Source: Lentimicrobium saccharophilum (GTDB taxonomy: Bacteria > Bacteroidota > Bacteroidia > Bacteroidales > Lentimicrobiaceae). Taken from it: DNA of 64,000 nucleotides. The notes under the pieces are model-generated. The model did not search any database. It saw nothing but the letters and a program-made list of their open reading frames with translations, and was not told the DNA's origin. This document shows positions 1 to 64,000 of this stretch, piece after piece. The stretch is taken from contig NZ_DF968183.1 of assembly GCF_001192835.1 (NCBI RefSeq), positions 1,137,338 through 1,201,337 of the forward strand, read 5' to 3'. The translations under genes were made by a program, and so were the position numbers. Numbering within the stretch: position 1 is the first letter of the stretch; the number at the start of each line of letters is the position of its first letter.

Positions 1-2
1 TG

Positions 3-1421
3 CAGGCGGATGTAATGGCGTACAACAAAGCGCTGGGTGAAAATGTACAGCGCATCATCGGAAATGCGGTTTTCGAGCATGAAGGAGCCTTCCTCTATTG
101 TGATTCCGCACATCTGAACAATGCAACCAACAGCATGAAAGCCTATAGCAGGGTGCACATCAAGGCCAGCGACACCCTTAACCTTTACGGCGATTCGATT
201 TATTACAGTGGCGAGACCCGGATTGCGGAAGTATTTGACAATGTAAAACTGATCGACAACCGGACCATCCTGACCACTGACAAATTGATTTACGACAGAA
301 ATACGGGCATCGCATTTTACCTCACCGGAGGTCATATTGTGAACGACCAGAATACGCTTGACAGCAAACGGGGTTATTATCACACCAATACCAAGGATTT
401 CTTTTTCCGCGACCATGTTGTGCTGACCAACCCCGATTATGTGATGAATTGCGATACCCTGCAATACAATACCCAGAGCAAAATATCATGGTTCAGTGGG
501 CCAACCACCATCAAAGGCGAAGAAACTGATATTTACGCAGAAAACGGATGGTACAACACCGTAACGGATATTGCTGAGTTTGATGAGAATGCCCGGGTTA
601 AAAACGGTGATCAGGTACTTACCGGCGACAGTCTGTATTATGAACGTACAAATGGTTTCGGAGAGGCCTTCAGGAACATTATGGTTATTGATACCGTGCA
701 AAATATGATTTCGTTCGGACAGTATGCCCGTTACCGCAAGGATCTGGGATACACCCTGATCACCGGGAAGCCCGAGGCCTTGTTTATCGAAGATCAGGAC
801 ACGTTGTTTTTGCATGCCGACACCCTGCGGGCAACCTTTGATTCAGCTCAGAAAACCAAAGAAATCTTTGCCTTTTACCATGTAAAGTTTTTTCGCACCG
901 ACCTGCAGGGGATGACCGATTCACTGATCTACAAATTCAGCGACAGCACCATGCGCATGCTCAGATCTCCTGTGTTATGGACTGAAGAAAACCAGATGAC
1001 TTCCGACTCCATTCATGTCCTTACCGGTAATGAAGAGGTGAAGGAACTCCGGCTCTTCAACAACGCATTCATCATTTCGAGCGATACCTTAGGAAGTGGG
1101 TACAACCAGATTAAAGGGCGGAACATGAAAGGCTATTTCATTGACAATGAGCTGATCAAGATCCAGGTAGAGGGCAATGCCGAAACGATTTACTGGGTAA
1201 GGGAGGAAGACGGAACCCTGACCGGAATCAACAAGGCTTTCGCGAGTAATATGAGCATCAGGTTGCGTGACAGGAAAATAAAGCAGATCATTTACATCGA
1301 AAAACCCACCGCTGTATTGCACCCCGAAGGCGAACTCAGCCAGGAAGAGTTGCTGTTGAAAAATTTTATCTGGCTTGACGACCGGAGACCAAAGAAGCGC
1401 GAAGATATCTTTACCTGGTAG
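3..1421 (+). CDS. OstA/LptA-like protein, 3' part (start lies before the window)
   Basis: The reading frame is already open at the left edge, so the first ATG inside the window (base 15) is probably internal and the N-terminus with its signal peptide is missing. About 470 residues remain. They consist of repeated short beta-strand segments of the type seen in OstA/LptA periplasmic LPS-transport proteins, with recurring phrases such as 'LYGDSIYYSG', 'LTGDSLYYE' and 'LHADTLRATF'. In Bacteroidota such proteins are long and carry several OstA repeats; they are thought to bridge lipopolysaccharide between inner and outer membranes. The C-terminus ends in a charged stretch (RRPKKREDIF). The gene converges on the DUF389 gene with about 96 bases between stops and no clear terminator. 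The family call is by sequence pattern and is fairly confident; the exact role in LPS export is inferred. Confidence 0.75.
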   Translation, partial: QADVMAYNKALGENVQRIIGNAVFEHEGAFLYCDSAHLNNATNSMKAYSRVHIKASDTLNLYGDSIYYSGETRIAEVFDNVKLIDNRTILTTDKLIYDRNTGIAFYLTGGHIVNDQNTLDSKRGYYHTNTKDFFFRDHVVLTNPDYVMNCDTLQYNTQSKISWFSGPTTIKGEETDIYAENGWYNTVTDIAEFDENARVKNGDQVLTGDSLYYERTNGFGEAFRNIMVIDTVQNMISFGQYARYRKDLGYTLITGKPEALFIEDQDTLFLHADTLRATFDSAQKTKEIFAFYHVKFFRTDLQGMTDSLIYKFSDSTMRMLRSPVLWTEENQMTSDSIHVLTGNEEVKELRLFNNAFIISSDTLGSGYNQIKGRNMKGYFIDNELIKIQVEGNAETIYWVREEDGTLTGINKAFASNMSIRLRDRKIKQIIYIEKPTAVLHPEGELSQEELLLKNFIWLDDRRPKKREDIFTW

Positions 1422-1517
1422 CGGATCAAACCAACACCCGGAACCGGACCTGCACGAATTCAGGTGCATTCGGAAACCGATGAACAACTCCGGTCATTTT
1501 CGGACTGACAAACAGGC

Positions 1518-2831
1518 CTATTCTGTTTCAAACAACACCTTTACAGCCTCTGTATTCAGCCGTCTTTTAAGCCACGTTATAATACGTTGCCTGTCTTCCT
1601 GTTCCGGATTATCATTTTTGAACGTCAGCACAACCTGGCCAACGCGTTTTTGCTCACGCGCCGGCATTGTGTATAAATAAGTTTCAGCGTAAGAGCACGA
1701 CACCACATCAGGAAAAATTGCGTTAAGTTCAGCCAGCAACGCTTCTCCCACAAGCGGCTTTTTTTCAAGACTATCCGCTTTACGTTCAGATTCAGCCAAC
1801 TGCATGTTCAGGCGGCTGATCTCGAGTTTCAGGTTATCGACCTCCGAATTTGACGATTCATTGAGCGAGAAACCCTGTCGAATGTTAAGCGTGGCATTTC
1901 CGAGAGAAAAATCCCTGGCTTTTTCTTCCAGCATAAGTTTGTGATCTTCAGTAAGTGTATTTCCTCCATAAACCATCATTATTTCGCGGGTGCCGGGATT
2001 GCTTTCGTATCTAAGCAGGTAGCTGCCTTCAAAAACGCTGACATTTTTTGTAAACCGGGCAACATTTTCATTGAAACGCTCTTTCTGCACCAAACCATAA
2101 CCGAAGTAAATGCTTGGCAGAATGGTAATGACAATCACCACTGAGATCCACTGGTTCACCTTTTTCTTGTGCGCTTCTCCGGCTAATGTAATAATGGGAA
2201 ATTTCAACAACTGCGAAACAACCATGGCTGCGATGGCAATAAACACGGTATTGATCGTAAAAAGATAAAAGGCACCGAAGAAAAACTGAAACTGCGCGGT
2301 AGCCAGGCCATATCCTGCAGTGCAAAGCGGCGGCATCAGGGCAGTGGCAATGGCCACACCGGGTATTACATTTCCCTTTTGCTTGCTGCTGATGGCAACA
2401 ATTCCGGAAAGGCCGCCAAACAAAGCGATCAGCACATCGTAAATGGTCGGACTTGTGCGTGCAAGCAGTTCAGAATGTGCAGTCGAAACAGGACTTAAAG
2501 CAAAATAACCCGTGGAGGCCGTAAGCCCGGCAGCAACTGCGAACCCGAAGTTTTTGAGGGCAGTGCGGAAAAGCGGAAAATTGTATGTGGCTACAGAATA
2601 GCCTATCCCGTTAATCGGACCCATCAATGGAGAGATCAGCATGGCACCGATAATTACCGCAGTGGAGTTCATATTCAACCCGACGGAAGCAACTATGATC
2701 GCAAAAATCAGGATCCACAGATTCGTTCCTTTGAAAATTATATCCTTCTCAATTGTCTGGTGAATCTTATCAAAATCCTCAACCTCGCTCTCAAGATTAA
2801 GATAATGAAGCAACTGCTTGATTACACTCAT
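1518..2831 (-). CDS. DUF389 domain membrane protein (TIGR00341 type)
   Basis: A 437-residue protein. Residues about 35-225 hold several hydrophobic helices with the family's typical phrases 'GLNMNSTAVIIGAMLISPL', 'ISSKQKGNVIPGVAIATALM' and 'PPLCTAGYGLA', which mark DUF389. A further helix lies near 230, followed by a soluble part with a predicted coiled coil around residues 325-355 (SEVDNLKLEISRLNMQLAES) and a C-terminal alpha/beta tail. The function of DUF389 proteins is not established; the conserved GAMLISP and ALMPP segments suggest a membrane channel or transporter. The start is the ATG followed by SVIKQLL. It may share a transcript with the small membrane-anchored gene upstream on the same strand, whose stop lies about 20 bases away. 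Confidence 0.88.
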   Translation of the reverse strand: MSVIKQLLHYLNLESEVEDFDKIHQTIEKDIIFKGTNLWILIFAIIVASVGLNMNSTAVIIGAMLISPLMGPINGIGYSVATYNFPLFRTALKNFGFAVAAGLTASTGYFALSPVSTAHSELLARTSPTIYDVLIALFGGLSGIVAISSKQKGNVIPGVAIATALMPPLCTAGYGLATAQFQFFFGAFYLFTINTVFIAIAAMVVSQLLKFPIITLAGEAHKKKVNQWISVVIVITILPSIYFGYGLVQKERFNENVARFTKNVSVFEGSYLLRYESNPGTREIMMVYGGNTLTEDHKLMLEEKARDFSLGNATLNIRQGFSLNESSNSEVDNLKLEISRLNMQLAESERKADSLEKKPLVGEALLAELNAIFPDVVSCSYAETYLYTMPAREQKRVGQVVLTFKNDNPEQEDRQRIITWLKRRLNTEAVKVLFETE

Positions 2832-2854
2832 ATTAGTTCAATTGATATATTTAT

Positions 2855-3262
2855 TTATTCGCCATATGGAATGTTGCCCGGGCGGGCAGGCACATCCTGT
2901 ACTTCAAGGATTTCGATTACCACATAATTGCTCATTCCCCTCCAGGGTAACGGATGCAGAAACTCTTTGTAGCGCAATTCAACAAACCGGCCGCCACTGC
3001 GCTCCAGCACGGCAGCTATGCTGTCGTTGGTAATACTGAACTCAAATTCATTGCTTTGCATGGCCCCGGGCAAAGGCGTTTTAAAGCCTTCCTGAATCAA
3101 CCGGCCCTCCCATGTTTTAAAAATATAGCCTTTTCTGACAACGAAATTGAGGGTGCCGGCCTTCACGCCTTCACCAAACACAAAGTAATACCTCCACCAG
3201 AAAAATATGGCAAGAAGGATAACGACAATAAACCCTGCAGTAAAAATGATCTTTCTTTTCAT
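2855..3262 (-). CDS. conserved hypothetical protein with N-terminal membrane anchor
   Basis: About 135 residues. I chose the internal ATG (MKRKIIF) rather than the ATG 14 codons upstream, because it puts a short positive start directly before one hydrophobic helix (residues about 5-24, VVILLAIFFWWRYYFVF) and gives a normal leader after the TAAATTTG box at 3319-3326. The rest is a soluble domain with segments 'EGVKAGTLNFVVRKGYIFKT' and 'WEGRLIQEGF'. Proteins of this look are widespread in Bacteroidota and are sometimes mislabelled 6-phosphogluconate dehydrogenase; nothing here supports that enzyme, as there is no nucleotide-binding motif and the protein is far too short. No function is assigned. 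It lies between the Usp gene and the DUF389 gene on the same strand. Confidence 0.7.
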   Translation of the reverse strand: MKRKIIFTAGFIVVILLAIFFWWRYYFVFGEGVKAGTLNFVVRKGYIFKTWEGRLIQEGFKTPLPGAMQSNEFEFSITNDSIAAVLERSGGRFVELRYKEFLHPLPWRGMSNYVVIEILEVQDVPARPGNIPYGE

Positions 3263-3318
3263 GGAATATGTTTTTGGATGAAGTCCGGCATAATACCTGC
3301 TCACCGGCAGCCATAAAG

Positions 3319-3326
3319 CAAATTTA
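3319..3326 (-). promoter_or_regulatory. putative -7 element (TAAATTTG)
   Basis: Exact fit to the Bacteroidota -7 consensus TAnnTTTG on the minus strand, 57 bases before the ATG of the small membrane-anchored gene. No -33 TTTG at normal distance. Confidence 0.5.
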
Positions 3327-3338
3327 ATGAATTATCGG

Positions 3339-4217
3339 TTATTCCCCTGATAATTTAGCGGCAGTCTCTTTCGGGACCACAGACATTACCGGAATATCAG
3401 AACGCCGGATAAACTCCTGCGCACTTGAATCAACAAAGAACTCCACAATGGCCGATTCCTGCTGCGTCATAATGATTATAAGATCAATATCACCTTTTCC
3501 GTTAGCATAATCCAGCAGCGCAGAGACGATATCCTTTTCGCCGGCCTGCACTTCGAGTACTTCAGTTTCACAGATAATTCCTGCATTTTTAATCTGATCA
3601 TGCACATTCTCCACTTGTCGCCGGATCTTTTCCCTGGATCTATCCTTCTGTTCCTGGCTCAGTGCAGCCACTACCCTGACATGAGCTCCGTAAATGCCGG
3701 CAAGTTTTATCGCCCATTTTACCTTCTGGCCGGTTTCGGCATGGTGATCAATGGGCAGCATGATGGTACGGCAGCCATCGTAGTGCATCCTTCCCCCAAT
3801 AGTAATCACCGGGCAATGAGCCGACCGGATAACCCTGGACGTGTTGGCACCGGCCATTCGGTTGCTGTCGCGCACCGATGATTCCAGGCTTCTGGTTCCC
3901 ATTACAATAAATTCAGCCCCCGTTTCCCTGGCAACATCCACGATCACGGAGTAAATTCTTCCGATCTCAAGTCTGACACTGATATCGACCCCGCTTTTAA
4001 AAGACATGTTGGCTGCTACCGCATCCATCTGGTCACTGATCTTTTCGAGCATTTCCTCATTTTGCTCCTGACTGAACAATGAGGACAGAAAACCCTGCTG
4101 TTCATGAACATACAACAGGATAATGCTGCTCTTGGTGTGCCGTGCCAGGTGGATGGCCTGGTCAAAAGCCAGATCGGTCTGGGGATCGAAATCGTATGGA
4201 ACAAGTATGTTATTCAT
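3339..4217 (-). CDS. universal stress protein with two Usp domains
   Basis: A 292-residue cytoplasmic protein made of two tandem Usp folds, about residues 1-145 and 150-285. The first domain opens with 'NNILVPYDFDPQTDLAFDQA' and has the segment 'EFIVMGTRSLESSVRDSNRM', ending near 'HCPVITIG'; its G-x2-G-x9-G(S/T) nucleotide-binding loop is imperfect. The second domain begins at 'CRTIMLPIDHH' and ends 'SDIPVMSVVP'. Usp proteins accumulate under starvation, redox or energy stress and some bind ATP. The gene diverges from the nucleoside phosphorylase gene and has the best-formed promoter on this side of the window (TTTG, 19 bases, TAACTTTG), giving a leader of about 30 bases. Family assignment is firm; the ligand and stress trigger are unknown. 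Confidence 0.9.
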   Translation of the reverse strand: MNNILVPYDFDPQTDLAFDQAIHLARHTKSSIILLYVHEQQGFLSSLFSQEQNEEMLEKISDQMDAVAANMSFKSGVDISVRLEIGRIYSVIVDVARETGAEFIVMGTRSLESSVRDSNRMAGANTSRVIRSAHCPVITIGGRMHYDGCRTIMLPIDHHAETGQKVKWAIKLAGIYGAHVRVVAALSQEQKDRSREKIRRQVENVHDQIKNAGIICETEVLEVQAGEKDIVSALLDYANGKGDIDLIIIMTQQESAIVEFFVDSSAQEFIRRSDIPVMSVVPKETAAKLSGE

Positions 4218-4235
4218 CGCTTCAGGATTATTGCC

Positions 4236-4243
4236 TACTTTTG
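4236..4243 (+). promoter_or_regulatory. putative -7 element (TACTTTTG) of the nucleoside phosphorylase gene
   Basis: Exact TAnnTTTG match 54 bases before the ATG. No TTG at 19-21 bases upstream. It lies between the usp ATG and the usp promoter. Confidence 0.55.
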
Positions 4244-4254
4244 TATTAACAATG

Positions 4255-4285
4255 CAAAGTTAAGTCTGTCACAGCAATAAACAAA
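4255..4285 (-). promoter_or_regulatory. full-consensus Bacteroidota promoter of the usp gene
   Basis: On the minus strand it reads TTTG, 19 bases, TAACTTTG, the textbook spacing for the Bacteroidota primary sigma factor. The start site would be about 30 bases before the usp ATG. Confidence 0.7.
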
Positions 4286-4297
4286 CAAACCTCCGGT

Positions 4298-5185
4298 ATG
4301 GCTCAGATAGGTGCTTCAGAATTGATCATAAACCCCGACGGGAGTATTTATCATCTCAATCTTAAACCCGGCGAACTGGCGACTGACATTATCATAGTGG
4401 GCGATCCGGGCAGAGTACCATTGATTTCCAGGCATTTCGACCACATTGAACTCACACGCCAGAACCGTGAGATCTGCACCCACACCGGAAGTATCGGCGG
4501 AAAGAGAATTTCCGTTTTGTCGACCGGAATGGGAACCGACAATATTGACATTGTGCTCAATGAAATTGATGCCCTCTTCAATATAGACCTTAAAAAGCGG
4601 AAAGTCAGAAATAAGCATGTTTCGCTGAACATTATCCGTCTGGGTACATCGGGTGCCTTACAGCAGGATATCCCGGTTGATACGGCCATTGTTTCCACGC
4701 ATGGTATCGGCCTTGACGGGATGCTGTACTATTACCTTGATTCACACTCAATAATTGACCATGAACTTACCAGGGCATTTATAAGTCAAACGCATTGGAA
4801 TCGAAGTTTTCCTCAGCCTTATGTGGTGGAGGCATCTGACAAGCTCCTGAATACCATCGGCCGTAAATTCAACAAAGGGATGACTGCCACAGCGCCGGGA
4901 TTTTATGGCCCCCAGGGCCGCAGGCTCAGGCTTGAAACAACACATCCGGATCTTAATCAGGCTATTGCCGGCTTTGAATATAACGGAATGAAGGTGGCCA
5001 ACTTCGAAATGGAAACATCCGCCTTATATGGCCTGGGGAAGCTTTTAGGCCACCAGACGCTGACTATATGCGCCATTGTCGCCAACCGGGTGGCAAAACA
5101 ATACAGCAAAGACTATCACAAAACCATGGAGCAGCTCATCGGCACGGTTCTGGAAGCCGTCAGGGATTTACCTCAACCTGGCTGA
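4298..5185 (+). CDS. nucleoside phosphorylase (uridine phosphorylase-like)
   Basis: A 295-residue protein of the PNP/UDP phosphorylase superfamily (NP-I), cleaving a nucleoside with phosphate to a free base and ribose-1-phosphate in pyrimidine or purine salvage. The phosphate-binding loop 'IIVGDPGRVPLISRHF' lies near residues 31-46, 'STGMGTDNIDIVLNEIDAL' near 75-93, the base-binding region 'IIRLGTSGALQQDIPVDTA' near 112-130, and the ribose-contact motif 'VANFEMETSALYGLG' near 230. These fit the uridine phosphorylase-like branch common in Bacteroidota; the actual substrate is inferred. The gene has its own TACTTTTG box 54 bases upstream and diverges from the usp gene, the two promoters lying within 50 bases. 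Confidence 0.87.
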   Translation: MAQIGASELIINPDGSIYHLNLKPGELATDIIIVGDPGRVPLISRHFDHIELTRQNREICTHTGSIGGKRISVLSTGMGTDNIDIVLNEIDALFNIDLKKRKVRNKHVSLNIIRLGTSGALQQDIPVDTAIVSTHGIGLDGMLYYYLDSHSIIDHELTRAFISQTHWNRSFPQPYVVEASDKLLNTIGRKFNKGMTATAPGFYGPQGRRLRLETTHPDLNQAIAGFEYNGMKVANFEMETSALYGLGKLLGHQTLTICAIVANRVAKQYSKDYHKTMEQLIGTVLEAVRDLPQPG

Positions 5186-5306
5186 AACATGCGTACTGCG
5201 CCAAATTACTGACTGACAGAGAAAAAAATCTCAGGTGTGTTGATAAATTAACTGATCAGGCTGTAAAATTATGCCGATCTTTATACCTGAAAATCTATAA
5301 CGGTTA

Positions 5307-6182
5307 ATGGATCAGCCGCAAGATAAAGACCCTCAGCTCCAGGCCTTGATCAGTCTGCTCGACGAACCTGACCAGCAAGCATTTACACAGGTCCGTGACC
5401 GTATTTTTGCCTATGGGAGTCAGGCAGTTCCCTTGCTGGAGACTGCCTGGGAAAGCACCTTCGACAGCTACCTGCAGAAAAGAATAGAAGACATCATCCA
5501 CAGCATTCAATACAACCAGCTTTATCTCGATCTCACTAACTGGGCACATTTCAGAAATGACAACCTGCTTGAAGGATATCTGCTCTTTACCCGCTATCAG
5601 TATCAGAATATGGATATTGAAGAAGTTAAAAGCCAGTTGCATGATATCAGACGGGATATCTGGCTGGAACTGAACAACAGCCTCACTGCCCTCGAGAAAG
5701 TAAAGGTGCTCAACCACATCATCTTCGACCTTCACAAATTTCAGCTGCCATCAAGGCAAACCACGGAGCCCCGTTATCTTTTTCTCAACAATCTCCTTGA
5801 AACCCGAAGTGGATATGCCATCTCCATCGGGATTCTTTATACCCTGCTGGCCCAGAGTCTTGACCTACCGGTACGCGGTATTCTGCTTCCGGGAGAACGG
5901 TTTGTAATGGCCTGGCTCGATGAAACAGAGAAATCACCTGAAGGACCGGCCAGGGTCATGTTTTACATCAATCCCGAGAACAAAGGCGGTATCTTTACCA
6001 GAAATGAAATTGTAACCCTGCTGCGCCGGCTCAAATTATCGCCTGACGATATGTTTTTCAGGCCGGTAGCCCCGAAGTATATCATCAGCAAAATGTTTGA
6101 ACTGCTCTCCTATCTTCTGGCGGCTTCCGGCGAAGCTGAACGGGCAGGTGAAATTGAACACCTGAGGTCAGCATTGATCTGA
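5307..6182 (+). CDS. SirB1/transglutaminase-like family protein
   Basis: A 291-residue protein. The N-terminal part (about 1-90) is helical and looks like a scaffold of short alpha repeats. The central part, about 140-215, matches the SirB1-type transglutaminase-like fold: 'NLLETRSGYAISIGILYTLL' followed by 'LDLPVRGILLPGERFVMAW'. The classical transglutaminase cysteine is not present at the expected place (serine or isoleucine residues occupy it), so catalysis is doubtful, as in many SirB1 proteins. The C-terminus is again helical. In other bacteria SirB1 proteins are found with peptide chain release factor methyltransferases or tetratricopeptide repeats; no such partner is seen here. It lies 121 bases after the nucleoside phosphorylase gene and converges on purC. 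Function is unknown. Confidence 0.78.
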   Translation: MDQPQDKDPQLQALISLLDEPDQQAFTQVRDRIFAYGSQAVPLLETAWESTFDSYLQKRIEDIIHSIQYNQLYLDLTNWAHFRNDNLLEGYLLFTRYQYQNMDIEEVKSQLHDIRRDIWLELNNSLTALEKVKVLNHIIFDLHKFQLPSRQTTEPRYLFLNNLLETRSGYAISIGILYTLLAQSLDLPVRGILLPGERFVMAWLDETEKSPEGPARVMFYINPENKGGIFTRNEIVTLLRRLKLSPDDMFFRPVAPKYIISKMFELLSYLLAASGEAERAGEIEHLRSALI

Positions 6183-6224
6183 AACGGTTACAAATCCCGG
6201 AATCACCCAATGTATAAAATAAAA

Positions 6225-6255
6225 CCCGGATCAGACCAACAGCCTGAAATCCGGG
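6225..6255 (-). terminator. putative terminator after purC
   Basis: Seven-base GC-rich arms CCCGGAT/ATCCGGG around a 17-base loop, followed on the minus strand by a T-rich run. It lies 25 bases past the purC stop, between convergent genes. Confidence 0.55.
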
Positions 6256-6279
6256 GAAAAGCGATGCGCATCAAAAAAA

Positions 6280-7233
6280 CTATCTGTAATAGGCAGTAAT
6301 AAACTTCAGGATATTCTGTTCAACCCTGGTTAGTACATCAGAAATATCAGCCCGCTCAAATTTCGAACCGGTAATGCTTTCATAAAGCTCAATGTATCTT
6401 TCTGAAACCTGGTTCACAAACAGATCGGTCATTTCCGGCATTACCTGCCCTTCCTTACCCTGAAAATTATTGGCTATCAGCCATTCACGTACAAATTCCT
6501 TTGACAGTTGTTTCTGTGATTCACCGGCAGCCTGTCTTCTTTCATATCCCTCAAGGTAGAAATACCTTGAAGAGTCGGGAGTATGAATTTCATCAATCAG
6601 GTAAATTTCGTCTCCATCCTTTCCGAATTCATACTTTGTATCAACAAGGATCAGTCCCATGTGTGCGGCCATTTCAGTACCGCGCTTATACAACTTCCGG
6701 GTGTAGTCTTCCAGCTTAAGGTACTCTGCCTCATCAACCAGGCCCTGCTTAAGTATTTCCTCCCTCGGAATATCTTCGTCATGACCAACGGCTGCTTTGG
6801 TCGTAGGTGTAATGATAGGCTCGGGGAATTTGTCATTTTCCTTCATTCCTTCGGGCATAGGCACCCCGCAGATCATGCGCTTCCCCTCTTTATACTCCCG
6901 CCAGGCATGCCCCGACAGATATCCCCTGATAACCATTTCAACTTTGAATGGCTCGCAAAGGCGGCCCACGGTGACCATAGGATCGGGCGTAGCTATTTTC
7001 CAGTTCGGAAGAATGTCTTCGGTAGCGTCCAGAAACTTCGCGGCAATCTGGTTAAGCACCTGTCCCTTGTATGGGATTCCCCGGGGGAGCACTACATCAA
7101 ACGCAGAAATCCGGTCTGTTGTTACCATTATAAGTAATTCATCCTTAATGTGATACACGTCACGGACTTTACCAACATAAAGATCGGTCTGACCGGGAAG
7201 TTTAAAACTGGTTTTTGTAATTGCGTTTGACAT
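6280..7233 (-). CDS. purC: phosphoribosylaminoimidazole-succinocarboxamide synthase
   Basis: SAICAR synthase catalyses the ATP-dependent joining of CAIR and aspartate in de novo purine synthesis. The 317-residue protein shows the N-terminal nucleotide-binding strand '[11 protein letters not shown]', the segment '[15 protein letters not shown]', '[16 protein letters not shown]' in the middle and '[19 protein letters not shown]' near residue 200-220, all typical. The frame stays open for another 46 codons upstream, but that extension would overlap the preceding GH13 gene and reads as noise; the ATG followed by SNAITKTSF fits the family length. It follows the GH13 gene on the same strand after 73 bases, so joint transcription is possible though metabolically unexpected. 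A GC-rich hairpin followed by a T-rich run lies past the stop. Confidence 0.96.
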
Positions 7234-7306
7234 ATCAATGATTATTAGGTTTAACAATAAAATGAATCTAAAGTCAACTTTTCCCGGACATGTAATTCCG
7301 GAAAAA

Positions 7307-9031
7307 CTATGCGTCCATCCTGATCCACCGGAATCCATATGGCTCCAGTGCCAGCGGCATCTCAATTTCATCGCCGGAAAACATATCGTGGCCCTTTAGC
7401 TTCTCTGCGTTGATCTGATCAATTGTCAGACTGCTCCCGGCCAGGTTATTGAGTACAAGGATGCGCTCCTTCCCATAGGACCTGATGTAAGACAGCACCT
7501 GATTCCCGGCTTCCGGAGCATCAGAAACATTGACAGTGGCCCAGTTCAGGCTCCCCCTGCCGAAGGCCTGTACACCGCGCCTTACCTTCAGTTGCTCCCG
7601 GATAAGCGAATTAACTTTAAAGGTAAGTGACTCCTTATCGGCAAGTTCACTTTCAATTTTTTTCCATTGCATGGGCCCGCGCACGAAATAGCGGGTATCG
7701 TCTTTACCGGTTTCTTTTTTATAAAGCGCATAAAAGGCTTCATCATTTAACCGGGCGAACTCATCGCCGTAATAGATGATGGGTGTGCCGGGCAGGGTAA
7801 GCATAATGCTGTATGCGAGCCCTATCTTACGGTAATCCCTGTCGAGCAGTTCCGAAAGCCTGGCAGAAATCCCTTCTCCCACCCTGAAATCCCAGCGCGG
7901 ATCTTTGCAATAATGCCCGTGAATCAGCGCGCGGTCTTCAGGCGTTACCATCTCAAGAGTGAGTTCATCGTGCAGGCGCAGAAACATAAACCACTGATTA
8001 TCAATCCCAATTTCAGGAGTAATGGAAGGATGCAATACATGATGCACAGGCGTGGCATCGCCTGTTGCCAGAGACTTGAAAATCATGGGCATCAAAGGGA
8101 AATGATAGCCGGCATGACACTCATCGCCATTTCCGAAGTACCTGACCACCTCGGCCGGGGGCTGGCAGGCCTCGGCGAGCAGCAGGGTGTTGGGCCGCAC
8201 ATAATCAAGAACGGCCCTGAATATCTTGATGATGGTATGGGTTTTCGGCAGATTCTCACAATTTGTCCCGTCCTCTTTCCAGATATATGGAATTGCATCC
8301 GCCCTGAAGCCATCCAGTCCCTGGCTGAGCCAGAAAACAAGTATACGGCAGACCTCGATAAGCACTTCCGGATTCCTGTAATTCAGGTCGGGCTGAAACT
8401 CGAAAAAGCGGTGGAAATAATACCATTCCCCATCCTTTTCCCAGTTGCTGGGGCACATGCCTTTGAATAACAGCCTGGTTTCCTTGTATTTATTGGTGTC
8501 CTTATTCCAGATGTAATAATCGCGGTAAGGGTTGTCAGGACTTTTACGGGATTCGGTAAACCAGGGGTGCTCCTCCGAGGTGTGGTTCATCGCGATATCA
8601 AAGATCACTTTGATGCCCCTGTTGTGCGCCATTTTCAGAAAATCGCGGAAAGCACGCTGCTTAACCTCAACGGGCGTATCAGCCGGCAGACCCAACAAAC
8701 CGGCCCTGATATTACGGTAATCCCTGATATCAAAACCCGCATCGCGCATGGGTGAATCAAGAATGGGCAACAACCAGAGACAATTGACACCCAGCTCCTG
8801 TAACTGATCGAGTTTCTCAACCAGCCCGTCAAAAGTATTGTTAAAAAAATCAACATACAGCGCATAAACTACGGCATCCTTATACCAGCCCTCCGGCTGA
8901 GGTTCAAATGCAAGGGCATTCCTGGCATGGCTCAGTTCGGCAAGCAGGATATCAAGGCCTGATGCATCAGTGGCATCAGGGTAAAGTTCATTCCATAAAC
9001 CGCGGATAATATCAGAAGCAGCGCTTTTCAT
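7307..9031 (-). CDS. GH13 alpha-amylase family enzyme, trehalose synthase-like
   Basis: A 574-residue cytoplasmic protein without a signal peptide. The (beta/alpha)8 barrel is complete: region I '[16 protein letters not shown]' near 143-158, region II '[14 protein letters not shown]' with the nucleophile Asp near 245, region III '[13 protein letters not shown]' with the acid Glu near 287, and region IV '[13 protein letters not shown]' with Asp near 355. The sequences around regions II-IV ('FRADAIPYI', 'LAEACQ', 'HDELTLEM') resemble maltose alpha-D-glucosyltransferase (trehalose synthase, TreS), which interconverts maltose and trehalose; a maltose-acting hydrolase or sucrose phosphorylase-like enzyme cannot be excluded. 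No maltokinase domain is fused. The first 45 residues are a helical extension. The promoter box TAATTTTG lies 43 bases upstream of the ATG. Confidence 0.85.
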
Positions 9032-9073
9032 TTCAATTCAGGTTATTTGCATATAAAATGCTATACTGTTTTG

Positions 9074-9081
9074 CAAAATTA
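9074..9081 (-). promoter_or_regulatory. putative -7 element (TAATTTTG) of the TreS-like gene
   Basis: Exact consensus match on the minus strand 43 bases before the ATG. No clear -33 element. The region between the divergent genes is AT-rich. Confidence 0.5.
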
Positions 9082-9167
9082 ATTTTATTAAGCCTATTAT
9101 CCCGACCCTTACACTTTTTTTTTATTTTCGTAGTGATCATAATTCTCAGAAACTTTGTCCGTACTCT

Positions 9168-10403
9168 GTGCAGCCAAAAACTTTATATAAACCTCTTTTA
9201 TTACTCCTTTTCCTGATAAGCTGGACAGGAGTCCGCGGACAATTCAATTATTTCAGCCTTCCGGAAAAGAAAAATAAGGTGATCATTCCTTTCTCCAACT
9301 ATGATAACCTTGTTGTAATTGAGTTGATCATCAATGATTCCATCCCGGTAAGGCTGCTGCTCGACAGTGGGGTTGAGGGGGTAATTATCACCGACAGGGG
9401 AATCACATCTTTACTGGAAAACCAATGCATCAGATCATTTATGCTGTCGGCTCCCGGCTCACCCGACATGTTGGAAGCCTGCGTAACACGTCCTTTTAAA
9501 CTCAAAACAGGCCGGCTGAAACCTATGTTTACCAACCTTATCCTGTTGAGCGAAGATTACTTTTCCCTTGATCAGTATATTGGTTCCAAAGTTCACGGTC
9601 TGATCGGAATGGAAAAATTCAGGGATCTGGTTGTTACTACCAATTACGACAGAAATACCATCAGGTTTACCCGTCCCTCAGATTATTCCCCTCCGGCAAG
9701 ATCAGAAATTATTCCACTCAGCATCAACCGGGGCAAACCATACATGACCGCCCGGGTTGAATTCGACAACGGCAGGATAATGGACCTCTGGCTGATGATC
9801 GACTCTGGGGCGAATCACCCTTTACTGCTTGAATATGACAGCCTTGACGGCTATAAGCCGGAAAAATACCTTGATGCCATCATCGGAAAGGGACTGGCAG
9901 GAAATATTCACGGGAGTTTTGCCAGAATCGGCTGGCTGATGCTCGGCAATTACCGGCTTGACAATGTAATAAGTTCTTTTTCTGATAGTTATATGCCATG
10001 GAACCTAAACACCAGGATGAATAGAAACGGAACGCTCGGGGCCGGAGCGCTGGGAAGATTCCGGGTTACATTTGACTTCAGCAACCAGCGGATGATCCTG
10101 CAAAAAGGCGCTAAGTTCAAACAGCCCTTTGAATACAATATGAGCGGAATTACCTTCAGGGCGTTGGGGGTCGGCTTCAGTATCTTTGAAGTGAGCGAAA
10201 TCATCAAAGGCTCACCCGGAGATAAAGCCGGAATAAAGGTGGGAGATTTGTTGCTGTACATCAACGGAAAGCCCGTTTTCGGCCTCACGCTGGGTGATCT
10301 GAACCACATCCTCAGCACCAGGGAAGGCAATTTCGTAAGCATGGTTTTCTCCAGGGATGGCAAGGAAATCAGGACCAATATCAAACTCAGAAGGCTTATT
10401 TAA
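9168..10403 (+). CDS. secreted retropepsin-like aspartyl protease with PDZ domain
   Basis: A 411-residue exported protein. The start used is a GTG, the only start that places the signal peptide (about residues 1-25, LLLLLFLISWTGVRG) at the N-terminus. Two pepsin-like half-domains follow, each with a D-S/T-G active site: 'VRLLLDSGVEGVIIT' near 60-75 and 'LWLMIDSGANHPLLL' near 207-222. A PDZ domain closes the protein (about 330-405), with 'GSPGDKAGIKVGDLLLYING'. Aspartyl protease/PDZ proteins of this layout are frequent in Bacteroidota and act in the periplasm or outside the cell; their substrates are unknown. Both catalytic Asp-Ser-Gly triplets are intact. It has no T9SS tail. It is divergent from the TreS-like gene. 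Confidence 0.87.
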   Translation: MQPKTLYKPLLLLLFLISWTGVRGQFNYFSLPEKKNKVIIPFSNYDNLVVIELIINDSIPVRLLLDSGVEGVIITDRGITSLLENQCIRSFMLSAPGSPDMLEACVTRPFKLKTGRLKPMFTNLILLSEDYFSLDQYIGSKVHGLIGMEKFRDLVVTTNYDRNTIRFTRPSDYSPPARSEIIPLSINRGKPYMTARVEFDNGRIMDLWLMIDSGANHPLLLEYDSLDGYKPEKYLDAIIGKGLAGNIHGSFARIGWLMLGNYRLDNVISSFSDSYMPWNLNTRMNRNGTLGAGALGRFRVTFDFSNQRMILQKGAKFKQPFEYNMSGITFRALGVGFSIFEVSEIIKGSPGDKAGIKVGDLLLYINGKPVFGLTLGDLNHILSTREGNFVSMVFSRDGKEIRTNIKLRRLI

Positions 10404-10566
10404 ATAAGTTTTACAACCTTTCCCGGAATCATGCTGACAGATAAGCCAACCAGCTATAAAAACCAGCCAGCATCGCTATATATTTGTTTATTAAACATTT
10501 ATAACAAAGGTTCTTGAAATCCCGTTAAACCGGAACGCCCCACCGGGCACGAGCCTCCATTTTTCT

Positions 10567-10574
10567 TATTTTTG
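10567..10574 (+). promoter_or_regulatory. putative -7 element (TATTTTTG) of the secreted amylase gene
   Basis: Exact TAnnTTTG match 53 bases before the chosen ATG. It supports the downstream ATG over the GTG that lies only 11 bases behind the box. No -33 TTG. Confidence 0.45.
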
Positions 10575-10626
10575 CAGAAAGCCGGTGCAGCACGCTGCGC
10601 TGCTTACAATTGACAATCCAAAAGAT

Positions 10627-12513
10627 ATGAAAATAACCCGTTTCCCGCTTCGGCACCTACAGCAGGCATTACATTTTGCCTTCCTTCTGTTTATTGCATT
10701 CCCCGGCCCTGTTTCTGCACAGGTCATCCCGGAACTGCGCGTTGAACCTCCTTTCTGGTGGACAGGCATGAAAAACCCTTCGCTGCAACTGCTGGCCTAT
10801 GGAAAAGATATTGCCGCCACTACCGTTAGCTTCAACTATCCCGGCGTAATACTGAGAGACAAGGTGAGTGTTGAAAATCCAAACTATCTTTTTCTGAACA
10901 TTGAGATCGCCGCGGATGCAAAACCCGGAAAGTTTGTCATCTCATTTATGCGCAACCGCAAGGTGGCTTATCAATATTCCTATGAACTCAGGCAACGGAA
11001 AGAAGGATCGGCTGACCGCAAGGGCTTTTCTCCTGCCGATGTGATCTATCTGCTGATGCCCGACCGCTTTGCAAACGGAGATCCATCGAACGACAATATC
11101 CCGGGAATGCTCGAAACTGCCAACCGGTCAAATCCATCGGGAAGACATGGCGGCGACATTGCCGGAATATCGAAAAACCTGAATTACCTCAGTGACCTTG
11201 GAATCACTGCACTCTGGATCAACCCCCTGCTCGAAAACAATAACCCGGCCTATTCCTACCATGGTTATGCCATTACCGACTTTTACCGCATCGATCCGAG
11301 GCTGGGCACCAACGAAGATTATGTAAACCTGGTAAATGAAGCTCAGGCAAAAGGCATCAAGGTAATCAAGGACATGATTTTTAACCATTGCGGCATCAAT
11401 CACTGGTTTATCAAAGATTTGCCGATGAGCAACTGGATTCACCGGTTTCCTGAATTTACCCGTTCCAATTTCAGGGCCGAAGCCTTATCAGATCCCTATG
11501 CCTCGGAATATGATAAAAACCGCTTGCTGCAGGGCTGGTTCGATACCAATATGCCGGACCTCGACCAACGCAATCCATACGTCACCAACTATCTGATTCA
11601 GAATTCCATATGGTGGATTGAATATGCCGGTCTCGACGGAATCCGGCTCGACACCCAGCCTTATCCATACAAGGAAATGATTGCAGAATGGGGGCGCAGG
11701 GTTTATGAGGAATACCCGGATTTCAGCATAGTCGGAGAAGCATGGCTGAACCAGGAAGGAATGCTTGCATATTATCAGAAGGATGCCATCATCAGCGATG
11801 ATTACAATTCATACCTGCCCAGTGTAACAGACTTCCCGCTATACGAGGCTACGAAAAAAGCCTTTACTGAAAAAGAAGGGTGGACCGAAGGGATGGCCAG
11901 GCTGTATTATGTTTTTGCCCAGGATTTTCTTTTTTCAGATCCATACATGAAGGTGACTTTTCTCGACAATCATGATGTAAACCGTTACTTCAATACCATC
12001 AACAGAGACCTGTCTGCCATGAAAATGGCACTGACGTTTCTGCTCACCACGCGCGGCATTCCGCAGATCTATTACGGCACCGAGTTGCTGATGGACGGGG
12101 CTGAGCATAAAGGTCACGGCGACATACGATGGGATTTTCCCGGTGGCTGGAAAGGAGATTCAACCAATGCCTTTGTCCGCGAAGGAAGATCAAAGGACCA
12201 GAACGAAGTTTTCGACCACCTGAAGCAATTGCTGCGCTGGCGCAAATCGAGCAAGGCCATTGCCCGGGGCAGTCTCAGGCATTTTATCCCTTTCGACGGC
12301 GTTTACGTGTATTTCCGGATTGCCGGTGACGAAACCGTTATGGTATTGATCAACAACAGCAATGACGAGAAAACCATTGATACCGGCAGGTTCACCGAAG
12401 TAACTTCCGGATTTAACAACGCGCTGGACATCATGACCGGGCAGTCGTTCCCGCTTCACGGCAAACTGACCAGCAAAGGCAGGACTGCCATGGTTTTTGA
12501 ACTGAAAAAGTAA
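10627..12513 (+). CDS. secreted GH13 alpha-amylase with N-terminal domain (neopullulanase/SusA-like)
   Basis: About 628 residues from the ATG MKITRFPL; an upstream GTG would add 14 unlikely residues before the signal peptide (HFAFLLFIAFPGPVSA). After the signal comes an Ig-like N-terminal domain (about 35-120, 'LRVEPPFWWTGMKNPSLQLL') of the type in cyclomaltodextrinases, then the GH13 barrel. Region I is 'KVIKDMIFNHCGINHWF', region II 'GLDGIRLDTQPYPY' (Asp near 342), region III 'FSIVGEAWLNQ' (Glu near 371), region IV 'VTFLDNHDVNRYF' (Asp near 450). A small beta domain ends the protein. It is expected to cleave starch, pullulan or cyclodextrins in the periplasm, as SusA does. No SusC/D genes are in the window, and only a TreS-like GH13 gene lies nearby. 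Confidence 0.92.
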   Translation: MKITRFPLRHLQQALHFAFLLFIAFPGPVSAQVIPELRVEPPFWWTGMKNPSLQLLAYGKDIAATTVSFNYPGVILRDKVSVENPNYLFLNIEIAADAKPGKFVISFMRNRKVAYQYSYELRQRKEGSADRKGFSPADVIYLLMPDRFANGDPSNDNIPGMLETANRSNPSGRHGGDIAGISKNLNYLSDLGITALWINPLLENNNPAYSYHGYAITDFYRIDPRLGTNEDYVNLVNEAQAKGIKVIKDMIFNHCGINHWFIKDLPMSNWIHRFPEFTRSNFRAEALSDPYASEYDKNRLLQGWFDTNMPDLDQRNPYVTNYLIQNSIWWIEYAGLDGIRLDTQPYPYKEMIAEWGRRVYEEYPDFSIVGEAWLNQEGMLAYYQKDAIISDDYNSYLPSVTDFPLYEATKKAFTEKEGWTEGMARLYYVFAQDFLFSDPYMKVTFLDNHDVNRYFNTINRDLSAMKMALTFLLTTRGIPQIYYGTELLMDGAEHKGHGDIRWDFPGGWKGDSTNAFVREGRSKDQNEVFDHLKQLLRWRKSSKAIARGSLRHFIPFDGVYVYFRIAGDETVMVLINNSNDEKTIDTGRFTEVTSGFNNALDIMTGQSFPLHGKLTSKGRTAMVFELKK

Positions 12514-12568
12514 GCGAAAGCGGACAGGGAATAAGCAGAAACTGCATTATTTAAAGAAAGACAGGATT

Positions 12569-13387
12569 GTGGTAGTTGCCCGGGCAGGTGGAAAGAGGAA
12601 AAAGGTTAATAAATCCAGACTATACCTTTATACTGGACTGCTTGCAGTATTTCTGATAGTGATGGCCCCGTTGTTTTTCCGTTATGGCCTTCCCCTGATT
12701 AAAAGCGGATTCTCATGGACGGAAGCGGAGCAATATCATAACCTGAAGAATTTTGGCGTACCCATTCCATCCGGATACAAAACCCATGGCATTGATGTCT
12801 CGCACCATCAGGGGCGCATCAACTGGGCCGAAGTTGCTGCCATGGAAGTAAACGGCATCAGGATCAGCTTCGCATTTCTGAAGGCTACCGAGGGGATCAC
12901 CAGGCAGGACAGGCAATTTCAGCGCAACTGGGAAAAGGCCGGAGCGGCGGGTATGATGCGTGGTGCATACCATTTTTTTCATCCTTCGCGTGATGCTGCC
13001 AAACAGGCTGAGAATTTTATCAGACAGGTTAAACTGAAACCCGGCGACCTGCCACCCGTACTTGACATTGAAGTCAGCAACCGGCGTTCAAAAAAAGAAA
13101 TTGTGGAAGGTGCACAGGAATGGTGCCGGCTGGTGGAAGAACATTATGGAGTCAAGCCGATCATCTATACCAGTCCCGGTTATTATGACAAATACCTGGC
13201 CGATGATTTTAAGGATTACCCGCTGTGGATCGCGCATTACCACGAGGACCTGCCCCGCATGCACCACCGCAGGTGGCAGTTCTGGCAGCATACCGACAAG
13301 GCTACCATCAACGGCATCAAGGGAGAGGTGGATCTGAATGTCTTTAACGGCAGCCTTTCAAAGCTCAGGAAATTGTGCATTGAATAA
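12569..13387 (+). CDS. GH25 muramidase (lysozyme family), membrane-anchored
   Basis: A 272-residue protein hydrolysing the beta-1,4 bond between N-acetylmuramic acid and N-acetylglucosamine. It starts at a GTG with a purine-rich stretch just upstream. Residues about 17-40 form one hydrophobic helix after a basic N-terminus (GGKRKKVNKSR), so it is probably anchored in the inner membrane with the enzyme in the periplasm. The GH25 barrel has the N-terminal 'THGIDVSHHQGRINW' with catalytic Asp near 76, 'FLKATEG', 'GAYHFF' and 'PPVLDIEVS' with the Asp166/Glu168 pair, and ends at 'WQHTDKATINGIKGEVDLNV', which carries the usual conserved aspartate. All key residues are present. It follows the amylase gene after 55 bases in the same direction, so it may be cotranscribed. 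Downstream is the first palindrome cluster. Confidence 0.93.
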   Translation: MVVARAGGKRKKVNKSRLYLYTGLLAVFLIVMAPLFFRYGLPLIKSGFSWTEAEQYHNLKNFGVPIPSGYKTHGIDVSHHQGRINWAEVAAMEVNGIRISFAFLKATEGITRQDRQFQRNWEKAGAAGMMRGAYHFFHPSRDAAKQAENFIRQVKLKPGDLPPVLDIEVSNRRSKKEIVEGAQEWCRLVEEHYGVKPIIYTSPGYYDKYLADDFKDYPLWIAHYHEDLPRMHHRRWQFWQHTDKATINGIKGEVDLNVFNGSLSKLRKLCIE

Positions 13388-13673
13388 GCATAATGATGTT
13401 GCCCCATCACCCGATAGGCTTTTATTCCTGAAGGTGCGATTAAGCATCTCCGGTGCTTTTATCCGGGTGGCCCGATGGCAGAATACTCTTTCAGAACATC
13501 CGACCCCTCCTGGGTCGTTTATTCATTTTATGCCAACGTTTTCTATACACCCATGACTCCTCCGGAGTCATAGGTATAGTCAGGTTAGTACGTCACGACC
13601 TCAGCAGGAGCGTATGTTGTTCCCGGATGGTCTTGGCTCCGCGGTTCCGGATGGTCCCGGCTGCATGGTTCCC

Positions 13674-13711
13674 GGTGGTCTCGTACCGATGGCTATCGGT
13701 ACGAGACCACC
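13674..13711. repeat. perfect inverted repeat, 17-base arms
   Basis: Left arm GGTGGTCTCGTACCGAT and its exact complement are separated by GGCT. The core recurs at 32065-32098 and, less perfectly, at 31973-32012. A second GTACCGAT/ATCGGTAC palindrome follows at 13725-13744. Confidence 0.9.
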
Positions 13712-13736
13712 ATACCTGCGAGCAGTACCGATAGAT

Positions 13737-13831
13737 ATCGGTACAAGACCACCATACTTTCAACCAGAGCCAGGTCCTCCATTCTATCGGTACAAGACCA
13801 CCATACTTTCGGGCAGAGCCAGGTCCTCCAT
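13737..13831. repeat. 46-base direct repeat, two copies
   Basis: The segments 13737-13782 and 13786-13831 match except for three changes in one four-base stretch (AACC against GGGC). Each starts with ATCGGTACAAGACCACCATA. The repeat period is 49 bases. Confidence 0.88.
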
Positions 13832-13955
13832 ACCTCCGGAAATTCCAATTGCAAACTTTTTCCGACCCCGGAGGGGTCGCATGTGTATAGAAACAACAGA
13901 TAAAGAAAACAAACCGGCCCCGGAGGGGTCGTATTTTTTTAGAGGTATATCTCCA

Positions 13956-15146
13956 TTATCCTTCCGACATTCTCTTGCACAGGGCGTGTTTCAATTGTTC
14001 CAGCGCTCTCATCAGAACCGGCCTCGGGCATGCCAGGTTCATGCGCATATAGCCATCGCCGCCCGGGCCGAATTGGGTGCCTTCGTTCAAACCGAGCCCG
14101 GCCTCTTCAATCATAAACTTTTTAAGTTCTGCATCGCTCATCCCGGTTTGACTGAAATCAAGCCAGGCCATATAAGTGGCTTCGGGGCGTATAACCTTTA
14201 CCTGCGGAAGATGGGTTTCAGCAAATTCAATCAGGGTGTGAATATTTCCATCAATGTAATCCAGAAGTTGTTCCAGCCATGCATCTCCATGCGTATAGGC
14301 GGCCTCTGCGGCTACGTTGCCGAAGAGATTGCCCATTTCAATGTGCAGGCCGTCGAGAACTTTGCGAAACCTTTTCATCAGCGAAGGATTGCTGATAATG
14401 ACCAACGAAGTCGCCATTCCGGCAAGGTTAAAGGTTTTGCTGGATGCAACCATGGTAACGGTTTTTGCCGCGATCTCCGGCGAAAGGGATGCCAGCACCG
14501 TATGATGAAATCCCCGGTTTACCAGATCGCAGTGAATCTCATCGGAAATCACCAGCACATTGTATTTCAGGCAAATATCAGCCATCCGCTTCAGTTCATC
14601 CGCCCTCCAGGCGTTTCCGGCCGGGTTATGCGGATTACTCAGAATCAGCATACGGGCACCATCACGGCATAACTGTTCAAGGTTTTCATAATTCATCCGG
14701 TAACGGCCGTTTTCCATAATCAGCTGATTATAAACCAGTTTGCGGCCATGATTTTTCACGGCATCGAAAAAAGGAAAGTAGACGGGCGGCTGAATGATAA
14801 CCTTGTCGCGACGGCGGGTAAATGCCAGCACCGCCATGTTCACCGCAGGAACAATGCCCGGTGAAAAGGCAATCCATTCGCGCTCTGTCCGCCAGTGATG
14901 GCGACGTTGAATCCAGGCGGTCAGGGCATCGAAACAGGAATCAGTCCGGATGGAGTACCCCAGCACTTCGTGCGCTGCCCGTTCCCGGATGGCATCCATT
15001 ACAAAATCAGGCGTCCGGAAATCCATATCGGCCACCCACATGGGAATGACCTCGTCATTTCCGAAGAAAAACTTACGCAGATCGTATTTAACGCAAGCCG
15101 TATTGCCACGTTCAATAATTTCGTCAAAGTTATATTGCATCTTCAA
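13956..15146 (-). CDS. MalY/PatB-type PLP-dependent aminotransferase/C-S lyase
   Basis: A 396-residue fold-type I PLP enzyme. The N-terminus 'PMWVADMDFRTPDFVMDAI' and the segment 'LGYSIRTDSCFDALTAWI' are characteristic of the MalY/PatB cystathionine beta-lyase subfamily. The PLP lysine is in 'VASSKTFNLAGM' (Lys near 237), the cofactor aspartate in 'NVLVISDEIHCDL', the substrate contact in 'LSNPHNPAGNAW', and the carboxylate-binding Arg in 'MRMNLACPRPVL'. Members split cystathionine or cysteine conjugates to homocysteine or pyruvate, ammonia and thiol, and some act as transaminases. The substrate is inferred. It is transcribed after the S74 gene's reverse neighbour gap and ends 25 bases short of the last hairpin of the 13.5-13.9 kb palindrome cluster, which may terminate it. 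Confidence 0.92.
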   Translation of the reverse strand: MKMQYNFDEIIERGNTACVKYDLRKFFFGNDEVIPMWVADMDFRTPDFVMDAIRERAAHEVLGYSIRTDSCFDALTAWIQRRHHWRTEREWIAFSPGIVPAVNMAVLAFTRRRDKVIIQPPVYFPFFDAVKNHGRKLVYNQLIMENGRYRMNYENLEQLCRDGARMLILSNPHNPAGNAWRADELKRMADICLKYNVLVISDEIHCDLVNRGFHHTVLASLSPEIAAKTVTMVASSKTFNLAGMATSLVIISNPSLMKRFRKVLDGLHIEMGNLFGNVAAEAAYTHGDAWLEQLLDYIDGNIHTLIEFAETHLPQVKVIRPEATYMAWLDFSQTGMSDAELKKFMIEEAGLGLNEGTQFGPGGDGYMRMNLACPRPVLMRALEQLKHALCKRMSEG

Positions 15147-15204
15147 AGCCGGAAAGATTATTAGCGGGTGCTAAATTAACCATTCCGGCAATAGAAGCCC
15201 TGCC

Positions 15205-17802
15205 TTATCTGGATTCAAGCATTTCGATCCGTCTTATCAACTGATCAATTTGTTGCTGCTGTGCTTCGATAATCTTTTGCTGTTCCTGAAAGGCCTTCAC
15301 AATAGGTGGAATAAATTCACCGTACCGCAGATTGTACAGTCCACCCTGGCTTTTTGGCGCATCAATCCCGCTGAAATTGTATCCGATTGATAGTGCGGCA
15401 TCTTCAACTTCCTGCGCAATAAAGCCGGTGTACACGATCGTTTCCTTTTCCTGCACAGCTTTCAGCTCTTCAGCCGAAGGAAAGGATGGCTGTTCATTTT
15501 CACGTAAATCCCGGGAATTCCGGTTATCCAGATAATCGTTCAGGGAAGTGACATTAAGGGTATAGGTCACAGGGCGCAGCAATTTTACAAACTCAATTCC
15601 AGGGACATTTTCACGGACATTTTTCTTATATCGTCCATCCGAAAAATTGCTCCAGCCGGTAAATCCGCCAATGCTGGTAACACTGCTATTCCCGATAACC
15701 ACCCTGTTGGAAGCAGTGGCCCTCGCATTGTAACCGATGGCAGTGCAATTGGTGTAGCCATCTGCATCCGGATAGGCCAATGCGCCGACAAAGGTGCCAA
15801 AGGACGCGGGGTGAAAATCTCCCGCCGAATAACCCAGACTGGTGTTATAGCTCGAGGTACTGTAATAGGATGAATATTGTCCGACAGCAGTATTGTATCC
15901 GCCCGAAAGGTTCATGTATAATGCCGAATAACCCAGTGCTGTATTTCTGCTACCGTTACTTAGAGTCCAGGAAGCATTATTACCGATGGCTGTATTGAAT
16001 TCACCGGTTAAATTTGAGTACAATGCCTGATCTCCGATGGCAATGTTATAGGATCCGGTAGAATTGGTAATCATAGACAAGTGGCCCAGGGCCGTATTGT
16101 GATGACCATAGGTGTTATTTCTCATCGACTGGCTTCCGATGGCTGTATTGTAATAGCCATAGGTGTTTTCCTGAAGGGTTTTTGAACCTACGGCCGTGTT
16201 GTGGGTAGCATGATACGTAAGGGTCGCATCGGTTTCATTCCGGTAAAGCGCCGAATCACCGATCGCAACCAGGTTGCTGCGACCGGAACTGTAGTACAGG
16301 GCCCTGGCCCCGATAGCAACGTTAGAACAGCCGCTCGTGTTGCTGTATAAACTTCTAACGCCCACTGCAACATTAGAATTGCCTGTAATATTGTTGGGCA
16401 GCGAATAATACCCGAACGCAGCGTTGTAGTCTCCTGAAACATTATCATAACCTGCATAACAACCGACAGCCGTATTATAATCAGCACTATCGGAATAATT
16501 GAGCGCAAAAGTGCCCACTGCAACATTGTAAATTCCTTTACTATTGGCAGTCAGTGCCCTGTTTCCGACTGCCACATTATAATATCCTGTTGTGTTTGAA
16601 TACAATGTCCGGTAACCAACTGCTGTATTTGCTGTCCCTGCAATGTTATTGTATAGCGACCAGTAACCTACAGCCGTATTGCCTTCGGCGCTTGTATTTG
16701 AAAACAATGCCTGAAAGCCCATAGCTGTATTCGACATTCCGGTAGTGTTCGTGTATAATGACTGATAACCGGCAGCTGTATTCTGAAATCCGGTAGTGTT
16801 GCTAAACATTGCTTTCGACCCGACCGCCGTATTTCTGGTACCGTGAACAGTGACAGTTGCATTGGTTCCATTATTATACAATGCCGAATCCCCGACCGCT
16901 ACAAGATTATTTCTCACAGTGTTCTGGCGCAGCGCCCTTATGCCGATGGCTGTATTTGAGTAACCAGAAGTATTGCTATACATAGCATTGTAACCAATGG
17001 CTGTGTTATTATGGCCTGAGATGTTGGAATACATTGTTCCATAGCCAATTGCGGTATTCGTACAGCCAGAGGTATTGCTATATAACGGCACATATCCAAT
17101 ACCAATGTTACCTTCGCCTATGGTATTCGAAAACAACGCTTTATCGCCAACGGCAGTATTGTAGCGTCCGGTATTCTCAGCCGGGGTTGCGCTGCCTCTC
17201 AATGCTTCACAGCCAATGGCTGTATTGAAAGTTTCTCTGCCGGTGGTCCGGTCATCGGCATAAAACATGGCATAATAGCCCAAAGCAGTACTCCGGCTGT
17301 TGGCTTTATTGTTATAAAGGGCCGAATAACCCAGCGCGGTGGAGTTCATTCCGGTTGTGTTCAGCGCAAGTGCCAGATAACCCAGCGAGAGATTATGCTG
17401 TGCTCTTTCTATCCTTCCGGCAAATGCGCTATTAATGCGAAAGTTGAGCGGCATATCGTCGGTTGTGCCGATAAAGTTAGATGGTGAGGATGTTCCCGCA
17501 TTCCCGGTGATCGACCAGCCGAAACCTGACCCTACATAGACCCACGCGGGACTTGCCGGGGTACCGGCATTGTAATAAAAACCCGGTAAACTGTTCGTCT
17601 GATAAACCAGCAAACCGGTAGCCGGGGAGGCAATGGCATTTCGCTGGGTAAATGTCATGCGCGGAATCAGCAAACCGCTGCTTGTTGATTTAACATCCAG
17701 CATGGCTGAAGCGTCGGGATTTGCGCCATCGGTGTTGATGGCTACCTGGGAATAGAGACTTATTCCCGGTACCAGCAGAAGAAATAATATCAGCTTTTTC
17801 AT
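15205..17802 (-). CDS. large secreted repeat protein with C-terminal S74 intramolecular chaperone
   Basis: An 865-residue protein with a signal peptide (MKKLILFLLLVPGISLYS). Residues about 20-135 form an N-terminal domain common to Bacteroidota surface proteins ('AMLDVKSTSSGLLIPRM'). From about 135 to 710 it is built of roughly thirty 17-residue repeats of the pattern N(T/V)A(V/I)G-x-x-(A/S)L-(Y/F)-x-N-x-(S/T)-G, resembling YadA-head or tail-fibre beta-roll repeats. The tail (about 718-865) is a peptidase S74 domain: 'NFSDGRYKKNV' gives the Ser-Asp cleavage point near 721/722, and it ends in a coiled coil ('EQQKIIEAQQQQIDQLIRRI'). In phage tailspikes S74 folds the trimer and then cuts itself off. 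No T9SS tail is seen. The adhesin or fibre role is inferred. Confidence 0.88.
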   Translation of the reverse strand: MKKLILFLLLVPGISLYSQVAINTDGANPDASAMLDVKSTSSGLLIPRMTFTQRNAIASPATGLLVYQTNSLPGFYYNAGTPASPAWVYVGSGFGWSITGNAGTSSPSNFIGTTDDMPLNFRINSAFAGRIERAQHNLSLGYLALALNTTGMNSTALGYSALYNNKANSRSTALGYYAMFYADDRTTGRETFNTAIGCEALRGSATPAENTGRYNTAVGDKALFSNTIGEGNIGIGYVPLYSNTSGCTNTAIGYGTMYSNISGHNNTAIGYNAMYSNTSGYSNTAIGIRALRQNTVRNNLVAVGDSALYNNGTNATVTVHGTRNTAVGSKAMFSNTTGFQNTAAGYQSLYTNTTGMSNTAMGFQALFSNTSAEGNTAVGYWSLYNNIAGTANTAVGYRTLYSNTTGYYNVAVGNRALTANSKGIYNVAVGTFALNYSDSADYNTAVGCYAGYDNVSGDYNAAFGYYSLPNNITGNSNVAVGVRSLYSNTSGCSNVAIGARALYYSSGRSNLVAIGDSALYRNETDATLTYHATHNTAVGSKTLQENTYGYYNTAIGSQSMRNNTYGHHNTALGHLSMITNSTGSYNIAIGDQALYSNLTGEFNTAIGNNASWTLSNGSRNTALGYSALYMNLSGGYNTAVGQYSSYYSTSSYNTSLGYSAGDFHPASFGTFVGALAYPDADGYTNCTAIGYNARATASNRVVIGNSSVTSIGGFTGWSNFSDGRYKKNVRENVPGIEFVKLLRPVTYTLNVTSLNDYLDNRNSRDLRENEQPSFPSAEELKAVQEKETIVYTGFIAQEVEDAALSIGYNFSGIDAPKSQGGLYNLRYGEFIPPIVKAFQEQQKIIEAQQQQIDQLIRRIEMLESR
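15780..17400 (-). repeat. 51-base coding repeats within the S74-tail protein
   Basis: About thirty degenerate 51-base units encode the 17-residue N-T-A-V-G-Y repeats. They are in frame and variable at the DNA level, so they are a protein repeat and not a CRISPR array or satellite. Confidence 0.85.
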
Positions 17803-18277
17803 TGGAATAAGGATTTATGTTAGTGCTTTAAGTGAATAAAATCAGCAAGAGCTATCTCTTAAAGAAAAAATTCATAAACCGGAAGTATGGAAGGCGGGTA
17901 GCAATCTGGCGGAATCCCGGGTAAAAGGGAGAGCTGAGAATAAAGGTGTAATATACATCATTTTATCAACATTTACAAATTTCGAAGAGATTAAAATTGC
18001 TGGATCATCTGCCGATTGATCCGCCACAACCGGCAATATGATTTTTACCCGGACAAAGTATTTCGCAATGCTTAAACGATTAAGTGTTTGTAATCAGCAC
18101 AATAAGAATTGTACTGAACAAACATTTAACGGGGATTGCCCATATAGATTCAAAAGTTCAGCCCTGGCGGGCTTAGTAATGATCAGTCCGGGCTACAAAC
18201 TTCAGGAAGGTATCACAGGCAATTATTGCCCTGCTTATGCATAAGTGGTATTTAAAGGCTATATAGCGAAGGAAAGG
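17803..18277. other. 475-base intergenic region with no recognised gene
   Basis: Lies between the GH5 stop and the S74 gene start, both on the minus strand. It should contain the S74 promoter, but I see no exact TAnnTTTG box. One plus-strand frame of 68 codons has no support. Confidence 0.5.
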
Positions 18278-20992
18278 TTAAATACGGTCATTCATCAGGA
18301 CAACCCTGGCTGTTCCGGTTTTTGTGGTACTGAGCATACGGATGATATACATTCCGGAGGGAAGATGGCTTAAATCCAGATCCATCCTTTGCAGGCCACC
18401 TTCAAGGGCGCTATGGTATACCTCCTGACCTGCCATATCCGTTACCTGCAGGAGAACTTCGTTCATAGCGAAGTCAGCTAAATCAATTTTGAATATTCCG
18501 TTCCCGGGATTCGGATAAACAATCAGACGGTTTTTCATGTCTATTTCACCGGTTCCGGCAGGTTTGGCAATGTTGAACCAGTTGATGTTATACTCTCCCG
18601 CAAATGAATATAGCCTGAGCCTGAGGTTTCCGGCAGGCAGGTTTACGGAAACGTTTTGATTTTCCCAGTTCTGCCAGCCGCCGGTCGCTGAAACGTTCAT
18701 AGAGCCATAAGTCTGGAAACTCCCTCCGGATGAAGCCCGGATGCTGATGATTCCATTGGAATACTGGGAAGCAATCCGGAACAGCATCTGATATTCACCG
18801 GCTTCCGGCACCTTAATCAGATAATCAAGATAGTCCCCGTTATTGGCGAATCCCACATTGTAACCACCACCGGCATCGGTACAATTCTCAAGCTGAAATC
18901 CGTTATTAAAATAAAAATCCTCCGCTTCTATGCGCGCCGGCAACAGATAACGCCGGGGAAGGTTATTTTTAACGTTCATGTCAGAAAAGTGCTCCAACGG
19001 TTGTATTCCATTCATGATTCCGCTTCCGGTATAGCTTATCTTAACCTGCTGTCCATATTCCACAGGAGTTTCAGGCACCAGCACCAGCCTTGCCGGCTGA
19101 CCGGGAACAACCGTGACTGAAGATATTCCCGTCTGTTGATCTGATATTTTTAAGGTAAAATCATCCGGAACAGCACTCATTTCAGTGATTTCCTTGTTGA
19201 GCGTGATGATTATTTCCTGACCGGATTCAGTGGTTTCGGCATAAATATATTTGAAGGGTACCGCGCTGACCGGCACCGGATTATCAAATATAAACAGGTT
19301 GATGTTTGAGCCTCCCCTTTCGAAATAAAGCCTGATTTTGTGGGTTCCTTCCGGGATGATTACGTCATTCACCACATTGGATGTCCATGTGTTAATTGAA
19401 CCTGTGTTGGGCAGGGTAAGCGGGCTGATAAGATCTGTTCCGTTGATGGTAAATCTTATAATCCCTGTCTGGGCGCTGTTGGAAGCCGAACGGATCGTCA
19501 GTCTGTAGGCGGCAGCACTATCCGCATCTAAAGTATATTGCAGCCACTCCCCTGTTTCGGTCCACCGGATATTGAAACCATTTCCGCCTGCAAATAGATC
19601 ACTGCATTCGTCAATGTCCACCCCGTCATTGCGGTAAACCCAGCCCTGGTTCCAGTTGGTATAACTGCCTGTATTCAGATGGTAATTGGCTGAATCGGCA
19701 TCCTTATAAGCAAAGGAACTCCGGCCAAGATCATAATTAACGGCGTGAACCGGTTCGCCGGGTTTATACACCCTGAAAGGCAGTGTTTCGTTTGTATATG
19801 GTTGCCGGATCATAGCGTCAATCACATCCCTTTTTACCATACAATTTTCAATCCGGTGATTGTCTGCCCATTCCATCACGGCCTCAAAAGCCTGCTCAGC
19901 CGTGAGCACAGGGGTACCGAACCTCCAGTAGCTGATCAGGTTGTTATAATTCTGGCTCTCCGGTACCTGAAGCACATTGTTGATCCCGGCCTTTTTCACC
20001 GGCCACCACGACCATCCGATCCTGTTTTGCTCGCAAAGGGCAATAAGACCAGTGAACCAGCTGTTGGAGTTTTCGCCTGATTCACCCAGCCAGGTTGGCA
20101 CATTCCAGGTATTCCTGAGGTTAATGATCCAGCTGATATCATTCTGGGTATTGTAAGTCCAGTATTTATGAAAACTGTAGACCATATTATTATCCCACGG
20201 AGGCGTGAGCCCTGTATAATCATTGGCGAACCAGTTGCCTTCTATGATGATCATGTGGTTCTGATCCACCGCCCGGATGGCATTGGTAATTTCACCGTAA
20301 AGCTGTCTGAGCAGTGTTCCGCCGGGCAGTTCCCAGTTGGGTTCATTGATCAGGTCATAGCCGCCTATCCAGGGTTCCTGGGCATAACGTTCGGCCAGCC
20401 TGGCCCACAAAGCCACGGTTTTCCTTCTGTTTTCGGCACTTTCCCATAGCGAAGGCTTAGCAGGATCGTAATCCGAGATATTGGCATCTTTGCCCTGCCC
20501 GCCGGGTGCCCCGTGCAGATCGAGGATCAGGTACATCTGATTGTCGCCGCACCAGTCTAACAGGCTGTCGATCCGCACAAAACCTTCTTCAAACCAGGTG
20601 TCCTGTCCGGCTACCGGCTCATCCTCTATAGGCAGGGTGAACCATTTGTAATGCATGGCTACCCTTACACTGTTGAAACCCCAGGCTTTCATGCTGTCCA
20701 CATCGGCACGGGTAAAATGATTGTCGAGCCAGGTTTCATAGAATTCTTCAGTTAGTTCAGCACCAATGGTTTGCGTCAGTTTATTCCTGAATCCGGTATG
20801 TGTGCCGGCTACCTCGGCCGATTTCATCATATAACCCTCCATCAACAGCCAGTTACCGGTGCCGATGCCGCGGAGTATCACCTCCTCTCCTGCCCCGTTA
20901 TAGATATACTTTCCTGAAGTATGAAGAAAACCCTGGGCAGTAATTCCGGATGATACCAGTGAAAAAACAAACAAAAACAAGAACCTGATCAT
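18278..20992 (-). CDS. secreted GH5 glycosidase with two CBM6-like modules and T9SS sorting domain
   Basis: A 904-residue secreted protein. After the signal peptide (to about 19) the GH5 domain spans about 25-370: 'GFNSVRVAMHYKWF', 'MYLILDLHGAPGGQG', the acid/base Glu in 'YDLINEPNW' (near 217) and the nucleophile Glu in 'PTWLGESGENSN' (near 304). A CBM6-like carbohydrate-binding module follows (about 410-560), then a SwmB-like beta-sandwich (about 580-670), then a second CBM6-like module (about 685-815, 'ARIEAEDFYFNNG'). The end 'RLIVYPNPGNGIFKIDL' begins a type A T9SS sorting domain, which targets the enzyme outside the cell. The presence of 'HGAPGGQ' places it near exo-beta-1,3-glucanase-like GH5 enzymes; the true substrate is unknown. 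The gene has its own TATCTTTG box 92 bases upstream. Confidence 0.9.
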   Translation of the reverse strand: MIRFLFLFVFSLVSSGITAQGFLHTSGKYIYNGAGEEVILRGIGTGNWLLMEGYMMKSAEVAGTHTGFRNKLTQTIGAELTEEFYETWLDNHFTRADVDSMKAWGFNSVRVAMHYKWFTLPIEDEPVAGQDTWFEEGFVRIDSLLDWCGDNQMYLILDLHGAPGGQGKDANISDYDPAKPSLWESAENRRKTVALWARLAERYAQEPWIGGYDLINEPNWELPGGTLLRQLYGEITNAIRAVDQNHMIIIEGNWFANDYTGLTPPWDNNMVYSFHKYWTYNTQNDISWIINLRNTWNVPTWLGESGENSNSWFTGLIALCEQNRIGWSWWPVKKAGINNVLQVPESQNYNNLISYWRFGTPVLTAEQAFEAVMEWADNHRIENCMVKRDVIDAMIRQPYTNETLPFRVYKPGEPVHAVNYDLGRSSFAYKDADSANYHLNTGSYTNWNQGWVYRNDGVDIDECSDLFAGGNGFNIRWTETGEWLQYTLDADSAAAYRLTIRSASNSAQTGIIRFTINGTDLISPLTLPNTGSINTWTSNVVNDVIIPEGTHKIRLYFERGGSNINLFIFDNPVPVSAVPFKYIYAETTESGQEIIITLNKEITEMSAVPDDFTLKISDQQTGISSVTVVPGQPARLVLVPETPVEYGQQVKISYTGSGIMNGIQPLEHFSDMNVKNNLPRRYLLPARIEAEDFYFNNGFQLENCTDAGGGYNVGFANNGDYLDYLIKVPEAGEYQMLFRIASQYSNGIISIRASSGGSFQTYGSMNVSATGGWQNWENQNVSVNLPAGNLRLRLYSFAGEYNINWFNIAKPAGTGEIDMKNRLIVYPNPGNGIFKIDLADFAMNEVLLQVTDMAGQEVYHSALEGGLQRMDLDLSHLPSGMYIIRMLSTTKTGTARVVLMNDRI

Positions 20993-21083
20993 ATTACAAC
21001 TTTCTAAAGTAACAATTTTAATTACAGCAACTTAAACTCTTAATGCTTCAACCCGGATTTGGATTTCACCTCAGGTCGCCTTG

Positions 21084-21091
21084 CAAAGATA
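21084..21091 (-). promoter_or_regulatory. putative -7 element (TATCTTTG) of the GH5 gene
   Basis: Exact consensus match on the minus strand, 92 bases before the ATG, suggesting a leader of about 85 bases. No -33 element. Confidence 0.5.
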
Positions 21092-21142
21092 ATCAATAAC
21101 ACTCAGGATAGTGTAATTAATACACCTACCCGGGCAAATATG

Positions 21143-21168
21143 AAAAAACCCGGCAAATCCGGGCTTTT
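21143..21168 (-). terminator. terminator of the rnf operon
   Basis: On the minus strand AAAAGCCCGGATTTGCCGGG is followed by TTTTTT. The GC stem of five pairs is extended by A-T pairs. It lies 25 bases past the rnfA stop. Confidence 0.75.
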
Positions 21169-21192
21169 GCAATGATATATTCTTCTTATTGG

Positions 21193-21765
21193 TTATACAA
21201 GACCGGCAAAACCCATAAATGCCAGGGAGAGCAGCCCGGCAACTACCAGGGCAATGGGCACCCCGCGCATTCCTTTGGGAACACCCATAAGTTCCATATG
21301 CTCACGGATACCGGCAAAAATTACCAGCGCAAGGGTAAAGCCAATTGAAGTGGCCACAGTGAACACTACGCTCTCAAGCAGGTTAAGGTTCTTCTGAATA
21401 ACCAGAATGGCAACACCCAATACGGCACAATTAGTGGTGATCAGCGGGAGATAAATTCCCAGCGCCTGATAGAGGGCAGGACTGACCTTTTTAAGAATGA
21501 TCTCAACCATCTGCACGAGAGCAGCAATAATCAGAATATAGCTGATGGTCTGAAGAAATCCCAACCCCAGCGGGACCAGAACAAACTGATAGACCAGGTA
21601 GGTAACCAGGGTGGCAAGTGTCATTACAAACACCACCGCCCCCCCCATCCCGAGTGAGGTTGAGAGCTTGTTGGAAACGCCCAGAAACGGACATATTCCC
21701 AAAAACTGCGCAAAAACGATGTTGTTGACAAAGATTGCCGAAATGATGATGATGATGTATTCCAT
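21193..21765 (-). CDS. rnfA: Rnf electron transport complex subunit A
   Basis: RnfA is one of the two related inner-membrane subunits of the ion-pumping ferredoxin:NAD+ oxidoreductase Rnf. The 190-residue protein has six hydrophobic helices. It opens with 'FVNNIVFAQFLGICPFLGVS', the conserved Cys in a membrane-embedded CP motif that holds an intramembrane iron-sulfur site together with RnfE, and has the mirrored segment 'LPLITTNCAVLGVAILVIQK' near 110. It is the last gene of the rnfBCDGEA series and starts 30 bases after rnfE. Past its stop is a GC hairpin with a T run that should end the transcript. The assignment is firm by sequence and by position. Confidence 0.96.
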   Translation of the reverse strand: MEYIIIIISAIFVNNIVFAQFLGICPFLGVSNKLSTSLGMGGAVVFVMTLATLVTYLVYQFVLVPLGLGFLQTISYILIIAALVQMVEIILKKVSPALYQALGIYLPLITTNCAVLGVAILVIQKNLNLLESVVFTVATSIGFTLALVIFAGIREHMELMGVPKGMRGVPIALVVAGLLSLAFMGFAGLV

Positions 21766-21795
21766 AATCTCTTTCTTTTGTATAAAACCCGTTAA

Positions 21796-22377
21796 CTACG
21801 CCTTATTCAATTTATTTATCAGTGCGATCAGGTAACCAAGTGCGATAAAAGCACCCGGTGCGAGCACAAACACCAGAATAGTATCGCCCTGGATAAATTT
21901 AATCCCGAACAGGGCTCCACTACCCAGGATTTCGCGGATGCCACCCAGCAATGTCAGGGCGAAGGCAAAGCCCAGACCCATACCGAGCCCGTCGATCATG
22001 GAAGAAAATACATCGTTTTTGGAAGCAAAAGCCTCAGCCCGTCCCAGCACGATACAGTTCACCACGATCAGGGGAATAAAAAGTCCGAGTTGCTCGTGCA
22101 AGGCAGGTACATATCCGGCCATCACCAGGTCAACGATGGTAACAAAGGATGCAATAACCACAATAAACGAAGGGATACGCACCTTGTCGGGAATGATGTT
22201 TTTCATCAGCGAAATCACCACGTTGGCCATCACAAGAACAAAAGTGGTGGCCAGACCCATACCCAGGCCATTAATGGCCGAAGTGGTAACCCCCAGAGTC
22301 GGACACATTCCGAGCAGCAGCACCAGAACCGGGTTGTTCTTTATAAATCCTTTGGAAAAATTCTGCATCTGGTTCAT
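21796..22377 (-). CDS. rnfE: Rnf electron transport complex subunit E
   Basis: A 193-residue membrane protein paralogous to RnfA. It begins '[20 protein letters not shown]', with the Cys of the first membrane CP motif, and has '[20 protein letters not shown]' with the second conserved Cys. RnfE and RnfA pack as an inverted pair and carry an iron-sulfur cluster within the membrane. The ATG overlaps the rnfG stop by four bases (ATGA), so the two are translationally coupled. A strong Shine-Dalgarno run (AAGGAGGAGAG) lies just before the ATG and doubles as the last codons of rnfG. This is a confident call. Confidence 0.96.
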
Positions 22378-22952
22378 TTCTCTCCTCCTTCCGTTTTAAC
22401 TGCATCATAAGCCCGCTGAACGCCGTCGCAAAAAGCCCGGGAGCTGATGGTTGCCGCCGTGATGGCATCCACCTGTCCGCCGTCTTTTTTTACTTTCAGT
22501 GTAAATGATTCAGGATTCTGATTTTTAAACTGTTCGGGGAATGACGATTTCGAGGCATCCATTTTGTCGCCCAGTCCGGGGGTTTCAGTATGTTTCAGCA
22601 CGGCAGTATTGAAGATGGTGCCATCGGGAAGAAACCCTATCATTAATTGCACTTTTCCTCCAAAACCTTTATCGCTGTATGTTTCAACTGCATATCCCAC
22701 AACCTCGCCACCCGAAATGGCTTTATTGATCACCACAGGATCACCGCCATCTGCAGGGGTAACAGTTACCGGCTCAAGCTGCTCAAATTCAGGCACTACC
22801 TGTTTGATGGCTGCTTCCTTTTTCAGTTGCTGCGCTTTGGCGATAGGATCTTTGGTCAGATTATAAACCGCACCCAGTGCAAACGAAGCTACCAGGGAGA
22901 TGCCCAGCAGCACAAGCACCATATTTTTAAAAGTTGATTCCAGTTTAGCCAT
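22374..22952 (-). CDS. rnfG: Rnf electron transport complex subunit G (FMN-binding)
   Basis: A 192-residue protein with one N-terminal membrane helix (about 8-30) and a periplasmic FMN-binding domain. The flavin in RnfG is attached through a phosphoester bond to a Thr in an S/T-G-A-T motif. Here the motif reads '[13 protein letters not shown]', so the expected Gly is Ala and the flavin-carrying Thr would be near 168. Other family features are '[20 protein letters not shown]' and '[11 protein letters not shown]'. The gene overlaps rnfD by eight bases and rnfE by four. The assignment is firm; only the flavin-motif variation is unusual, and I cannot tell how common it is among close relatives. 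Confidence 0.95.
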
Positions 22953-23952
22953 TTTTCACTACCTCCCCGAACCTTTTGGGTTTAAATGCATTGTTGATCA
23001 ACGGTGTAAAAGCATTCATAATCAGAATGGCAAAAGAAACACCCTCGGGATATGCGCCCCATACCCTGATCATTATAGTAAGCAATCCGGCACCGATGCC
23101 AAAAACGATCTGCCCGCGCGGTGTCATGGGCGAAGAGACCATATCGGTGGCCATGTAGAAAACGCCGAGTATCATACCTCCGGCCAGCAGGTGCATAGCC
23201 GGGTCAATGTAGTGCGAAGGGTCAATCAGCCAGAAAATGCCGGAAAAAATGACTGCTGAACCGATATAAGCAGTTGGAATGTGCCAGGTAATGATTTTGC
23301 GCGAAAGCATATATACGGCTCCCAGAAGCAGGGCAATGGCGGAAATTTCACCAAGTGAGCCGCCCTGGGCTCCCAACAGATCATTGATATAACCAGGGAA
23401 GTCAGGGGATGCCATGATTTCCTGAACAGTTTTTCCCGCATTCAGGCCTTCCTTGAGCACTCCCAGCGTTGTCGGGCCTGTAATGGCATCTGTTAATCCT
23501 GAGCCAAAAAGCCCCTTTGGCAATGGCCATGAGGTCATCTGTACCGGGAATGAAATCAGCAGAAATACACGACCCACCAATGCCGGATTAAATGGATTTT
23601 TTCCAAGCCCCCCGAATGACATCTTACCAATGCCTATCGAAACCAGTGCACCAATGACCAGTATCCACCAGGGAAGATTGGATGGCACGTTAAAAGCAAG
23701 CAACACACCCGTTACCAGGGCACTGCCATCATTGATGGTAACAGGGCCCTTTATCAGGTACTTCTGAATGACCCATTCAAAGAAAAGGCAGGCGGCCACC
23801 GAGATGAAAATGACCCGCGCAGCATCCAGTCCGAAGAAATAGAGTGAAACGAAAATGGCTGGGATCAGGGCAATCACCACACCATACATAATGGATTTTA
23901 CACTTTGCTGTGTGTGAACATGGGGTGATCCCGAAACTGTGAGTAAGTTCAT
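22945..23952 (-). CDS. rnfD: Rnf electron transport complex subunit D
   Basis: A 335-residue multi-helix membrane subunit. It has 'TINDGSALVTGVLLAFNVPS' near 72-91 and 'GKMSFGGLGKNPFNPALVGR' near 109-128, both conserved in RnfD/NqrB. The covalent FMN site normally reads D-A-x-(T/S)-G-A-T; here it is 'DAITGPTTLG', so the flavin Thr would be near 161. The C-terminal helices contain 'GVFYMATDMVSSPMTPRGQ', another family signature. RnfD and RnfG pass electrons through their flavins across the membrane. The start lies one base after the rnfC stop, showing tight operon packing. Confidence 0.96.
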   Translation of the reverse strand: MNLLTVSGSPHVHTQQSVKSIMYGVVIALIPAIFVSLYFFGLDAARVIFISVAACLFFEWVIQKYLIKGPVTINDGSALVTGVLLAFNVPSNLPWWILVIGALVSIGIGKMSFGGLGKNPFNPALVGRVFLLISFPVQMTSWPLPKGLFGSGLTDAITGPTTLGVLKEGLNAGKTVQEIMASPDFPGYINDLLGAQGGSLGEISAIALLLGAVYMLSRKIITWHIPTAYIGSAVIFSGIFWLIDPSHYIDPAMHLLAGGMILGVFYMATDMVSSPMTPRGQIVFGIGAGLLTIMIRVWGAYPEGVSFAILIMNAFTPLINNAFKPKRFGEVVKNG

Positions 23953-23953
23953 A

Positions 23954-25285
23954 TTATTTCTTCCCCCGATTTCTGATGAGTATTCCGGTTTTATTTTTAC
24001 CCAGCCTTAGGTAGTCGAGCAATGGCCGGCCGGCCGGGCAGGTATAATGGCATGAACCACATTCAATGCAGTCCATGATTCTTTCCTTTTCTGCGCGTTC
24101 GAACAACTGGTTTTCCGACAGCTGAGCCAGCAATACAGGCTCAAGCCCCATCGGACAGGCCGTGATACAGCGGCCACAGCGGATACAGTTGAGGGCAGCC
24201 GCCCGTTTCGATTCGGCACCCTTCATGATCAGAATGCCGGATGTGCCTTTTACCACCGGAACATCAAGTGATGTCAGGGCTTTCCCCATCATTGGGCCGC
24301 CACTGATCACTTTTCCCGCATCTTCGGGCAAACCACCGGCAAATTCCACCAGTGCGCTTACCGGCGTACCAATGCGGACAAGCAAATTCGACGGTTTTGC
24401 AACAGACTTCCCGGTAACGGTTACCACCCGGTCGATCAGCGGCTTGTTTTTCTGAACCGCTTCATAAACAGCCAGTGCAGTGCCTACGTTATTCACCACG
24501 CAACCCACTTCGATCGGAAGTTTTCCCGAAGGAACTTCACGGTTAAGAACGGCTTTGATCAACTGCTTTTCTCCGCCCTGCGGATATTTTACCTTCAGGG
24601 GAACAACCTCAATTCCAGGATGCTTCGAGCAGATCACGCTCAGGTGCACGATGGCATCCTGCTTGTTTTTCTCTATTCCTATAAAAGCCTTGTTCACGCC
24701 AAGGGCTTTCATCAGAATTTTAACGCCGATGATCATTTCTTCCCCCCGCTCAAGCATCAGCCGGTGATCCGAAGTGAGGTAAGGTTCACACTCCACCCCG
24801 TTGATCAGCAGGTACTCGGCCTTTTTTCCATCCGGGACCATCAGCTTGACATGCGACGGAAAAGTTGCACCGCCAAGGCCAACCACACCCATCTCGTTAA
24901 TCTTACGGATGATTGTATCCCGGTCAGGGAGTATATCATGGATAATTTCAGGTGAACGGTCAATTCCTTCCTCCCATTCATCCCCTTCCACGTCAATGTA
25001 AACAGCCTGACGTTTATATCCCGAAGTATCAATTACATCGTCTATTTTGGTGACTTTTCCGGAAACGGATGAATGAACATTGGATGATATAAAGGATTCC
25101 CCTTTGGCAATGATTTGTCCTGTCCTCACTACGGCGCCTTTTTCCACCACCACTTTCGAGGGGGCTCCGAGGCTTTGGGAAACAGGGATACAGACTTTTG
25201 CCGGCAAAGGGAGAACTTCAATGGCTTCAGCCGCAGAAATTTTATTTTCTTCCGGGTGAACTCCGCCAAGTTTAAAAGTTTTCAA
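23954..25285 (-). CDS. rnfC: Rnf electron transport complex subunit C
   Basis: A 443-residue peripheral subunit on the cytoplasmic face that reacts with NAD(H). The start is a TTG: it gives the family N-terminus 'MKTFKLGGVHPEENKIS' and follows a strong Shine-Dalgarno (GGAGGAGA) by four bases. The N-terminal part (about 1-125) is a biotinyl/lipoyl-like domain, then the Complex I 51-kDa-like FMN and NADH domain ('GVVGLGGATFPSHVK', 'LLINGVECEPYLTSDHR'), and two [4Fe-4S] motifs near the end: 'CIRCGRCITACPMGLEP' and 'CIECGSCHYTCPAGRP'. At 443 residues it is compact; it lacks the long alanine/lysine-rich tail of gammaproteobacterial RnfC. This is a confident call. Confidence 0.96.
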   Translation of the reverse strand: MKTFKLGGVHPEENKISAAEAIEVLPLPAKVCIPVSQSLGAPSKVVVEKGAVVRTGQIIAKGESFISSNVHSSVSGKVTKIDDVIDTSGYKRQAVYIDVEGDEWEEGIDRSPEIIHDILPDRDTIIRKINEMGVVGLGGATFPSHVKLMVPDGKKAEYLLINGVECEPYLTSDHRLMLERGEEMIIGVKILMKALGVNKAFIGIEKNKQDAIVHLSVICSKHPGIEVVPLKVKYPQGGEKQLIKAVLNREVPSGKLPIEVGCVVNNVGTALAVYEAVQKNKPLIDRVVTVTGKSVAKPSNLLVRIGTPVSALVEFAGGLPEDAGKVISGGPMMGKALTSLDVPVVKGTSGILIMKGAESKRAAALNCIRCGRCITACPMGLEPVLLAQLSENQLFERAEKERIMDCIECGSCHYTCPAGRPLLDYLRLGKNKTGILIRNRGKK

Positions 25286-25289
25286 ATTA

Positions 25290-25297
25290 TCTCCTCC
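25290..25297 (-). promoter_or_regulatory. strong ribosome binding site deciding the TTG start of rnfC
   Basis: GGAGGAGA on the minus strand ends four bases before a TTG. No ATG is near, and the TTG gives the N-terminus expected for RnfC. Confidence 0.7.
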
Positions 25298-25335
25298 GCG
25301 TATTGGTTTATAACTTGTTAACGACTGTAGAATGG

Positions 25336-26217
25336 CTAGCCGGCTGTAACAGGTTCGGCAACCTTTTCCGTTCCGGGTTCACCGGGCTTTTCTTTCCGCA
25401 ACGGGAAGTTGGTCTCAAGAATGGCCCCGGTAGGACACACGGGAGCGCACTTGCGGCAAAGCCTGCATTTATCGTAATCAATGTAAGCCAGATTATTCTG
25501 CATCGTAATGGCATCATATGGACACTCCTTTACACATTTGCCGCAGCCGATACAGGCAACACTGCAGTTTTTCTTCGCCGGTCCGCCTTTTTCAGTATTC
25601 ACACAGGAAACAAAAATCCTCCTGTCTTTTTTTCCTTTTTTCCTGAGTTCAATGATTTTGCGAGGACAAGCCGTAACACAGGCGCCGCAGGCCACACATT
25701 TCTCATCACTAACCACAGGAAGCCCGGTTTCAGGGCTGATATAAATCGCATCGAATTTACAGGATACCACACAATCGCCCAGGCCGAGACAACCATTCGG
25801 ACAACCGCTTTCGCCTGCCGATAGTGCATGGGCAAAAGCACAGGATTCAGCGCCGTCGAAGATTACCTTCTGAGGGGCGTTAATCCGGCTTCCGTTACAA
25901 CGTACCACGGCAATCATCGGTTCTTTCTCTTCAGCCTCAAGCCCGAGCACCGACGCTATTTGTTTCATGGTATCGCTGCCGCCAACCGGACAGTTCAGCT
26001 TCGATAAATCCCCTGTTTTTACCAGTTCTTCCGCAAATGCACGGCAACCGGCCAGACCACAGCCTCCGCAATTGGCACCTGGCAGAATTTCGTTGACAAC
26101 ATCTATCCGGGGATCCTCAATAACTTTGAATTTCTGAGCGACAAAATAAAGAATTACCGCAGAGGCAACTCCGATGGCGCTCAGTGAAAGTACGGCAAAT
26201 AATACGGTTTCGTTCAC
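25336..26217 (-). CDS. rnfB: Rnf electron transport complex subunit B (ferredoxin-like)
   Basis: The entry point for ferredoxin electrons. I start it at a GTG (VNETVLFAVLS), because RnfB proteins begin just before the single membrane helix (about 4-24); an upstream in-frame TTG would add seven residues. The cluster motif near 47-75 reads 'GANCGGCGLAGCRAF' plus 'NCPVGG'. Several further ferredoxin-type [4Fe-4S] motifs follow, among them 'CVACGACVTACP', 'CIGCGKCVKECP' and 'CRLCRKCAPVCP', and also 'CPNGCLGLGDCVVSC'. About 293 residues, which is long because of the extra clusters, as in clostridial and Bacteroidota forms. It is the first gene of the rnf operon, with 50 bases to rnfC, and has a -7 box TACATTTG about 60 bases upstream. 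Confidence 0.95.
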   Translation of the reverse strand: MNETVLFAVLSLSAIGVASAVILYFVAQKFKVIEDPRIDVVNEILPGANCGGCGLAGCRAFAEELVKTGDLSKLNCPVGGSDTMKQIASVLGLEAEEKEPMIAVVRCNGSRINAPQKVIFDGAESCAFAHALSAGESGCPNGCLGLGDCVVSCKFDAIYISPETGLPVVSDEKCVACGACVTACPRKIIELRKKGKKDRRIFVSCVNTEKGGPAKKNCSVACIGCGKCVKECPYDAITMQNNLAYIDYDKCRLCRKCAPVCPTGAILETNFPLRKEKPGEPGTEKVAEPVTAG

Positions 26218-26602
26218 TGTCAGCTCTTTTAGGTGCAAATTATTCCGTGTTCATTTACCCGCTAAGGCAGAACGTGACAAATGTAGCAACAAAAAAAAAA
26301 CAGACTACAGCAAATCTATAAAATTAAATACATTCCATTTATTTGATTATCAATTCATTACCTATATATAAAATTTAACCTGACTAAACAGACATATTCT
26401 TATAAACTGATTTACAAGTATATCCGATTTTGTTTAGAATTACTATAAATTACATCAGGTTGTGAACAAAACCCGGTTCTTACATTGACTTGTACAGGTA
26501 TATCACAAATAATAGCTGATATTCAATCCATTACAAATCCAATTCAGCATCAGCAGTATTCATAAAACAGTCTGGAAAAACTGATAACCGGGTAGCTGAG
26601 AA
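26218..26602. other. AT-rich 385-base gap upstream of rnfB
   Basis: It separates the methyltransferase stop from rnfB and holds two -7-like boxes near its rnfB end. The remainder is strongly AT-rich with no open frame of interest and no hairpin I can defend. Compared with the tight packing inside the operon it is unusually long. Confidence 0.6.
26278..26318 (-). promoter_or_regulatory. two putative -7 elements upstream of rnfB
   Basis: TACATTTG (26278-26285) and TAGATTTG (26311-26318) on the minus strand are both exact TAnnTTTG matches. The first would give a leader of about 55 bases before the GTG start. Confidence 0.5.
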
Positions 26603-27232
26603 TCAGGAGGAAATCCGGTTTTTGCTGCAGTGAAACACCCTGAATGACTTATTATCATTCAGGGGCACATCATATTGCATCTCAATTTTAACACCCAAAT
26701 TACTGAGCAGTTCATAAAGTCCGGCTCCCGAAACCGTTCCAGCAAAAGATGAAAGCAAATCAAGGGATCTATATTGTGTTTTGGTTACAAAAGCGGTATT
26801 CCGGGTTTGCTGTATAACAATCACCAATGCACCATCCGGGGATAATGCGTCCAGCAATTCAGGTATCAGCACATCCGGCTTCACGTATTCAAGCACCAGA
26901 CCGCAAAAAATCAGGTCAACATTACTGAAAGAGAGGGGATCAACTTCCAGGTCCAGGCATTGGATGTTCATCCCCGGTATAGTCTGTCCAAAACGCTGGT
27001 TAAGTTGTTCCAGGTAAGCGGGATTGATATCCACGGCATGGATAACCCTTGTAATAGCAGGATCAACTTCTTCAAGGCCATTTCCCGTTGCACACCCGAT
27101 CAGGGCGATACTGCCGGGCGTATAGCGCTTAAGGCAATCGCCAAACAAACGGCTGAGCATCTGCGTCTGCCCGACTTCGCGCATATGATTTTCATAATCC
27201 TGAAAAGGAATCTGCAGCCAGGGGTTCTTCAT
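26603..27232 (-). CDS. class I SAM-dependent methyltransferase
   Basis: About 209 residues from the ATG MKNPWLQIPF; the upstream ATG gives a hydrophobic extension that looks like noise. The Rossmann-type SAM site is 'IALIGCATGNGLEEV' (motif I, near 44-58), followed by 'HAVDINPAYLEQLNQRF' with the acidic ribose contact, 'IQCLDLEVDPLSFSN' and 'DLIFCGLVLEYVKPD'. The glycine-rich loop is GCATGNG, an accepted variant of E/DxGxGxG. Later there is 'SPDGALVIVIQQT', the usual motif III area. The substrate cannot be told. It sits between the rseC-like gene (48 bases upstream) and rnfB (about 385 bases downstream), where many Bacteroidota have nothing; see findings. Confidence 0.85.
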   Translation of the reverse strand: MKNPWLQIPFQDYENHMREVGQTQMLSRLFGDCLKRYTPGSIALIGCATGNGLEEVDPAITRVIHAVDINPAYLEQLNQRFGQTIPGMNIQCLDLEVDPLSFSNVDLIFCGLVLEYVKPDVLIPELLDALSPDGALVIVIQQTRNTAFVTKTQYRSLDLLSSFAGTVSGAGLYELLSNLGVKIEMQYDVPLNDNKSFRVFHCSKNRISS

Positions 27233-27280
27233 ATACCATTTAAAGACAACAAAAAACAGGAAACCTGACAGTTTCAATCA

Positions 27281-27700
27281 TCACGCCTGGATGCTGAATT
27301 TGAACCGCTTTCCCATCCGGTCTCTGAGCAGATACAGGACGGCATAATAGGGTAACAACACCCCCAGGGAGACCAATCCGGCCACTACTTCTGAAGTCAG
27401 CAATACCGCGATGATAAGCACCACAAAAACCAGCAGAAAGGGCAGAATATAGCCATAGAAAAGCGCTGCATTACCGGCTTTCACATCGGCTTGAACCGAC
27501 ACAATCTGTCCGGGTTTGAGGCTGGTGCCGGGCTCAAGCTCGGCTTCAATGATGCGTTCACTGGTATCGGAGGCTGTGCAGGCGCCTTTTGCATGGCAGG
27601 AAGCACAGGCGCTCACGCTGATCACCTTTACGAAAACTTTCTGTCCATCAATGCTTTGAACAACGCCTGTTTTTGCAATACAATCGGTTGAGGATGACAT
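27281..27700 (-). CDS. RseC/MucC family protein (SoxR-reducing system)
   Basis: A 139-residue protein. The N-terminal domain (about 1-75) contains 'VFVKVISVSACASCHAKGAC', a Cys-rich motif (C-x2-C-x5-C) typical of RseC. Two hydrophobic helices follow (about 78-98 and 102-125), after which the basic tail 'LLRDRMGKRFKFS' faces the cytoplasm. In E. coli RseC and the rsx products keep SoxR reduced; in Bacteroidota and others the rseC gene stands directly upstream of rnfB, and its role with Rnf is not fully known. Here it is 10 bases after the SDR gene and separated from rnfB by a methyltransferase gene. Call is by family pattern plus position. Confidence 0.87.
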   Translation of the reverse strand: MSSSTDCIAKTGVVQSIDGQKVFVKVISVSACASCHAKGACTASDTSERIIEAELEPGTSLKPGQIVSVQADVKAGNAALFYGYILPFLLVFVVLIIAVLLTSEVVAGLVSLGVLLPYYAVLYLLRDRMGKRFKFSIQA

Positions 27701-27710
27701 TTTTTTCTTT

Positions 27711-28412
27711 TCAGGGAGTGGACAAAGATACCGGCAAAATCTTTCCGTTGAAATAGCGATTGCCGTTTATAGCGAAATCGGCAACAAATTCCGCCATTTT
27801 TCCGGCTGAAACCGGTGCTTCGTAACCGGGAAATGCCTTTGCGAGCATTTCGGTCTGAACTGCGCCGAAAGCAAGGCAATTGACGGCGATCTGCTTGTCC
27901 TTCAGCTCTTCGGCCAGACATTCTGTGAGCACAGCCAAAGCGCCTTTGCTGGCGCTGTATGCTGACAACCCGGGAAACTTCACGCTTCCCTGCACGCCTC
28001 CCATGCTCCCGATATTCACGATGTGCGAACCCGGTTTCATTAAGGGGAGCAATGCCTGTATCAGCAACATCGGCGCTTTCACGTTCACACTGAATACCTC
28101 ATCTATCTCAGGCGCAGTAATCTTACCCAGGGGCTTATTCAGCATGGCGCCTGCATTGTTGATCAGGATATCGATTTTGCCAAGCTGGCGGTTGATCTGA
28201 TGAGCCAGCGATTCCATATCACCGGTAGCCAGATCGAACTGCAGAGGCTGAACCACCGTTTCCTGCCGTTTGATGTTGCACTCGCCCGACAATGCCTGTA
28301 TCTTCATACCGTTGCGTGCAATCACAATCAGTCTGTTTCCTGGAATTCCGGCCAGAATTTTTGCCGTTTCGCGCCCGACACCGGATGAAGCGCCTGTGAC
28401 AACAATATTCAT
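27711..28412 (-). CDS. short-chain dehydrogenase/reductase (SDR)
   Basis: A 233-residue classical SDR. The nucleotide-binding motif TGxxxGxG reads 'NIVVTGASSGVGRETA' at the very N-terminus, 'ILINNAGAMLNKPLG' is the NNAG motif near 85-99, and the active site has Ser in 'VNIGSMGGVQGSV' with 'YSASKGALAVLTE' (Tyr and Lys, YxxxK). It therefore should oxidise or reduce an alcohol/ketone with NAD(P)(H); the substrate is unknown. It ends 10 bases before the rseC-like gene and begins 76 bases after hydF, so it could be read in either unit. The sequence 'GKIDILINNAG' is conventional and there is no sign of damage. Confidence 0.9.
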   Translation of the reverse strand: MNIVVTGASSGVGRETAKILAGIPGNRLIVIARNGMKIQALSGECNIKRQETVVQPLQFDLATGDMESLAHQINRQLGKIDILINNAGAMLNKPLGKITAPEIDEVFSVNVKAPMLLIQALLPLMKPGSHIVNIGSMGGVQGSVKFPGLSAYSASKGALAVLTECLAEELKDKQIAVNCLAFGAVQTEMLAKAFPGYEAPVSAGKMAEFVADFAINGNRYFNGKILPVSLSTP

Positions 28413-28488
28413 TTTTAGTTTTTTAGGTTACGATCCTTCCCGCAGTCGTACAAAAGCCTGCAGCCAATCAGTCCGTTAAATTTTCCGG

Positions 28489-29718
28489 TTAAAGATAATC
28501 ATTCTCACCGTGATCTCCTGCAGAAAATGGAGCAACGGCCCTTTTATAAATTCCGTGTATCCAGGCAATGGCCATACCGTAGTTGGTCACCGGGATACCG
28601 GCATCCACGGCGGGTTTCAGCCTGTTGATAATTTGTTTGCGGGTGATCACACAGCCTCCGCACTGAATCACCATGGCATAATCGCGGATATCGCGCGGGA
28701 GCTTCGACAGTCCTGCCACTACCTCGTATTCAAGTTTCTTACCGGTGAAATTGCCCAGCCAGCGAGGGATTTTAACGCGGCCGATGTCATCGCAGGATAC
28801 ATGGTGGGTACACGACTCGAGGATCAGGATGCGGTCCCCATCCTTCAGTTCCGAAAGTTTGGGCGTTCCCTTCAGGTAATTCCTGAAATCGCCCCGCTGC
28901 CTGGCCAGTAGAATGCTGAAACTGGTCAGCGGTATTTCAGGTGGTACTGCAGCATCCGCTTTCAGAAAAACCTGACTGTCGGTGACCACCAGCGCCGGTT
29001 TGGGATTCATCCGTCTGATAAAGCCGTCAACTTCCCTTTCCTTGCAAACCACGGCAATGCCGTCGTGATCCAGAATATCACGGATGGCCTGCACCTGTGG
29101 CAGGATCATCCTACCTTCCGGAGCTTCAATATCAATAGGGGTTATCAGTAACACCACATCACCGTATGAAATCAGATCGCCCAGCATAGATGGCGCGGTA
29201 TAAGCCGATTCGGGGATCAGCCGCTGCATGGCCGCAACCAGGCCATCGACCCCATGCCTGCTGATCGCGCTGAATTCCAGCACCGGAACGGTGTATCTGG
29301 TTTCCAGGTCCTGCTTCAGGCCTGCACTAAGGGGTTGAAGATCACTCTTATTGTGCAGCACCAGAAAAGGAACAGCTTTTTCCTCAAATTCAGCAATCAG
29401 TTTCTCCTCCTCCTGCGAAAACTCATTTCCGGTGATCACCAGAATGGCAAAATCAATGACTTTCAGCATTTCGCGGGATTTTTCCACCCGCTTCAGTCCC
29501 AGTTCTCCGGTATCGTCAATCCCGGCGGTATCAATCAGAATTACCGGACCTATCCCGGGAATTTCCATAGATTTCTTTACAGGATCGGTAGTTGTTCCGG
29601 CCACATCCGAGACAATGGCCAACTCCTGCCCCGCCAGGGCATTGATCAGCGAACTTTTTCCGTTGTTGCGACGGCCAAAAATGCCGATATGGGGTTTGGT
29701 ATCTTTTCCTTTGGACAT
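28489..29718 (-). CDS. hydF: [FeFe]-hydrogenase maturation GTPase HydF
   Basis: HydF is the scaffold on which the di-iron subcluster of the [FeFe]-hydrogenase active site is assembled with HydE and HydG before transfer to HydA. The 409-residue protein has an N-terminal GTPase domain: P-loop 'IFGRRNNGKSS' (15-22), 'VAGTTTDPV', the DxxG in 'LIDTAGIDD' and NKxD in 'LHNKSDL'. After a dimerisation domain the cluster-binding domain has 'ESCTHHVSCDD' (Cys303, His305) and 'VIQCGGCVI' (Cys353, Cys356). The usual His before CxxC is a Gln. hydE, hydG and hydrogenase genes are not in the window. It lies 247 bases after aspA on the same strand, with a repeat-rich leader in between. Confidence 0.93.
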   Translation of the reverse strand: MSKGKDTKPHIGIFGRRNNGKSSLINALAGQELAIVSDVAGTTTDPVKKSMEIPGIGPVILIDTAGIDDTGELGLKRVEKSREMLKVIDFAILVITGNEFSQEEEKLIAEFEEKAVPFLVLHNKSDLQPLSAGLKQDLETRYTVPVLEFSAISRHGVDGLVAAMQRLIPESAYTAPSMLGDLISYGDVVLLITPIDIEAPEGRMILPQVQAIRDILDHDGIAVVCKEREVDGFIRRMNPKPALVVTDSQVFLKADAAVPPEIPLTSFSILLARQRGDFRNYLKGTPKLSELKDGDRILILESCTHHVSCDDIGRVKIPRWLGNFTGKKLEYEVVAGLSKLPRDIRDYAMVIQCGGCVITRKQIINRLKPAVDAGIPVTNYGMAIAWIHGIYKRAVAPFSAGDHGENDYL

Positions 29719-29722
29719 AAGG

Positions 29723-29764
29723 ATTCAAAATTCAAAGATTCAAAGATTCAAAAATTCAAAGATT
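29723..29764. repeat. short tandem repeat (ATTCAAAG type) before hydF
   Basis: Five near-identical copies of ATTCAAA(A/G) with a 7-8 base period, beginning five bases upstream of the hydF ATG. Unit number could vary between strains. Confidence 0.8.
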
Positions 29765-29788
29765 AGCTTCGCTGAACTCTCCCGATAG

Positions 29789-29806
29789 TCCCGATAGCTA
29801 TCGGGA
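29789..29806. repeat. perfect 18-base palindrome (TCCCGATAGCTATCGGGA)
   Basis: Located in the presumed leader of hydF, about 70 bases upstream of the ATG. The CGATAGC core resembles the arms of the palindromes in the two clusters. It is followed by GATCGGGATCGG-like repeats. Confidence 0.85.
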
Positions 29807-29854
29807 TCGGGATCGGTTCAAAGATTCATTTTCGCTTGCGCGGGTAAATGATTC

Positions 29855-29862
29855 CAAAAATA
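29855..29862 (-). promoter_or_regulatory. putative -7 element (TATTTTTG) of hydF
   Basis: Exact consensus match on the minus strand, 137 bases before the ATG. The resulting leader would contain the palindrome and the tandem repeat. Confidence 0.4.
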
Positions 29863-29965
29863 TTTAATGGATTCTGGTGTTATTATGCTTTTGTGATGAA
29901 AAGATTCATGGATTTATTATCAAGGAATGTACTGTTTGTAAGCCAGATGCAGCCATAATCACCGG

Positions 29966-31408
29966 TTAAGTTAGATCATTGATGGTGTATCCGGCTTTTA
30001 ATAGATTGGAAGGTTTTAAAATCTCTTCCAGTTTTTCAGCAGGTAAGAGTTTCATTTCGCTGTTGATTTCCAAAATGCTTTTATGTCCGGGTTTCATCAG
30101 CAGCGCGACTTCGGTCGCCTTGTGGTAACCGATGTAAGGTGTGAGGGCCGTGGCGATGGCCGGACTGCGCAGCAACTGGTCCAGGCTGGCGGTGGTATCC
30201 ACTTCCAGCCCGCTGATCATATTTGTCAGCATGGTATTACAGGAAGCCACCAGTAATTTCAGGCTGCCCAGCAGGGCATGTCCGATCAGGGGAAGATATG
30301 CGTTAAGGTCGAGGCAGCCCTGCGCACACAACCCGGCGATCAGCGCATCATTGGCATACACCTGGTGTGCTGCGCTGATGACAAATTCGGGAATCACCGG
30401 ATTCACCTTACCCGGCATGATGGAGCTGCCTGCCTGCAGTTGCGGCAACTTCAGCCGGGCGCCGGCAATATCGGAGGCCAGCAGGCGGATGTCGTTCACA
30501 ATCTTTTCAAGATTTACCGCCAGGGCCTTCATAATGGCGTGCACTTCAACAAAAGCGTCCAGGTTGCTTGTGGTATCGCTGAGGTTTTCGCCCCGGGTAA
30601 CGGGAAGTCCAGTAAGATGCTGCAACTGCTTCGTCACCTCCATAACGAAAAAGCGCGGCACCGCCACAGAAGTACCGATGGCACTTCCGCCCAGGTTCAC
30701 CACCTTGATGCGCTCGAAGCACTTTGAAACGCGCCACCAGTCGCGCGAAAGCGCATCGCTGTAATTTGAAAACAGTTTACCGTATGAAGAAGGCACCGCC
30801 TCCTGCATCTGGGTGTAACCAATGCGCAGATTATCGCGGTAGCGGCCTTCGAGCGCCTCAAAACCGCCTCTCAGCCGGTTAACGGACTTTTCAAGATCGT
30901 TCAGCAGCAGCATTACGGCCACTTTCAGCGCTGTTGGCACCACATCGTTTGTACTCTGAAAGATATTGGCATGCTCGGTCGGATCCACCTCGCTGTAGTT
31001 TCCCGGATTGAAACCCAGTTTCAGCAGGGCCACATTGGCAATGATCTCATTTACATTCATGTTGATGCTGGTACCCGCGCCACCGCTGACGGCAGGCACG
31101 ATGAAATGAGCGACATGCTGTCCGGCAGAAACCTCCCGGGCGGCTTCAGTTATCGCTTCAAGCACTGGCGCAGGCACCCTGCGGATCGCAGGCATGGCTG
31201 AACCTAGTTTCTGCTCCAGCGCTTTATAATAGGAAGATGCCGTCAGGTAGCAGGCTTGCTTTACCAAACCCATGGCCCGGTACCACTCTTCATAAAAAAT
31301 CGTGGTATCGGGAAAGTTTTCACGCGCGCGGAGGGCGTTGATGCCATAGAGTGCTTCGGCCGGGATCCGGCGGCTGCCCAGAAAATCGGTTTCGGTGCGG
31401 TGTTCCAT
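29966..31408 (-). CDS. aspA: aspartate ammonia-lyase
   Basis: A 480-residue member of the fumarase/aspartase superfamily, splitting L-aspartate to fumarate and ammonium. The signature 'GSSIMPGKVNPVIPE' (catalytic Ser in the SS loop) is complete near 325-339, and the N-terminus 'DFLGSRRIPAEALYGINALR' with 'STNDVVPTALKVA' and 'GGAGTSINMNVNEIIAN' are all typical. The match to aspartase rather than fumarase rests on 'GTSINMNVNEII' and 'EHANIFQSTND'. The promoter box TACTTTTG ends only four bases before the ATG, so the message may begin at the start codon. It lies directly upstream of hydF; aspA next to hydrogenase maturation genes recurs in anaerobes, as far as I recall. Confidence 0.93.
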   Translation of the reverse strand: MEHRTETDFLGSRRIPAEALYGINALRARENFPDTTIFYEEWYRAMGLVKQACYLTASSYYKALEQKLGSAMPAIRRVPAPVLEAITEAAREVSAGQHVAHFIVPAVSGGAGTSINMNVNEIIANVALLKLGFNPGNYSEVDPTEHANIFQSTNDVVPTALKVAVMLLLNDLEKSVNRLRGGFEALEGRYRDNLRIGYTQMQEAVPSSYGKLFSNYSDALSRDWWRVSKCFERIKVVNLGGSAIGTSVAVPRFFVMEVTKQLQHLTGLPVTRGENLSDTTSNLDAFVEVHAIMKALAVNLEKIVNDIRLLASDIAGARLKLPQLQAGSSIMPGKVNPVIPEFVISAAHQVYANDALIAGLCAQGCLDLNAYLPLIGHALLGSLKLLVASCNTMLTNMISGLEVDTTASLDQLLRSPAIATALTPYIGYHKATEVALLMKPGHKSILEINSEMKLLPAEKLEEILKPSNLLKAGYTINDLT

Positions 31409-31412
31409 GGTT

Positions 31413-31420
31413 CAAAAGTA
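31413..31420 (-). promoter_or_regulatory. putative -7 element (TACTTTTG) next to the aspA start
   Basis: Exact match ending four bases before the aspA ATG on the minus strand. A TTG lies 17 bases further upstream. The start site would fall on the start codon. Confidence 0.5.
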
Positions 31421-32064
31421 GTGATTTTTAACATCTGCAATTAGCTCCAGACGCATGAGAATTTTACCCAGACCGAAGGAATTCATAGATATTTGTATAA
31501 GCCGCAGTCAGGATAGATTATCAGGCATAATTATAAAGAGCATTTTCAAGCAAACATTTCAGGGTGGGTCCTAAAATATATACGATTCTGAATCTCAATA
31601 AATATCCGACCTCGACTGGGTCGGATAATCGTTTGGGATTGGCCTGGCTATAATCATAGGACCCCGCCGGGGTCATGATTTTCTTACCCAACTATTACGA
31701 TAACTCCGGAGGAGTCACATGTTTATAGAAAACATGATTCTAAAAATTATGCCGGCCCCGAAGGGGTCGAATAACCGATTCCTGATCCTGCAATTTCACG
31801 TTGGCATAACAAAAGGTATCTTTCAAAACAACAGGTAGCATACACCCCCACAGATTTACCGGATTTTCATGTACCGATGGCGATCGGTTTTGCCCTGAGG
31901 TATGGTGGTCTCGTAACGATGGTTATTGGTGCCGCTTGTAGGTATGGTAATCTTGGCTTCGCTCGTAAGTATGGTGGTCTCGTACCGATCGCTATCGGTA
32001 CCGCTCGACCACCAGTAATAAAATTCAAAACAAATTATTTTCTGGCGAAGCCTGGATGGTGTGG

Positions 32065-32098
32065 TGGTCTCGTACCGATCGCTATCGGTACGAGACCA
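32065..32098. repeat. perfect inverted repeat, 15-base arms
   Basis: TGGTCTCGTACCGAT and its complement around CGCT. It is the same element as 13674-13711, with similar flanking sequence but in the opposite orientation. Confidence 0.9.
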
Positions 32099-32254
32099 TC
32101 CGGGAACCGCGAAGCCGGGAGCATCCGGGAACCGTGAAACCAAAACCACACAGTCGCTTCTCCGCCCCAAAATTGACAAGTGTTACCTTTACACAGAAAT
32201 AATCGGTTATTATTCCCTCAATTACTGACATGCATCTGTCTTTATTATTTTATC

Positions 32255-32262
32255 TACTTTTG
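32255..32262 (+). promoter_or_regulatory. putative -7 element (TACTTTTG) of phoH
   Basis: Exact match 46 bases before the phoH ATG. No -33 TTG at the normal distance. Confidence 0.55.
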
Positions 32263-32308
32263 ACAATTCATTGCTTTTATTAAAAAATATCCATTCTTCA
32301 GCTATCCT

Positions 32309-33325
32309 ATGAGCGAAAAAGTCTTCAGCATAGAATCTCACAGCCCGCTTGAATTTTACGGTGTGGGCGACCGCAACCTTAATATCATCAGGGAATTGTT
32401 CCCGAAACTGAAGTTGATTGCCCGGGGTGAATTTCTGAAAGTCATCGGGGATCCGGGAGAGCTGGTGGCTTTTGAAGATTTTTTCACCGCGCTGAACCTG
32501 CATTTCGAACGGTTCGGAACGATTTCGGAAAATGAACTGAAGCAACTTTCAGAAACAGGCAACACCGAAAGCATGACCCGCCCCGGCTCTCCGGATGTGC
32601 TGGTGCATGGCCGCAACGGTATGATCATCAAGGCACGGACGCCCAACCAGATGAAAATTGTGGAGAGCGTGGGGCAAAACGACATGGTGTTTGCCATCGG
32701 CCCCGCCGGAACCGGCAAAACATATACCGCCGTGGCGCTGGCCGTGCGCGCACTGAAGAACAAAGAGGTAAAGCGGATTATCCTTACCCGTCCGGCCGTT
32801 GAAGCAGGCGAAAATCTGGGGTTTCTGCCGGGCGACATGAAAGAAAAGCTAGACCCTTATATGCAGCCGCTTTACGACGCCCTGCGCGATATGCTTCCGC
32901 CTCAGAAACTACTGACCTACATTGAAGACGGAACCATAGAGATCGCTCCCTTGGCTTTTATGCGCGGCCGCACGCTCGACAATGTGTTTGCCATCCTGGA
33001 TGAAGCCCAGAATGCCACCAACAGCCAGCTCAAAATGTTCCTTACCCGTATGGGCAGGGCTGCTAAATTCTTTATTACCGGCGATATTACCCAGATAGAC
33101 CTGCCAAGACAACAGCAATCGGGCCTGCTGCAGGCATCCCGCATATTGAAAGACATTCCGGGGATTGATTTTATCATGCTCGACGAAAGCGACGTGGTAA
33201 GGCATAAACTGGTTACGCGCATTATCCGCGCATATGAGCGTGAAATGCCGCAACCGCAAAAAAATCAGGCGAAGCCCACAGCCCCGCCTGAAGAAGAAAT
33301 TCCGCAACAGCCCGTTAACGGCTGA
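32309..33325 (+). CDS. phoH: PhoH family ATPase
   Basis: A 338-residue cytoplasmic P-loop ATPase. A short N-terminal domain of about 110 residues holds a KH-like fold ('LNIIRELFPKLKLIARGEFL') and is followed by the ATPase core: Walker A 'GPAGTGKTYTAVALAVRAL' near 132-150, Walker B 'FAILDEAQNATNSQLKMFLT', and the sensor 'KFFITGDITQIDLPRQQQSG'. The tail is rich in Pro, Gln and Lys. PhoH-like proteins are often phosphate-starvation or RNA-related ATPases, and their substrates are not settled. Its stop lies ten bases inside the C-terminal end of the facing C10 peptidase gene. The TACTTTTG box at 32255-32262 gives a leader of about 40 bases. This is a confident family call. Confidence 0.94.
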   Translation: MSEKVFSIESHSPLEFYGVGDRNLNIIRELFPKLKLIARGEFLKVIGDPGELVAFEDFFTALNLHFERFGTISENELKQLSETGNTESMTRPGSPDVLVHGRNGMIIKARTPNQMKIVESVGQNDMVFAIGPAGTGKTYTAVALAVRALKNKEVKRIILTRPAVEAGENLGFLPGDMKEKLDPYMQPLYDALRDMLPPQKLLTYIEDGTIEIAPLAFMRGRTLDNVFAILDEAQNATNSQLKMFLTRMGRAAKFFITGDITQIDLPRQQQSGLLQASRILKDIPGIDFIMLDESDVVRHKLVTRIIRAYEREMPQPQKNQAKPTAPPEEEIPQQPVNG

Positions 33326-35423
33326 TCAGCACCTTGTGGGTTCCAACACTGTTTTCCGCAGCGTATTTCAGATAGTAAATCCCTTCCGCCAAATCTCTGA
33401 CCGGGATCAGCACGGTTTCCTGTCCGGCAAAGCCAGCCCGGATATTATTGACAACCACCCGTCCCGAAAGGTCAACCAGGGAAACAAGCACATCGGCAGG
33501 CAATCTGCTGCTCAATTCAACCCGCAGCCAGTCGCTGGCCGGCACCGGATAAACCTGCACACCCAGTCCGCCGGAACTAACTGCAGTTGCCATACCAACA
33601 GTGGTTGCATCACTGATATAGGATAGCTCCCATCCGCCGGCTGTTACATCGTTGTTGGTATTGAAAAGTATCATAGCTTTCCCGGAAGGAATAGTCACCG
33701 ATTCAGGGATCTCACTACCCGAGAAACTGGCAACCAGCGATTGTGATGCCAGATTGTATATCTTCACCTGATCATGATCCGGTTCAGTGTCAAGGGCATT
33801 GAAAGTAAAAGTGATCGAATTTGCATTTTCGGGCTCCACCCTGAATTTACAGACACTGTTGTTGTTGTAATCGCGGGTTCCGCTGCCATCGGTAATCACC
33901 CCTGAAAGATCGCTGAAGATGGTCGTTCCGGAGCAGAAAACTGCCCGTTCACTGTTGTAGGAAAGCCTGAAACCGCTTCCTTCATCACCTTCCGTCAGGA
34001 ACTCAATAAAAAGTTTATCTCCTGTTGCCGTGATGGCCTGGGGTAAAGCGGCACCGGTAAGGCTGGCCAGCAGTGGATAAGAAGCATCGGGTCCGTCATA
34101 AATATTCAGCACATCCAGCCCATCGGTAAGGTTGAATTTTTCGAAGGTCAGTGTCAGGTTGGTCACGGAATCCATCGGAGCAATCAACCAGCCGCAGTTC
34201 AACCCGGCGGTGTAATTATCCACCGGTCCGCTGCCGTCTTCAATGGTTCCATTGTGCCGGTTCAGGGTCTTGACACCGTTACAATAGTAAGGATAATTGC
34301 TTTCGGGATAGAAGTTTACAATCGCGCCCTGCCCGTAAGTAAAATTATTGCCACCCGGATTCAGGTTGTTTAAGTAAAAATATCCATTGTACGAACCGCT
34401 CCATCCCCAGTTGAAATGGAAATAGTCGGTTCCCTGATAGCCATCAACATTAAATGCATGTCCTCCTGATCCGAAACCATTGTAATACAATGGCCAGCCG
34501 TTGTCAAGGTTCTGCATCAACAGTTCAGCCCACCCGGTTTGGGAATAATTATCCTTTTGCTGAAGCGACAATTGGTTTGAATAGCCAAAGTGTTCCCTGA
34601 GAGCGCTGGCGGCATCAAAACTGTAAGCACCCGAGCCATCCGGCGCATACATCATATCCACCGCAACGCCGCAGTGATACTGAATCTCAGCCATTTCATA
34701 ATTCGATTCGGGACCTATTTCGTTGCGCATCTGATCGTAGTCATAACCGGCCTGACTGAAATCAACAAACAAATAACCGTAATCGGAATAATAACCATGT
34801 GAGCCGGTCCCCTGAAGCGGATAACGCCAGTAATAAATTACCTGCGACATGGCAGTAGCCACACAACCGGCATAAACATGACCGCCCGGCCCTGCATCAT
34901 CCTCAGGACACAAGGCGTTGTATCTCGAACCCTGGTCCCAGGTTGAGGGCAGCAATGGCTCCACCGACCTCAGGTCGCGTTGCAAAACTTCGCCGGGATT
35001 ATAGTTTAACAGGGATTCCCATGATGCACTGATATCAGGCGTAGCAGTTAAATTGCGGTCCATGATGTCGCTGAGCTGCAGTTCATAACCCGTCAGCCAG
35101 GCCGACAAAGAAGGAGGCTGATTTTCAAAAGTGAATATGCCATCAAACGAATAGCCCAGGACGGGAATCGCAGCATCTGTGGCTGAAACCAGCACATACC
35201 CCCCACTTTCGAAGTTGAAGGCATACATAACTGTGCGCTCATTGCCCACCCTGATGGCCGGCAAAGCATGCAGCGATTCCGGTGCAACCGCCTGTGCGGA
35301 AGGCATTCTGCTGTGCAGAAAAGCCGTCGCCACCCGGCGTGCTTTGTTTTCATCAACATTTCCTGCGAAAGAAATTGTAAAAATCAATACCAGGCTTAAT
35401 AGTAAAGTAAATCTCCTTTTCAT
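33315..35423 (-). CDS. secreted C10 (streptopain-type) cysteine peptidase, T9SS cargo, copy 1
   Basis: A 702-residue exported cysteine peptidase related to SpeB and periodontain. The signal peptide runs to about 20, then a prodomain (about 24-150) of the Spi_C10 type keeps the zymogen inactive. The peptidase domain (about 155-375) has the catalytic Cys in 'GHVYAGCVATAMSQV' (Cys187) and His in 'GGHAFNVDGYQG' (His322), with 'YFHFNWGWSGSYNGYFYL' afterwards. Two CUB-like domains follow ('NGTIEDGSGPVDNYTAG' and 'GVITDGSGTRDYNNNS'), then a T9SS tail beginning 'GVQVYPVPASDWLRVEL'. It is a tandem paralogue of the next gene upstream. Its 3' end overlaps the phoH stop by 11 bases. A TAATTTTG box lies 20 bases before the ATG. 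Confidence 0.92.
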   Translation of the reverse strand: MKRRFTLLLSLVLIFTISFAGNVDENKARRVATAFLHSRMPSAQAVAPESLHALPAIRVGNERTVMYAFNFESGGYVLVSATDAAIPVLGYSFDGIFTFENQPPSLSAWLTGYELQLSDIMDRNLTATPDISASWESLLNYNPGEVLQRDLRSVEPLLPSTWDQGSRYNALCPEDDAGPGGHVYAGCVATAMSQVIYYWRYPLQGTGSHGYYSDYGYLFVDFSQAGYDYDQMRNEIGPESNYEMAEIQYHCGVAVDMMYAPDGSGAYSFDAASALREHFGYSNQLSLQQKDNYSQTGWAELLMQNLDNGWPLYYNGFGSGGHAFNVDGYQGTDYFHFNWGWSGSYNGYFYLNNLNPGGNNFTYGQGAIVNFYPESNYPYYCNGVKTLNRHNGTIEDGSGPVDNYTAGLNCGWLIAPMDSVTNLTLTFEKFNLTDGLDVLNIYDGPDASYPLLASLTGAALPQAITATGDKLFIEFLTEGDEGSGFRLSYNSERAVFCSGTTIFSDLSGVITDGSGTRDYNNNSVCKFRVEPENANSITFTFNALDTEPDHDQVKIYNLASQSLVASFSGSEIPESVTIPSGKAMILFNTNNDVTAGGWELSYISDATTVGMATAVSSGGLGVQVYPVPASDWLRVELSSRLPADVLVSLVDLSGRVVVNNIRAGFAGQETVLIPVRDLAEGIYYLKYAAENSVGTHKVLISR

Positions 35424-35442
35424 GTATGTTTTGTTGAGTTCC

Positions 35443-35450
35443 CAAAATTA
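35443..35450 (-). promoter_or_regulatory. putative -7 element (TAATTTTG) of C10 peptidase copy 1
   Basis: Exact match on the minus strand, 19 bases before the ATG. Confidence 0.5.
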
Positions 35451-35474
35451 ATTAAAAAGCAGTGCAGTAGATGA

Positions 35475-35510
35475 AAAAAGGAAGTTTTACAATTGTAAAA
35501 CTTCCTTTTT
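35475..35510. terminator. terminator after C10 peptidase copy 2
   Basis: A perfect inverted repeat of 18-base arms (AAAAAGGAAGTTTTACAA and complement). On the minus strand the stem ends in a run of T. It lies 25 bases past the stop. Confidence 0.8.
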
Positions 35511-35534
35511 ATAGTTTGAGTAAGTCAGATCTAC

Positions 35535-37652
35535 CTATTCGAGAATCAGTTTCCGGGTGATGCGGCCTGCTTTATTCTGCAAGGTCAGCATGTATACTCC
35601 CGAATTCAAATGGTTCAGCTGTAGCACCTTATGAACGAATCCAGCCATCAGTTTATCATCTTCGCGGTAAACTACCCTGCCTGTAAGATCGGTTATAATA
35701 AAACCGGTTTCCAGTGTTTCGGGGATATTAAAACGGATTTCGGCATAACCTTTAGCCGGATTGGGATAGATGGACAGTTCAGAAACAACATCGTTCTGAG
35801 CAGTTCCCACATTGGCGATGTAATACTCAGCTTCAAAGCCCTGATTGTTATTAAATCCGTTAGAGGTAAAAAGCAGCAGCATTTTGCCTGTGGGTGAAAC
35901 AAGCGGTTCAGGTACCACAGAACCGGTGTAGTTCGCCAGCAACTGATTGGTCGGGATTGCATATACTTTCAGAAAGTCCTTGTCATTTTCCAGATCGAAG
36001 GCAGTAAATGCCAGGGTAAGCTGGTCGGCAAAAGGACCCGGATCAATTTTCCATTTGCACATGGAATTGTGGTTGTAACGGTGGTCACCGCTTCCATCGC
36101 TAAAGGATCCGAAGGGTTCCGACAAGGTGATCGTTCCTCCGCAGAATGAAGGATAAACTGAAGAAAACTCAGCGGTGAATCCCGGAGCTGTATTGTTTCC
36201 GTCAGTCAGAAATTCGACAAACAGCCTGTTCCCTGATGAAGTAAGGCTCGAAATTGCAGCATTCCGGTCGTAAGATGCCAGCAACGTGGCTCCGGCATTG
36301 TCACCATCATAGATATTTACAACGTCACCTTCAGCAAGTTCAAATTTTGTAAAGTTCAGTGTAACAGAAGTCACAGAATCTTCCGGTGCGATTAACCAGG
36401 AGCAGGCCTGATTTGACTGGTAATCTGCAAGGGGGCCGCTTCGGTCTTCGAATATCCCCATCGGGGATGTAATCACATGGTTATCACAGTTATACGGATA
36501 ATTGGCCGGATTTGGGAAAAAATTCCTGACCATGGCCTGAGCGCCACTATATCCACCTACATCGGTAAGGGTATAGAAACCGTTGCCGCTGCCGCTCCAT
36601 CCGAAATTAAAGTGATATAGCTTGCCCGTTCCGGTTGTCTGATAGCCGTCCAGTACGAAAGCATGCCCTCCTTCAGAACTCTGTCCCGAATAATAAAGCG
36701 GTTTCAGTTCATCGATGCTGGTAACAATCATGTTTTCCCATGCCGAGGCGGCATAATTACTTTTTCTTACGTGCTGGGCTGTGGAAGAGTACCCGAAATA
36801 AGAACGGATGGCGTAAGGTACATCCTCGCTATAGGCACCCGACCCGTCAGGACCATACATCATCCTTACGCTTACACCGCAGTGGAACTGAAGCTCTGCA
36901 ATTGCATTGATGGCCCTGCCACTTCCCGAGGTAATGGAGTTCAGCATGGCATCCCAGTCGTAATAGGTCTGTCCGAAGTTAGCGCTTATGTTTCCGTAAG
37001 AGCCATAATTATAGGAATAGCTTCCCGTACCGTGCTCGGGATAACGATAATAGGCCATGATCATCGACATGGCGGTAGCCACGCAACCGGCATAAACATG
37101 TCCGCCTGAGCCGCCTGCATCCACAGGACAATAGGCATTGTATGGAAAATCCTGATTCCAGGTCATCGGCAGCAAGGGTTCCATATCCCTGTTGCCCCCG
37201 GGGATATACCTGGTATTTATCATGGACTGATAATATTCCCAGGATGATTTAATATCGTTGTTTTGAAAAACCCCGTTACTCCTGATAAAGCTGATCTGAT
37301 CATCAAATTCAGCCAGGAAACTGCTGTAGTGCGGAGCCAGTTCCCCGGCGGGAAATGCACCCTGATCATTGTAACCTATCACCGGAGTATAAGCATCTTC
37401 TCCTGATATAATGATAAAACCACCGGTGCTCAGATTAAACACATAATAAACGGGCAAACCGTTCACTTCACGGGTTGTAACCGGAATCAGCTCAATCTCA
37501 TTCAGGTTAATGCTTATGCCATCCTGCACAAGCTGCTCATAACAGAAATTCCGGGCAACCAGGGCTGCGGTCTGCGGGGTGACCACATCAGCCATTGTCC
37601 GGCTCAATGTAACGGTCAGTAACAAAAAGAGAAACAGTAATTTAGACTTCAT
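35535..37652 (-). CDS. secreted C10 (streptopain-type) cysteine peptidase, T9SS cargo, copy 2
   Basis: A 705-residue paralogue with the same order: signal peptide, prodomain, C10 peptidase, two CUB-like domains and T9SS tail. The catalytic Cys is in 'GGHVYAGCVATAMSMIM' (Cys190) and the His in 'GGHAFVLDGYQT' (His330), with 'LYHFNFGWSGSGNGFYTL'. CUB modules begin 'MGIFEDRSGPLADYQSN' and 'FGSFSDGSGDHRYNHNS'. The tail starts at 'SELSIYPNPAKGYAEIRF'. The two copies clearly share the architecture but differ at many positions, so the duplication is not recent. A -7 box TACTTTTG lies 30 bases upstream of the ATG, and an inverted repeat with T run follows the stop, so this gene is probably transcribed alone. 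It should digest extracellular protein. Confidence 0.92.
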   Translation of the reverse strand: MKSKLLFLFLLLTVTLSRTMADVVTPQTAALVARNFCYEQLVQDGISINLNEIELIPVTTREVNGLPVYYVFNLSTGGFIIISGEDAYTPVIGYNDQGAFPAGELAPHYSSFLAEFDDQISFIRSNGVFQNNDIKSSWEYYQSMINTRYIPGGNRDMEPLLPMTWNQDFPYNAYCPVDAGGSGGHVYAGCVATAMSMIMAYYRYPEHGTGSYSYNYGSYGNISANFGQTYYDWDAMLNSITSGSGRAINAIAELQFHCGVSVRMMYGPDGSGAYSEDVPYAIRSYFGYSSTAQHVRKSNYAASAWENMIVTSIDELKPLYYSGQSSEGGHAFVLDGYQTTGTGKLYHFNFGWSGSGNGFYTLTDVGGYSGAQAMVRNFFPNPANYPYNCDNHVITSPMGIFEDRSGPLADYQSNQACSWLIAPEDSVTSVTLNFTKFELAEGDVVNIYDGDNAGATLLASYDRNAAISSLTSSGNRLFVEFLTDGNNTAPGFTAEFSSVYPSFCGGTITLSEPFGSFSDGSGDHRYNHNSMCKWKIDPGPFADQLTLAFTAFDLENDKDFLKVYAIPTNQLLANYTGSVVPEPLVSPTGKMLLLFTSNGFNNNQGFEAEYYIANVGTAQNDVVSELSIYPNPAKGYAEIRFNIPETLETGFIITDLTGRVVYREDDKLMAGFVHKVLQLNHLNSGVYMLTLQNKAGRITRKLILE

Positions 37653-37681
37653 CGTCAGTAAAATATTAATTTGAATGCCGC

Positions 37682-37689
37682 CAAAAGTA
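37682..37689 (-). promoter_or_regulatory. putative -7 element (TACTTTTG) of C10 peptidase copy 2
   Basis: Exact match on the minus strand, 29 bases before the ATG and just after the S8 terminator. Confidence 0.55.
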
Positions 37690-37693
37690 TAAA

Positions 37694-37728
37694 AAATGCC
37701 CCTGCATTAATTTAATACAGGAGCATTT
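37694..37728 (-). terminator. terminator after the S8 peptidase gene
   Basis: Hairpin AAATGC-CCTG/CAGG-GCATTT with one mismatch and an AT loop, followed on the minus strand by TTTTTT. It lies 20 bases after the stop. Confidence 0.75.
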
Positions 37729-37747
37729 AGAATGAATCTAAATAACC

Positions 37748-40435
37748 TTATCGGATGATGATGCGCTGGTTAAGTTGCTGAAGTCCGTCGGAGAGGCTAA
37801 CCAGATAAATTCCGGCCGGCAGGTGTGAGAGGTCGATGGTTCTCAGTAAACCAGCATTGCTGCCACTGATATTTTCAGTATAAACTACATTACCAAGCAG
37901 TGATGTCACCCTGATGCTGACTTCGGCACCGGTGAGTTTCGAAGAACTCAGTGTAAATAATCCGTCGGAGGGATTGGGGTACACCCTGAGTGAAGACGAT
38001 GGCCGGCTGTCAGGTTTAACCGGGGTGGTATTGGTGATGCTGATATTGTCAATAAATACATTATCACCTTCTCCCTGGGTTTTATCCGAGAAACGGGTAG
38101 CGCTCTGCAATACAATGTCGAATACCTGACCTGCATAGGCTGACAAATCAAAAATCAGGGTTCTCCACTCATCGGCGGCTGCCGTTGTGGGATTAAAATC
38201 CGTATTGCCATCCAGATCTGCTAACTGTTCACCGTTTACTACAACCCTGAACCAGGAGAATTTCGGGCCCAGGCTATAGGTCTGCCGAAGATCGAGCTGC
38301 AGGGCCACATTTTCCATGCCTGTAGCATCCACACCACAGATATAAGCTTTACCATGGAAAGCAAGATTGCTCTCCCAGGCCTGCGTTGCCGTTCCGGATG
38401 TGGGGCTTCCCGACCATCCGGTCGGAACCGGATCACCGTGGAAGTGGATACCAAAATTACTCTGGTTGGCAGACCGTACATCGATTTTTGACTGGGACTT
38501 AATGGTATCCCAAACCATAAATACTCCCGGGGTTCCATCTTCCATATCAACACTGAATGTCGGGATGGCACCGTTGACAAATATCAGGTTTTCATAATTC
38601 ATCGAAGCAGAGCCATGCAGGTTGGCAGCAGTTAAGCTGACTGAGTAGGCGCCCGGCATCGAGAAACTAAGCTGAGGATTTTGCGAAGCACTGCTTGTCC
38701 CATTCACAAATTCGTATGTTTCCGGAGTAATTGTCCATTCCCAGGAATTCGGGTTGTACAATGAACTGTCGCTCAGGGTTATTTCTTCAAAAATACAGGG
38801 CATAGAATCGGAAATACCGATAAATACATAAGGAGAAGGGGTATTGGTGGCAGTTATATAATCTTCAAGCAGCAGCGTGTTTGTGCCAAAGGCATTGGTG
38901 ACTGTAAGGGTTACGTCGTATACACCGGGAGAATTGAACTTGATATTTGAAGGATGTTGTTCCGTTGAGGAAGAAGGAGTTCCACCCTGGAAGGTCCATT
39001 GCCAGGTGGAGGGCACTCCGGTAGAAAGATCTGTGAAATCAATACCTCCGCCGGGTAGAATGGTAGTTACCGGAGTGCTGAAATTTGCCGTAGGTTCATA
39101 AGGTGTGCTGGCCGCAGCGCGGAAGGCATTAATCCTGCCAGTACCTAACTGACCGGTATAATCAGGATTGACGGCATAAACGTCATCGGATGTATTTTTC
39201 ATGATGGTTTCAACCTGAGCCGGAGTCAATGCGGGATTGATTGAAAGAATCAGTCCTGCAAGCCCGGCTGCAACGGGAGTTGACATGGATGTTCCGGCCA
39301 TCAGGTCATAGTTGCCATAAGTACCAGTGTTGTATGTTGTACTGAGCAATCCGCTGGGCCCCGGGCTGGCATATCCTCCCGGAGCACACAAGTCAACGGT
39401 GGTTCCGTAATTTGAAAAATCCGTCTTCTCATCATCGCTGTTGGTCGAAGCTATGGAGATCACATTGTTGTATCCTGAAGGGTAGTGCGCAGTTGAAACA
39501 TTATCGTTTCCGGCTGAAGCCAGCAATACAATACCCATATTGTAAATGGAATTGATCAGGTTCTGATTGGTGGCTGAATAGCCGGGCCCTCCCCACGACA
39601 TGCTGATTACATCGGCCCCGTTGTTGGCAGCCCACTGTATACCCGGATAACCATATATTCCGTTGGCGTTGGTATTGTTGGCTGCTTTTACTGCAATGAT
39701 GCTGACATTGTAACCGATGGAAGCTACACCTATGCCATTGTCAGAAATTGCTGCAGTAAGACCGGCACAGTGTGTTCCGTGCGACCAGTCAAACGGATCA
39801 CCTGAAGCAGGCGGATTGGCATTATTGGTATTGTAATATGTGTCACGCTGGAGGACAATTTTATCTGCAAGGTCCGGATGATCAACCCAAACGGCATTGT
39901 CGACAATGGCAACTTTGATATCGGATGAACCTTTGGAAATGTCCCAGGCCTTTTCAGCCTGAATCACATCCAGGTGCCAGTTCCAGTTGTTGGGACCGTT
40001 GAAGAGATTATAGAGCGAATCATTGGGCACATAATGAATATAATCCATTGGTACTTTCTCGACGTATTCAAGGGCCTGCTCTATTCCAAGCTTTTGAATC
40101 ACTTCATTGACCTTATCGAAGTCTTCAATTTCCAGCATGAAAGTTCTGAGCAGTTTATGATCATTATTCAGGTAAAATGGGCGGGTCATTTCCTTTAACC
40201 TGTATTGTGACTGCAGCGCAGCAACAAAAGGTATCTGATTGAAATCAACAGAATTGTCACTTCTGACTGCGATATTCAGGTTAATATCATCTTTGAATTT
40301 GAAATAAATCCTTCCGTCCTGGTAATTCTTATCGAAGGTTTGACCAAAAAGATTCATTCCGGCAAAAAGTACCAGAACAAAAAGCATCCGCACGCTTTTA
40401 GCGGCAAAAGAGGCAGTGTAGGGTTTTGTTTTCAT
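37748..40435 (-). CDS. secreted subtilisin-like S8 peptidase with PKD domains, T9SS cargo
   Basis: About 895 residues from ATG MKTKPYTASF; the ATG nine codons upstream is less likely because the signal peptide (RMLFVLVLFAGMNLFG) would then be displaced. A propeptide spans about 30-150. The S8 domain (about 155-445) has Asp in 'VAIVDNAVWVDHPDL' (near 179), His in 'SHGTHCAGLTAAI' (near 219), the oxyanion Asn in 'LLASAGNDNVS' and Ser in 'AGTSMSTPVAAGLAG' (near 383). The Asp motif lacks the usual Thr-Gly (DNAV, not DTGV). PKD-like beta-sandwich domains follow ('FTDLSTGVPSTWQWTF'), then a jelly-roll-like region and a T9SS tail from 'SLRVYPNPSDGLFTL'. It lies upstream of the C10 pair; a hairpin with T run ends it. 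Confidence 0.91.
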   Translation of the reverse strand: MKTKPYTASFAAKSVRMLFVLVLFAGMNLFGQTFDKNYQDGRIYFKFKDDINLNIAVRSDNSVDFNQIPFVAALQSQYRLKEMTRPFYLNNDHKLLRTFMLEIEDFDKVNEVIQKLGIEQALEYVEKVPMDYIHYVPNDSLYNLFNGPNNWNWHLDVIQAEKAWDISKGSSDIKVAIVDNAVWVDHPDLADKIVLQRDTYYNTNNANPPASGDPFDWSHGTHCAGLTAAISDNGIGVASIGYNVSIIAVKAANNTNANGIYGYPGIQWAANNGADVISMSWGGPGYSATNQNLINSIYNMGIVLLASAGNDNVSTAHYPSGYNNVISIASTNSDDEKTDFSNYGTTVDLCAPGGYASPGPSGLLSTTYNTGTYGNYDLMAGTSMSTPVAAGLAGLILSINPALTPAQVETIMKNTSDDVYAVNPDYTGQLGTGRINAFRAAASTPYEPTANFSTPVTTILPGGGIDFTDLSTGVPSTWQWTFQGGTPSSSTEQHPSNIKFNSPGVYDVTLTVTNAFGTNTLLLEDYITATNTPSPYVFIGISDSMPCIFEEITLSDSSLYNPNSWEWTITPETYEFVNGTSSASQNPQLSFSMPGAYSVSLTAANLHGSASMNYENLIFVNGAIPTFSVDMEDGTPGVFMVWDTIKSQSKIDVRSANQSNFGIHFHGDPVPTGWSGSPTSGTATQAWESNLAFHGKAYICGVDATGMENVALQLDLRQTYSLGPKFSWFRVVVNGEQLADLDGNTDFNPTTAAADEWRTLIFDLSAYAGQVFDIVLQSATRFSDKTQGEGDNVFIDNISITNTTPVKPDSRPSSSLRVYPNPSDGLFTLSSSKLTGAEVSIRVTSLLGNVVYTENISGSNAGLLRTIDLSHLPAGIYLVSLSDGLQQLNQRIIIR

Positions 40436-40606
40436 AAACAGAAAATGGGTTATTGATTGCATTTTGGAATTTCAGGATTTAAAAGGCCTGGTGGCCGCAC
40501 TGAATTATCCCTGCATTAAACCATTAAGCTACAGGTTTTGTTTCGGTATGGCATACCGGTATTTAAGGTTATTGTCCTAAGCCACACCCGGTTCAGATCA
40601 GTTGGC

Positions 40607-40614
40607 CAAAAATA
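40607..40614 (-). promoter_or_regulatory. putative -7 element (TATTTTTG) of the S8 peptidase gene
   Basis: Exact match on the minus strand, about 170 bases before the chosen ATG, implying a long leader. No -33 element. Confidence 0.35.
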
Positions 40615-40748
40615 GAAAAAAACTCCGTTCAGATGACAGAATTCTGCGAAAATAATGCGGATGCTCAGCTTTGTATAACTCAAAAGAAGGCCATTACCAT
40701 AAAAAACGGAGGCTGCCTGTTGTGGCGGTTGCAATCAACCTAAATTTA

Positions 40749-40756
40749 TACCTTTG
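40749..40756 (+). promoter_or_regulatory. putative -7 element (TACCTTTG) of hutI
   Basis: Exact match 38 bases before the hutI ATG. A TTG lies 17 bases upstream, slightly closer than the usual 19-21. Confidence 0.6.
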
Positions 40757-40794
40757 CACGAGATCCAGAATTAAGTCAAGAAAGGGAATTAATC

Positions 40795-42060
40795 ATGCCG
40801 GAGACGAATAAATTACTGATTATCAATATCAAATCCCTGGCGGGGATTGACAACGGCGAAGTGCTTTTCAAAGCCGGGAAAGAAATGTCCACTTTCGAAA
40901 AGCTTGAGGATGCCTGGCTTCTGACCGAAGGAAGCATTATCAGGGATTTCGGGCAGATGAGCCAACTCGATCAAATATTGTACGAAGAGCCAGGGGTAAG
41001 GATTATTGATGCCAGAGGCCGGATGGTATTTCCTTCGTTCTGCGATTCGCACACCCACCTGGTCTATGCCGGCAGCCGGGAAATTGAATATGTGGATAAG
41101 ATCAGAGGCCTTTCTTATGAAGAAATTGCCAAAAGGGGCGGCGGAATACTCAATTCTGCCAAACGGCTGCACGAAGCATCGGAAGAAGAGTTGACGGAAC
41201 AGGCGCTTGAACGACTGAATGAAATTATTTCATACGGAACCGGCGCCGTGGAAATCAAGAGCGGATACGGGCTGAACACCGCCGACGAACTTAAAATGCT
41301 GCGGGTAATTCAACGCCTGAGAATGCTCAGCCCGCTCACCATCAAATCAACCTTCCTCGGGGCTCATGCAGTACCTGCAGAATATAAAGGCAAACAGGGC
41401 GAATATGTCGATCTGATCATCAACGAAATGATTCCACAGGTTTCTGCGGCCAATCTTGCTGATTACATAGATGTATTCTGCGACAGGGGATTTTTCACCC
41501 CCGATGAGACTGAACGCATTCTGATGGCCGGCATCAAATACGGCCTGCGGCCGAAAATCCATGCCAATGAGCTTGATTATTCGGGTGGCATACAGGTAGG
41601 CGTAAAATACGATGCGCTTTCTGTGGATCACCTTGAATATACCGGTGATGAGGAGATTTCCGCACTGATGGATTCAGAAACCATGCCCACCCTGCTTCCG
41701 GGCGCTGCTTTCTTTTTAAATATGGTACATGCTCCGGCCCGAAAAATGATTGAAGCCGGGCTTCCCATTGCACTGGCGAGTGATTTCAATCCCGGCTCCT
41801 CCCCTTCCGGCAATATGCAGCTGATTCTTTCCATGGGCTGCATCATGTTCCGGATGACTCCCGAAGAATCATTCAATGCCTGCACCATCAACGGCGCTTA
41901 TGCCATGGGTATCAGCGACCAGTACGGCAGCATTGCCAGGGGCAAAAAGGCTAATTTTTTCATCACCAAACCCATACCGACCATTGAATTTATGCCCTAT
42001 GCTTACGGCAGCAACAAGGCAGAAACCACGGTGCTGAACGGGGAAATCATCAATTTTTAA
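40795..42060 (+). CDS. hutI: imidazolonepropionase
   Basis: HutI catalyses the third step of histidine degradation, hydrolysis of 4-imidazolone-5-propanoate to N-formimino-L-glutamate. The 421-residue protein belongs to the amidohydrolase superfamily: metal-binding 'SFCDSHTHLVYAGSRE' (HxH), 'KSTFLGAHAVPAEY', 'KIHANELDYSGG' and 'ALASDFNPGSSPSGNM' with the catalytic Asp. The start ATG is preceded by the TACCTTTG box at 40749-40756. It is followed at 111 bases by ftcD, so the window holds two consecutive steps of the hut pathway; hutH and hutU are not present. The assignment is firm. Confidence 0.95.
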   Translation: MPETNKLLIINIKSLAGIDNGEVLFKAGKEMSTFEKLEDAWLLTEGSIIRDFGQMSQLDQILYEEPGVRIIDARGRMVFPSFCDSHTHLVYAGSREIEYVDKIRGLSYEEIAKRGGGILNSAKRLHEASEEELTEQALERLNEIISYGTGAVEIKSGYGLNTADELKMLRVIQRLRMLSPLTIKSTFLGAHAVPAEYKGKQGEYVDLIINEMIPQVSAANLADYIDVFCDRGFFTPDETERILMAGIKYGLRPKIHANELDYSGGIQVGVKYDALSVDHLEYTGDEEISALMDSETMPTLLPGAAFFLNMVHAPARKMIEAGLPIALASDFNPGSSPSGNMQLILSMGCIMFRMTPEESFNACTINGAYAMGISDQYGSIARGKKANFFITKPIPTIEFMPYAYGSNKAETTVLNGEIINF

Positions 42061-42171
42061 GCCTCCTGCCTGCGTCAGGCCGGGGGCAATCGCTGAATCC
42101 GGTCATCCGGCAGCATAAATGCATTTCTTTACCGGAAAGTAAAAAATAACCAATAGCTAAAAATCAACTCA

Positions 42172-43860
42172 ATGAAACAGATTATTGAATGCGTTCCGAA
42201 TTTCAGCGAGGGGCGCGACATGGCTGTGATACAGCAAATCACCGATCAGATCAAAACCGTGGAAGGCGTCAGGTTACTGGATGTTGATCCCGGCGCGGCT
42301 ACCAACCGAACGGTAGTCACCATAGCCGGAGAGCCGGAGCAGGTGATTGAAGCTGCATTCAGGGCTGTTAAGAAAGCAATGGAAGTGATTGATATGAGCA
42401 AACACTCGGGTGCTCATCCGAGGTTCGGAGCCACCGACGTGTGTCCGCTGGTGCCCATTGCCAATATCACGATGGAAGAAACGGTAAAATATGCACACAG
42501 ACTGGGCGAACGCATCGGTAAAGAACTTGGGATTCCTGTATATTGCTATGAAGAAGCTGCAAGAATTCCCGAACGACGCAACCTTGCCTATTGCCGTTCA
42601 GGCGAATATGAAGGGCTTTCTCAAAAGCTCAGTGACCCATCATCAAAGCCAGACTTCGGCCCGGCACAGTTCCTGCCCAAAACCGGCGCCATCGCCGTTG
42701 GAGCGCGCGATTTCCTGGTGGCCTACAATGTAAACCTGAATACCACCTCAACAAGGCGTGCCAATGCCGTGGCTTTCGATATCCGTGAAAAAGGACGCCC
42801 CATGCGCGAAGGGAACCCGGTGACCGGAAAAATTGTCAAGGATGAGAAAGGCAACCCGGTTAATATCCCGGGCTCGCTCAAGGCCTGCAAAGCCATAGGC
42901 TGGTATATCGAAGAATATGGTATCGCCCAGGTTTCGATCAACCTCACCAACATCAGCATTACCCCGGTGCATGTTGCTTTTGAAGAAGCCTGTAAAAAAG
43001 CGCAGGAACGCGGAATGCGCGTCACAGGATCTGAAATTGTCGGGTTGGCGCCGCTCAAAGTATTCACCGATGCCGGCAAGTACTTCCTCAAAAAACAAAA
43101 CCGCTCGGTTGGCGTTTCAGAGGCCGAGTTGATCAAAATTGCCGTAAAATCCATGGGCCTTGATGATCTCAAACAGTTCAATCCGGAAGAAAAGATCATA
43201 GAGTACGTACTTCAGGAAAAGTCCGGCAGATTGCTGATGGATATGACCTGCTCGGCTTTTGCCGATGAAACCGCTTCCGAATCACCCGCCCCCGGCGGAG
43301 GATCAATCTCTGCATACATGGGTGCCCTGGGCGTTTCACTCGGGACCATGGTCGCCAACCTCTCCTCGCACAAACCAGGCTGGGACGATCGCTGGGAGGA
43401 ATTTTCAGACTGGGCCGAAAAAGGACAGGCGCTCAAAGATGAACTGATCAGGCTTGTTGATGAGGATACCAATGCCTTTAACAGGATTATGGACGCCTTC
43501 GGACTTCCCAAAGGAAGCGAACAGGAAAAATCGGCCCGGACTGAAGCCATTCAGGAGGCGACCCGTTATGCCATTGAAATCCCTTTCAGGGTGATGAAGA
43601 AATCCTTTGAAACCATGGAAATCCTCAAAGCCATGGCCGAAACCGGGAATCCGAATTCAGTATCCGATGCCGGAGTTGGCGCACTGGCAGCCCGTTCGGC
43701 AGTTATGGGCGCATTTCTTAATGTTAAAATCAATGCTGCCGGACTGAATGATAAAGCATTTGTCGCTTCCGTGATTGCAGAAGGCACTGAAATTGAACGC
43801 AATGCAAAGCTGATGGAAGAACAGATCCTGGAGATTGTCAATCAGAAAATCAACGCCTGA
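42172..43860 (+). CDS. ftcD: bifunctional glutamate formimidoyltransferase/formimidoyltetrahydrofolate cyclodeaminase
   Basis: A 562-residue fusion. The N-terminal formimidoyltransferase domain (about 1-330) moves the formimino group from N-formimino-glutamate to tetrahydrofolate; its signature is 'MSKHSGAHPRFGATDVCPLV' with the catalytic His near 82, and the N-terminus 'IIECVPNFSEGRD' is typical. The C-terminal cyclodeaminase (about 345-560) closes the ring to methenyl-THF with release of ammonia; it begins near 'DETASESPAPGGGSISAYMG'. The fused form is known in animals and in some bacteria including Bacteroidota. It continues the HutI step and so links histidine breakdown to the C1-folate pool. 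A long stable hairpin lies just after the stop. Confidence 0.95.
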   Translation: MKQIIECVPNFSEGRDMAVIQQITDQIKTVEGVRLLDVDPGAATNRTVVTIAGEPEQVIEAAFRAVKKAMEVIDMSKHSGAHPRFGATDVCPLVPIANITMEETVKYAHRLGERIGKELGIPVYCYEEAARIPERRNLAYCRSGEYEGLSQKLSDPSSKPDFGPAQFLPKTGAIAVGARDFLVAYNVNLNTTSTRRANAVAFDIREKGRPMREGNPVTGKIVKDEKGNPVNIPGSLKACKAIGWYIEEYGIAQVSINLTNISITPVHVAFEEACKKAQERGMRVTGSEIVGLAPLKVFTDAGKYFLKKQNRSVGVSEAELIKIAVKSMGLDDLKQFNPEEKIIEYVLQEKSGRLLMDMTCSAFADETASESPAPGGGSISAYMGALGVSLGTMVANLSSHKPGWDDRWEEFSDWAEKGQALKDELIRLVDEDTNAFNRIMDAFGLPKGSEQEKSARTEAIQEATRYAIEIPFRVMKKSFETMEILKAMAETGNPNSVSDAGVGALAARSAVMGAFLNVKINAAGLNDKAFVASVIAEGTEIERNAKLMEEQILEIVNQKINA

Positions 43861-43867
43861 GAAAAAC

Positions 43868-43905
43868 AATAAGCCGCTGCACCTGTTCAGGTGCGGCGGC
43901 TTATT
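43868..43905 (+). terminator. strong hairpin after ftcD
   Basis: Arms of 16 bases (AATAAGCCGCTGCACC with one G-U pair) around a six-base loop, ending in TTATT. It lies eight bases past the ftcD stop and ends 15 bases before the marC ATG. Confidence 0.75.
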
Positions 43906-43920
43906 CAATTTTCCAACACC

Positions 43921-44571
43921 ATGAACCACGAACTCTTTACCATCGCAGTCCTTTACTTCACCTCCTTCTTCGCCATCATCAATCCGCTGGGTGTGATGCC
44001 GGTATTTATGACCATGACTGCCGACCTGACGGATAAGCAAAGAAGAAAAACTGCCCTCAAAGCGGTATTCACTGCATTTATCACCTTGCTGCTTTTTGCT
44101 TTCAGCGGCCAACTGATGTTCAGGTTTTTTGGCATATCGGTTGACGGGTTCAGGGTTGTCGGCGGGATCATCTTTTTTATCATGGGCTTTGACCTGTTAC
44201 AGGCCAGAATCAGCAAGATAAAAATGGATGAGGAAATGGTTAAAAAATATGTGGATGACATCTCAGTTACACCGTTGGGAATTCCCATCATTGCGGGGCC
44301 CGGGGCAATTACGAACGCTATTGTTCTGATGGAAGACAGCGCCCACCTGTCCCTCAAGTTTATTCTTATCCTGACCATTATCTTCACCCTTGGCCTGACT
44401 TACGTTGTATTGCTGGGCGCCGGGAAAATCGGAAAGTTGCTGGGCGAAACCGGAAATAAAATCACCATGAAGCTGATGGGGCTGATTATGATGGTAATTG
44501 CAGTGGAGTTTTTCTTTGCCGGGCTTAAACCCATTCTGCAGTCTATATTTCAGATTACCCCTGTTTCCTGA
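43921..44571 (+). CDS. MarC family integral membrane protein
   Basis: About 216 residues, six helices. I use the ATG at MNHELFTIAV instead of the TTG/GTG-type extension upstream, because the latter runs through the ftcD hairpin. Conserved family segments are 'FFAIINPLGVMPVFMTMTAD' near 15-34 and 'ISVTPLGIPIIAGPGAITNA' near 118-137, the NPxG and PGAI repeats of MarC. The role of MarC proteins is not established; early links to antibiotic resistance were not confirmed. It lies 60 bases after ftcD, separated by a terminator-like hairpin, and is followed by another stable hairpin. Family assignment is firm, function unknown. Confidence 0.9.
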   Translation: MNHELFTIAVLYFTSFFAIINPLGVMPVFMTMTADLTDKQRRKTALKAVFTAFITLLLFAFSGQLMFRFFGISVDGFRVVGGIIFFIMGFDLLQARISKIKMDEEMVKKYVDDISVTPLGIPIIAGPGAITNAIVLMEDSAHLSLKFILILTIIFTLGLTYVVLLGAGKIGKLLGETGNKITMKLMGLIMMVIAVEFFFAGLKPILQSIFQITPVS

Positions 44572-44597
44572 TCAATCTTTTAAAACTAATACGATTG

Positions 44598-44630
44598 GCT
44601 ATGTTCCTACTCTTGGAGCAGGAACATAGC
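44598..44630. terminator. stable hairpin after marC
   Basis: Fifteen-base arms (GCTATGTTCCTACTC against GAGCAGGAACATAGC, one mismatch) around TTG. No T run follows, so it may be a terminator, an mRNA-stabilising stem or part of the leader of the HD gene that begins ten bases later. Confidence 0.6.
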
Positions 44631-44739
44631 GGCTCAGCAATGAAAATCTAAAACACTGAAAACTAGCTTCAACATATCATTCCGGCAGTTTAACCTTAAA
44701 GAGGGGCAATTTGACCATGCCAGCAATCTGCATGGAATC

Positions 44740-45240
44740 ATGCATACATACAGGGTGATGAGCCATGTGATACTTTTGGGGATGCAGACCGGAGCCCTGT
44801 CAGAAGCCAGAAATGCATTTTTCGCGGCATACATCCATGATATGGCCCGTAAACATGACGGTTATTGTACGCAACATGGCTCAGATGCCGCTAATTATAA
44901 ACTGCCGGAGTACATCGGCCTGTTTGCTGAAAACGGCGCATCGGCTGCCGACATCATGGTCATAGGAAAAGCCGTGACCTATCATTCACTCGGCAAGGAG
45001 CTCGGCAAAAACGACCCCGACTGGCTGACAGTGGCACTGCTGAAGGATGCGGATGCCCTGGACCGCATAAGGCTCGGTGAAAACGACCTGAACCCGGAAT
45101 ACCTGCGTATTCCTGAGACCCATCTGATGATTGAACATGCAAGATCGCTCTATTTCCAAACGTTCAATAACCCGGTTGCAGACTTTGATACCATTCTTAA
45201 AATGGCCATCAATTTAAAGGATGGCAGCACAAGTAGCTGA
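44740..45240 (+). CDS. HD-domain phosphohydrolase-like protein, N-terminus uncertain
   Basis: The first in-frame ATG gives 166 residues, starting with 'MHTYRVMSHVILLG', directly at the first metal-ligand His of the HD fold, which would leave no structure before it. The HD pair lies in 'FAAYIHDMARKHDG' and the last Asp in 'LLKDADALDRIRLGEND'. Upstream the same frame is open back to a stop at 44641-44643 and encodes plausible N-terminal sequence ('FRQFNLKEGQFDHASNLHGI') but no ATG, GTG or TTG. A separate ATG at 44640 runs into a stop after three codons; removing one A from the AAAA run behind it would join it to this frame and give a 199-residue protein. It may thus be frameshifted, or use a non-standard start. 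HD proteins hydrolyse phosphate esters of nucleotides. Confidence 0.7.
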   Translation: MHTYRVMSHVILLGMQTGALSEARNAFFAAYIHDMARKHDGYCTQHGSDAANYKLPEYIGLFAENGASAADIMVIGKAVTYHSLGKELGKNDPDWLTVALLKDADALDRIRLGENDLNPEYLRIPETHLMIEHARSLYFQTFNNPVADFDTILKMAINLKDGSTSS

Positions 45241-45395
45241 ATTGCCGCAATTAAACTGAAAATCCCGGTCGATTATTACGAGCTGTTTTCAATCCTGATT
45301 ATTGGCTTCACAGGCTGAATGCTTGTACCAGCCTGTTGAAATTCTGCCTGTGGTTAACCGTAAATCAATCTTTTCAGAAACTTCGATGATACTGT

Positions 45396-45415
45396 TAATT
45401 TTGCAACTATCTTTG
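45396..45415 (+). promoter_or_regulatory. two overlapping-range -7 elements before the KAS III-like gene
   Basis: TAATTTTG (45396-45403) and TATCTTTG (45408-45415) are both exact matches, about 110-120 bases before the ATG. No -33 TTTG at 19-21 bases. Confidence 0.5.
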
Positions 45416-45524
45416 CAATATGAATTTTCACTGTTAGACTTTATATCCCGTCAGGGATTATCTTTGGTTTACCGGCGCGTATCATCAGCAGGTAAACCTT
45501 ATTTTTTAACTAGCACCAGAAAAA

Positions 45525-46607
45525 ATGTCAAACAATATTTACGCTGTAATCACCGGTTCAGGCAGCTATCTGCCTACCCGGCAAATACCCAATTCGGAAT
45601 TCCTGAAAAGCGAATTTCTCGAATCAAACGGTCAGCCGATCAACCGGCCCAATGAAGAAATCATTTCAAAATTCCAACAGATCACCGGGATTGATGAACG
45701 GCGATATGTAGAAGAAAATCTTGTCTGCTCCGATATTGCATTCTTTGCAGCGGAAAAGGCAATTGCATCAGCGGGAATTGACAAAGAGACGCTTGATTAC
45801 ATCATTGTAGCCCATAATTTCGGTGATGTGAAGTTCGGGGAAACCCACTCTGATTTTGTGCCGGCCCTTGCTTCAAGGGTAAAGCACAAACTGGCCATCG
45901 AAAACCCGTTTACCGTTGCCTATGACCTGCCTTTTGGCTGCCCGGGATGGCTTCAGGCCCTGATTCAGGCAAATTACTTTATAAAATCGGGAGATGCCAA
46001 ACATATCCTTGTTATTGGTTCTGAAACGCTTTCCCGCATCAGCGACCCCCACGACCGTGACAGCATGATTTATTCCGATGGAGCCGGTGCTGTTGTGCTG
46101 AGTGCAGTTGAAAGTAAAACACCGGTTGGCATCCTGTCACATGTTTCAAGGACCGACGCCCTGGAGCACGCTTATCTGTTGCGCATGGCCGGCTCTTACA
46201 ATACGGAAGACAAGAGCAATGTTTACCTGAAAATGAATGGCCGTAAGCTCTATGAATATGCATTGAAGACAGTGCCCGCTGCCATAAAAATGGCCATAGA
46301 TAAAAGCGGTTTGCCAATAACCCATATTGAGCGGATACTGATTCATCAAGCCAATGAAAAGATGGACGATGCCATTGTAAACCGGCTTTATGAACTTTAC
46401 GGCATCTCAGAACGTCCTGAATTTTCGATGCCGATGACCATCTCCTGGCTTGGTAACAATTCCGTTGCAACCCTGCCTATTCTGTACGATCTGATTGTGA
46501 ACAAGAAAGTGGATAATCACCGCTTAATTCCGGGAGACCATTTTGTATTTGCCTCAGTCGGTGCCGGCATGCATGTGAATGCCATGGTTTACCGGATTCC
46601 GGACTAA
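45525..46607 (+). CDS. 3-oxoacyl-ACP synthase III (FabH/KAS III) family protein
   Basis: A 360-residue thiolase-fold enzyme. The catalytic triad is complete: Cys139 in 'YDLPFGCPGWLQALI', His274 in 'ILIHQANEKMDD' and Asn near 312 in 'SWLGNNSVATLPIL'. The sequence 'MTISWLGNNSVAT' matches the N-H-C order of KAS III. Such enzymes start fatty acid synthesis by condensing acetyl-CoA with malonyl-ACP, or act in special lipid or polyketide pathways. This copy is not next to other fab genes, so a specialised role cannot be excluded. Two TAnnTTTG boxes lie 110-130 bases upstream. It converges on the helicase gene with 12 bases between stops. Confidence 0.9.
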   Translation: MSNNIYAVITGSGSYLPTRQIPNSEFLKSEFLESNGQPINRPNEEIISKFQQITGIDERRYVEENLVCSDIAFFAAEKAIASAGIDKETLDYIIVAHNFGDVKFGETHSDFVPALASRVKHKLAIENPFTVAYDLPFGCPGWLQALIQANYFIKSGDAKHILVIGSETLSRISDPHDRDSMIYSDGAGAVVLSAVESKTPVGILSHVSRTDALEHAYLLRMAGSYNTEDKSNVYLKMNGRKLYEYALKTVPAAIKMAIDKSGLPITHIERILIHQANEKMDDAIVNRLYELYGISERPEFSMPMTISWLGNNSVATLPILYDLIVNKKVDNHRLIPGDHFVFASVGAGMHVNAMVYRIPD

Positions 46608-46619
46608 ACAGCTGGCCTT

Positions 46620-47924
46620 TTATCTTGCGATTTCTATTTTTATTTGTCTCCTTTTCAAAGGTCTGCCTTTCAGATCAGCAAGAAGTTTTCTGCACAACGG
46701 TCGCTTTACAGCTGCATAGGACGCATGGTCAGCAATACTTATCTGACCAAGATCATCCGCATTTAATCCGCCCTGATGCATCAGGAAACCGGCAATATCG
46801 CCCCGACTGATCTTATCTTTCTTCCCGAGGCTGAAATACAGCGTCTCGTATTCCGGAAAACCCGGCAAATCAGTTTCTTCCGGCAGCAATACCGGCCCGG
46901 AGGCTCCGGTCACAAAAACCGGTGCATTCTCTTCAGCTGCAAGCACCATCCAGGCATCTCCCGAAGCGTGCATGCGGGCAGTCCGGCCGTTACGATGTAC
47001 CCAGACAGTTTCATTGGCGGGCTGTTGGTAATGTATTACATGTCTGATCTCCGGGATGTCAAGACCGCGCGCAGCCAGATCGGTGGTAATCAAGGTATGA
47101 TGTGTCCCGTTACGGAAACGGATCAGGGCCAGCTCACGGGCATCCTGCTCCATACCGCCATGATAAATGCCGTGAACCACACCCCGCATCCTGAGTAAGG
47201 TGCTGATTCGCTCAACAGCTTCGCGGTGATTGCAGAATATCAGCGCGGGGTCATTACCCAGATGGCAGATAAGCCGGAATAAAGCTTCCAGCTTATCGTT
47301 TCCTTCTGCTCTCACTATGTTCACAGCCAGGTTGATATGATCATCAGCAATGGTAAAATCAAGTGAGACCGGATTTGTGACCCCGGTGAATGCGGGAATA
47401 TCCTCCATCCTTGTTGCAGAAGTCAGTATTCTGGTTTGTAAACCGGCCAGCTTTGCAATGATAAAAGTCATTTCTTTTTCGAACCCAAGTTCCAGGGATT
47501 TATCAAATTCATCAAGAACAAGGCTTTTTATGCCTGCAGGGTCGAAATGTTCCCTTCTCAAATGGTCGGCAATACGACCGGGAGTGCCAACCAACAAGGC
47601 AGCAGGCTCAATCAGGTTATTTCGCTCAGTCCTGACCGCATGTCCACCGTAAAGGGCTGAAATTCTATGACCGGTCTGCATCTTCCGGAAAACACTTTCA
47701 ATCTGAAGGGCCAGTTCACGCGAAGGGGTTATAATCATGGCCTGAGGTCCGGAAAGCTCCGGAACAAGCATGCGGAGTATGGGAAGAAGAAATGCCAGGG
47801 TTTTGCCTGAACCGGTTTTGGAGATGAGTATCAGGTCGGTACCCGGCCTGATAAATTCAAGAGACTTCAGCTGCAGTTCATTCAGCTCCTGAATGCCAAG
47901 GCGTTCTATAAAAGATGTCAACAT
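46620..47924 (-). CDS. DEAD-box family RNA helicase with DEFD motif and DbpA-like C-terminal domain
   Basis: 434 residues from the ATG MLTSFIERLG, chosen because the upstream ATG extension reads as noise and a -7 box sits four bases before this one. The RecA domains have Q-motif 'LNELQLKSLEFI', Walker A 'ISKTGSGKTLAFLLP', motif Ia 'ITPSRELALQ', motif II 'LVLDEFDKSLE' (DEFD at about 137-140 instead of DEAD), motif III 'LTSATR', and motif VI 'VHRNGRTARM' where HRIGR is usual. The C-terminal 70 residues ('KISRGDIAGFLMHQGG') resemble the DbpA RNA-binding domain, which in E. coli targets 23S rRNA helix 92. Function in large-subunit ribosome assembly is thus inferred. It faces the KAS III gene. Confidence 0.88.
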   Translation of the reverse strand: MLTSFIERLGIQELNELQLKSLEFIRPGTDLILISKTGSGKTLAFLLPILRMLVPELSGPQAMIITPSRELALQIESVFRKMQTGHRISALYGGHAVRTERNNLIEPAALLVGTPGRIADHLRREHFDPAGIKSLVLDEFDKSLELGFEKEMTFIIAKLAGLQTRILTSATRMEDIPAFTGVTNPVSLDFTIADDHINLAVNIVRAEGNDKLEALFRLICHLGNDPALIFCNHREAVERISTLLRMRGVVHGIYHGGMEQDARELALIRFRNGTHHTLITTDLAARGLDIPEIRHVIHYQQPANETVWVHRNGRTARMHASGDAWMVLAAEENAPVFVTGASGPVLLPEETDLPGFPEYETLYFSLGKKDKISRGDIAGFLMHQGGLNADDLGQISIADHASYAAVKRPLCRKLLADLKGRPLKRRQIKIEIAR

Positions 47925-47928
47925 GCTG

Positions 47929-47936
47929 CAAAGGTA
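47929..47936 (-). promoter_or_regulatory. putative -7 element (TACCTTTG) next to the helicase start
   Basis: Exact match ending four bases before the helicase ATG on the minus strand, the same spacing as at aspA. Confidence 0.45.
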
Positions 47937-48285
47937 ATTAATAGCAGGTAAACCATTGTCCATGATAATCCGGAAGATGCTCTGGGACTATAATATACCT
48001 GCAGTAGCACAAATTTTTATATCAGGACATTTATCTGCATGAGCATAACGATATGATCAGCTTATCCGCTGCCGGAACTATGCAGCCCTGGTCATTTATA
48101 ATCAGCAATTCCAGATTCCATGACTGCAAATCAACAATGGAATTTCAGAATCCAGAAGATCAATGGTCAACGTATATTTCTAATTGACAGCTATTTATCA
48201 AAATAACTACCTTTAAACAGTTATATAATGGGGGCTGATCAGAATAAATCGTATACAATGAAAACCAAAGGTCAGGTAATCTGAT

Positions 48286-48326
48286 TAAATTTGCATTTAA
48301 TAAAATATTTAACCGCCCGGAGGAGA
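48286..48326 (+). promoter_or_regulatory. -7 element and strong ribosome binding site of the NptA-type gene
   Basis: TAAATTTG at 48286-48293 and GGAGGAGA at 48319-48326, five bases before the ATG. Such a strong Shine-Dalgarno is uncommon in this window. Confidence 0.6.
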
Positions 48327-48331
48327 TTTAT

Positions 48332-50029
48332 ATGAGCAATGCTAACCTGTTACTGGATATGCTGACCATTCTTGGAGCCCTTACACTTTTCCTTTTCGGT
48401 ATGAAAATGATGAGCGAAAGCCTTCAACGGATTTCAGGCAGGCGGCTGAGGAATATATTCACCAACATTGCATCCAACAGGGTAAAAGCGATCGTCGCCG
48501 GTCTGCTGGTTACAGGCATTATACAGTCTTCATCTGCCGTTACCGTAATGCTTGTAAGCTTTGTGAACGCAGGACTTTTCTCGCTTACCCAGGCGTTGGG
48601 AATTATGTTGGGAGCGAACATCGGTACCACCGTTACTGCCTGGCTGATTACCATTTTTGGCTTCAAATTTGAATTTACTTCCATACTGCTGCCGGTCCTG
48701 GGTTTGAGCCTCCCCCTGCTTTTCTTCCCGGGAGTCCGTACCCGCTCTTTCGGGGAGTTTATACTGGGTTTTGCCATCCTGTTTCTGGGGCTTCAGTTTA
48801 TGAAAGATGCCATGCCCGGTATCGACGAACATTCGCCGTTGATCGAAGCAATTGCTTCCATATCCGGCAACGGATTCTTCAGGCATTTGCTGTTTGCCGG
48901 GGCCGGTTTGCTGATCACCCTGTTAATCCAATCTTCAAGTGCAACCATAGCGCTCACTTTCGTACTGTGTAACGCCGGTTATATTGATTACAGTGCAGCC
49001 GCGGCCATGGTACTCGGTGAAAACCTCGGCACCACCATCACAGCGAACATTGCTGCACTAATGGCCAACCGCGCTGCCAAACGCCTGGCACTGGGACATA
49101 CACTTTTCAACTTAACCGGTCTCATATGGGCTTTTGCATTTTTCAGCTTTTTTGTTCAGCTGTCTTATAATGCAGCAGATTATATTACCGGGCACTCACC
49201 CATTCCCGCTGAGGCTATCAATCCGCTCGGGCTATCGGTTTTTCACACCGGTTTTAATCTTATCAATACAATCATTTTCACAGGTTTTATCCCTGTGTTC
49301 AGGAAATTTCTCGAAATCATTATCCCATACAAACCCGGCGAAAAGAAAAGCTACCGGCTCCGTTATTTTAAGTCCAGGTTCATGGCAATGATCGAGGTGG
49401 ATATTCTGCAGGCGCGTGAAGAGATATACAGCTTCGGCAGACATGTCGCCTATATGTTCAGTCTTATACCTGAATACCTGACAGAAAAAAGGGAAGGCAA
49501 ATATGAAAAAATCCAGAAAAAAATCTATAAATGCGAGGAGCAGTCGGATATTCTGGAACGTGAAATCACTGACTATATCACACGCATAGCCGAAAACGAC
49601 CTTACCGAAGCCAATTCAAGAAAAATAAGGGCAATGCTGAAGATCACGGATGACATGGAAAGCATTGCTGACCAGTGTATGCAGATGGAACGGACCATCA
49701 GGAAGAAAAATGAAGCAAAAGCATGGTTCACCCAGGAAATGCGTGATGATCTGTTTGCCCTCTTTGAACTGGTTAAACAGGCGCTCGACACAATGAATGA
49801 AAACCTTTCACGGGATTACAGGCCGGGCATTCTGGCCAAAGCTACCGAAAAAGAATTGCTGATCAATGAATTGCGCGACAAGCTTATCGATTTAAACAGG
49901 CAAAGGATCGATGAAGGGGAGCACACCTACAAAAATGCAGCCTATTATGCAGAGCTTCTGAATCAGTGCGAAAAGCTTGCCGACCACATCATCAATATCA
50001 ATCAGGCCATTGCAAGTAATATTAAATAA
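48332..50029 (+). CDS. Na+/phosphate cotransporter (NptA/PNaS family) with PhoU-like tail
   Basis: A 565-residue protein. The membrane part (about 10-335) contains the two inverted QSSS repeats of type II Na/Pi cotransporters: 'IQSSSAVTVMLVSFVNAGLF' and 'IQSSSATIALTFVLCNAGYI', with 'GANIGTTVTAWL' and 'GENLGTTITANIAAL'. After about residue 350 the protein is helical and PhoU-like ('ILEREITDYITRIAE', 'KITDDMESIADQC'), a regulatory domain that often occurs at the C-terminus of these bacterial transporters. A strong Shine-Dalgarno (GGAGGAGA, five bases before the ATG) and a TAAATTTG box are present. It is followed after 90 bases by a PiT-type transporter with a similar tail. Confidence 0.92.
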   Translation: MSNANLLLDMLTILGALTLFLFGMKMMSESLQRISGRRLRNIFTNIASNRVKAIVAGLLVTGIIQSSSAVTVMLVSFVNAGLFSLTQALGIMLGANIGTTVTAWLITIFGFKFEFTSILLPVLGLSLPLLFFPGVRTRSFGEFILGFAILFLGLQFMKDAMPGIDEHSPLIEAIASISGNGFFRHLLFAGAGLLITLLIQSSSATIALTFVLCNAGYIDYSAAAAMVLGENLGTTITANIAALMANRAAKRLALGHTLFNLTGLIWAFAFFSFFVQLSYNAADYITGHSPIPAEAINPLGLSVFHTGFNLINTIIFTGFIPVFRKFLEIIIPYKPGEKKSYRLRYFKSRFMAMIEVDILQAREEIYSFGRHVAYMFSLIPEYLTEKREGKYEKIQKKIYKCEEQSDILEREITDYITRIAENDLTEANSRKIRAMLKITDDMESIADQCMQMERTIRKKNEAKAWFTQEMRDDLFALFELVKQALDTMNENLSRDYRPGILAKATEKELLINELRDKLIDLNRQRIDEGEHTYKNAAYYAELLNQCEKLADHIININQAIASNIK

Positions 50030-50087
50030 GCCGGCCGAATTAACATTAACTTAACATTGGAATCAGGGTAATTCAGGCCAGCCTCCT

Positions 50088-50095
50088 TAATTTTG
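50088..50095 (+). promoter_or_regulatory. putative -7 element (TAATTTTG) of the PiT gene
   Basis: Exact match 23 bases before the ATG, in the gap after the NptA-type gene. Confidence 0.5.
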
Positions 50096-50118
50096 CGCAC
50101 ATATAATCATATCCCTGA

Positions 50119-52386
50119 ATGGAAGGTATTTATCTGATCTTCGTCGCAGTCCTTTTTCTCCTGGCATTTTCCGACCTGATGGTAGGTGTTGCCAATGATG
50201 CTGTTAACTTTCTGAACTCCGCCGTCGGCGCCAAAGCCGCTTCCTTCAAAACCGTGCTGGTTGTAGCCAGTGTCGGAGTACTGATCGGAGCGACCTTTTC
50301 GAGCGGACTGATGGAAATCGCCAGAAAAGGGCTCTTTTTCCCGGGGCAGTTCAGCTTTAATGAAGTGATCATCATTTTTCTTGCCGTCATGATCACGGAT
50401 GTCATCCTGCTTGACATGTTCAACACTTTTGGCTTGCCAACATCCACCACGGTATCCATTGTCTTCGAATTGCTCGGTGCGTCTGTAGCGGTTGCCGTTA
50501 TTAAGATCACAGGTTCGGAACAGACGATGCAGGACATCGGGCAGTACATCAATTCTGCCAAAGCCCTGGCCATTATCACCGGTATATTGGTATCCGTAGC
50601 CATTGCATTCAGCGTGGGGTCCCTGGTGCAATATATCACCAGGATAATATTTACCTTCAACCTGAGGTTTAACCTGAAATATTTCGGTGCCTTATGGGGA
50701 GGACTTGCCATCACAGGTATCACCTATTTTATGCTGATCAAAGGTGCGAAAGGAGCTTCATTTATTACCCCCGAAACTTTAAATTACATCAATGCAAATA
50801 CAGGCATGATCCTGCTGGTCAGTTTAGCCGGATGGACGTTGCTTTTGCAGATTTTAATCTTACTTTTCAGATTGAATGTTCTGAAAGTCATTGTATTGGC
50901 CGGCACATTCGCCCTGGCAATGGCTTTTGCCGGAAATGACCTGGTAAACTTCATAGGGGTTCCGCTTGCAGGTCTGAAAGCCCTGCAATTATTCAATGCA
51001 GCCCCCGGTGCCGACCCCAATACATTTCTGATGACCGGCCTGGCAGAAGATGTAAAAACGGAAACCTGGATGCTGCTCATTGCCGGTATGGTGATGGCAA
51101 TCACTTTATGGACTTCAAAAAAAGCCCGTTCAGTTATTGAAACATCGGTTGACCTGAGCCGTCAGGGCGAAGGTGCAGAAAGGTTCAATTCCTCCATTCT
51201 TTCCAGAAATCTGGTCAGGGGTGCCTTGAATGTATCTTCCGCTATCAGCCGGTTTATGCCCGACAAAGTTAACCTATGGATTGAAAATCGATTTAATCCT
51301 CCTGACGAAACTACCGTGGCACAAATGCCCGAAGGCGCAGCCTTCGATATGCTCAGGGCCAGTGTTAACCTGGTGGTGGCAAGTATGCTGATTGCACTGG
51401 GAACTTCACTTAAACTTCCGCTGTCAACAACCTACGTAACTTTTATGGTTGCAATGGGAACCTCACTGGCCGACCGGGCCTGGGGCCGTGAAAGTGCAGT
51501 TTACCGCATAACGGGCGTGCTTTCGGTGATCGGCGGATGGTTTTTCACTGCGCTGGCTGCTTTTACCGTTGCCCTTGTCGCTGCTTCAATATTGTATTAC
51601 GGAGGATTGGTTGCTACTTTTATACTGCTGTTCCTGGTCGGTTTCCTGATTTACCGCACCCACCGCATTCACCTCAGGAGAACTAATGAGCGTAAAGCCG
51701 ACGAAGCCATTGATGCGCTACCCGATGAACTCAGCACAGAAACCATTATCGTAAGATGTTCCCTCACCATACAGCAGGTGCTTGAGCAAAGCCTTGCCAT
51801 CTTCAAAGAGACCCTTATAGGCCTGATGGATGAAGACAGAAAGGTTCTGAAAAATGCCAAAAGCGGCTCTGAAGCCCTGAATGTTTCTACAAAACGGCTT
51901 AAAAACCAGATCAGCAAAACATTGTCACACCTGCGCGAAGATTCGGTTGAATCAGGGCATTTTTATGTACAGGCCATCGACTACCTGCGCGAGATAAACC
52001 ATTGCATCTCATTCATCACGATGCCAAGTTTTGAACATGTTGAAAACAATCACAGGCCGATGATACCGGTTCAGATAGAAGAACTGTCAAGGCTGAACGG
52101 TGAAATATCCCTGCTCTTCGGCGAAGTGATGAATATGCTGAAGAAACAGAATTATGATGATTTTGACATGATCGTTGCCAGACAGCAAAATATACAACGG
52201 ATTATCGAAGAGACCCGGAAAAAACAGGTAAAGCGGATCAAGAACTCGGAAACCGGGACCCGGAACAGTATCCTCTACCTTAATATACTGGCTGAAATAA
52301 AGAACCTCACGCTTTACACACTTAATCTGCTGAAATCAAGCCGGGATTTTGAACTCTCTTCCCGTACCGCAAGCAAAAATCCTTAA
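50119..52386 (+). CDS. PiT-family inorganic phosphate transporter with PhoU-like C-terminal domain
   Basis: A 755-residue protein. The PiT membrane region (about 1-510) carries the two signature repeats: 'SDLMVGVANDAVNFLNSAVG' near 17-36, and 'ALAMAFAGNDLVNFIGVPLA' near 265-284, where the Asn-Asp pairs bind ion and phosphate. 'DMFNTFGLPTSTTVSIVFEL' and 'LGTSLKLPLSTTYVTFMVAM' are the internal P-x-STT repeats. The remaining 220 residues are long helices of PhoU type ('FKETLIGLMDEDRKVLKNAK') and must be cytoplasmic. It has its own TAATTTTG box, but follows the NptA-type gene closely. It is longer than usual PiT proteins (about 420-550) because of this tail. A perfect hairpin lies after the stop. 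Confidence 0.91.
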   Translation: MEGIYLIFVAVLFLLAFSDLMVGVANDAVNFLNSAVGAKAASFKTVLVVASVGVLIGATFSSGLMEIARKGLFFPGQFSFNEVIIIFLAVMITDVILLDMFNTFGLPTSTTVSIVFELLGASVAVAVIKITGSEQTMQDIGQYINSAKALAIITGILVSVAIAFSVGSLVQYITRIIFTFNLRFNLKYFGALWGGLAITGITYFMLIKGAKGASFITPETLNYINANTGMILLVSLAGWTLLLQILILLFRLNVLKVIVLAGTFALAMAFAGNDLVNFIGVPLAGLKALQLFNAAPGADPNTFLMTGLAEDVKTETWMLLIAGMVMAITLWTSKKARSVIETSVDLSRQGEGAERFNSSILSRNLVRGALNVSSAISRFMPDKVNLWIENRFNPPDETTVAQMPEGAAFDMLRASVNLVVASMLIALGTSLKLPLSTTYVTFMVAMGTSLADRAWGRESAVYRITGVLSVIGGWFFTALAAFTVALVAASILYYGGLVATFILLFLVGFLIYRTHRIHLRRTNERKADEAIDALPDELSTETIIVRCSLTIQQVLEQSLAIFKETLIGLMDEDRKVLKNAKSGSEALNVSTKRLKNQISKTLSHLREDSVESGHFYVQAIDYLREINHCISFITMPSFEHVENNHRPMIPVQIEELSRLNGEISLLFGEVMNMLKKQNYDDFDMIVARQQNIQRIIEETRKKQVKRIKNSETGTRNSILYLNILAEIKNLTLYTLNLLKSSRDFELSSRTASKNP

Positions 52387-52423
52387 TAAATACCTGTTTT
52401 TCACAGATACTAAACTGTAAATA

Positions 52424-52461
52424 CAAAATGCTTCCGGTTTTTGATTTCCGGAAGCATTTTG
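52424..52461. terminator. bidirectional terminator between PiT and BNR genes
   Basis: Perfect 14-base arms (CAAAATGCTTCCGG and complement) around a ten-base T-rich loop. It lies 37 bases after the PiT stop in a convergent gap and works formally in both directions. Confidence 0.75.
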
Positions 52462-52607
52462 CATTTGATAAACAACTGATTAACACCATGACTTTTGTCA
52501 GACATGCTCTTCTCCCAATACCAGAAGTTACAGACAGCTGTTCCTCTGATGGCCCGGAGCGGATGATTTAACAACGGCCATTTCTTCAGCCCGATTTTGT
52601 CAAACAA

Positions 52608-55208
52608 TCATAGGATCATGATCTTCTTCGAAACCGACTGTTTACCCGAAGTAACCGTAACCAGGTAATATCCGGGGGCATGGTCACTGTGGGTCAGGAT
52701 ATTCAGCGGGATGGTATTTACGCCTGGTTTCAGGCTGATGTTCTGCACCGGAGCAACCAGCCGCCCTTTCAGATCATATAAACGGATATCAGCATTCTGT
52801 CCGGCAGGCGAACTGATCTTTGCCCAGCAGCCGCCTGCCGGTTCAGCGTTACATGGCAGAGGATACACTGAAACCAGGGCCAGAGATGATGATGGTTCCG
52901 GCAACTGTGGCAAATCCACGCTCAGTTCCGCCAGGTGGAGCCGGTAAGCGGAAAGTCCGTAAGTACCAATTACCAGCATCTCTTCGGCATCATGAATTTT
53001 CATGGTAGTTACGGGTACATTGCCCAATCCCAGGTTCATACTTTCCCAGCTTTGTCCGTAATCTCTGCTCATAAACACTCCGGCATCCGTTCCGACAAAA
53101 TACCTGCCGGGCCTGGTCGGATCGGCCACAAAAGCATTCACCGGAAGTTCGGGCAGGTTATTGCTGATGGGTTCCCAGGAGTTACCAAGGTCGGTCGAAC
53201 GATAAACGTGCGCCAATGGCTCATCCCAACGGAAACCCGAACAGGTTGCATAGATGGTATTTACATCGAAAGGATCTGCTGCCACCCGGGTAATCCAGCG
53301 GTCAGGAAGACCCGCGCTGATATCTGTCCACAATGCTCCTCCATTCACACTGATATGTACCTTGCCGTCGTCAGTACCTGCAAGCACGATATCAGGATCA
53401 ATGCCCGACACGGCAAGGGTGGTGATGGTATGATAGGTACTGCCGTCATCTCCTTTGGTCAGATCCTGACTTACCGCACTCCAGCTATTGCCCCCGTTTG
53501 AAGTTCTCCATACCCGGTAAGTACCGAAATAAAGAATATTCGGATTCTGTGGATGCATCACCACAGGAGCCGACCAGTTTACCCTGTCGTTTGACCAGGC
53601 GTCCCCGATGTATGACATTGAATTGCCGAAATTGGCAGACTTATGCAGCATCCCCCACTGATATTCAGCATAAACCATATTTGAACGGGTATAATCGACC
53701 AGCGAATAAAAACCATCACCCCCAAGAATGGCATCCCATCCGTCCGCGCTTCCCGCGGAAGTCCTGATGGTGTTGTTATCCTGCGTCCCTCCGATCAGCC
53801 GGGCCGGATTCAGATAATCAATCTCGATATCATAGAACTGGGTAATGGGCAGATTGTTAATCCAGGTCCAGTTTAACCCCATATCATCGCTGAAATAGAA
53901 TCCCCCGTCGTTGCCTTCATATACCCTTCCGGTTGATGGATGAATGTAAAGGGCGTGGTGATCAACATGAATTTCATCAGAATTGTAATACCCCGCCAAC
54001 TGGATGTAACTGTCGCCTCCGTTGGTGGAATAATGAAGATCAACGCCAAGCAGGTAAATCACATCCGGATTCACCGGGCTCACCCGGATCTGCCCGAAAT
54101 ACCATCCGAAAGAACTGTTCATGCCTTGAATGGCATTGTCATTGGTACGTATCCAGTTCTGGCCCCCGTTATCAGTGCGGTAGACCGCCTCGCCCGAACT
54201 GGTGTCGAAAAATGCGTACAGCCTTTCCGGATCAGAAGGCGAAATGGCCAGACCGATCCGCCCTACCTGATTTCCCTGGGGCAATCCGCCCTGCAGTTTC
54301 GTCCAGGTATCGCCCCCGTTGACAGTCATCCAGATACCGGAGGAAGGCCCGAATGAACGCCGGTAATTAAGTCCGCGCATACGTTCCCACATGGCGGCAT
54401 AAAGAATGTCGGGATTTGTCGGATGCTGAACCAGATCAATTCCGGAAGTGGAATCACTGATAAAAAGCACCTGTTCCCAGTTGGCGCCTCCATCAATGGT
54501 ACGGTATATTCCGCGATGACCGTCAGGGGTAAAAAGATTGCCACAGGCAGCCGCAAAAACCCTTTCCTCGTTCTGATAGTCTATGACAATACGCCCGATA
54601 TAGGCCGATTCATCCAACCCTGTATGTGTCCAGGTGGCACCGCCGTCGGTCGATTTATAAATTCCGTCTCCCCTGAAACTCTGGCTTGAGGCGTTGGCTT
54701 CACCGGTTCCGGCATATAACAGATCCGTATTCTGACGGCCGACCGCAAGATCGCCGATGGAGATGGTAGCTGCCTGATCGAAAATATTTGTCCAGTCTGC
54801 TCCGGAATTATCTGTCTTAAATATTCCACCGGAAGCTGTACCAACATAAATTGTAGAGAATGAACCGGCTGGCATTTCTATGTCCGTGATCCGTCCGCCG
54901 ATGTTTGTCGGCCCTGCAGGCTCCCAGCTGTAAGATCCGCGCGACAGGCTCCGGTGCATCTGATGAGCATCCCTCACAGCCTTAAGATAATGTTCTGTTT
55001 TTATCCGCCCCTGCGGATAGGTCCGCTGCCTTGACAACCAATCGTTGGGAAGGTATCCTGGTTCCTTTTTCAAACCCGTGCGTGCAAGCATGTGATGACC
55101 CTCCTTTTCCTGACGGGGCGCCTGTAAATATAGCCAGACACCTCCTCCGAGAAGGAGAAATAGAGAAAAAATAACAGGGTAGTAGCGGTAATTAGTTTTC
55201 ATTTTCAA
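52608..55208 (-). CDS. BNR/Asp-box (sortilin-like) repeat beta-propeller protein, T9SS cargo
   Basis: An 866-residue secreted protein. After an N-terminal hydrophobic signal (about 8-28) there are many Asp-box motifs of the type S-x-D-G-G-x-x-W: 'GIYKSTDGGATWTHTG', 'GIYRTIDGGANWEQV', 'GIWMTVNGGDTWTK', 'YRTDNGGQNWIRT', 'WRTSNGGNSWSAV', 'VYRSTDLGNSWEP' and others, which form one or two seven- to ten-bladed beta-propellers as in VPS10/sortilin. No glycosidase catalytic residues can be pointed to. The tail 'LVSVYPLPCNAEPAGGCWAK' starts a T9SS sorting domain whose usual YPNP is changed to YPLP. Its ligand is unknown; such proteins are often exo-enzymes or binding factors at the surface. It is the last of the secreted group and converges on the PiT gene. 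Confidence 0.88.
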   Translation of the reverse strand: MKMKTNYRYYPVIFSLFLLLGGGVWLYLQAPRQEKEGHHMLARTGLKKEPGYLPNDWLSRQRTYPQGRIKTEHYLKAVRDAHQMHRSLSRGSYSWEPAGPTNIGGRITDIEMPAGSFSTIYVGTASGGIFKTDNSGADWTNIFDQAATISIGDLAVGRQNTDLLYAGTGEANASSQSFRGDGIYKSTDGGATWTHTGLDESAYIGRIVIDYQNEERVFAAACGNLFTPDGHRGIYRTIDGGANWEQVLFISDSTSGIDLVQHPTNPDILYAAMWERMRGLNYRRSFGPSSGIWMTVNGGDTWTKLQGGLPQGNQVGRIGLAISPSDPERLYAFFDTSSGEAVYRTDNGGQNWIRTNDNAIQGMNSSFGWYFGQIRVSPVNPDVIYLLGVDLHYSTNGGDSYIQLAGYYNSDEIHVDHHALYIHPSTGRVYEGNDGGFYFSDDMGLNWTWINNLPITQFYDIEIDYLNPARLIGGTQDNNTIRTSAGSADGWDAILGGDGFYSLVDYTRSNMVYAEYQWGMLHKSANFGNSMSYIGDAWSNDRVNWSAPVVMHPQNPNILYFGTYRVWRTSNGGNSWSAVSQDLTKGDDGSTYHTITTLAVSGIDPDIVLAGTDDGKVHISVNGGALWTDISAGLPDRWITRVAADPFDVNTIYATCSGFRWDEPLAHVYRSTDLGNSWEPISNNLPELPVNAFVADPTRPGRYFVGTDAGVFMSRDYGQSWESMNLGLGNVPVTTMKIHDAEEMLVIGTYGLSAYRLHLAELSVDLPQLPEPSSSLALVSVYPLPCNAEPAGGCWAKISSPAGQNADIRLYDLKGRLVAPVQNISLKPGVNTIPLNILTHSDHAPGYYLVTVTSGKQSVSKKIMIL

Positions 55209-55287
55209 TGCTTTAAGTGTTTCTTAAAAAATAAAACCAGATAATCATTCAGCGGATGGCTCATGATGAAAAACAACTATTCACATA

Positions 55288-56529
55288 CTATCCGCATTTC
55301 TTCCGGAAACTTACCGGACTGAGGTAAGTGAGCCTTCGCCAGACCCATTCAGCCGGACCGAACCGGAATTCTGAAATCCAGTAACGACTGTAAATGACCT
55401 GCAGGAAATATATTAGCATAACAAGGGCAATGCCGTGAAGGATATTCAGTTTCCCGGACATTCCGAGTCCATATGAAAGGAATATCGAGGTACAAATCAA
55501 AGACTGCATCAGGTAGTTGGTAAGTGCCATTCTGCCTACAGGAACCAGGGCATTCCACAGCCAGGAGAGTCGTCCTTTTTCGAAAAGAACCATGATCAAA
55601 CCTATGTAGGAGAGGGTAAGTGCAGGTGCCCCGACGGCGTGCGAAAAAGATGCCAGCACGCTCATCCCGTTGGGCATTGCCATGTCAGCATGTAAGGAAG
55701 CGTATGTATATACAGCCTCTCCCGCTATCCCGATAGGCAGGCTCAGCGGCAGGCACCTTCTGAAAAAGGAGGTGTTTGCAGCATTTGAAACGGCCAGATT
55801 TTTCCGGGCAGCAAGCATTCCGAACAAGAATGTACCAAGCACGGCCGGATAAAAAAACAACAACCCTGGCAACAAGGCAGTCCATTCTTTTATCCTTGCA
55901 TTGACAATTTCGCTGAAACTCCCATAACCATATGCCTGCCGTGAACGTTCAATCATCTCACTTATCGACCGGGAGCTTTCAGCGGCAGCGGCATCAATAG
56001 CCGCTTTCCCTTCAGGAAACGATGAACCCAGGGCCATCATTCCCCAGGTGAGTGCGGTAACGATTGCCGGCAGCAATATCAGTGCCGCTCCCCAGATAAC
56101 GGCTTTTCTGTCGGAAGACTTCCTGAAAAGTAAAAGAAAAAATCCGAAGATGGCATAAAAAAACAGGATATCTCCGGCCCACAGTAATACAATATGAAGC
56201 ACTCCAACCAGAAGCAGAACAGCGAGTCTCCTCCTGAAGACCGGTATAATTGAACCGGTCTCCATCTTTTTATTCATGAAGATCCAGAAACCATAGCCAA
56301 AGAGCAGCGAGAACAGGGTATAAAACTTTCCTTCGAAAAGAAATTTTATAAGCAGGTCAGGTATAAGCAAAAACAACGGCTGATCCACAGATGGCCTCAA
56401 CATCATCACATTGACAGGATGGATAAAAATCTTCATATTCACCATCAGGATGCCGAAGATCGCGAAACCCCGCAAAATATCCAAAAGGATGATCCTTTCG
56501 GAAGCCGGCAAAGGTGTAGTCAGGTTTTT
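55288..56529 (-). CDS. DUF418 domain membrane protein
   Basis: About 413 residues from ATG MKNLTTPLPASER. The N-terminus 'RIILLDILRGFAIFGILMVN' is the family's start motif (the LDxLRGFA box shared by acyltransferase-3 and DUF418/heparan-alpha-glucosaminide-like proteins), and ten or more hydrophobic helices follow. The DUF418 domain proper covers roughly the last 160 residues, with 'ALTNYLMQSLICTSIFLSYG' and 'YLRRLTYL'-like ending. Proteins of this type are proposed membrane acyltransferases or transporters, but this is not established. It is on the minus strand between a small lipoprotein gene and the BNR gene, with gaps of about 80-120 bases, and may be read with either. The ATG ten codons upstream is an alternative. 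Confidence 0.87.
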   Translation of the reverse strand, partial: KNLTTPLPASERIILLDILRGFAIFGILMVNMKIFIHPVNVMMLRPSVDQPLFLLIPDLLIKFLFEGKFYTLFSLLFGYGFWIFMNKKMETGSIIPVFRRRLAVLLLVGVLHIVLLWAGDILFFYAIFGFFLLLFRKSSDRKAVIWGAALILLPAIVTALTWGMMALGSSFPEGKAAIDAAAAESSRSISEMIERSRQAYGYGSFSEIVNARIKEWTALLPGLLFFYPAVLGTFLFGMLAARKNLAVSNAANTSFFRRCLPLSLPIGIAGEAVYTYASLHADMAMPNGMSVLASFSHAVGAPALTLSYIGLIMVLFEKGRLSWLWNALVPVGRMALTNYLMQSLICTSIFLSYGLGMSGKLNILHGIALVMLIYFLQVIYSRYWISEFRFGPAEWVWRRLTYLSPVSFRKKCG

Positions 56530-56647
56530 CATATGTATTGCTCCGACATTTTTAAACATTTAGAAAAGCAAGGCCGAAGCCCTGCCTGAAACAGAAACCT
56601 TCACAAGAAAATCATCCGGTTTGCGGGTTTCACTTTTATATCAGTAA

Positions 56648-57055
56648 TCAACGCTCAGGCATAACAACCAGTGTATCAAACATAACCGGCTTCGATCTCG
56701 ACTGGGCGGCAAAAATATAAATGCCGGCTGTATCTGGAATAAACCTGAAAGTACTGTCTTTTGTCACATAGATTTCCGGACAAACACCGTCATAAGATTC
56801 GTACAAGCCTGAAGCATTTACCAGGTAAAGCGTATCATTATACGGATAACAATATAATTCAAGTTCAGACCAGCAGCCATTCGGGGCGCCCGCACGTGCA
56901 TAAACCGGCACCGTATCCCCAGTCATTGCGCTGTCGGGGATTGACAACTCATCTATATCAACATAATCATAATACCGTGAATAATGTTCACCGCCAAGGT
57001 CGCACGAGACAAATGCAAGCGGAAACAAAAACAGCATAAGGGGTAGTTTTTTCAT
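56648..57055 (-). CDS. small putative lipoprotein, function unknown
   Basis: A 135-residue protein. The N-terminus is a lipoprotein signal: 'MKKLPLMLFLFPLAFVSCDL', with the lipobox Cys at position 19, so it should be attached to the inner or outer membrane. The mature part is short and rich in Tyr and Asp at first (HYSRYYDYVDID) and then looks like an Ig-like or beta-sandwich domain ('TGDTVPVYARAGAPNGCWSE', 'FRFIPDTAGIYIFAAQSRS'). Three Cys residues in the mature part could form disulfides. I do not recognise a named family. The -7 box TATTTTTG lies about 33 bases upstream of the ATG. Confidence 0.75.
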   Translation of the reverse strand: MKKLPLMLFLFPLAFVSCDLGGEHYSRYYDYVDIDELSIPDSAMTGDTVPVYARAGAPNGCWSELELYCYPYNDTLYLVNASGLYESYDGVCPEIYVTKDSTFRFIPDTAGIYIFAAQSRSKPVMFDTLVVMPER

Positions 57056-57087
57056 GGTTGCAAAGAGATCAGGAAGAATTGCTGATA

Positions 57088-57095
57088 CAAAAATA
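57088..57095 (-). promoter_or_regulatory. putative -7 element (TATTTTTG) of the small lipoprotein gene
   Basis: Exact match on the minus strand, 32 bases before the ATG. Confidence 0.45.
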
Positions 57096-57144
57096 AGATA
57101 ACTGCCGGATTATGATACACAACAGGGACAAATTCAGGAACTTG

Positions 57145-57447
57145 TCAGAATTCATAATCGGCAACGGCCATTTTGGGACATTTATTCCGGTTCCATTCCA
57201 CGAATGCAAGGTGAGCCGGGTGAATCTGATAAGCTTTCAGGGCATCCGTATCGGTAAATTCACTTACCAGCACAATATCGGCAGCTTTCGGATCAACAGC
57301 GATATTCCTGCAAATTTCAAAATTCAGAATGCCGGGAACAAGCGCCGGAAGCAATCCAAGCTGGTAGCTGACCTCCTCCAGCAAATCCGCGGCACCAGCC
57401 TCCCGTAATCCGGGCAATAACCTGAAGAATACAATGTGTTTTATCAT
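57145..57447 (-). CDS. Dabb (stress-responsive A/B barrel) family protein
   Basis: A 100-residue cytoplasmic protein. It begins 'MIKHIVFFRLLPGLREAGA', the typical H-x-V-(F/L)-F-(R/K)-L opening of Dabb domains, and has 'ILNFEICRNIAVDPKAADIV', 'VSEFTDTDALKAYQIHPAHL' and 'FVEWNR'. Dabb proteins form ferredoxin-like dimeric barrels; a few are olivetolic-acid cyclase-like, most have no known activity. The -7 box TAACTTTG lies only 14 bases before the ATG. Downstream is the small lipoprotein gene (about 90 bases). Upstream lies the composite repeat element at 57.5-57.7 kb. Family call is firm, function unknown. Confidence 0.87.
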   Translation of the reverse strand: MIKHIVFFRLLPGLREAGAADLLEEVSYQLGLLPALVPGILNFEICRNIAVDPKAADIVLVSEFTDTDALKAYQIHPAHLAFVEWNRNKCPKMAVADYEF

Positions 57448-57460
57448 ACCGGTTTTGATA

Positions 57461-57468
57461 CAAAGTTA
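57461..57468 (-). promoter_or_regulatory. putative -7 element (TAACTTTG) of the Dabb gene
   Basis: Exact match on the minus strand, 13 bases before the ATG, giving a very short leader. Confidence 0.45.
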
Positions 57469-57502
57469 TTAAAAGAATTCATTGTTGTCCGGAGAAAATT
57501 GT

Positions 57503-57711
57503 GAGATTCTTCGCTAACGCTCAGAATGACTTTAACTTACGTAGGTTTATAAGGAGAGGGGGAGATTCTTCGCTAACGCTCAGAATGACTTTAACTTACG
57601 TAGGTTTATAAGGAGAGGGGGCTTGGTGGCGGCTTCGCCGCCACCAAGCCCCCTCTCTAAAACCCTAAAACATTGTCTTTCTGAGCGTAACAACGTGGAG
57701 CGAAGAATCTC
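57503..57711. repeat. composite repeat element with tandem, inverted and hairpin parts
   Basis: Two identical 59-base copies (57503-57561 and 57562-57620) beginning GAGATTCTTCGCTAACGCTC are followed by a perfect hairpin with 21-base arms and a TTC loop (57613-57657), then by an inverted, slightly longer version of the opening sequence (57677-57711). The ends are thus inverted repeats, as in a miniature mobile element. No open frame is present. Confidence 0.88.
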
Positions 57712-57834
57712 TATGTTTGATAAACAGTTTTTCCGGACAATAGTAAAACGAATTAAATAAAGTTATGCAAGCACCCCAAAATCCGGGTCCCCGGGCCTGT
57801 GAAAACCCGCATTCAGAATTCATGGCCAATCCCC

Positions 57835-57864
57835 TTGGTTTAATAAAGAGATAATGTAATTTTG
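57835..57864 (+). promoter_or_regulatory. full-consensus promoter of the SAM hydroxide adenosyltransferase gene
   Basis: TTG (57835-57837), 19 bases, TAATTTTG (57857-57864), the canonical Bacteroidota spacing. The start codon is 186 bases further on, so the leader is about 180 bases and includes a weak stem at 57972-57998. Confidence 0.65.
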
Positions 57865-58050
57865 CAATGGTTCATTCTTATAAGAAATCCGGCCCGAGGG
57901 AGGATAGCGCATTCTTCATTACGCTGAAAAAAAATGCGGTTGAAGCCTTTACTCAGACATCCCTGTGCAAAAATCATTTGAATTTTATAAAAATGATTGT
58001 TGTTCAGGGTTAAGGAAGCTAAGTTGCTGCAGGAAGTTAATGAAATTAAT

Positions 58051-58842
58051 ATGGCACAGGTAAACATTATTACACTAACTACCGACTGGGGCCCGAGGGA
58101 CCACTATGCCGGTGTGGTGAAAGGCGCCATACTCAGCAAGCTTCCGGAGGCCCGGATTGTGGATATAACGCACCAGATTCCGCCGTTCAATGTGAAACAG
58201 GCTTCTTTTATCCTGCGGAACTCATTTCCGCATTTTCCGGACGGTACTGTGCATATTGTGGGCGTTAATACTGAAGAGTCGGAACTTACACCGCACATTG
58301 CACTGCTATACCGCAATCATTATTTTATCGGCGCCGACAACGGCATCTTCACCCTGATGTTTGACGGGCTGCCTGATAAGATCGTTGAACTGACCATTCC
58401 CCAGGATTCCGGTCATTTTATCTTTTCAACCCGCGACAGATTTGTAAAAGCTGCGGTTCATCTGGCTACCGGTAAACCGGTTGAAGAATTGGGAGATGTC
58501 AGGAATGAATTAAAGGCACTGATTTCCATGCAACCTCAGATCAACGGAAATATCATCAGCGGCCGGGTTATCTATATTGACAACTACGAGAACGTATTCC
58601 TGAATATTACAGAAAAGGAATTTCTTGAAACAGGAATGAGACGTAGATTTTCTCTCAACATCAAGGGCAAAACCCATCCGGTGAATGTCGTGAGAAATGC
58701 TTACAGCGATGTTCCGGAAGGAGAGATTGCCGTGCTGTTCAGTACCACCGGATACCTGGAAATAGCGATCAATAAAGGGAATGCATCCAGTCTGCTCGGA
58801 TTAAGGAATGACGATGTCGTATTGATCGAATTTGCCCGCTGA
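58051..58842 (+). CDS. SAM hydroxide adenosyltransferase (DUF62 family)
   Basis: 263 residues from ATG MAQVNIITLTTDWG; 18 further codons are open upstream, but the family begins at this motif. DUF62 enzymes hydrolyse S-adenosylmethionine to adenosine and methionine and are relatives of bacterial fluorinase and chlorinase. Signatures are 'TLTTDWGPRDHYAGVVKGAI' with the catalytic Asp near 10, 'IVDITHQIPPFNVKQA', 'FIGADNGIFTLMFDG', and the C-terminal domain 'VIYIDNYENVFLNI'. There is no sign of the fluorinase-specific insert. A full-consensus promoter lies about 190 bases upstream, so the leader is long. The gldF gene follows 202 bases downstream. Confidence 0.92.
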   Translation: MAQVNIITLTTDWGPRDHYAGVVKGAILSKLPEARIVDITHQIPPFNVKQASFILRNSFPHFPDGTVHIVGVNTEESELTPHIALLYRNHYFIGADNGIFTLMFDGLPDKIVELTIPQDSGHFIFSTRDRFVKAAVHLATGKPVEELGDVRNELKALISMQPQINGNIISGRVIYIDNYENVFLNITEKEFLETGMRRRFSLNIKGKTHPVNVVRNAYSDVPEGEIAVLFSTTGYLEIAINKGNASSLLGLRNDDVVLIEFAR

Positions 58843-59044
58843 CCATAAAACCACCTTTCAGGTACTCATTCTTCTTATATCGGAATCATTTGTATAAACA
58901 GAGTTTCCATTCTGACTATCCTGTGTAAGAAGCATAATGAGACAACCGGGAGGCTGAAGATTTGCCAAAAAATCCAAAAACAAGTCCCAAAACGGCAATT
59001 TTGAGTAATTTAGCCCCCTCTTAACGGGAACCCTCAGACACGAT

Positions 59045-59809
59045 ATGTATACACTTTACAAGAAAGAGATATTTGCTTTTCTCAATTCACTGATCGGTTA
59101 TATTGCCATTGTGGTATTTCTGCTGATTAACGGGTTGTTTCTATGGATTTTCCCGATGGGTTTCAACATCATCGATTACGGTTATGCCAGCCTGGATAAT
59201 CTCTTCATGATTTCCCCGTTTGTATTCCTTTTCCTGATACCTGCCATCACCATGCGGTCGTTCGCCGATGAAAAGAGAGGGGGCACCATTGAGATGCTGC
59301 TTACCAAACCGCTGACGGATATGCAGATAATTATGTCGAAGTACCTGGCAGGTGTTTCGCTGGTGATTTTCTCCCTGTTGCCTACGTTTATCTATGCCGT
59401 TTCAGTTTACCTGCTTGGCCTGCCCAAAGGAAATATGGATATGGGCGGGATGTGGGGCTCATATATCGGCCTGTTGTTTCTGGCTTCAGCATTTGTTGCC
59501 ATCGGCATTTTCGTCTCTTCCATCACCGACAACCAGATTGTTGCATTTATGCTTGCCCTGATTATCAGTGGCTTTGCCTACATTGGATTCGGGTTTGTCG
59601 CTTCTCTCTCCCTTTTCGGAAAAGCCGACCTGCTCATAATGTCGCTGGGAATTGAAGCGCACTATGCTTCCATGAGCCGTGGCGTTGTCGATACCCGCGA
59701 TGTAATCTATTTTCTGAGTGTCATCGGCATATTTCTACTGCTGACAAAAACATCTCTCGAAAGCAGAAAATGGGAGAAGCAGGAAAAATCAATGACCGAA
59801 GCCGAATAA
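59045..59809 (+). CDS. gldF: ABC transporter permease GldF
   Basis: A 254-residue integral membrane protein of the GldF/NosY family with six helices. The N-terminus 'YTLYKKEIFAFLNSLIGYIA' and 'MRSFADEKRGGTIEMLLTKP' are family hallmarks. With GldG and the ATPase GldA it forms an ABC transporter first described as required for gliding motility in Flavobacterium johnsoniae. In many non-gliding Bacteroidota the genes are also present, so motility cannot be inferred. gldG follows after 37 bases. gldA is not in the window. The assignment is confident. Confidence 0.94.
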   Translation: MYTLYKKEIFAFLNSLIGYIAIVVFLLINGLFLWIFPMGFNIIDYGYASLDNLFMISPFVFLFLIPAITMRSFADEKRGGTIEMLLTKPLTDMQIIMSKYLAGVSLVIFSLLPTFIYAVSVYLLGLPKGNMDMGGMWGSYIGLLFLASAFVAIGIFVSSITDNQIVAFMLALIISGFAYIGFGFVASLSLFGKADLLIMSLGIEAHYASMSRGVVDTRDVIYFLSVIGIFLLLTKTSLESRKWEKQEKSMTEAE

Positions 59810-59846
59810 CCGGAGCCAGTTCAATTCTAATACCGGAGTTAAGAAA

Positions 59847-61598
59847 ATGAGTTCAGCCAGACAAACAAACAAAGATATCCGCCGAAACAACATTCTTCAG
59901 CTTGTGCTGGGGCTTGTGATTATTTTGTTGCTTAACATCATCGGTTCTTACATTTTTACCCGCTTCGACCTGACTACCGAAAAGAGATATTCCCTCTCCC
60001 CTTCCACCAAAAAGTTGCTTAGGGAAACGGATGATATTTTCTATTTCAAAGTATTTCTGGAAGGTGAATTCCCGGCCGGCTTCAAAATGCTCAGCCGTTC
60101 CACCCGGGAAATGCTGGATGAGTTCAGGGCTTTCAATGATAATATTCAGTATGAATTCATCAATCCTTCCGAAGCGCCGGATGCCAAAACCAGGAATGAA
60201 GTTTTTGAAAGGCTGATACAACAGGGCCTTCAGCCAACCGACATCAATGTCAGGAAAAAAGAGGGCATGCAGCAGCAACGGATATTTCCTGGAGCCATTG
60301 TTTCGCATAAAGGCCGCGAAATTCCCCTGAGCCTGATATCAGAGCAAATTGGCGCCCCTCCTGATGTAATCATAAACAATTCAATACAGGCGCTGGAATA
60401 CAATATTTCGAACGCCATCAGGAAGCTCAGCAATACGGGGAAACCAAAAATCGCCTTTACGCAGGGTCATGGCGAACTCAAAGGTGCCGAAATCGCTGAT
60501 ATCTCCCGGGCACTTTCCGATTACTATATCGTTGAAAGTGTAAACATCAACGGCAGGGTGAATGCACTTACTGAAAGAAAGGAAAATGAAGACGGAACTT
60601 ACACCGTATTGAACAAATACAAGGCAATTATCATCGCCAAACCCGATTCAGTTTTCAGCGAGAAGGACAAATTTATCATCGACCAGTACATTATGAAAGG
60701 CGGTAAAGTGCTTTGGCTGATCGATCCGGTTTTTGCCAGTATGGACAGCATTCAATCGGCTGACCGTACTATGGGCATCACCCGGGATATTAACCTGAAC
60801 GATATGCTTTTCCGCTATGGAGTCAGGCTTAACAGCAACCTGCTGATGGACCTGAATGCACTGCCGATTCCTCTTTATACCGGTCAGATCGGGAATCAGC
60901 CGCAATTCAGCTTCTTCCCATGGTACTACTTCCCGGTGCTCACCTCTGCCTCCTCACACCCGGTTGTCAACAACCTGAATGCGGTACGGACCGAGTTTAT
61001 CAGCAGTATCGATACCGTAGGTAATCCGGCGATCAGCAAAACAGTGCTTTTACAAACATCAAAGTATACGCGTGTGGCAAATACGCCCGTCATGATCAGC
61101 CTTGACATCCTTCGAAGGGAGCCCGATCCGGCAGACTACAACCAACCGCCTCAGGCTGTAGCGGTGCTGCTCGAAGGAGAATTTGAATCACTTTACAACA
61201 ACCGGATTCCTGCTGAAATTGCACAGGCTCCGGAAATCGGTTTTACCGGCAGGAGCCCTGAGAACAGGATGATTGTGATGGCCGACGGAGACCTGATTAA
61301 AAACCAGGTTCAGTTCAGCGCAGGCACCTTCAACCCTTACCCACTGGGCTACGACCGTTTTACAGGTCAGACCTTCGGGAACAGGGAGCTGATGCTCAAT
61401 GCAGTGAATTACCTTTGCGACGATACCGGACTGATGGCGGTACGCTCCCGCGAACTCAGGCTAAGATCGCTCGATGTAACCCGTGCAAGAAAAGACCTGC
61501 TGATGTGGCAGCTGATCAACACTGCCGGTCCGGTACTGCTGGTTATCCTCTTCGGATTCATACAGTCCATGATCAGGAAATACCGCTACGCAAGATAA
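59847..61598 (+). CDS. gldG: gliding motility-associated ABC transporter substrate-binding protein GldG
   Basis: A 583-residue protein. One membrane helix near the N-terminus (about 17-37, 'LQLVLGLVIILLLNIIGSYI') is followed by a large periplasmic part and a second helix at the C-terminus (about 555-575). The N-terminal half is the ABC-type unknown auxiliary domain ('RFDLTTEKRYSLSPSTKKLL'), and the middle region 'KIAFTQGHGELKGAEIADIS' matches the GldG/IFT52-like fold. It starts after a purine-rich GGAGTTAAGAAA stretch. GldG is the partner of GldF. A DUF4340 gene follows after 81 bases. The assignment is firm. Confidence 0.94.
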   Translation: MSSARQTNKDIRRNNILQLVLGLVIILLLNIIGSYIFTRFDLTTEKRYSLSPSTKKLLRETDDIFYFKVFLEGEFPAGFKMLSRSTREMLDEFRAFNDNIQYEFINPSEAPDAKTRNEVFERLIQQGLQPTDINVRKKEGMQQQRIFPGAIVSHKGREIPLSLISEQIGAPPDVIINNSIQALEYNISNAIRKLSNTGKPKIAFTQGHGELKGAEIADISRALSDYYIVESVNINGRVNALTERKENEDGTYTVLNKYKAIIIAKPDSVFSEKDKFIIDQYIMKGGKVLWLIDPVFASMDSIQSADRTMGITRDINLNDMLFRYGVRLNSNLLMDLNALPIPLYTGQIGNQPQFSFFPWYYFPVLTSASSHPVVNNLNAVRTEFISSIDTVGNPAISKTVLLQTSKYTRVANTPVMISLDILRREPDPADYNQPPQAVAVLLEGEFESLYNNRIPAEIAQAPEIGFTGRSPENRMIVMADGDLIKNQVQFSAGTFNPYPLGYDRFTGQTFGNRELMLNAVNYLCDDTGLMAVRSRELRLRSLDVTRARKDLLMWQLINTAGPVLLVILFGFIQSMIRKYRYAR

Positions 61599-61679
61599 TA
61601 CCGGCACAGAATAATGACCCGTTTCCGGATAGCCGGGAACTGAAACACGAAAAATAAAAACTTATTTACAGACTCCGAA

Positions 61680-62741
61680 ATGCGAAAAAACAGGCTCACA
61701 CTGATCATCACGCTGCTGCTTGCCATCCTGGCAGGCTACCTTATCATGAACCGGTCCAGCACAACCCTGCACTCCGGGATCAGCGATTTTGCCATTGCCG
61801 ATACGGCTGCAATAACCAAGGTTTTTATGTCCGACAAATCAGACCGTTCCATCCTGCTCACCCGGCAAGCCGACGGTACCTGGCAGCTGAATGAAAAATA
61901 TGCCGCTCATCCCGAGAATATCAACACTTTCCTGCTTACCCTTTCGAACATCACCGTAAGGGAACCTGTAGCCCGTGCAGCCCATAACAACATCCTGACC
62001 CTTCTTTCAGCCAAATCGGTAAAAGTTGAAATTTACCAGAATACCCACCGTATTAAACTCGGGAAATACAGGTGGTTTCCCGTTGAAAAACTTACAAAAA
62101 CTTACTATGTCGGGGATGCAACCATGGACAACAACGGCACATACGCCCTGCTCGAAGGCGCCGATGCACCAGTGGTAATTTACATGCCCGGCCTGCGCGG
62201 GTATGTCGCCACCCGATACTCCACGCTTGAAAACGACTGGAGGGAACATACCGTATTTAATAAAAAGCTCCCTGAGATAGACCATATTCTCGTTGAATTC
62301 CCCAGTCATCCTGAAGAATCATATAAAGTCGTAAACCGCGAAAATACCAGACTGGAACTGGTCCGTTTAACTGACAACAAAACGCTGGCTGCCTACGATA
62401 GCCTTCAGCTGATGGCCTTTGTAAACGCCTTCCGGAATATCCGGTACGAGGCTTTGTTCAATGATATGGAACCGGAACGCAGGGATTCCATCACCAGCCC
62501 GGTTCCCATGCACGTGATCACACTGTTTGCGAAGGACGGATCCAGACAGAATGTCAAAACATACCCGAGGATGCTCCCCGAGCCTGAAATTGATGTATTT
62601 GACGGATCAACGGTCACCTTCGACCGCGACCGCATGTATGCCCTGATCAATGATGATGAAGACTTTGTGCTGATACAATACTTTGTTTTTGACAAAATTC
62701 TCCGACCTTTGTCATTCTTCACCCGTGGACGAAATGAATAG
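61680..62741 (+). CDS. DUF4340 domain-containing protein
   Basis: A 353-residue exported or membrane-anchored protein. A single hydrophobic helix lies near residues 5-23 ('LTLIITLLLAILAGYLI'). The following domain, about 40-330, begins 'FAIADTAAITKVFMSDKSDR' and has 'GTWQLNEKYAAHPENINTFL', typical of DUF4340, a beta-sheet domain found with GldF/G-type ABC systems in many phyla. Function is not established. It lies 81 bases after gldG in the same direction, so it probably acts with that ABC transporter. A UDP-sugar epimerase gene follows after 25 bases. Confidence 0.86.
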   Translation: MRKNRLTLIITLLLAILAGYLIMNRSSTTLHSGISDFAIADTAAITKVFMSDKSDRSILLTRQADGTWQLNEKYAAHPENINTFLLTLSNITVREPVARAAHNNILTLLSAKSVKVEIYQNTHRIKLGKYRWFPVEKLTKTYYVGDATMDNNGTYALLEGADAPVVIYMPGLRGYVATRYSTLENDWREHTVFNKKLPEIDHILVEFPSHPEESYKVVNRENTRLELVRLTDNKTLAAYDSLQLMAFVNAFRNIRYEALFNDMEPERRDSITSPVPMHVITLFAKDGSRQNVKTYPRMLPEPEIDVFDGSTVTFDRDRMYALINDDEDFVLIQYFVFDKILRPLSFFTRGRNE

Positions 62742-62766
62742 ATTTCAGGCCGACTGATTAAACAGG

Positions 62767-63759
62767 ATGCAGGCTATGCAACAATTGGGATCATCAAAAA
62801 TACTGGTAACCGGCGGGGCCGGCTTTATTGGCTCCAACCTGGTTGAGGCATTGCTCGGAAAGGGAAGCCGGGTTGTTTGCCTTGATAATTTCAGTACCGG
62901 GAAGCAGGAGAATATCAAAGACTTTCTCACCCACCCGGATTTTTCGATGATTACCGGGGATATCCGCAATGCGGATGATTGCCGGAATGCCTGTGAAGGG
63001 ACAGACTATGTGCTTCACCAGGCTGCCCTGGGATCCGTCCCGAGGTCCATCAAGGATCCTGCAACTTCAAATGATGTAAATATCGGTGGTTTCGTGAATA
63101 TGCTGGTCGCTGCGCGCGATGCAGGCGTCAAACGATTCGTTTACGCGGCAAGCTCCTCCACTTACGGCGACCACCCTGCCCTTCCCAAAAAGGAAGATGT
63201 AATCGGCAAACCGCTCTCCCCTTATGCGATTACCAAGTATGTGAATGAACTCTATGCCGGGGTTTTTGCTGATCTTTACGGTATGCAGACCATCGGGCTG
63301 AGGTATTTCAACGTGTTCGGCAAACGCCAGGACCCTGACGGGGCCTATGCTGCGGTGATACCGAAGTTCATCAAACAACTGGTACGGGGCGAATCCCCGG
63401 TAATCAACGGAGACGGAAGTCAGTCACGCGATTTTACCTATATCGACAATGTAGTGCAGATCAATCTGCTGGCGCTCCTCACCGACAATCCCGCCGCCCT
63501 CAATACAGTATATAACGTAGCCTACGGCGAAAGCACCACGCTGAACGAATTGTTTGTCCTGTTAACCATGTTGTTGCAGGGATTGGGGCTTCCTGCCGGA
63601 GAGATCAGACCGGTGTACGGACCACCAAGGGCCGGGGATGTGCAGCACTCTCTTGCTTCCATCGAAAAGGCAAGGAAGTTGCTCGGGTATAACCCGAAGT
63701 ACAGCCTCCCGGAAGGTCTGAAGCAGGCAATAAACTGGTATTACGAAAATCTTAAATAA
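62767..63759 (+). CDS. wbpP: UDP-N-acetylglucosamine 4-epimerase-like SDR (WbpP/TviC type)
   Basis: A 330-residue extended SDR. The NAD motif is '[20 protein letters not shown]' near 12-31, the active site '[19 protein letters not shown]' with the Ser and the Y-x3-K in '[16 protein letters not shown]'. The segments '[20 protein letters not shown]' and '[19 protein letters not shown]' are close to Pseudomonas WbpP, which interconverts UDP-GlcNAc and UDP-GalNAc for O-antigen or capsule. The substrate is inferred from this resemblance; UDP-glucose or uronic acid forms are possible. The gene may start at either of two ATGs three codons apart. No other polysaccharide genes are near it. It follows the DUF4340 gene after 25 bases. 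Confidence 0.88.
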
Positions 63760-63762
63760 TTT

Positions 63763-63780
63763 GCTGATCAGCTGATCAGC
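63763..63780. repeat. perfect 18-base palindrome (GCTGATCAGCTGATCAGC)
   Basis: Contains the stop codon of the YjbQ-family gene and lies just past the epimerase stop; it may serve as a short bidirectional terminator stem. Confidence 0.6.
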
Positions 63781-64000
63781 GTAGCCATCAGTCTGCGCTG
63801 CCCGCCACGGTTGCGGAATTCGCACAGATAAATTCCCTGCCAGGTTCCAAGATTCAGTTTTCCGTTGGTTACAGGAATATTCACTTCTGCGCCGGCCAGC
63901 ACCGATTTGATGTGTGCGGGCATATCGTCATTCCCCTCAATAGTATGGCGGTAAAAAGGCTGCCCCTCGGGAACCATTCTGTTAAAAACGGTTTCGAAAT
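63768..64000 (-). CDS. YjbQ/UPF0047 family protein, C-terminal part (start lies beyond the window)
   Basis: The frame runs off the right edge, so only about 77 C-terminal residues are seen. They show the family's strongest motifs: 'HTIEGNDDMPAHIKSVLAGA' and 'KLNLGTWQGIYLCEFRNRGG'. YjbQ proteins are small homo-oligomers (about 130-140 residues) with weak thiamine phosphate synthase activity in vivo; the native role is unclear. The His and Asp of 'GNDDMPAH' form a likely metal site. The stop lies inside an 18-base palindrome (63763-63780) just after the epimerase gene, with which it converges. Confidence 0.87.
   Translation of the reverse strand, partial: FETVFNRMVPEGQPFYRHTIEGNDDMPAHIKSVLAGAEVNIPVTNGKLNLGTWQGIYLCEFRNRGGQRRLMATLIS

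Follow-up and report, generated by a model that had tools for sequence, protein, structure and literature searches.

REP-like hairpins beside stand-alone GIY-YIG nuclease genes and their probable relics at two inversion breakpoints in Lentimicrobium saccharophilum

Few repeats in bacterial chromosomes are as common as REP-like hairpins. GIY-YIG nucleases are a class known chiefly for its part in homing and DNA repair. REP, BIME and REPIN elements, whose partner is a RAYT (TnpA-REP) transposase, are short hairpins dispersed between genes; they often form inverted pairs, and copies surround a gene of a small nuclease type (PMC6006769). The hairpins described here resemble them in these respects. 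For the CGTC-tagged REP superfamily, a 2013 survey found no enzyme and states that a dedicated transposase is apparently lacking (Di Nocera et al. 2013, PMC3733652).

An inverted unit at two inversion breakpoints

We analysed a stretch of 64,000 nucleotides from Lentimicrobium saccharophilum, referred to as a whole as the window, which contains two intergenic clusters of palindromes (Table 1). The perfect palindromes at 13674–13711 and 32065–32098 are where a sequence-only reading had located them, and the inverted unit of more than 80 bases with a matching outer flank that it described also held up: positions 13628–13716 align with the reverse complement of 32058–32148, with 78 of 91 columns identical and two gap columns. 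The 28-nt core of the perfect palindrome, allowing up to three mismatches, has two occurrences in the 4.5-Mb genome, and both are inside the window (reversed-pattern control, zero). The window has eight matches to the arm GGTCTCGTACCGAT at up to two mismatches, against 0.25 expected from shuffles. The palindrome unit is not isolated in the genome, as single-arm matches are also found outside the window: with up to three mismatches there were 25 genome-wide, 17 of them outside (reversed-pattern control, 11), and five of these 17 look like chance matches in coding sequence. No Rfam family reached its gathering threshold in the window.

Table 1. Positions of palindromes, hairpins and clusters within the window
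Feature	Position	Strand	Basis
Cluster 1: intergenic, GH25 gene / class I/II aminotransferase gene; left breakpoint of G004 inversion	13388..13955		Gene-order comparison
GACTCC-type palindrome, Y1-transposase-associated family	13555..13569		Pattern search; same family around Y1 transposase gene in L029
Copy 1 of inverted unit: decayed hairpin (GGTTCCGGATGGTCCCGGCT...) then perfected palindrome	13628..13716	+	78/91 columns against copy 2; five-way alignment with G004
Perfect palindrome GGTGGTCTCGTACCGAT-GGCT-ATCGGTACGAGACCACC	13674..13711		Inverted repeat of 17 nt, 100%; 38-nt DNA fold −20.7 kcal/mol
Degenerate hairpin AGTACCGATAGATATCGGTACAAGACCACC, single arm	13725..13756		Inverted-repeat and arm searches
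Lone degenerate arm ATCGGTACAAGACCACC	13785..13804		Inverted-repeat and arm searches
GACCCC-type palindrome	13864..13878		Pattern search
Cluster 2: intergenic, lyase (Lyase_1) gene / PhoH gene; right breakpoint of G004 inversion	31409..32308		Gene-order comparison
GACCCC-type palindrome	31660..31674		Pattern search
Degenerate hairpin copy TGGTCTCGTAACGATGGTTATTGGTGCCGC	31906..31935	+	Inverted-repeat and arm searches
The window's one canonical-form family hairpin, arm-GAG-CGGTACCGATAGCGATCGGTA-CGA-arm′	31972..32014	−	Alignment
Copy 2 of inverted unit	32058..32148	−	Alignment with copy 1
Perfect palindrome TGGTCTCGTACCGAT-CGCT-ATCGGTACGAGACCA	32065..32098		Inverted repeat of 15 nt, 100%

The ‘flank’ of the unit is a decayed second hairpin of the GGTCTC family, which is still intact in the sister genome G004. 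In a five-way alignment of the window copies with the G004 copies of the unit, the perfected palindrome is common to both window copies and is absent from the nearest G004 copy. Since the two window copies share this derived form, their relationship is one of copying or gene conversion. The earlier proposal that a unit had been copied in inverted orientation stands as far as an 80–90 nt unit is present twice in that orientation; copying and gene conversion both fit the shared perfected palindrome.

In G004, an inversion of 18 kb has its breakpoints at these two clusters. The GH25–aminotransferase adjacency is common to six relatives and the lyase–PhoH adjacency to four, and the order in the window is therefore ancestral, with the inversion having occurred in G004. 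The inversion is most simply explained by recombination between the inverted arrays, which would then be its cause. Staggered breaks can leave inverted duplications at the ends of inversions, so that the unit could instead be a by-product of the inversion. We regard this as highly improbable: the inversion is in G004, yet the inverted unit is found in the window with its ancestral gene order, a polarity that speaks against the inverted copies having come from the inversion.

A hairpin class beside GIY-YIG genes

The GGTCTC family belongs, as one of its forms, to a hairpin class with the structure arm-GAG-loop-CGA-arm′; in the window family the arms are GGTC/GACC and an inner palindrome often enlarges the loop. 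At the cluster-2 site the relatives G004, G011 and G012 carry a small stand-alone GIY-YIG nuclease gene amid such hairpins, and no trace of this gene is left at cluster 2 of the window. The nucleases have both the domain and the conserved catalytic residues of the GIY-YIG family: PF01541 scored above its cut-off in four of four proteins, and Y6, Y16, R26, H30 and E63 are invariant in 12 proteins.

Eighty stand-alone GIY-YIG nuclease loci from many phyla were fetched, of which 74 were usable. A hairpin with arms of at least 5 lay within 400 nt in 57 of the 74, and on both sides in 33. There were 171 hairpin matches, compared with 0–1 for 17 permuted cores, and hairpin density was 3.91/kb at 0–250 nt from the gene against 0.00–0.23/kb beyond 500 nt (4.87/kb near the gene and 0.44/kb beyond 1 kb when only non-coding DNA is counted). 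Without selection on the arms, the core was found within 400 nt in 69 of 80 loci, with arm positions 1–4 paired in 66, 69, 67 and 67 of the 69, each above the maximum of 500 shuffles. In 32 of 74 loci, the repeats shared between the left and the right flank of the gene exceeded the 99th percentile of 148 mismatched pairs, and in a second locus set the hairpin was present at 23 of 30. No hairpin was found at 13 long-frame GIY-YIG loci. Twelve of 19 further short-frame loci from six genomes had no such hairpin, and the seven positives include three overlapping neighbours. Some GIY-YIG subfamilies are accompanied by other palindromes or by tRNA genes, and hairpin type shows modest clustering on the tree, which is poorly resolved.

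A guanine at −7 is strand-specific, being present in 99 of 115 hairpins with the partner cytosine in 46 of 115. These 115 hairpins, which have the G at −7 and mostly C at −8, showed no GTAG consensus when the sequence 5′ of the foot was searched for the tetranucleotide GT[AG]G. The nearest upstream hairpin is on the strand of the gene in 42 of 53 cases, and the nearest downstream hairpin is on the opposite strand in 40 of 56.

Dispersed core matches numbered 1590 in 148 genomes, against 88 for the control. Ten or more copies were present in 24 of the 72 genomes with the nuclease and in three of the 76 without it. The genome G131 has 12 hairpin pairs of 88–100 nt with common sharp ends, and at L283 the same two ends lie 771 nt apart and enclose a stop-interrupted GIY-YIG gene. 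The left end of L283 matches the solo copies L272 and L279 at 39 of 40 positions; this is the valid number, because an indel in the core of the right end relative to the solo copies makes an ungapped comparison of that end fail. Gene-bearing and gene-free copies with the same terminal inverted ends, as in insertion sequences and their MITEs, are thus present in one genome, G131. REP-type elements would need no target-site duplication, and none of 3 nt or longer was seen by eye at the ends of the 12 solo copies in G131. A clean pair of empty and occupied sites was not found: the Rhizobium plasmid relatives share no left flank, and the orthologous intergenic regions without hairpins in G005 and G009 are too diverged for fixing the ends. 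A Sinorhizobium query matched only multi-copy repeat pieces and close relatives. The letters of six 15-nt core variants were not found in the literature text searched.

A candidate partner enzyme and the alternatives

The hairpins adjoin a small GIY-YIG gene in many bacterial groups, which suggests that the enzyme spreads, or once spread, the repeats. We consider that this is probably a REP-like hairpin system with a stand-alone GIY-YIG endonuclease of ∼100 amino acids as its partner, of which the hairpins in the window are relics. The enzyme would cut and move the hairpins, recognizing the folded form through the conserved GAG/CGA step, which we read as tandem G·A mismatches, and through the strand-specific base on its 5′ side. 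A nick beside the hairpin, followed by repair or rejoining, could copy hairpin pairs to other intergenic sites as non-autonomous, MITE- or REPIN-like elements, and a hairpin-bounded gene copied likewise would be the autonomous form. In the genome of the window the gene would have gone from the cluster-2 site with the hairpins remaining, and two of these relics, inverted and 18 kb apart, may have been homogenized into perfect palindromes.

The GIY-YIG gene could instead be a homing-type selfish gene that lands in existing hairpin repeats spread by something else. GIY-YIG is a classic homing-endonuclease fold, and there are weak profile matches to a group I intron endonuclease. In addition, G061 has 195 core copies, yet its GIY-YIG genes are all long-frame and it lacks a Y1 transposase, and of the 29 genomes whose nuclease is better than E 1e-28, 11 have fewer than five core copies. 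Against this, the gene is enclosed by hairpins that serve as inverted ends, with identical ends in G131 once with a gene inside and 12 times without; copy number tracks the presence of the nuclease; and no further enzyme emerged as a candidate, Y1 loci being without hairpins. On this evidence we judge a homing origin to be unlikely. It is very unlikely that the hairpins are host terminators or RNA-stabilizing elements, independently arisen or kept, whose adjacency to GIY-YIG genes simply reflects the presence of non-coding space. They are intergenic and could form RNA stems, but within the non-coding DNA of the same loci their density close to the gene is 11 times that found elsewhere, and conservation extends to core letters outside the stem and to a base on one side only.

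Two further explanations involve the Y1 transposases. The GACCCC family has 14 copies in 3.3 kb around an IS200-type Y1 transposase gene at G000:C1:2280353; its partner gene (L029) passes the IS200 transposase model (58.4, cut-off 55) and falls below the RAYT model, NCBIfam REP_Tyr_transpos (23.2 bits, cut-off 80). Repeats flanking a Y1 (HUH) gene, as in the GTAG REP/RAYT system, are seen for the GACCCC family in one case and not for the GGTCTC/GAG-CGA hairpins. The genome of the window has three Y1 genes, each amid palindromes, and this, with the REP-like general architecture, would suit a reading of the GGTCTC hairpins as ordinary REPs that a Y1 (RAYT/IS200-like) transposase moves. However, each of the three genes has its own palindrome family and none has a GAG/CGA hairpin, the core was within 1.5 kb at one of 11 Y1 loci in the hairpin-rich or comparison genomes G191, G075 and G131, and G061, G088 and G163 have no Y1 genes at all. 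A Y1 partner was accordingly rejected as having very little probability. The sequence-only reading had taken the two palindrome families, both present in both clusters, to travel together as one larger non-autonomous element or through preferred nested insertion. Among 13 distinct GGTCTC loci of this genome (by the pattern used), however, GACCCC/GACTCC palindromes lie within 1 kb at the two window clusters and at none of the 11 others, which leaves nested insertion unsupported. Each family also goes with a different gene, and in the comparison with relatives that the sequence-only reading had called for, the orthologous intergenic regions are often short or have other sequence, so that a composite element is almost certainly not the explanation.

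Comparison with known systems

On balance, stand-alone GIY-YIG nucleases may well mobilize a very large class of bacterial REP-like hairpins, both GAG/CGA hairpins and CGTC-tagged REPs, as a second, HUH-independent REP system. If so, they would answer the question left in 2013 of what moves CGTC REPs, and miniature transposable elements of several phyla would have them as a driving enzyme. The CGTC superfamily would gain a concrete candidate enzyme, a GIY-YIG protein of ∼100 amino acids with defined cognate hairpins in cultivable species, and the question is therefore reduced to a simple cleavage assay. The window adds a case of hairpin clusters as chromosomal inversion breakpoints.

Compared with the REP/RAYT system, the partner here is a GIY-YIG nuclease rather than an HUH/Y1 enzyme, the hairpins have a conserved GAG...CGA core, and the G at −7 replaces the GTAG foot. 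The likeness to CGTC REPs (PMC3733652) is that hairpins by GIY-YIG genes in Shinella, Rhizobium, Planktothrix and G131 have a CGTC/TGTC tag, stems that begin with AT, and tails of CCA or CT; the nuclease gene of Shinella and Rhizobium lies amid CGTC-tagged REPs. According to PMC3733652 these REPs are apparently without a transposase of their own, whereas here a GIY-YIG gene adjoins the tagged hairpins. The hairpin family of the window itself differs in having no such tag (CGTC/TGTC/CCTC, AT stem start, CCA-like tail). The 80-locus set showed no enrichment of the tag (0.03/kb near the gene, 0.06/kb far from it), and it was found at seven of 11 plasmid GIY-YIG loci, with 23 matches near and none far (seven control tags: 0, 0, 0, 0, 0, 1 and 7).

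Among proteins, the enzyme is most like the stand-alone UPF0213-type GIY-YIG proteins and Slx1, in sequence and in predicted fold, which is nearest UPF0213 and then Slx1, whose entries are titled branched-DNA nucleases. In the literature searched, no report connecting UPF0213-type genes with hairpin repeats was found. GIY-YIG homing endonucleases are selfish nuclease genes with a cut-and-repair logic, a likeness to the system proposed here. They differ from it in that here an intron is absent, dispersed intergenic hairpins lie on either side of the gene, and copies without the gene have the same ends.

Inverted hairpin arrays in the window and an inversion in a sister genome

The palindromes described by the sequence-only reading are present at their positions in the window, where the arm of the GGTCTC palindrome occurs eight times against 0.25 expected; in the whole genome the palindrome core is found only at the two window sites (control pattern: 0). 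The unit said to be shared in inverted orientation was also recovered, with 78 of 91 columns identical between the two copies. Its 'outer flank' does align, but is no mere flank: it is a second, decaying hairpin of the GGTCTC family, and the copies at this position in the sister genome, G004, read GGATGGTCTCGGCTCCGCTCGACCACC. In G004, the closest counterpart of the palindrome has an arm that is canonical and imperfect (CGCTCGACC), so that the perfect palindrome is a derived state common to both window copies. Such sharing suggests that one of the two inverted arrays was copied from the other or that gene conversion took place between them. The window also holds a second family of the GAG/CGA class, two copies, 59 nt apart, of a GAG...CGA-core hairpin. 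At two own-genome loci (L016 and L022), nested inner palindromes (CCGATnGCTATCGG type) enlarge the hairpin loops, as if palindromes had inserted into palindromes.

Most aligned blocks of the G004 contig are ~85-92% identical to the window (two blocks, 77-78%), and the contig is inverted between two collinear blocks. The left collinear block ends within copy 1; at the right junction ~7 kb of other DNA intervenes, in which GGTCTC-family hairpins form arrays. The window gene order is common to relatives: GH25-aminotransferase adjacency is seen in six (G002, G005, G006, G007, G008 and G009) and lyase-PhoH adjacency in four (G005, G009, G011 and G012), and in four more (G002, G007, G008 and G010) PhoH is adjoined by X, the next gene on that side. 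By this gene order, G004 has the derived, inverted arrangement, and recombination between the inverted hairpin arrays would be the simplest cause of the inversion. Within the extra right-junction DNA are ORFs of 707 and 385 aa, an ATPase-like ORF of 421 aa and a ParB-like ORF of 272 aa (named by eye); elsewhere, ~2.7 kb present in G004 and missing from the window interrupts otherwise collinear sequence.

Coordinates of features (window positions unless a genome is named; G000 is the own genome)
Feature	Location
Inverted unit, copy 1	13628-13716
Inverted unit, copy 2	32058-32148
Hairpins ATTCTGAGCGTTAGCGAAGAAT	57506-57527; 57565-57586
G004 alignment, collinear	1-13654; 32234-62159
G004 alignment, inverted	31422-13835
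DNA in G004, missing from the window	4220 (G004:C5 53125-55792)
Extra right-junction DNA	L080 3787-9412 (G004:C5)
GIY-YIG genes L086/L088	G000:C2:958880, 959228
GIY-YIG gene L084	G000:C1:959836
Y1 gene among GACCCC/GACTCC palindromes	G000:C1:2280353
Y1 gene L028	G000:C2:493677
Y1 gene L030	G000:C1:547617
Palindrome array L041	G011:C14:73601-75100

The suggestion that two palindrome families travel together did not hold. They share only intergenic space in the window: among 13 GGTCTC loci examined, GACCCC palindromes lie within 1 kb at both window clusters and at none of the other 11, and one composite element of both families was rejected on this ground. A PF01797 search found three Y1-type genes in the own genome, each surrounded by its own palindromes (by eye), giving at least three Y1-linked families. 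One lies among GACCCC/GACTCC palindromes (14 per 3.3 kb, by pattern) and matches the IS200-transposase model and not that of the REP-associated tyrosine transposase; the palindromes of L028 and L030 are of GCCCTGAAAGGGC and GACGCGTC type, respectively. Downstream of the aminotransferase gene in G011, tandem GACCCC/GACTCC palindromes run for >1.4 kb, an array far larger than window cluster 1.

Hairpins beside small GIY-YIG genes

The window cluster 2 site, intergenic and upstream of PhoH, is occupied in G004, G011 and G012 by a GIY-YIG gene of ~100 codons amid GGTCTC-type hairpins. The same site is only 250 nt long in G005 and 144 nt in G009, and window cluster 2 has the hairpins with no trace of the gene. 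None of the own-genome GIY-YIG genes (six matches) lies near GGTCTC hairpins; one, L085, is flanked on both sides by other palindromes. Small own-genome GIY-YIG genes at L084, L086 and L088 directly adjoin tRNA-Val and tRNA-Asp genes. L086 has tandem copies of the gene, and after each of them come a repeated tRNA 3' end and a terminator-like stretch, as if the gene had inserted at the tRNA end.

With an alignment of 12 small GIY-YIG proteins as query, we took the best 80 of 562 confirmed candidates in the genome collection. At 32 of 74 of these loci, the left and right gene flanks had repeats in common to a degree exceeding the 99th percentile for 148 mismatched flank pairs, and the consensus arm-GAG-loop-CGA-arm' was derived by reading these repeats. 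As this set itself supplied the consensus, the real controls are permuted cores, the distance profile and a second set. In the 74 best-80 loci with at least 300 nt either side, a hairpin (arms of at least 5, loop 2-12) lay within 400 nt of the gene in 57 and on both sides in 33. Density dropped with distance, being 3.91/kb over the first 250 nt, 0.73/kb over the next and 0.00-0.23/kb beyond 500 nt; in non-coding DNA only (crude ORF mask), it was 4.87/kb near the gene versus 0.44/kb far from it. The true core gave 171 matches, compared with 0 or 1 for each of 17 permuted cores. With arms disregarded, the nearest core was within 400 nt in 69 of the 80 loci; arm positions 1, 2, 3 and 4 were paired in 66, 69, 67 and 67 of these, each above the maximum of 500 shuffles, and positions 2-4 used several pair types.

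In the second set, a phylum sample for which longer loops were allowed, 23 of 30 loci had a hairpin; one of the 30 is an own-genome gene, which is hairpin-negative. Of the best-80 loci that we read by title as non-Bacteroidota, many of them MAGs and with Ignavibacteria and Calditrichia classed outside the phylum, 15/24 were positive. None of the 13 long-frame GIY-YIG genes (UvrC- or DnaQ-sized) and none of the three own-genome Y1 loci had the hairpin, and a core lay within 1.5 kb in one of 11 Y1 loci of G131, G191 and G075. A further 19 short-frame loci (G004, G011, G012, G163 and G191) yielded hairpins at only seven, three being overlapping neighbours; thus, not all small GIY-YIG genes belong. 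The window repeats are members of a widespread hairpin class, and the GIY-YIG gene is most likely its enzyme.

Element anatomy and copy number

The GAG...CGA strand was the gene's strand in 42/53 nearest upstream hairpins and the opposite one in 40/56 nearest downstream hairpins, with both orientations together at 24 of 40 two-sided loci. Across 115 hairpins, conservation round the core stops at about -9; G is kept at -7 in 99 and C at the pairing position in only 46, so one strand is distinguished. The facing GAG and CGA would, in our reading, form tandem G.A mismatches, pairs that the folding program models poorly. In G131, 12 chosen hairpin pairs (88-100 nt) have common ends, GTCATGCTGAGCG.../...CATGAC, and unrelated flanks; no target-site duplication was seen at them. 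The same ends lie 771 nt apart at L283, enclosing a GIY-YIG gene with one in-frame stop; the left end of L283 agrees with two solo copies at 39/40 positions. In the 68 loci that have several hairpins, hairpin type was uniform within the locus (265 of 277 hairpins). Type was also clustered on the nuclease tree, which is poorly resolved (18 changes versus a shuffled mean of 24.4; 0/200 as low), a clustering that near-copies inflate.

Over 148 genomes, the 14-nt core YGAGCGNAGYCGAR gave 1590 matches versus 88 for the reversed pattern. At least 10 copies were present in 24 of the 72 nuclease-bearing genomes (E up to 1e-20) versus 3 of the 76 lacking it (rank test of copies against presence, p = 5.7e-4, relatedness of genomes ignored). 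Still, among 29 genomes whose nuclease match was better than 1e-28, 11 had fewer than five copies. Among the exceptions, the small GIY-YIG genes of G191 and G163 fall below the cut. In G061, which has 195 copies, evenly on both strands, family searches found just two GIY-YIG genes, both long-frame and neither small, and no Y1 gene.

Comparison with CGTC REPs and known nucleases

No paper linking GIY-YIG genes with REP-like repeats was found among the open-access papers searched, judged by titles, abstract starts and term counts. Of the REP/BIME papers among them, only PMC9465073 also uses the word GIY-YIG; in the text available it has both gene names in one table, unlinked; the word GIY-YIG is absent from PMC5082802 and PMC12306157. 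CGTC REPs are the subject of the 2013 survey PMC3733652, according to which they apparently have no transposase of their own. Eleven loci were studied from the 77 records of a plasmid tblastn search. CGTC-ATCC...GGAT-CCA hairpins stand either side of the nuclease gene in Shinella HZN7 and Rhizobium CIAT894; the hairpins beside it are CCTC-tagged in Sinorhizobium and Rhizobium tumorigenes and TGTC-tagged in Planktothrix and Spirosoma. The tag scan was positive at 7/11 loci, with 23 matches within 400 nt and none beyond 800 (seven control tags: 0, 0, 0, 0, 0, 1 and 7). L292, L295 and L301 have other repeats either side of the gene (by eye), and L297 has no obvious repeat. Over a 16-kb stretch of the CIAT894 plasmid, the seven tagged hairpins are all confined to 6.8-9.3 kb, with the gene at 8.4-8.7 kb. 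The CGTC tag is not enriched in the best-80 set, and the CGTC and GAG/CGA classes therefore overlap only partly.

The four small GIY-YIG proteins scanned all score above the PF01541 cut-off, and catalytic-type residues are invariant across the 12 aligned sequences. Among solved structures, the protein (model mean pLDDT 81.7, pTM 0.70) comes closest to the UPF0213 proteins 1zg2 and 1ywl, then Slx1. The Slx1 entries are branched-DNA nucleases, and by this likeness the GIY-YIG nuclease might plausibly cleave hairpins or cruciforms.
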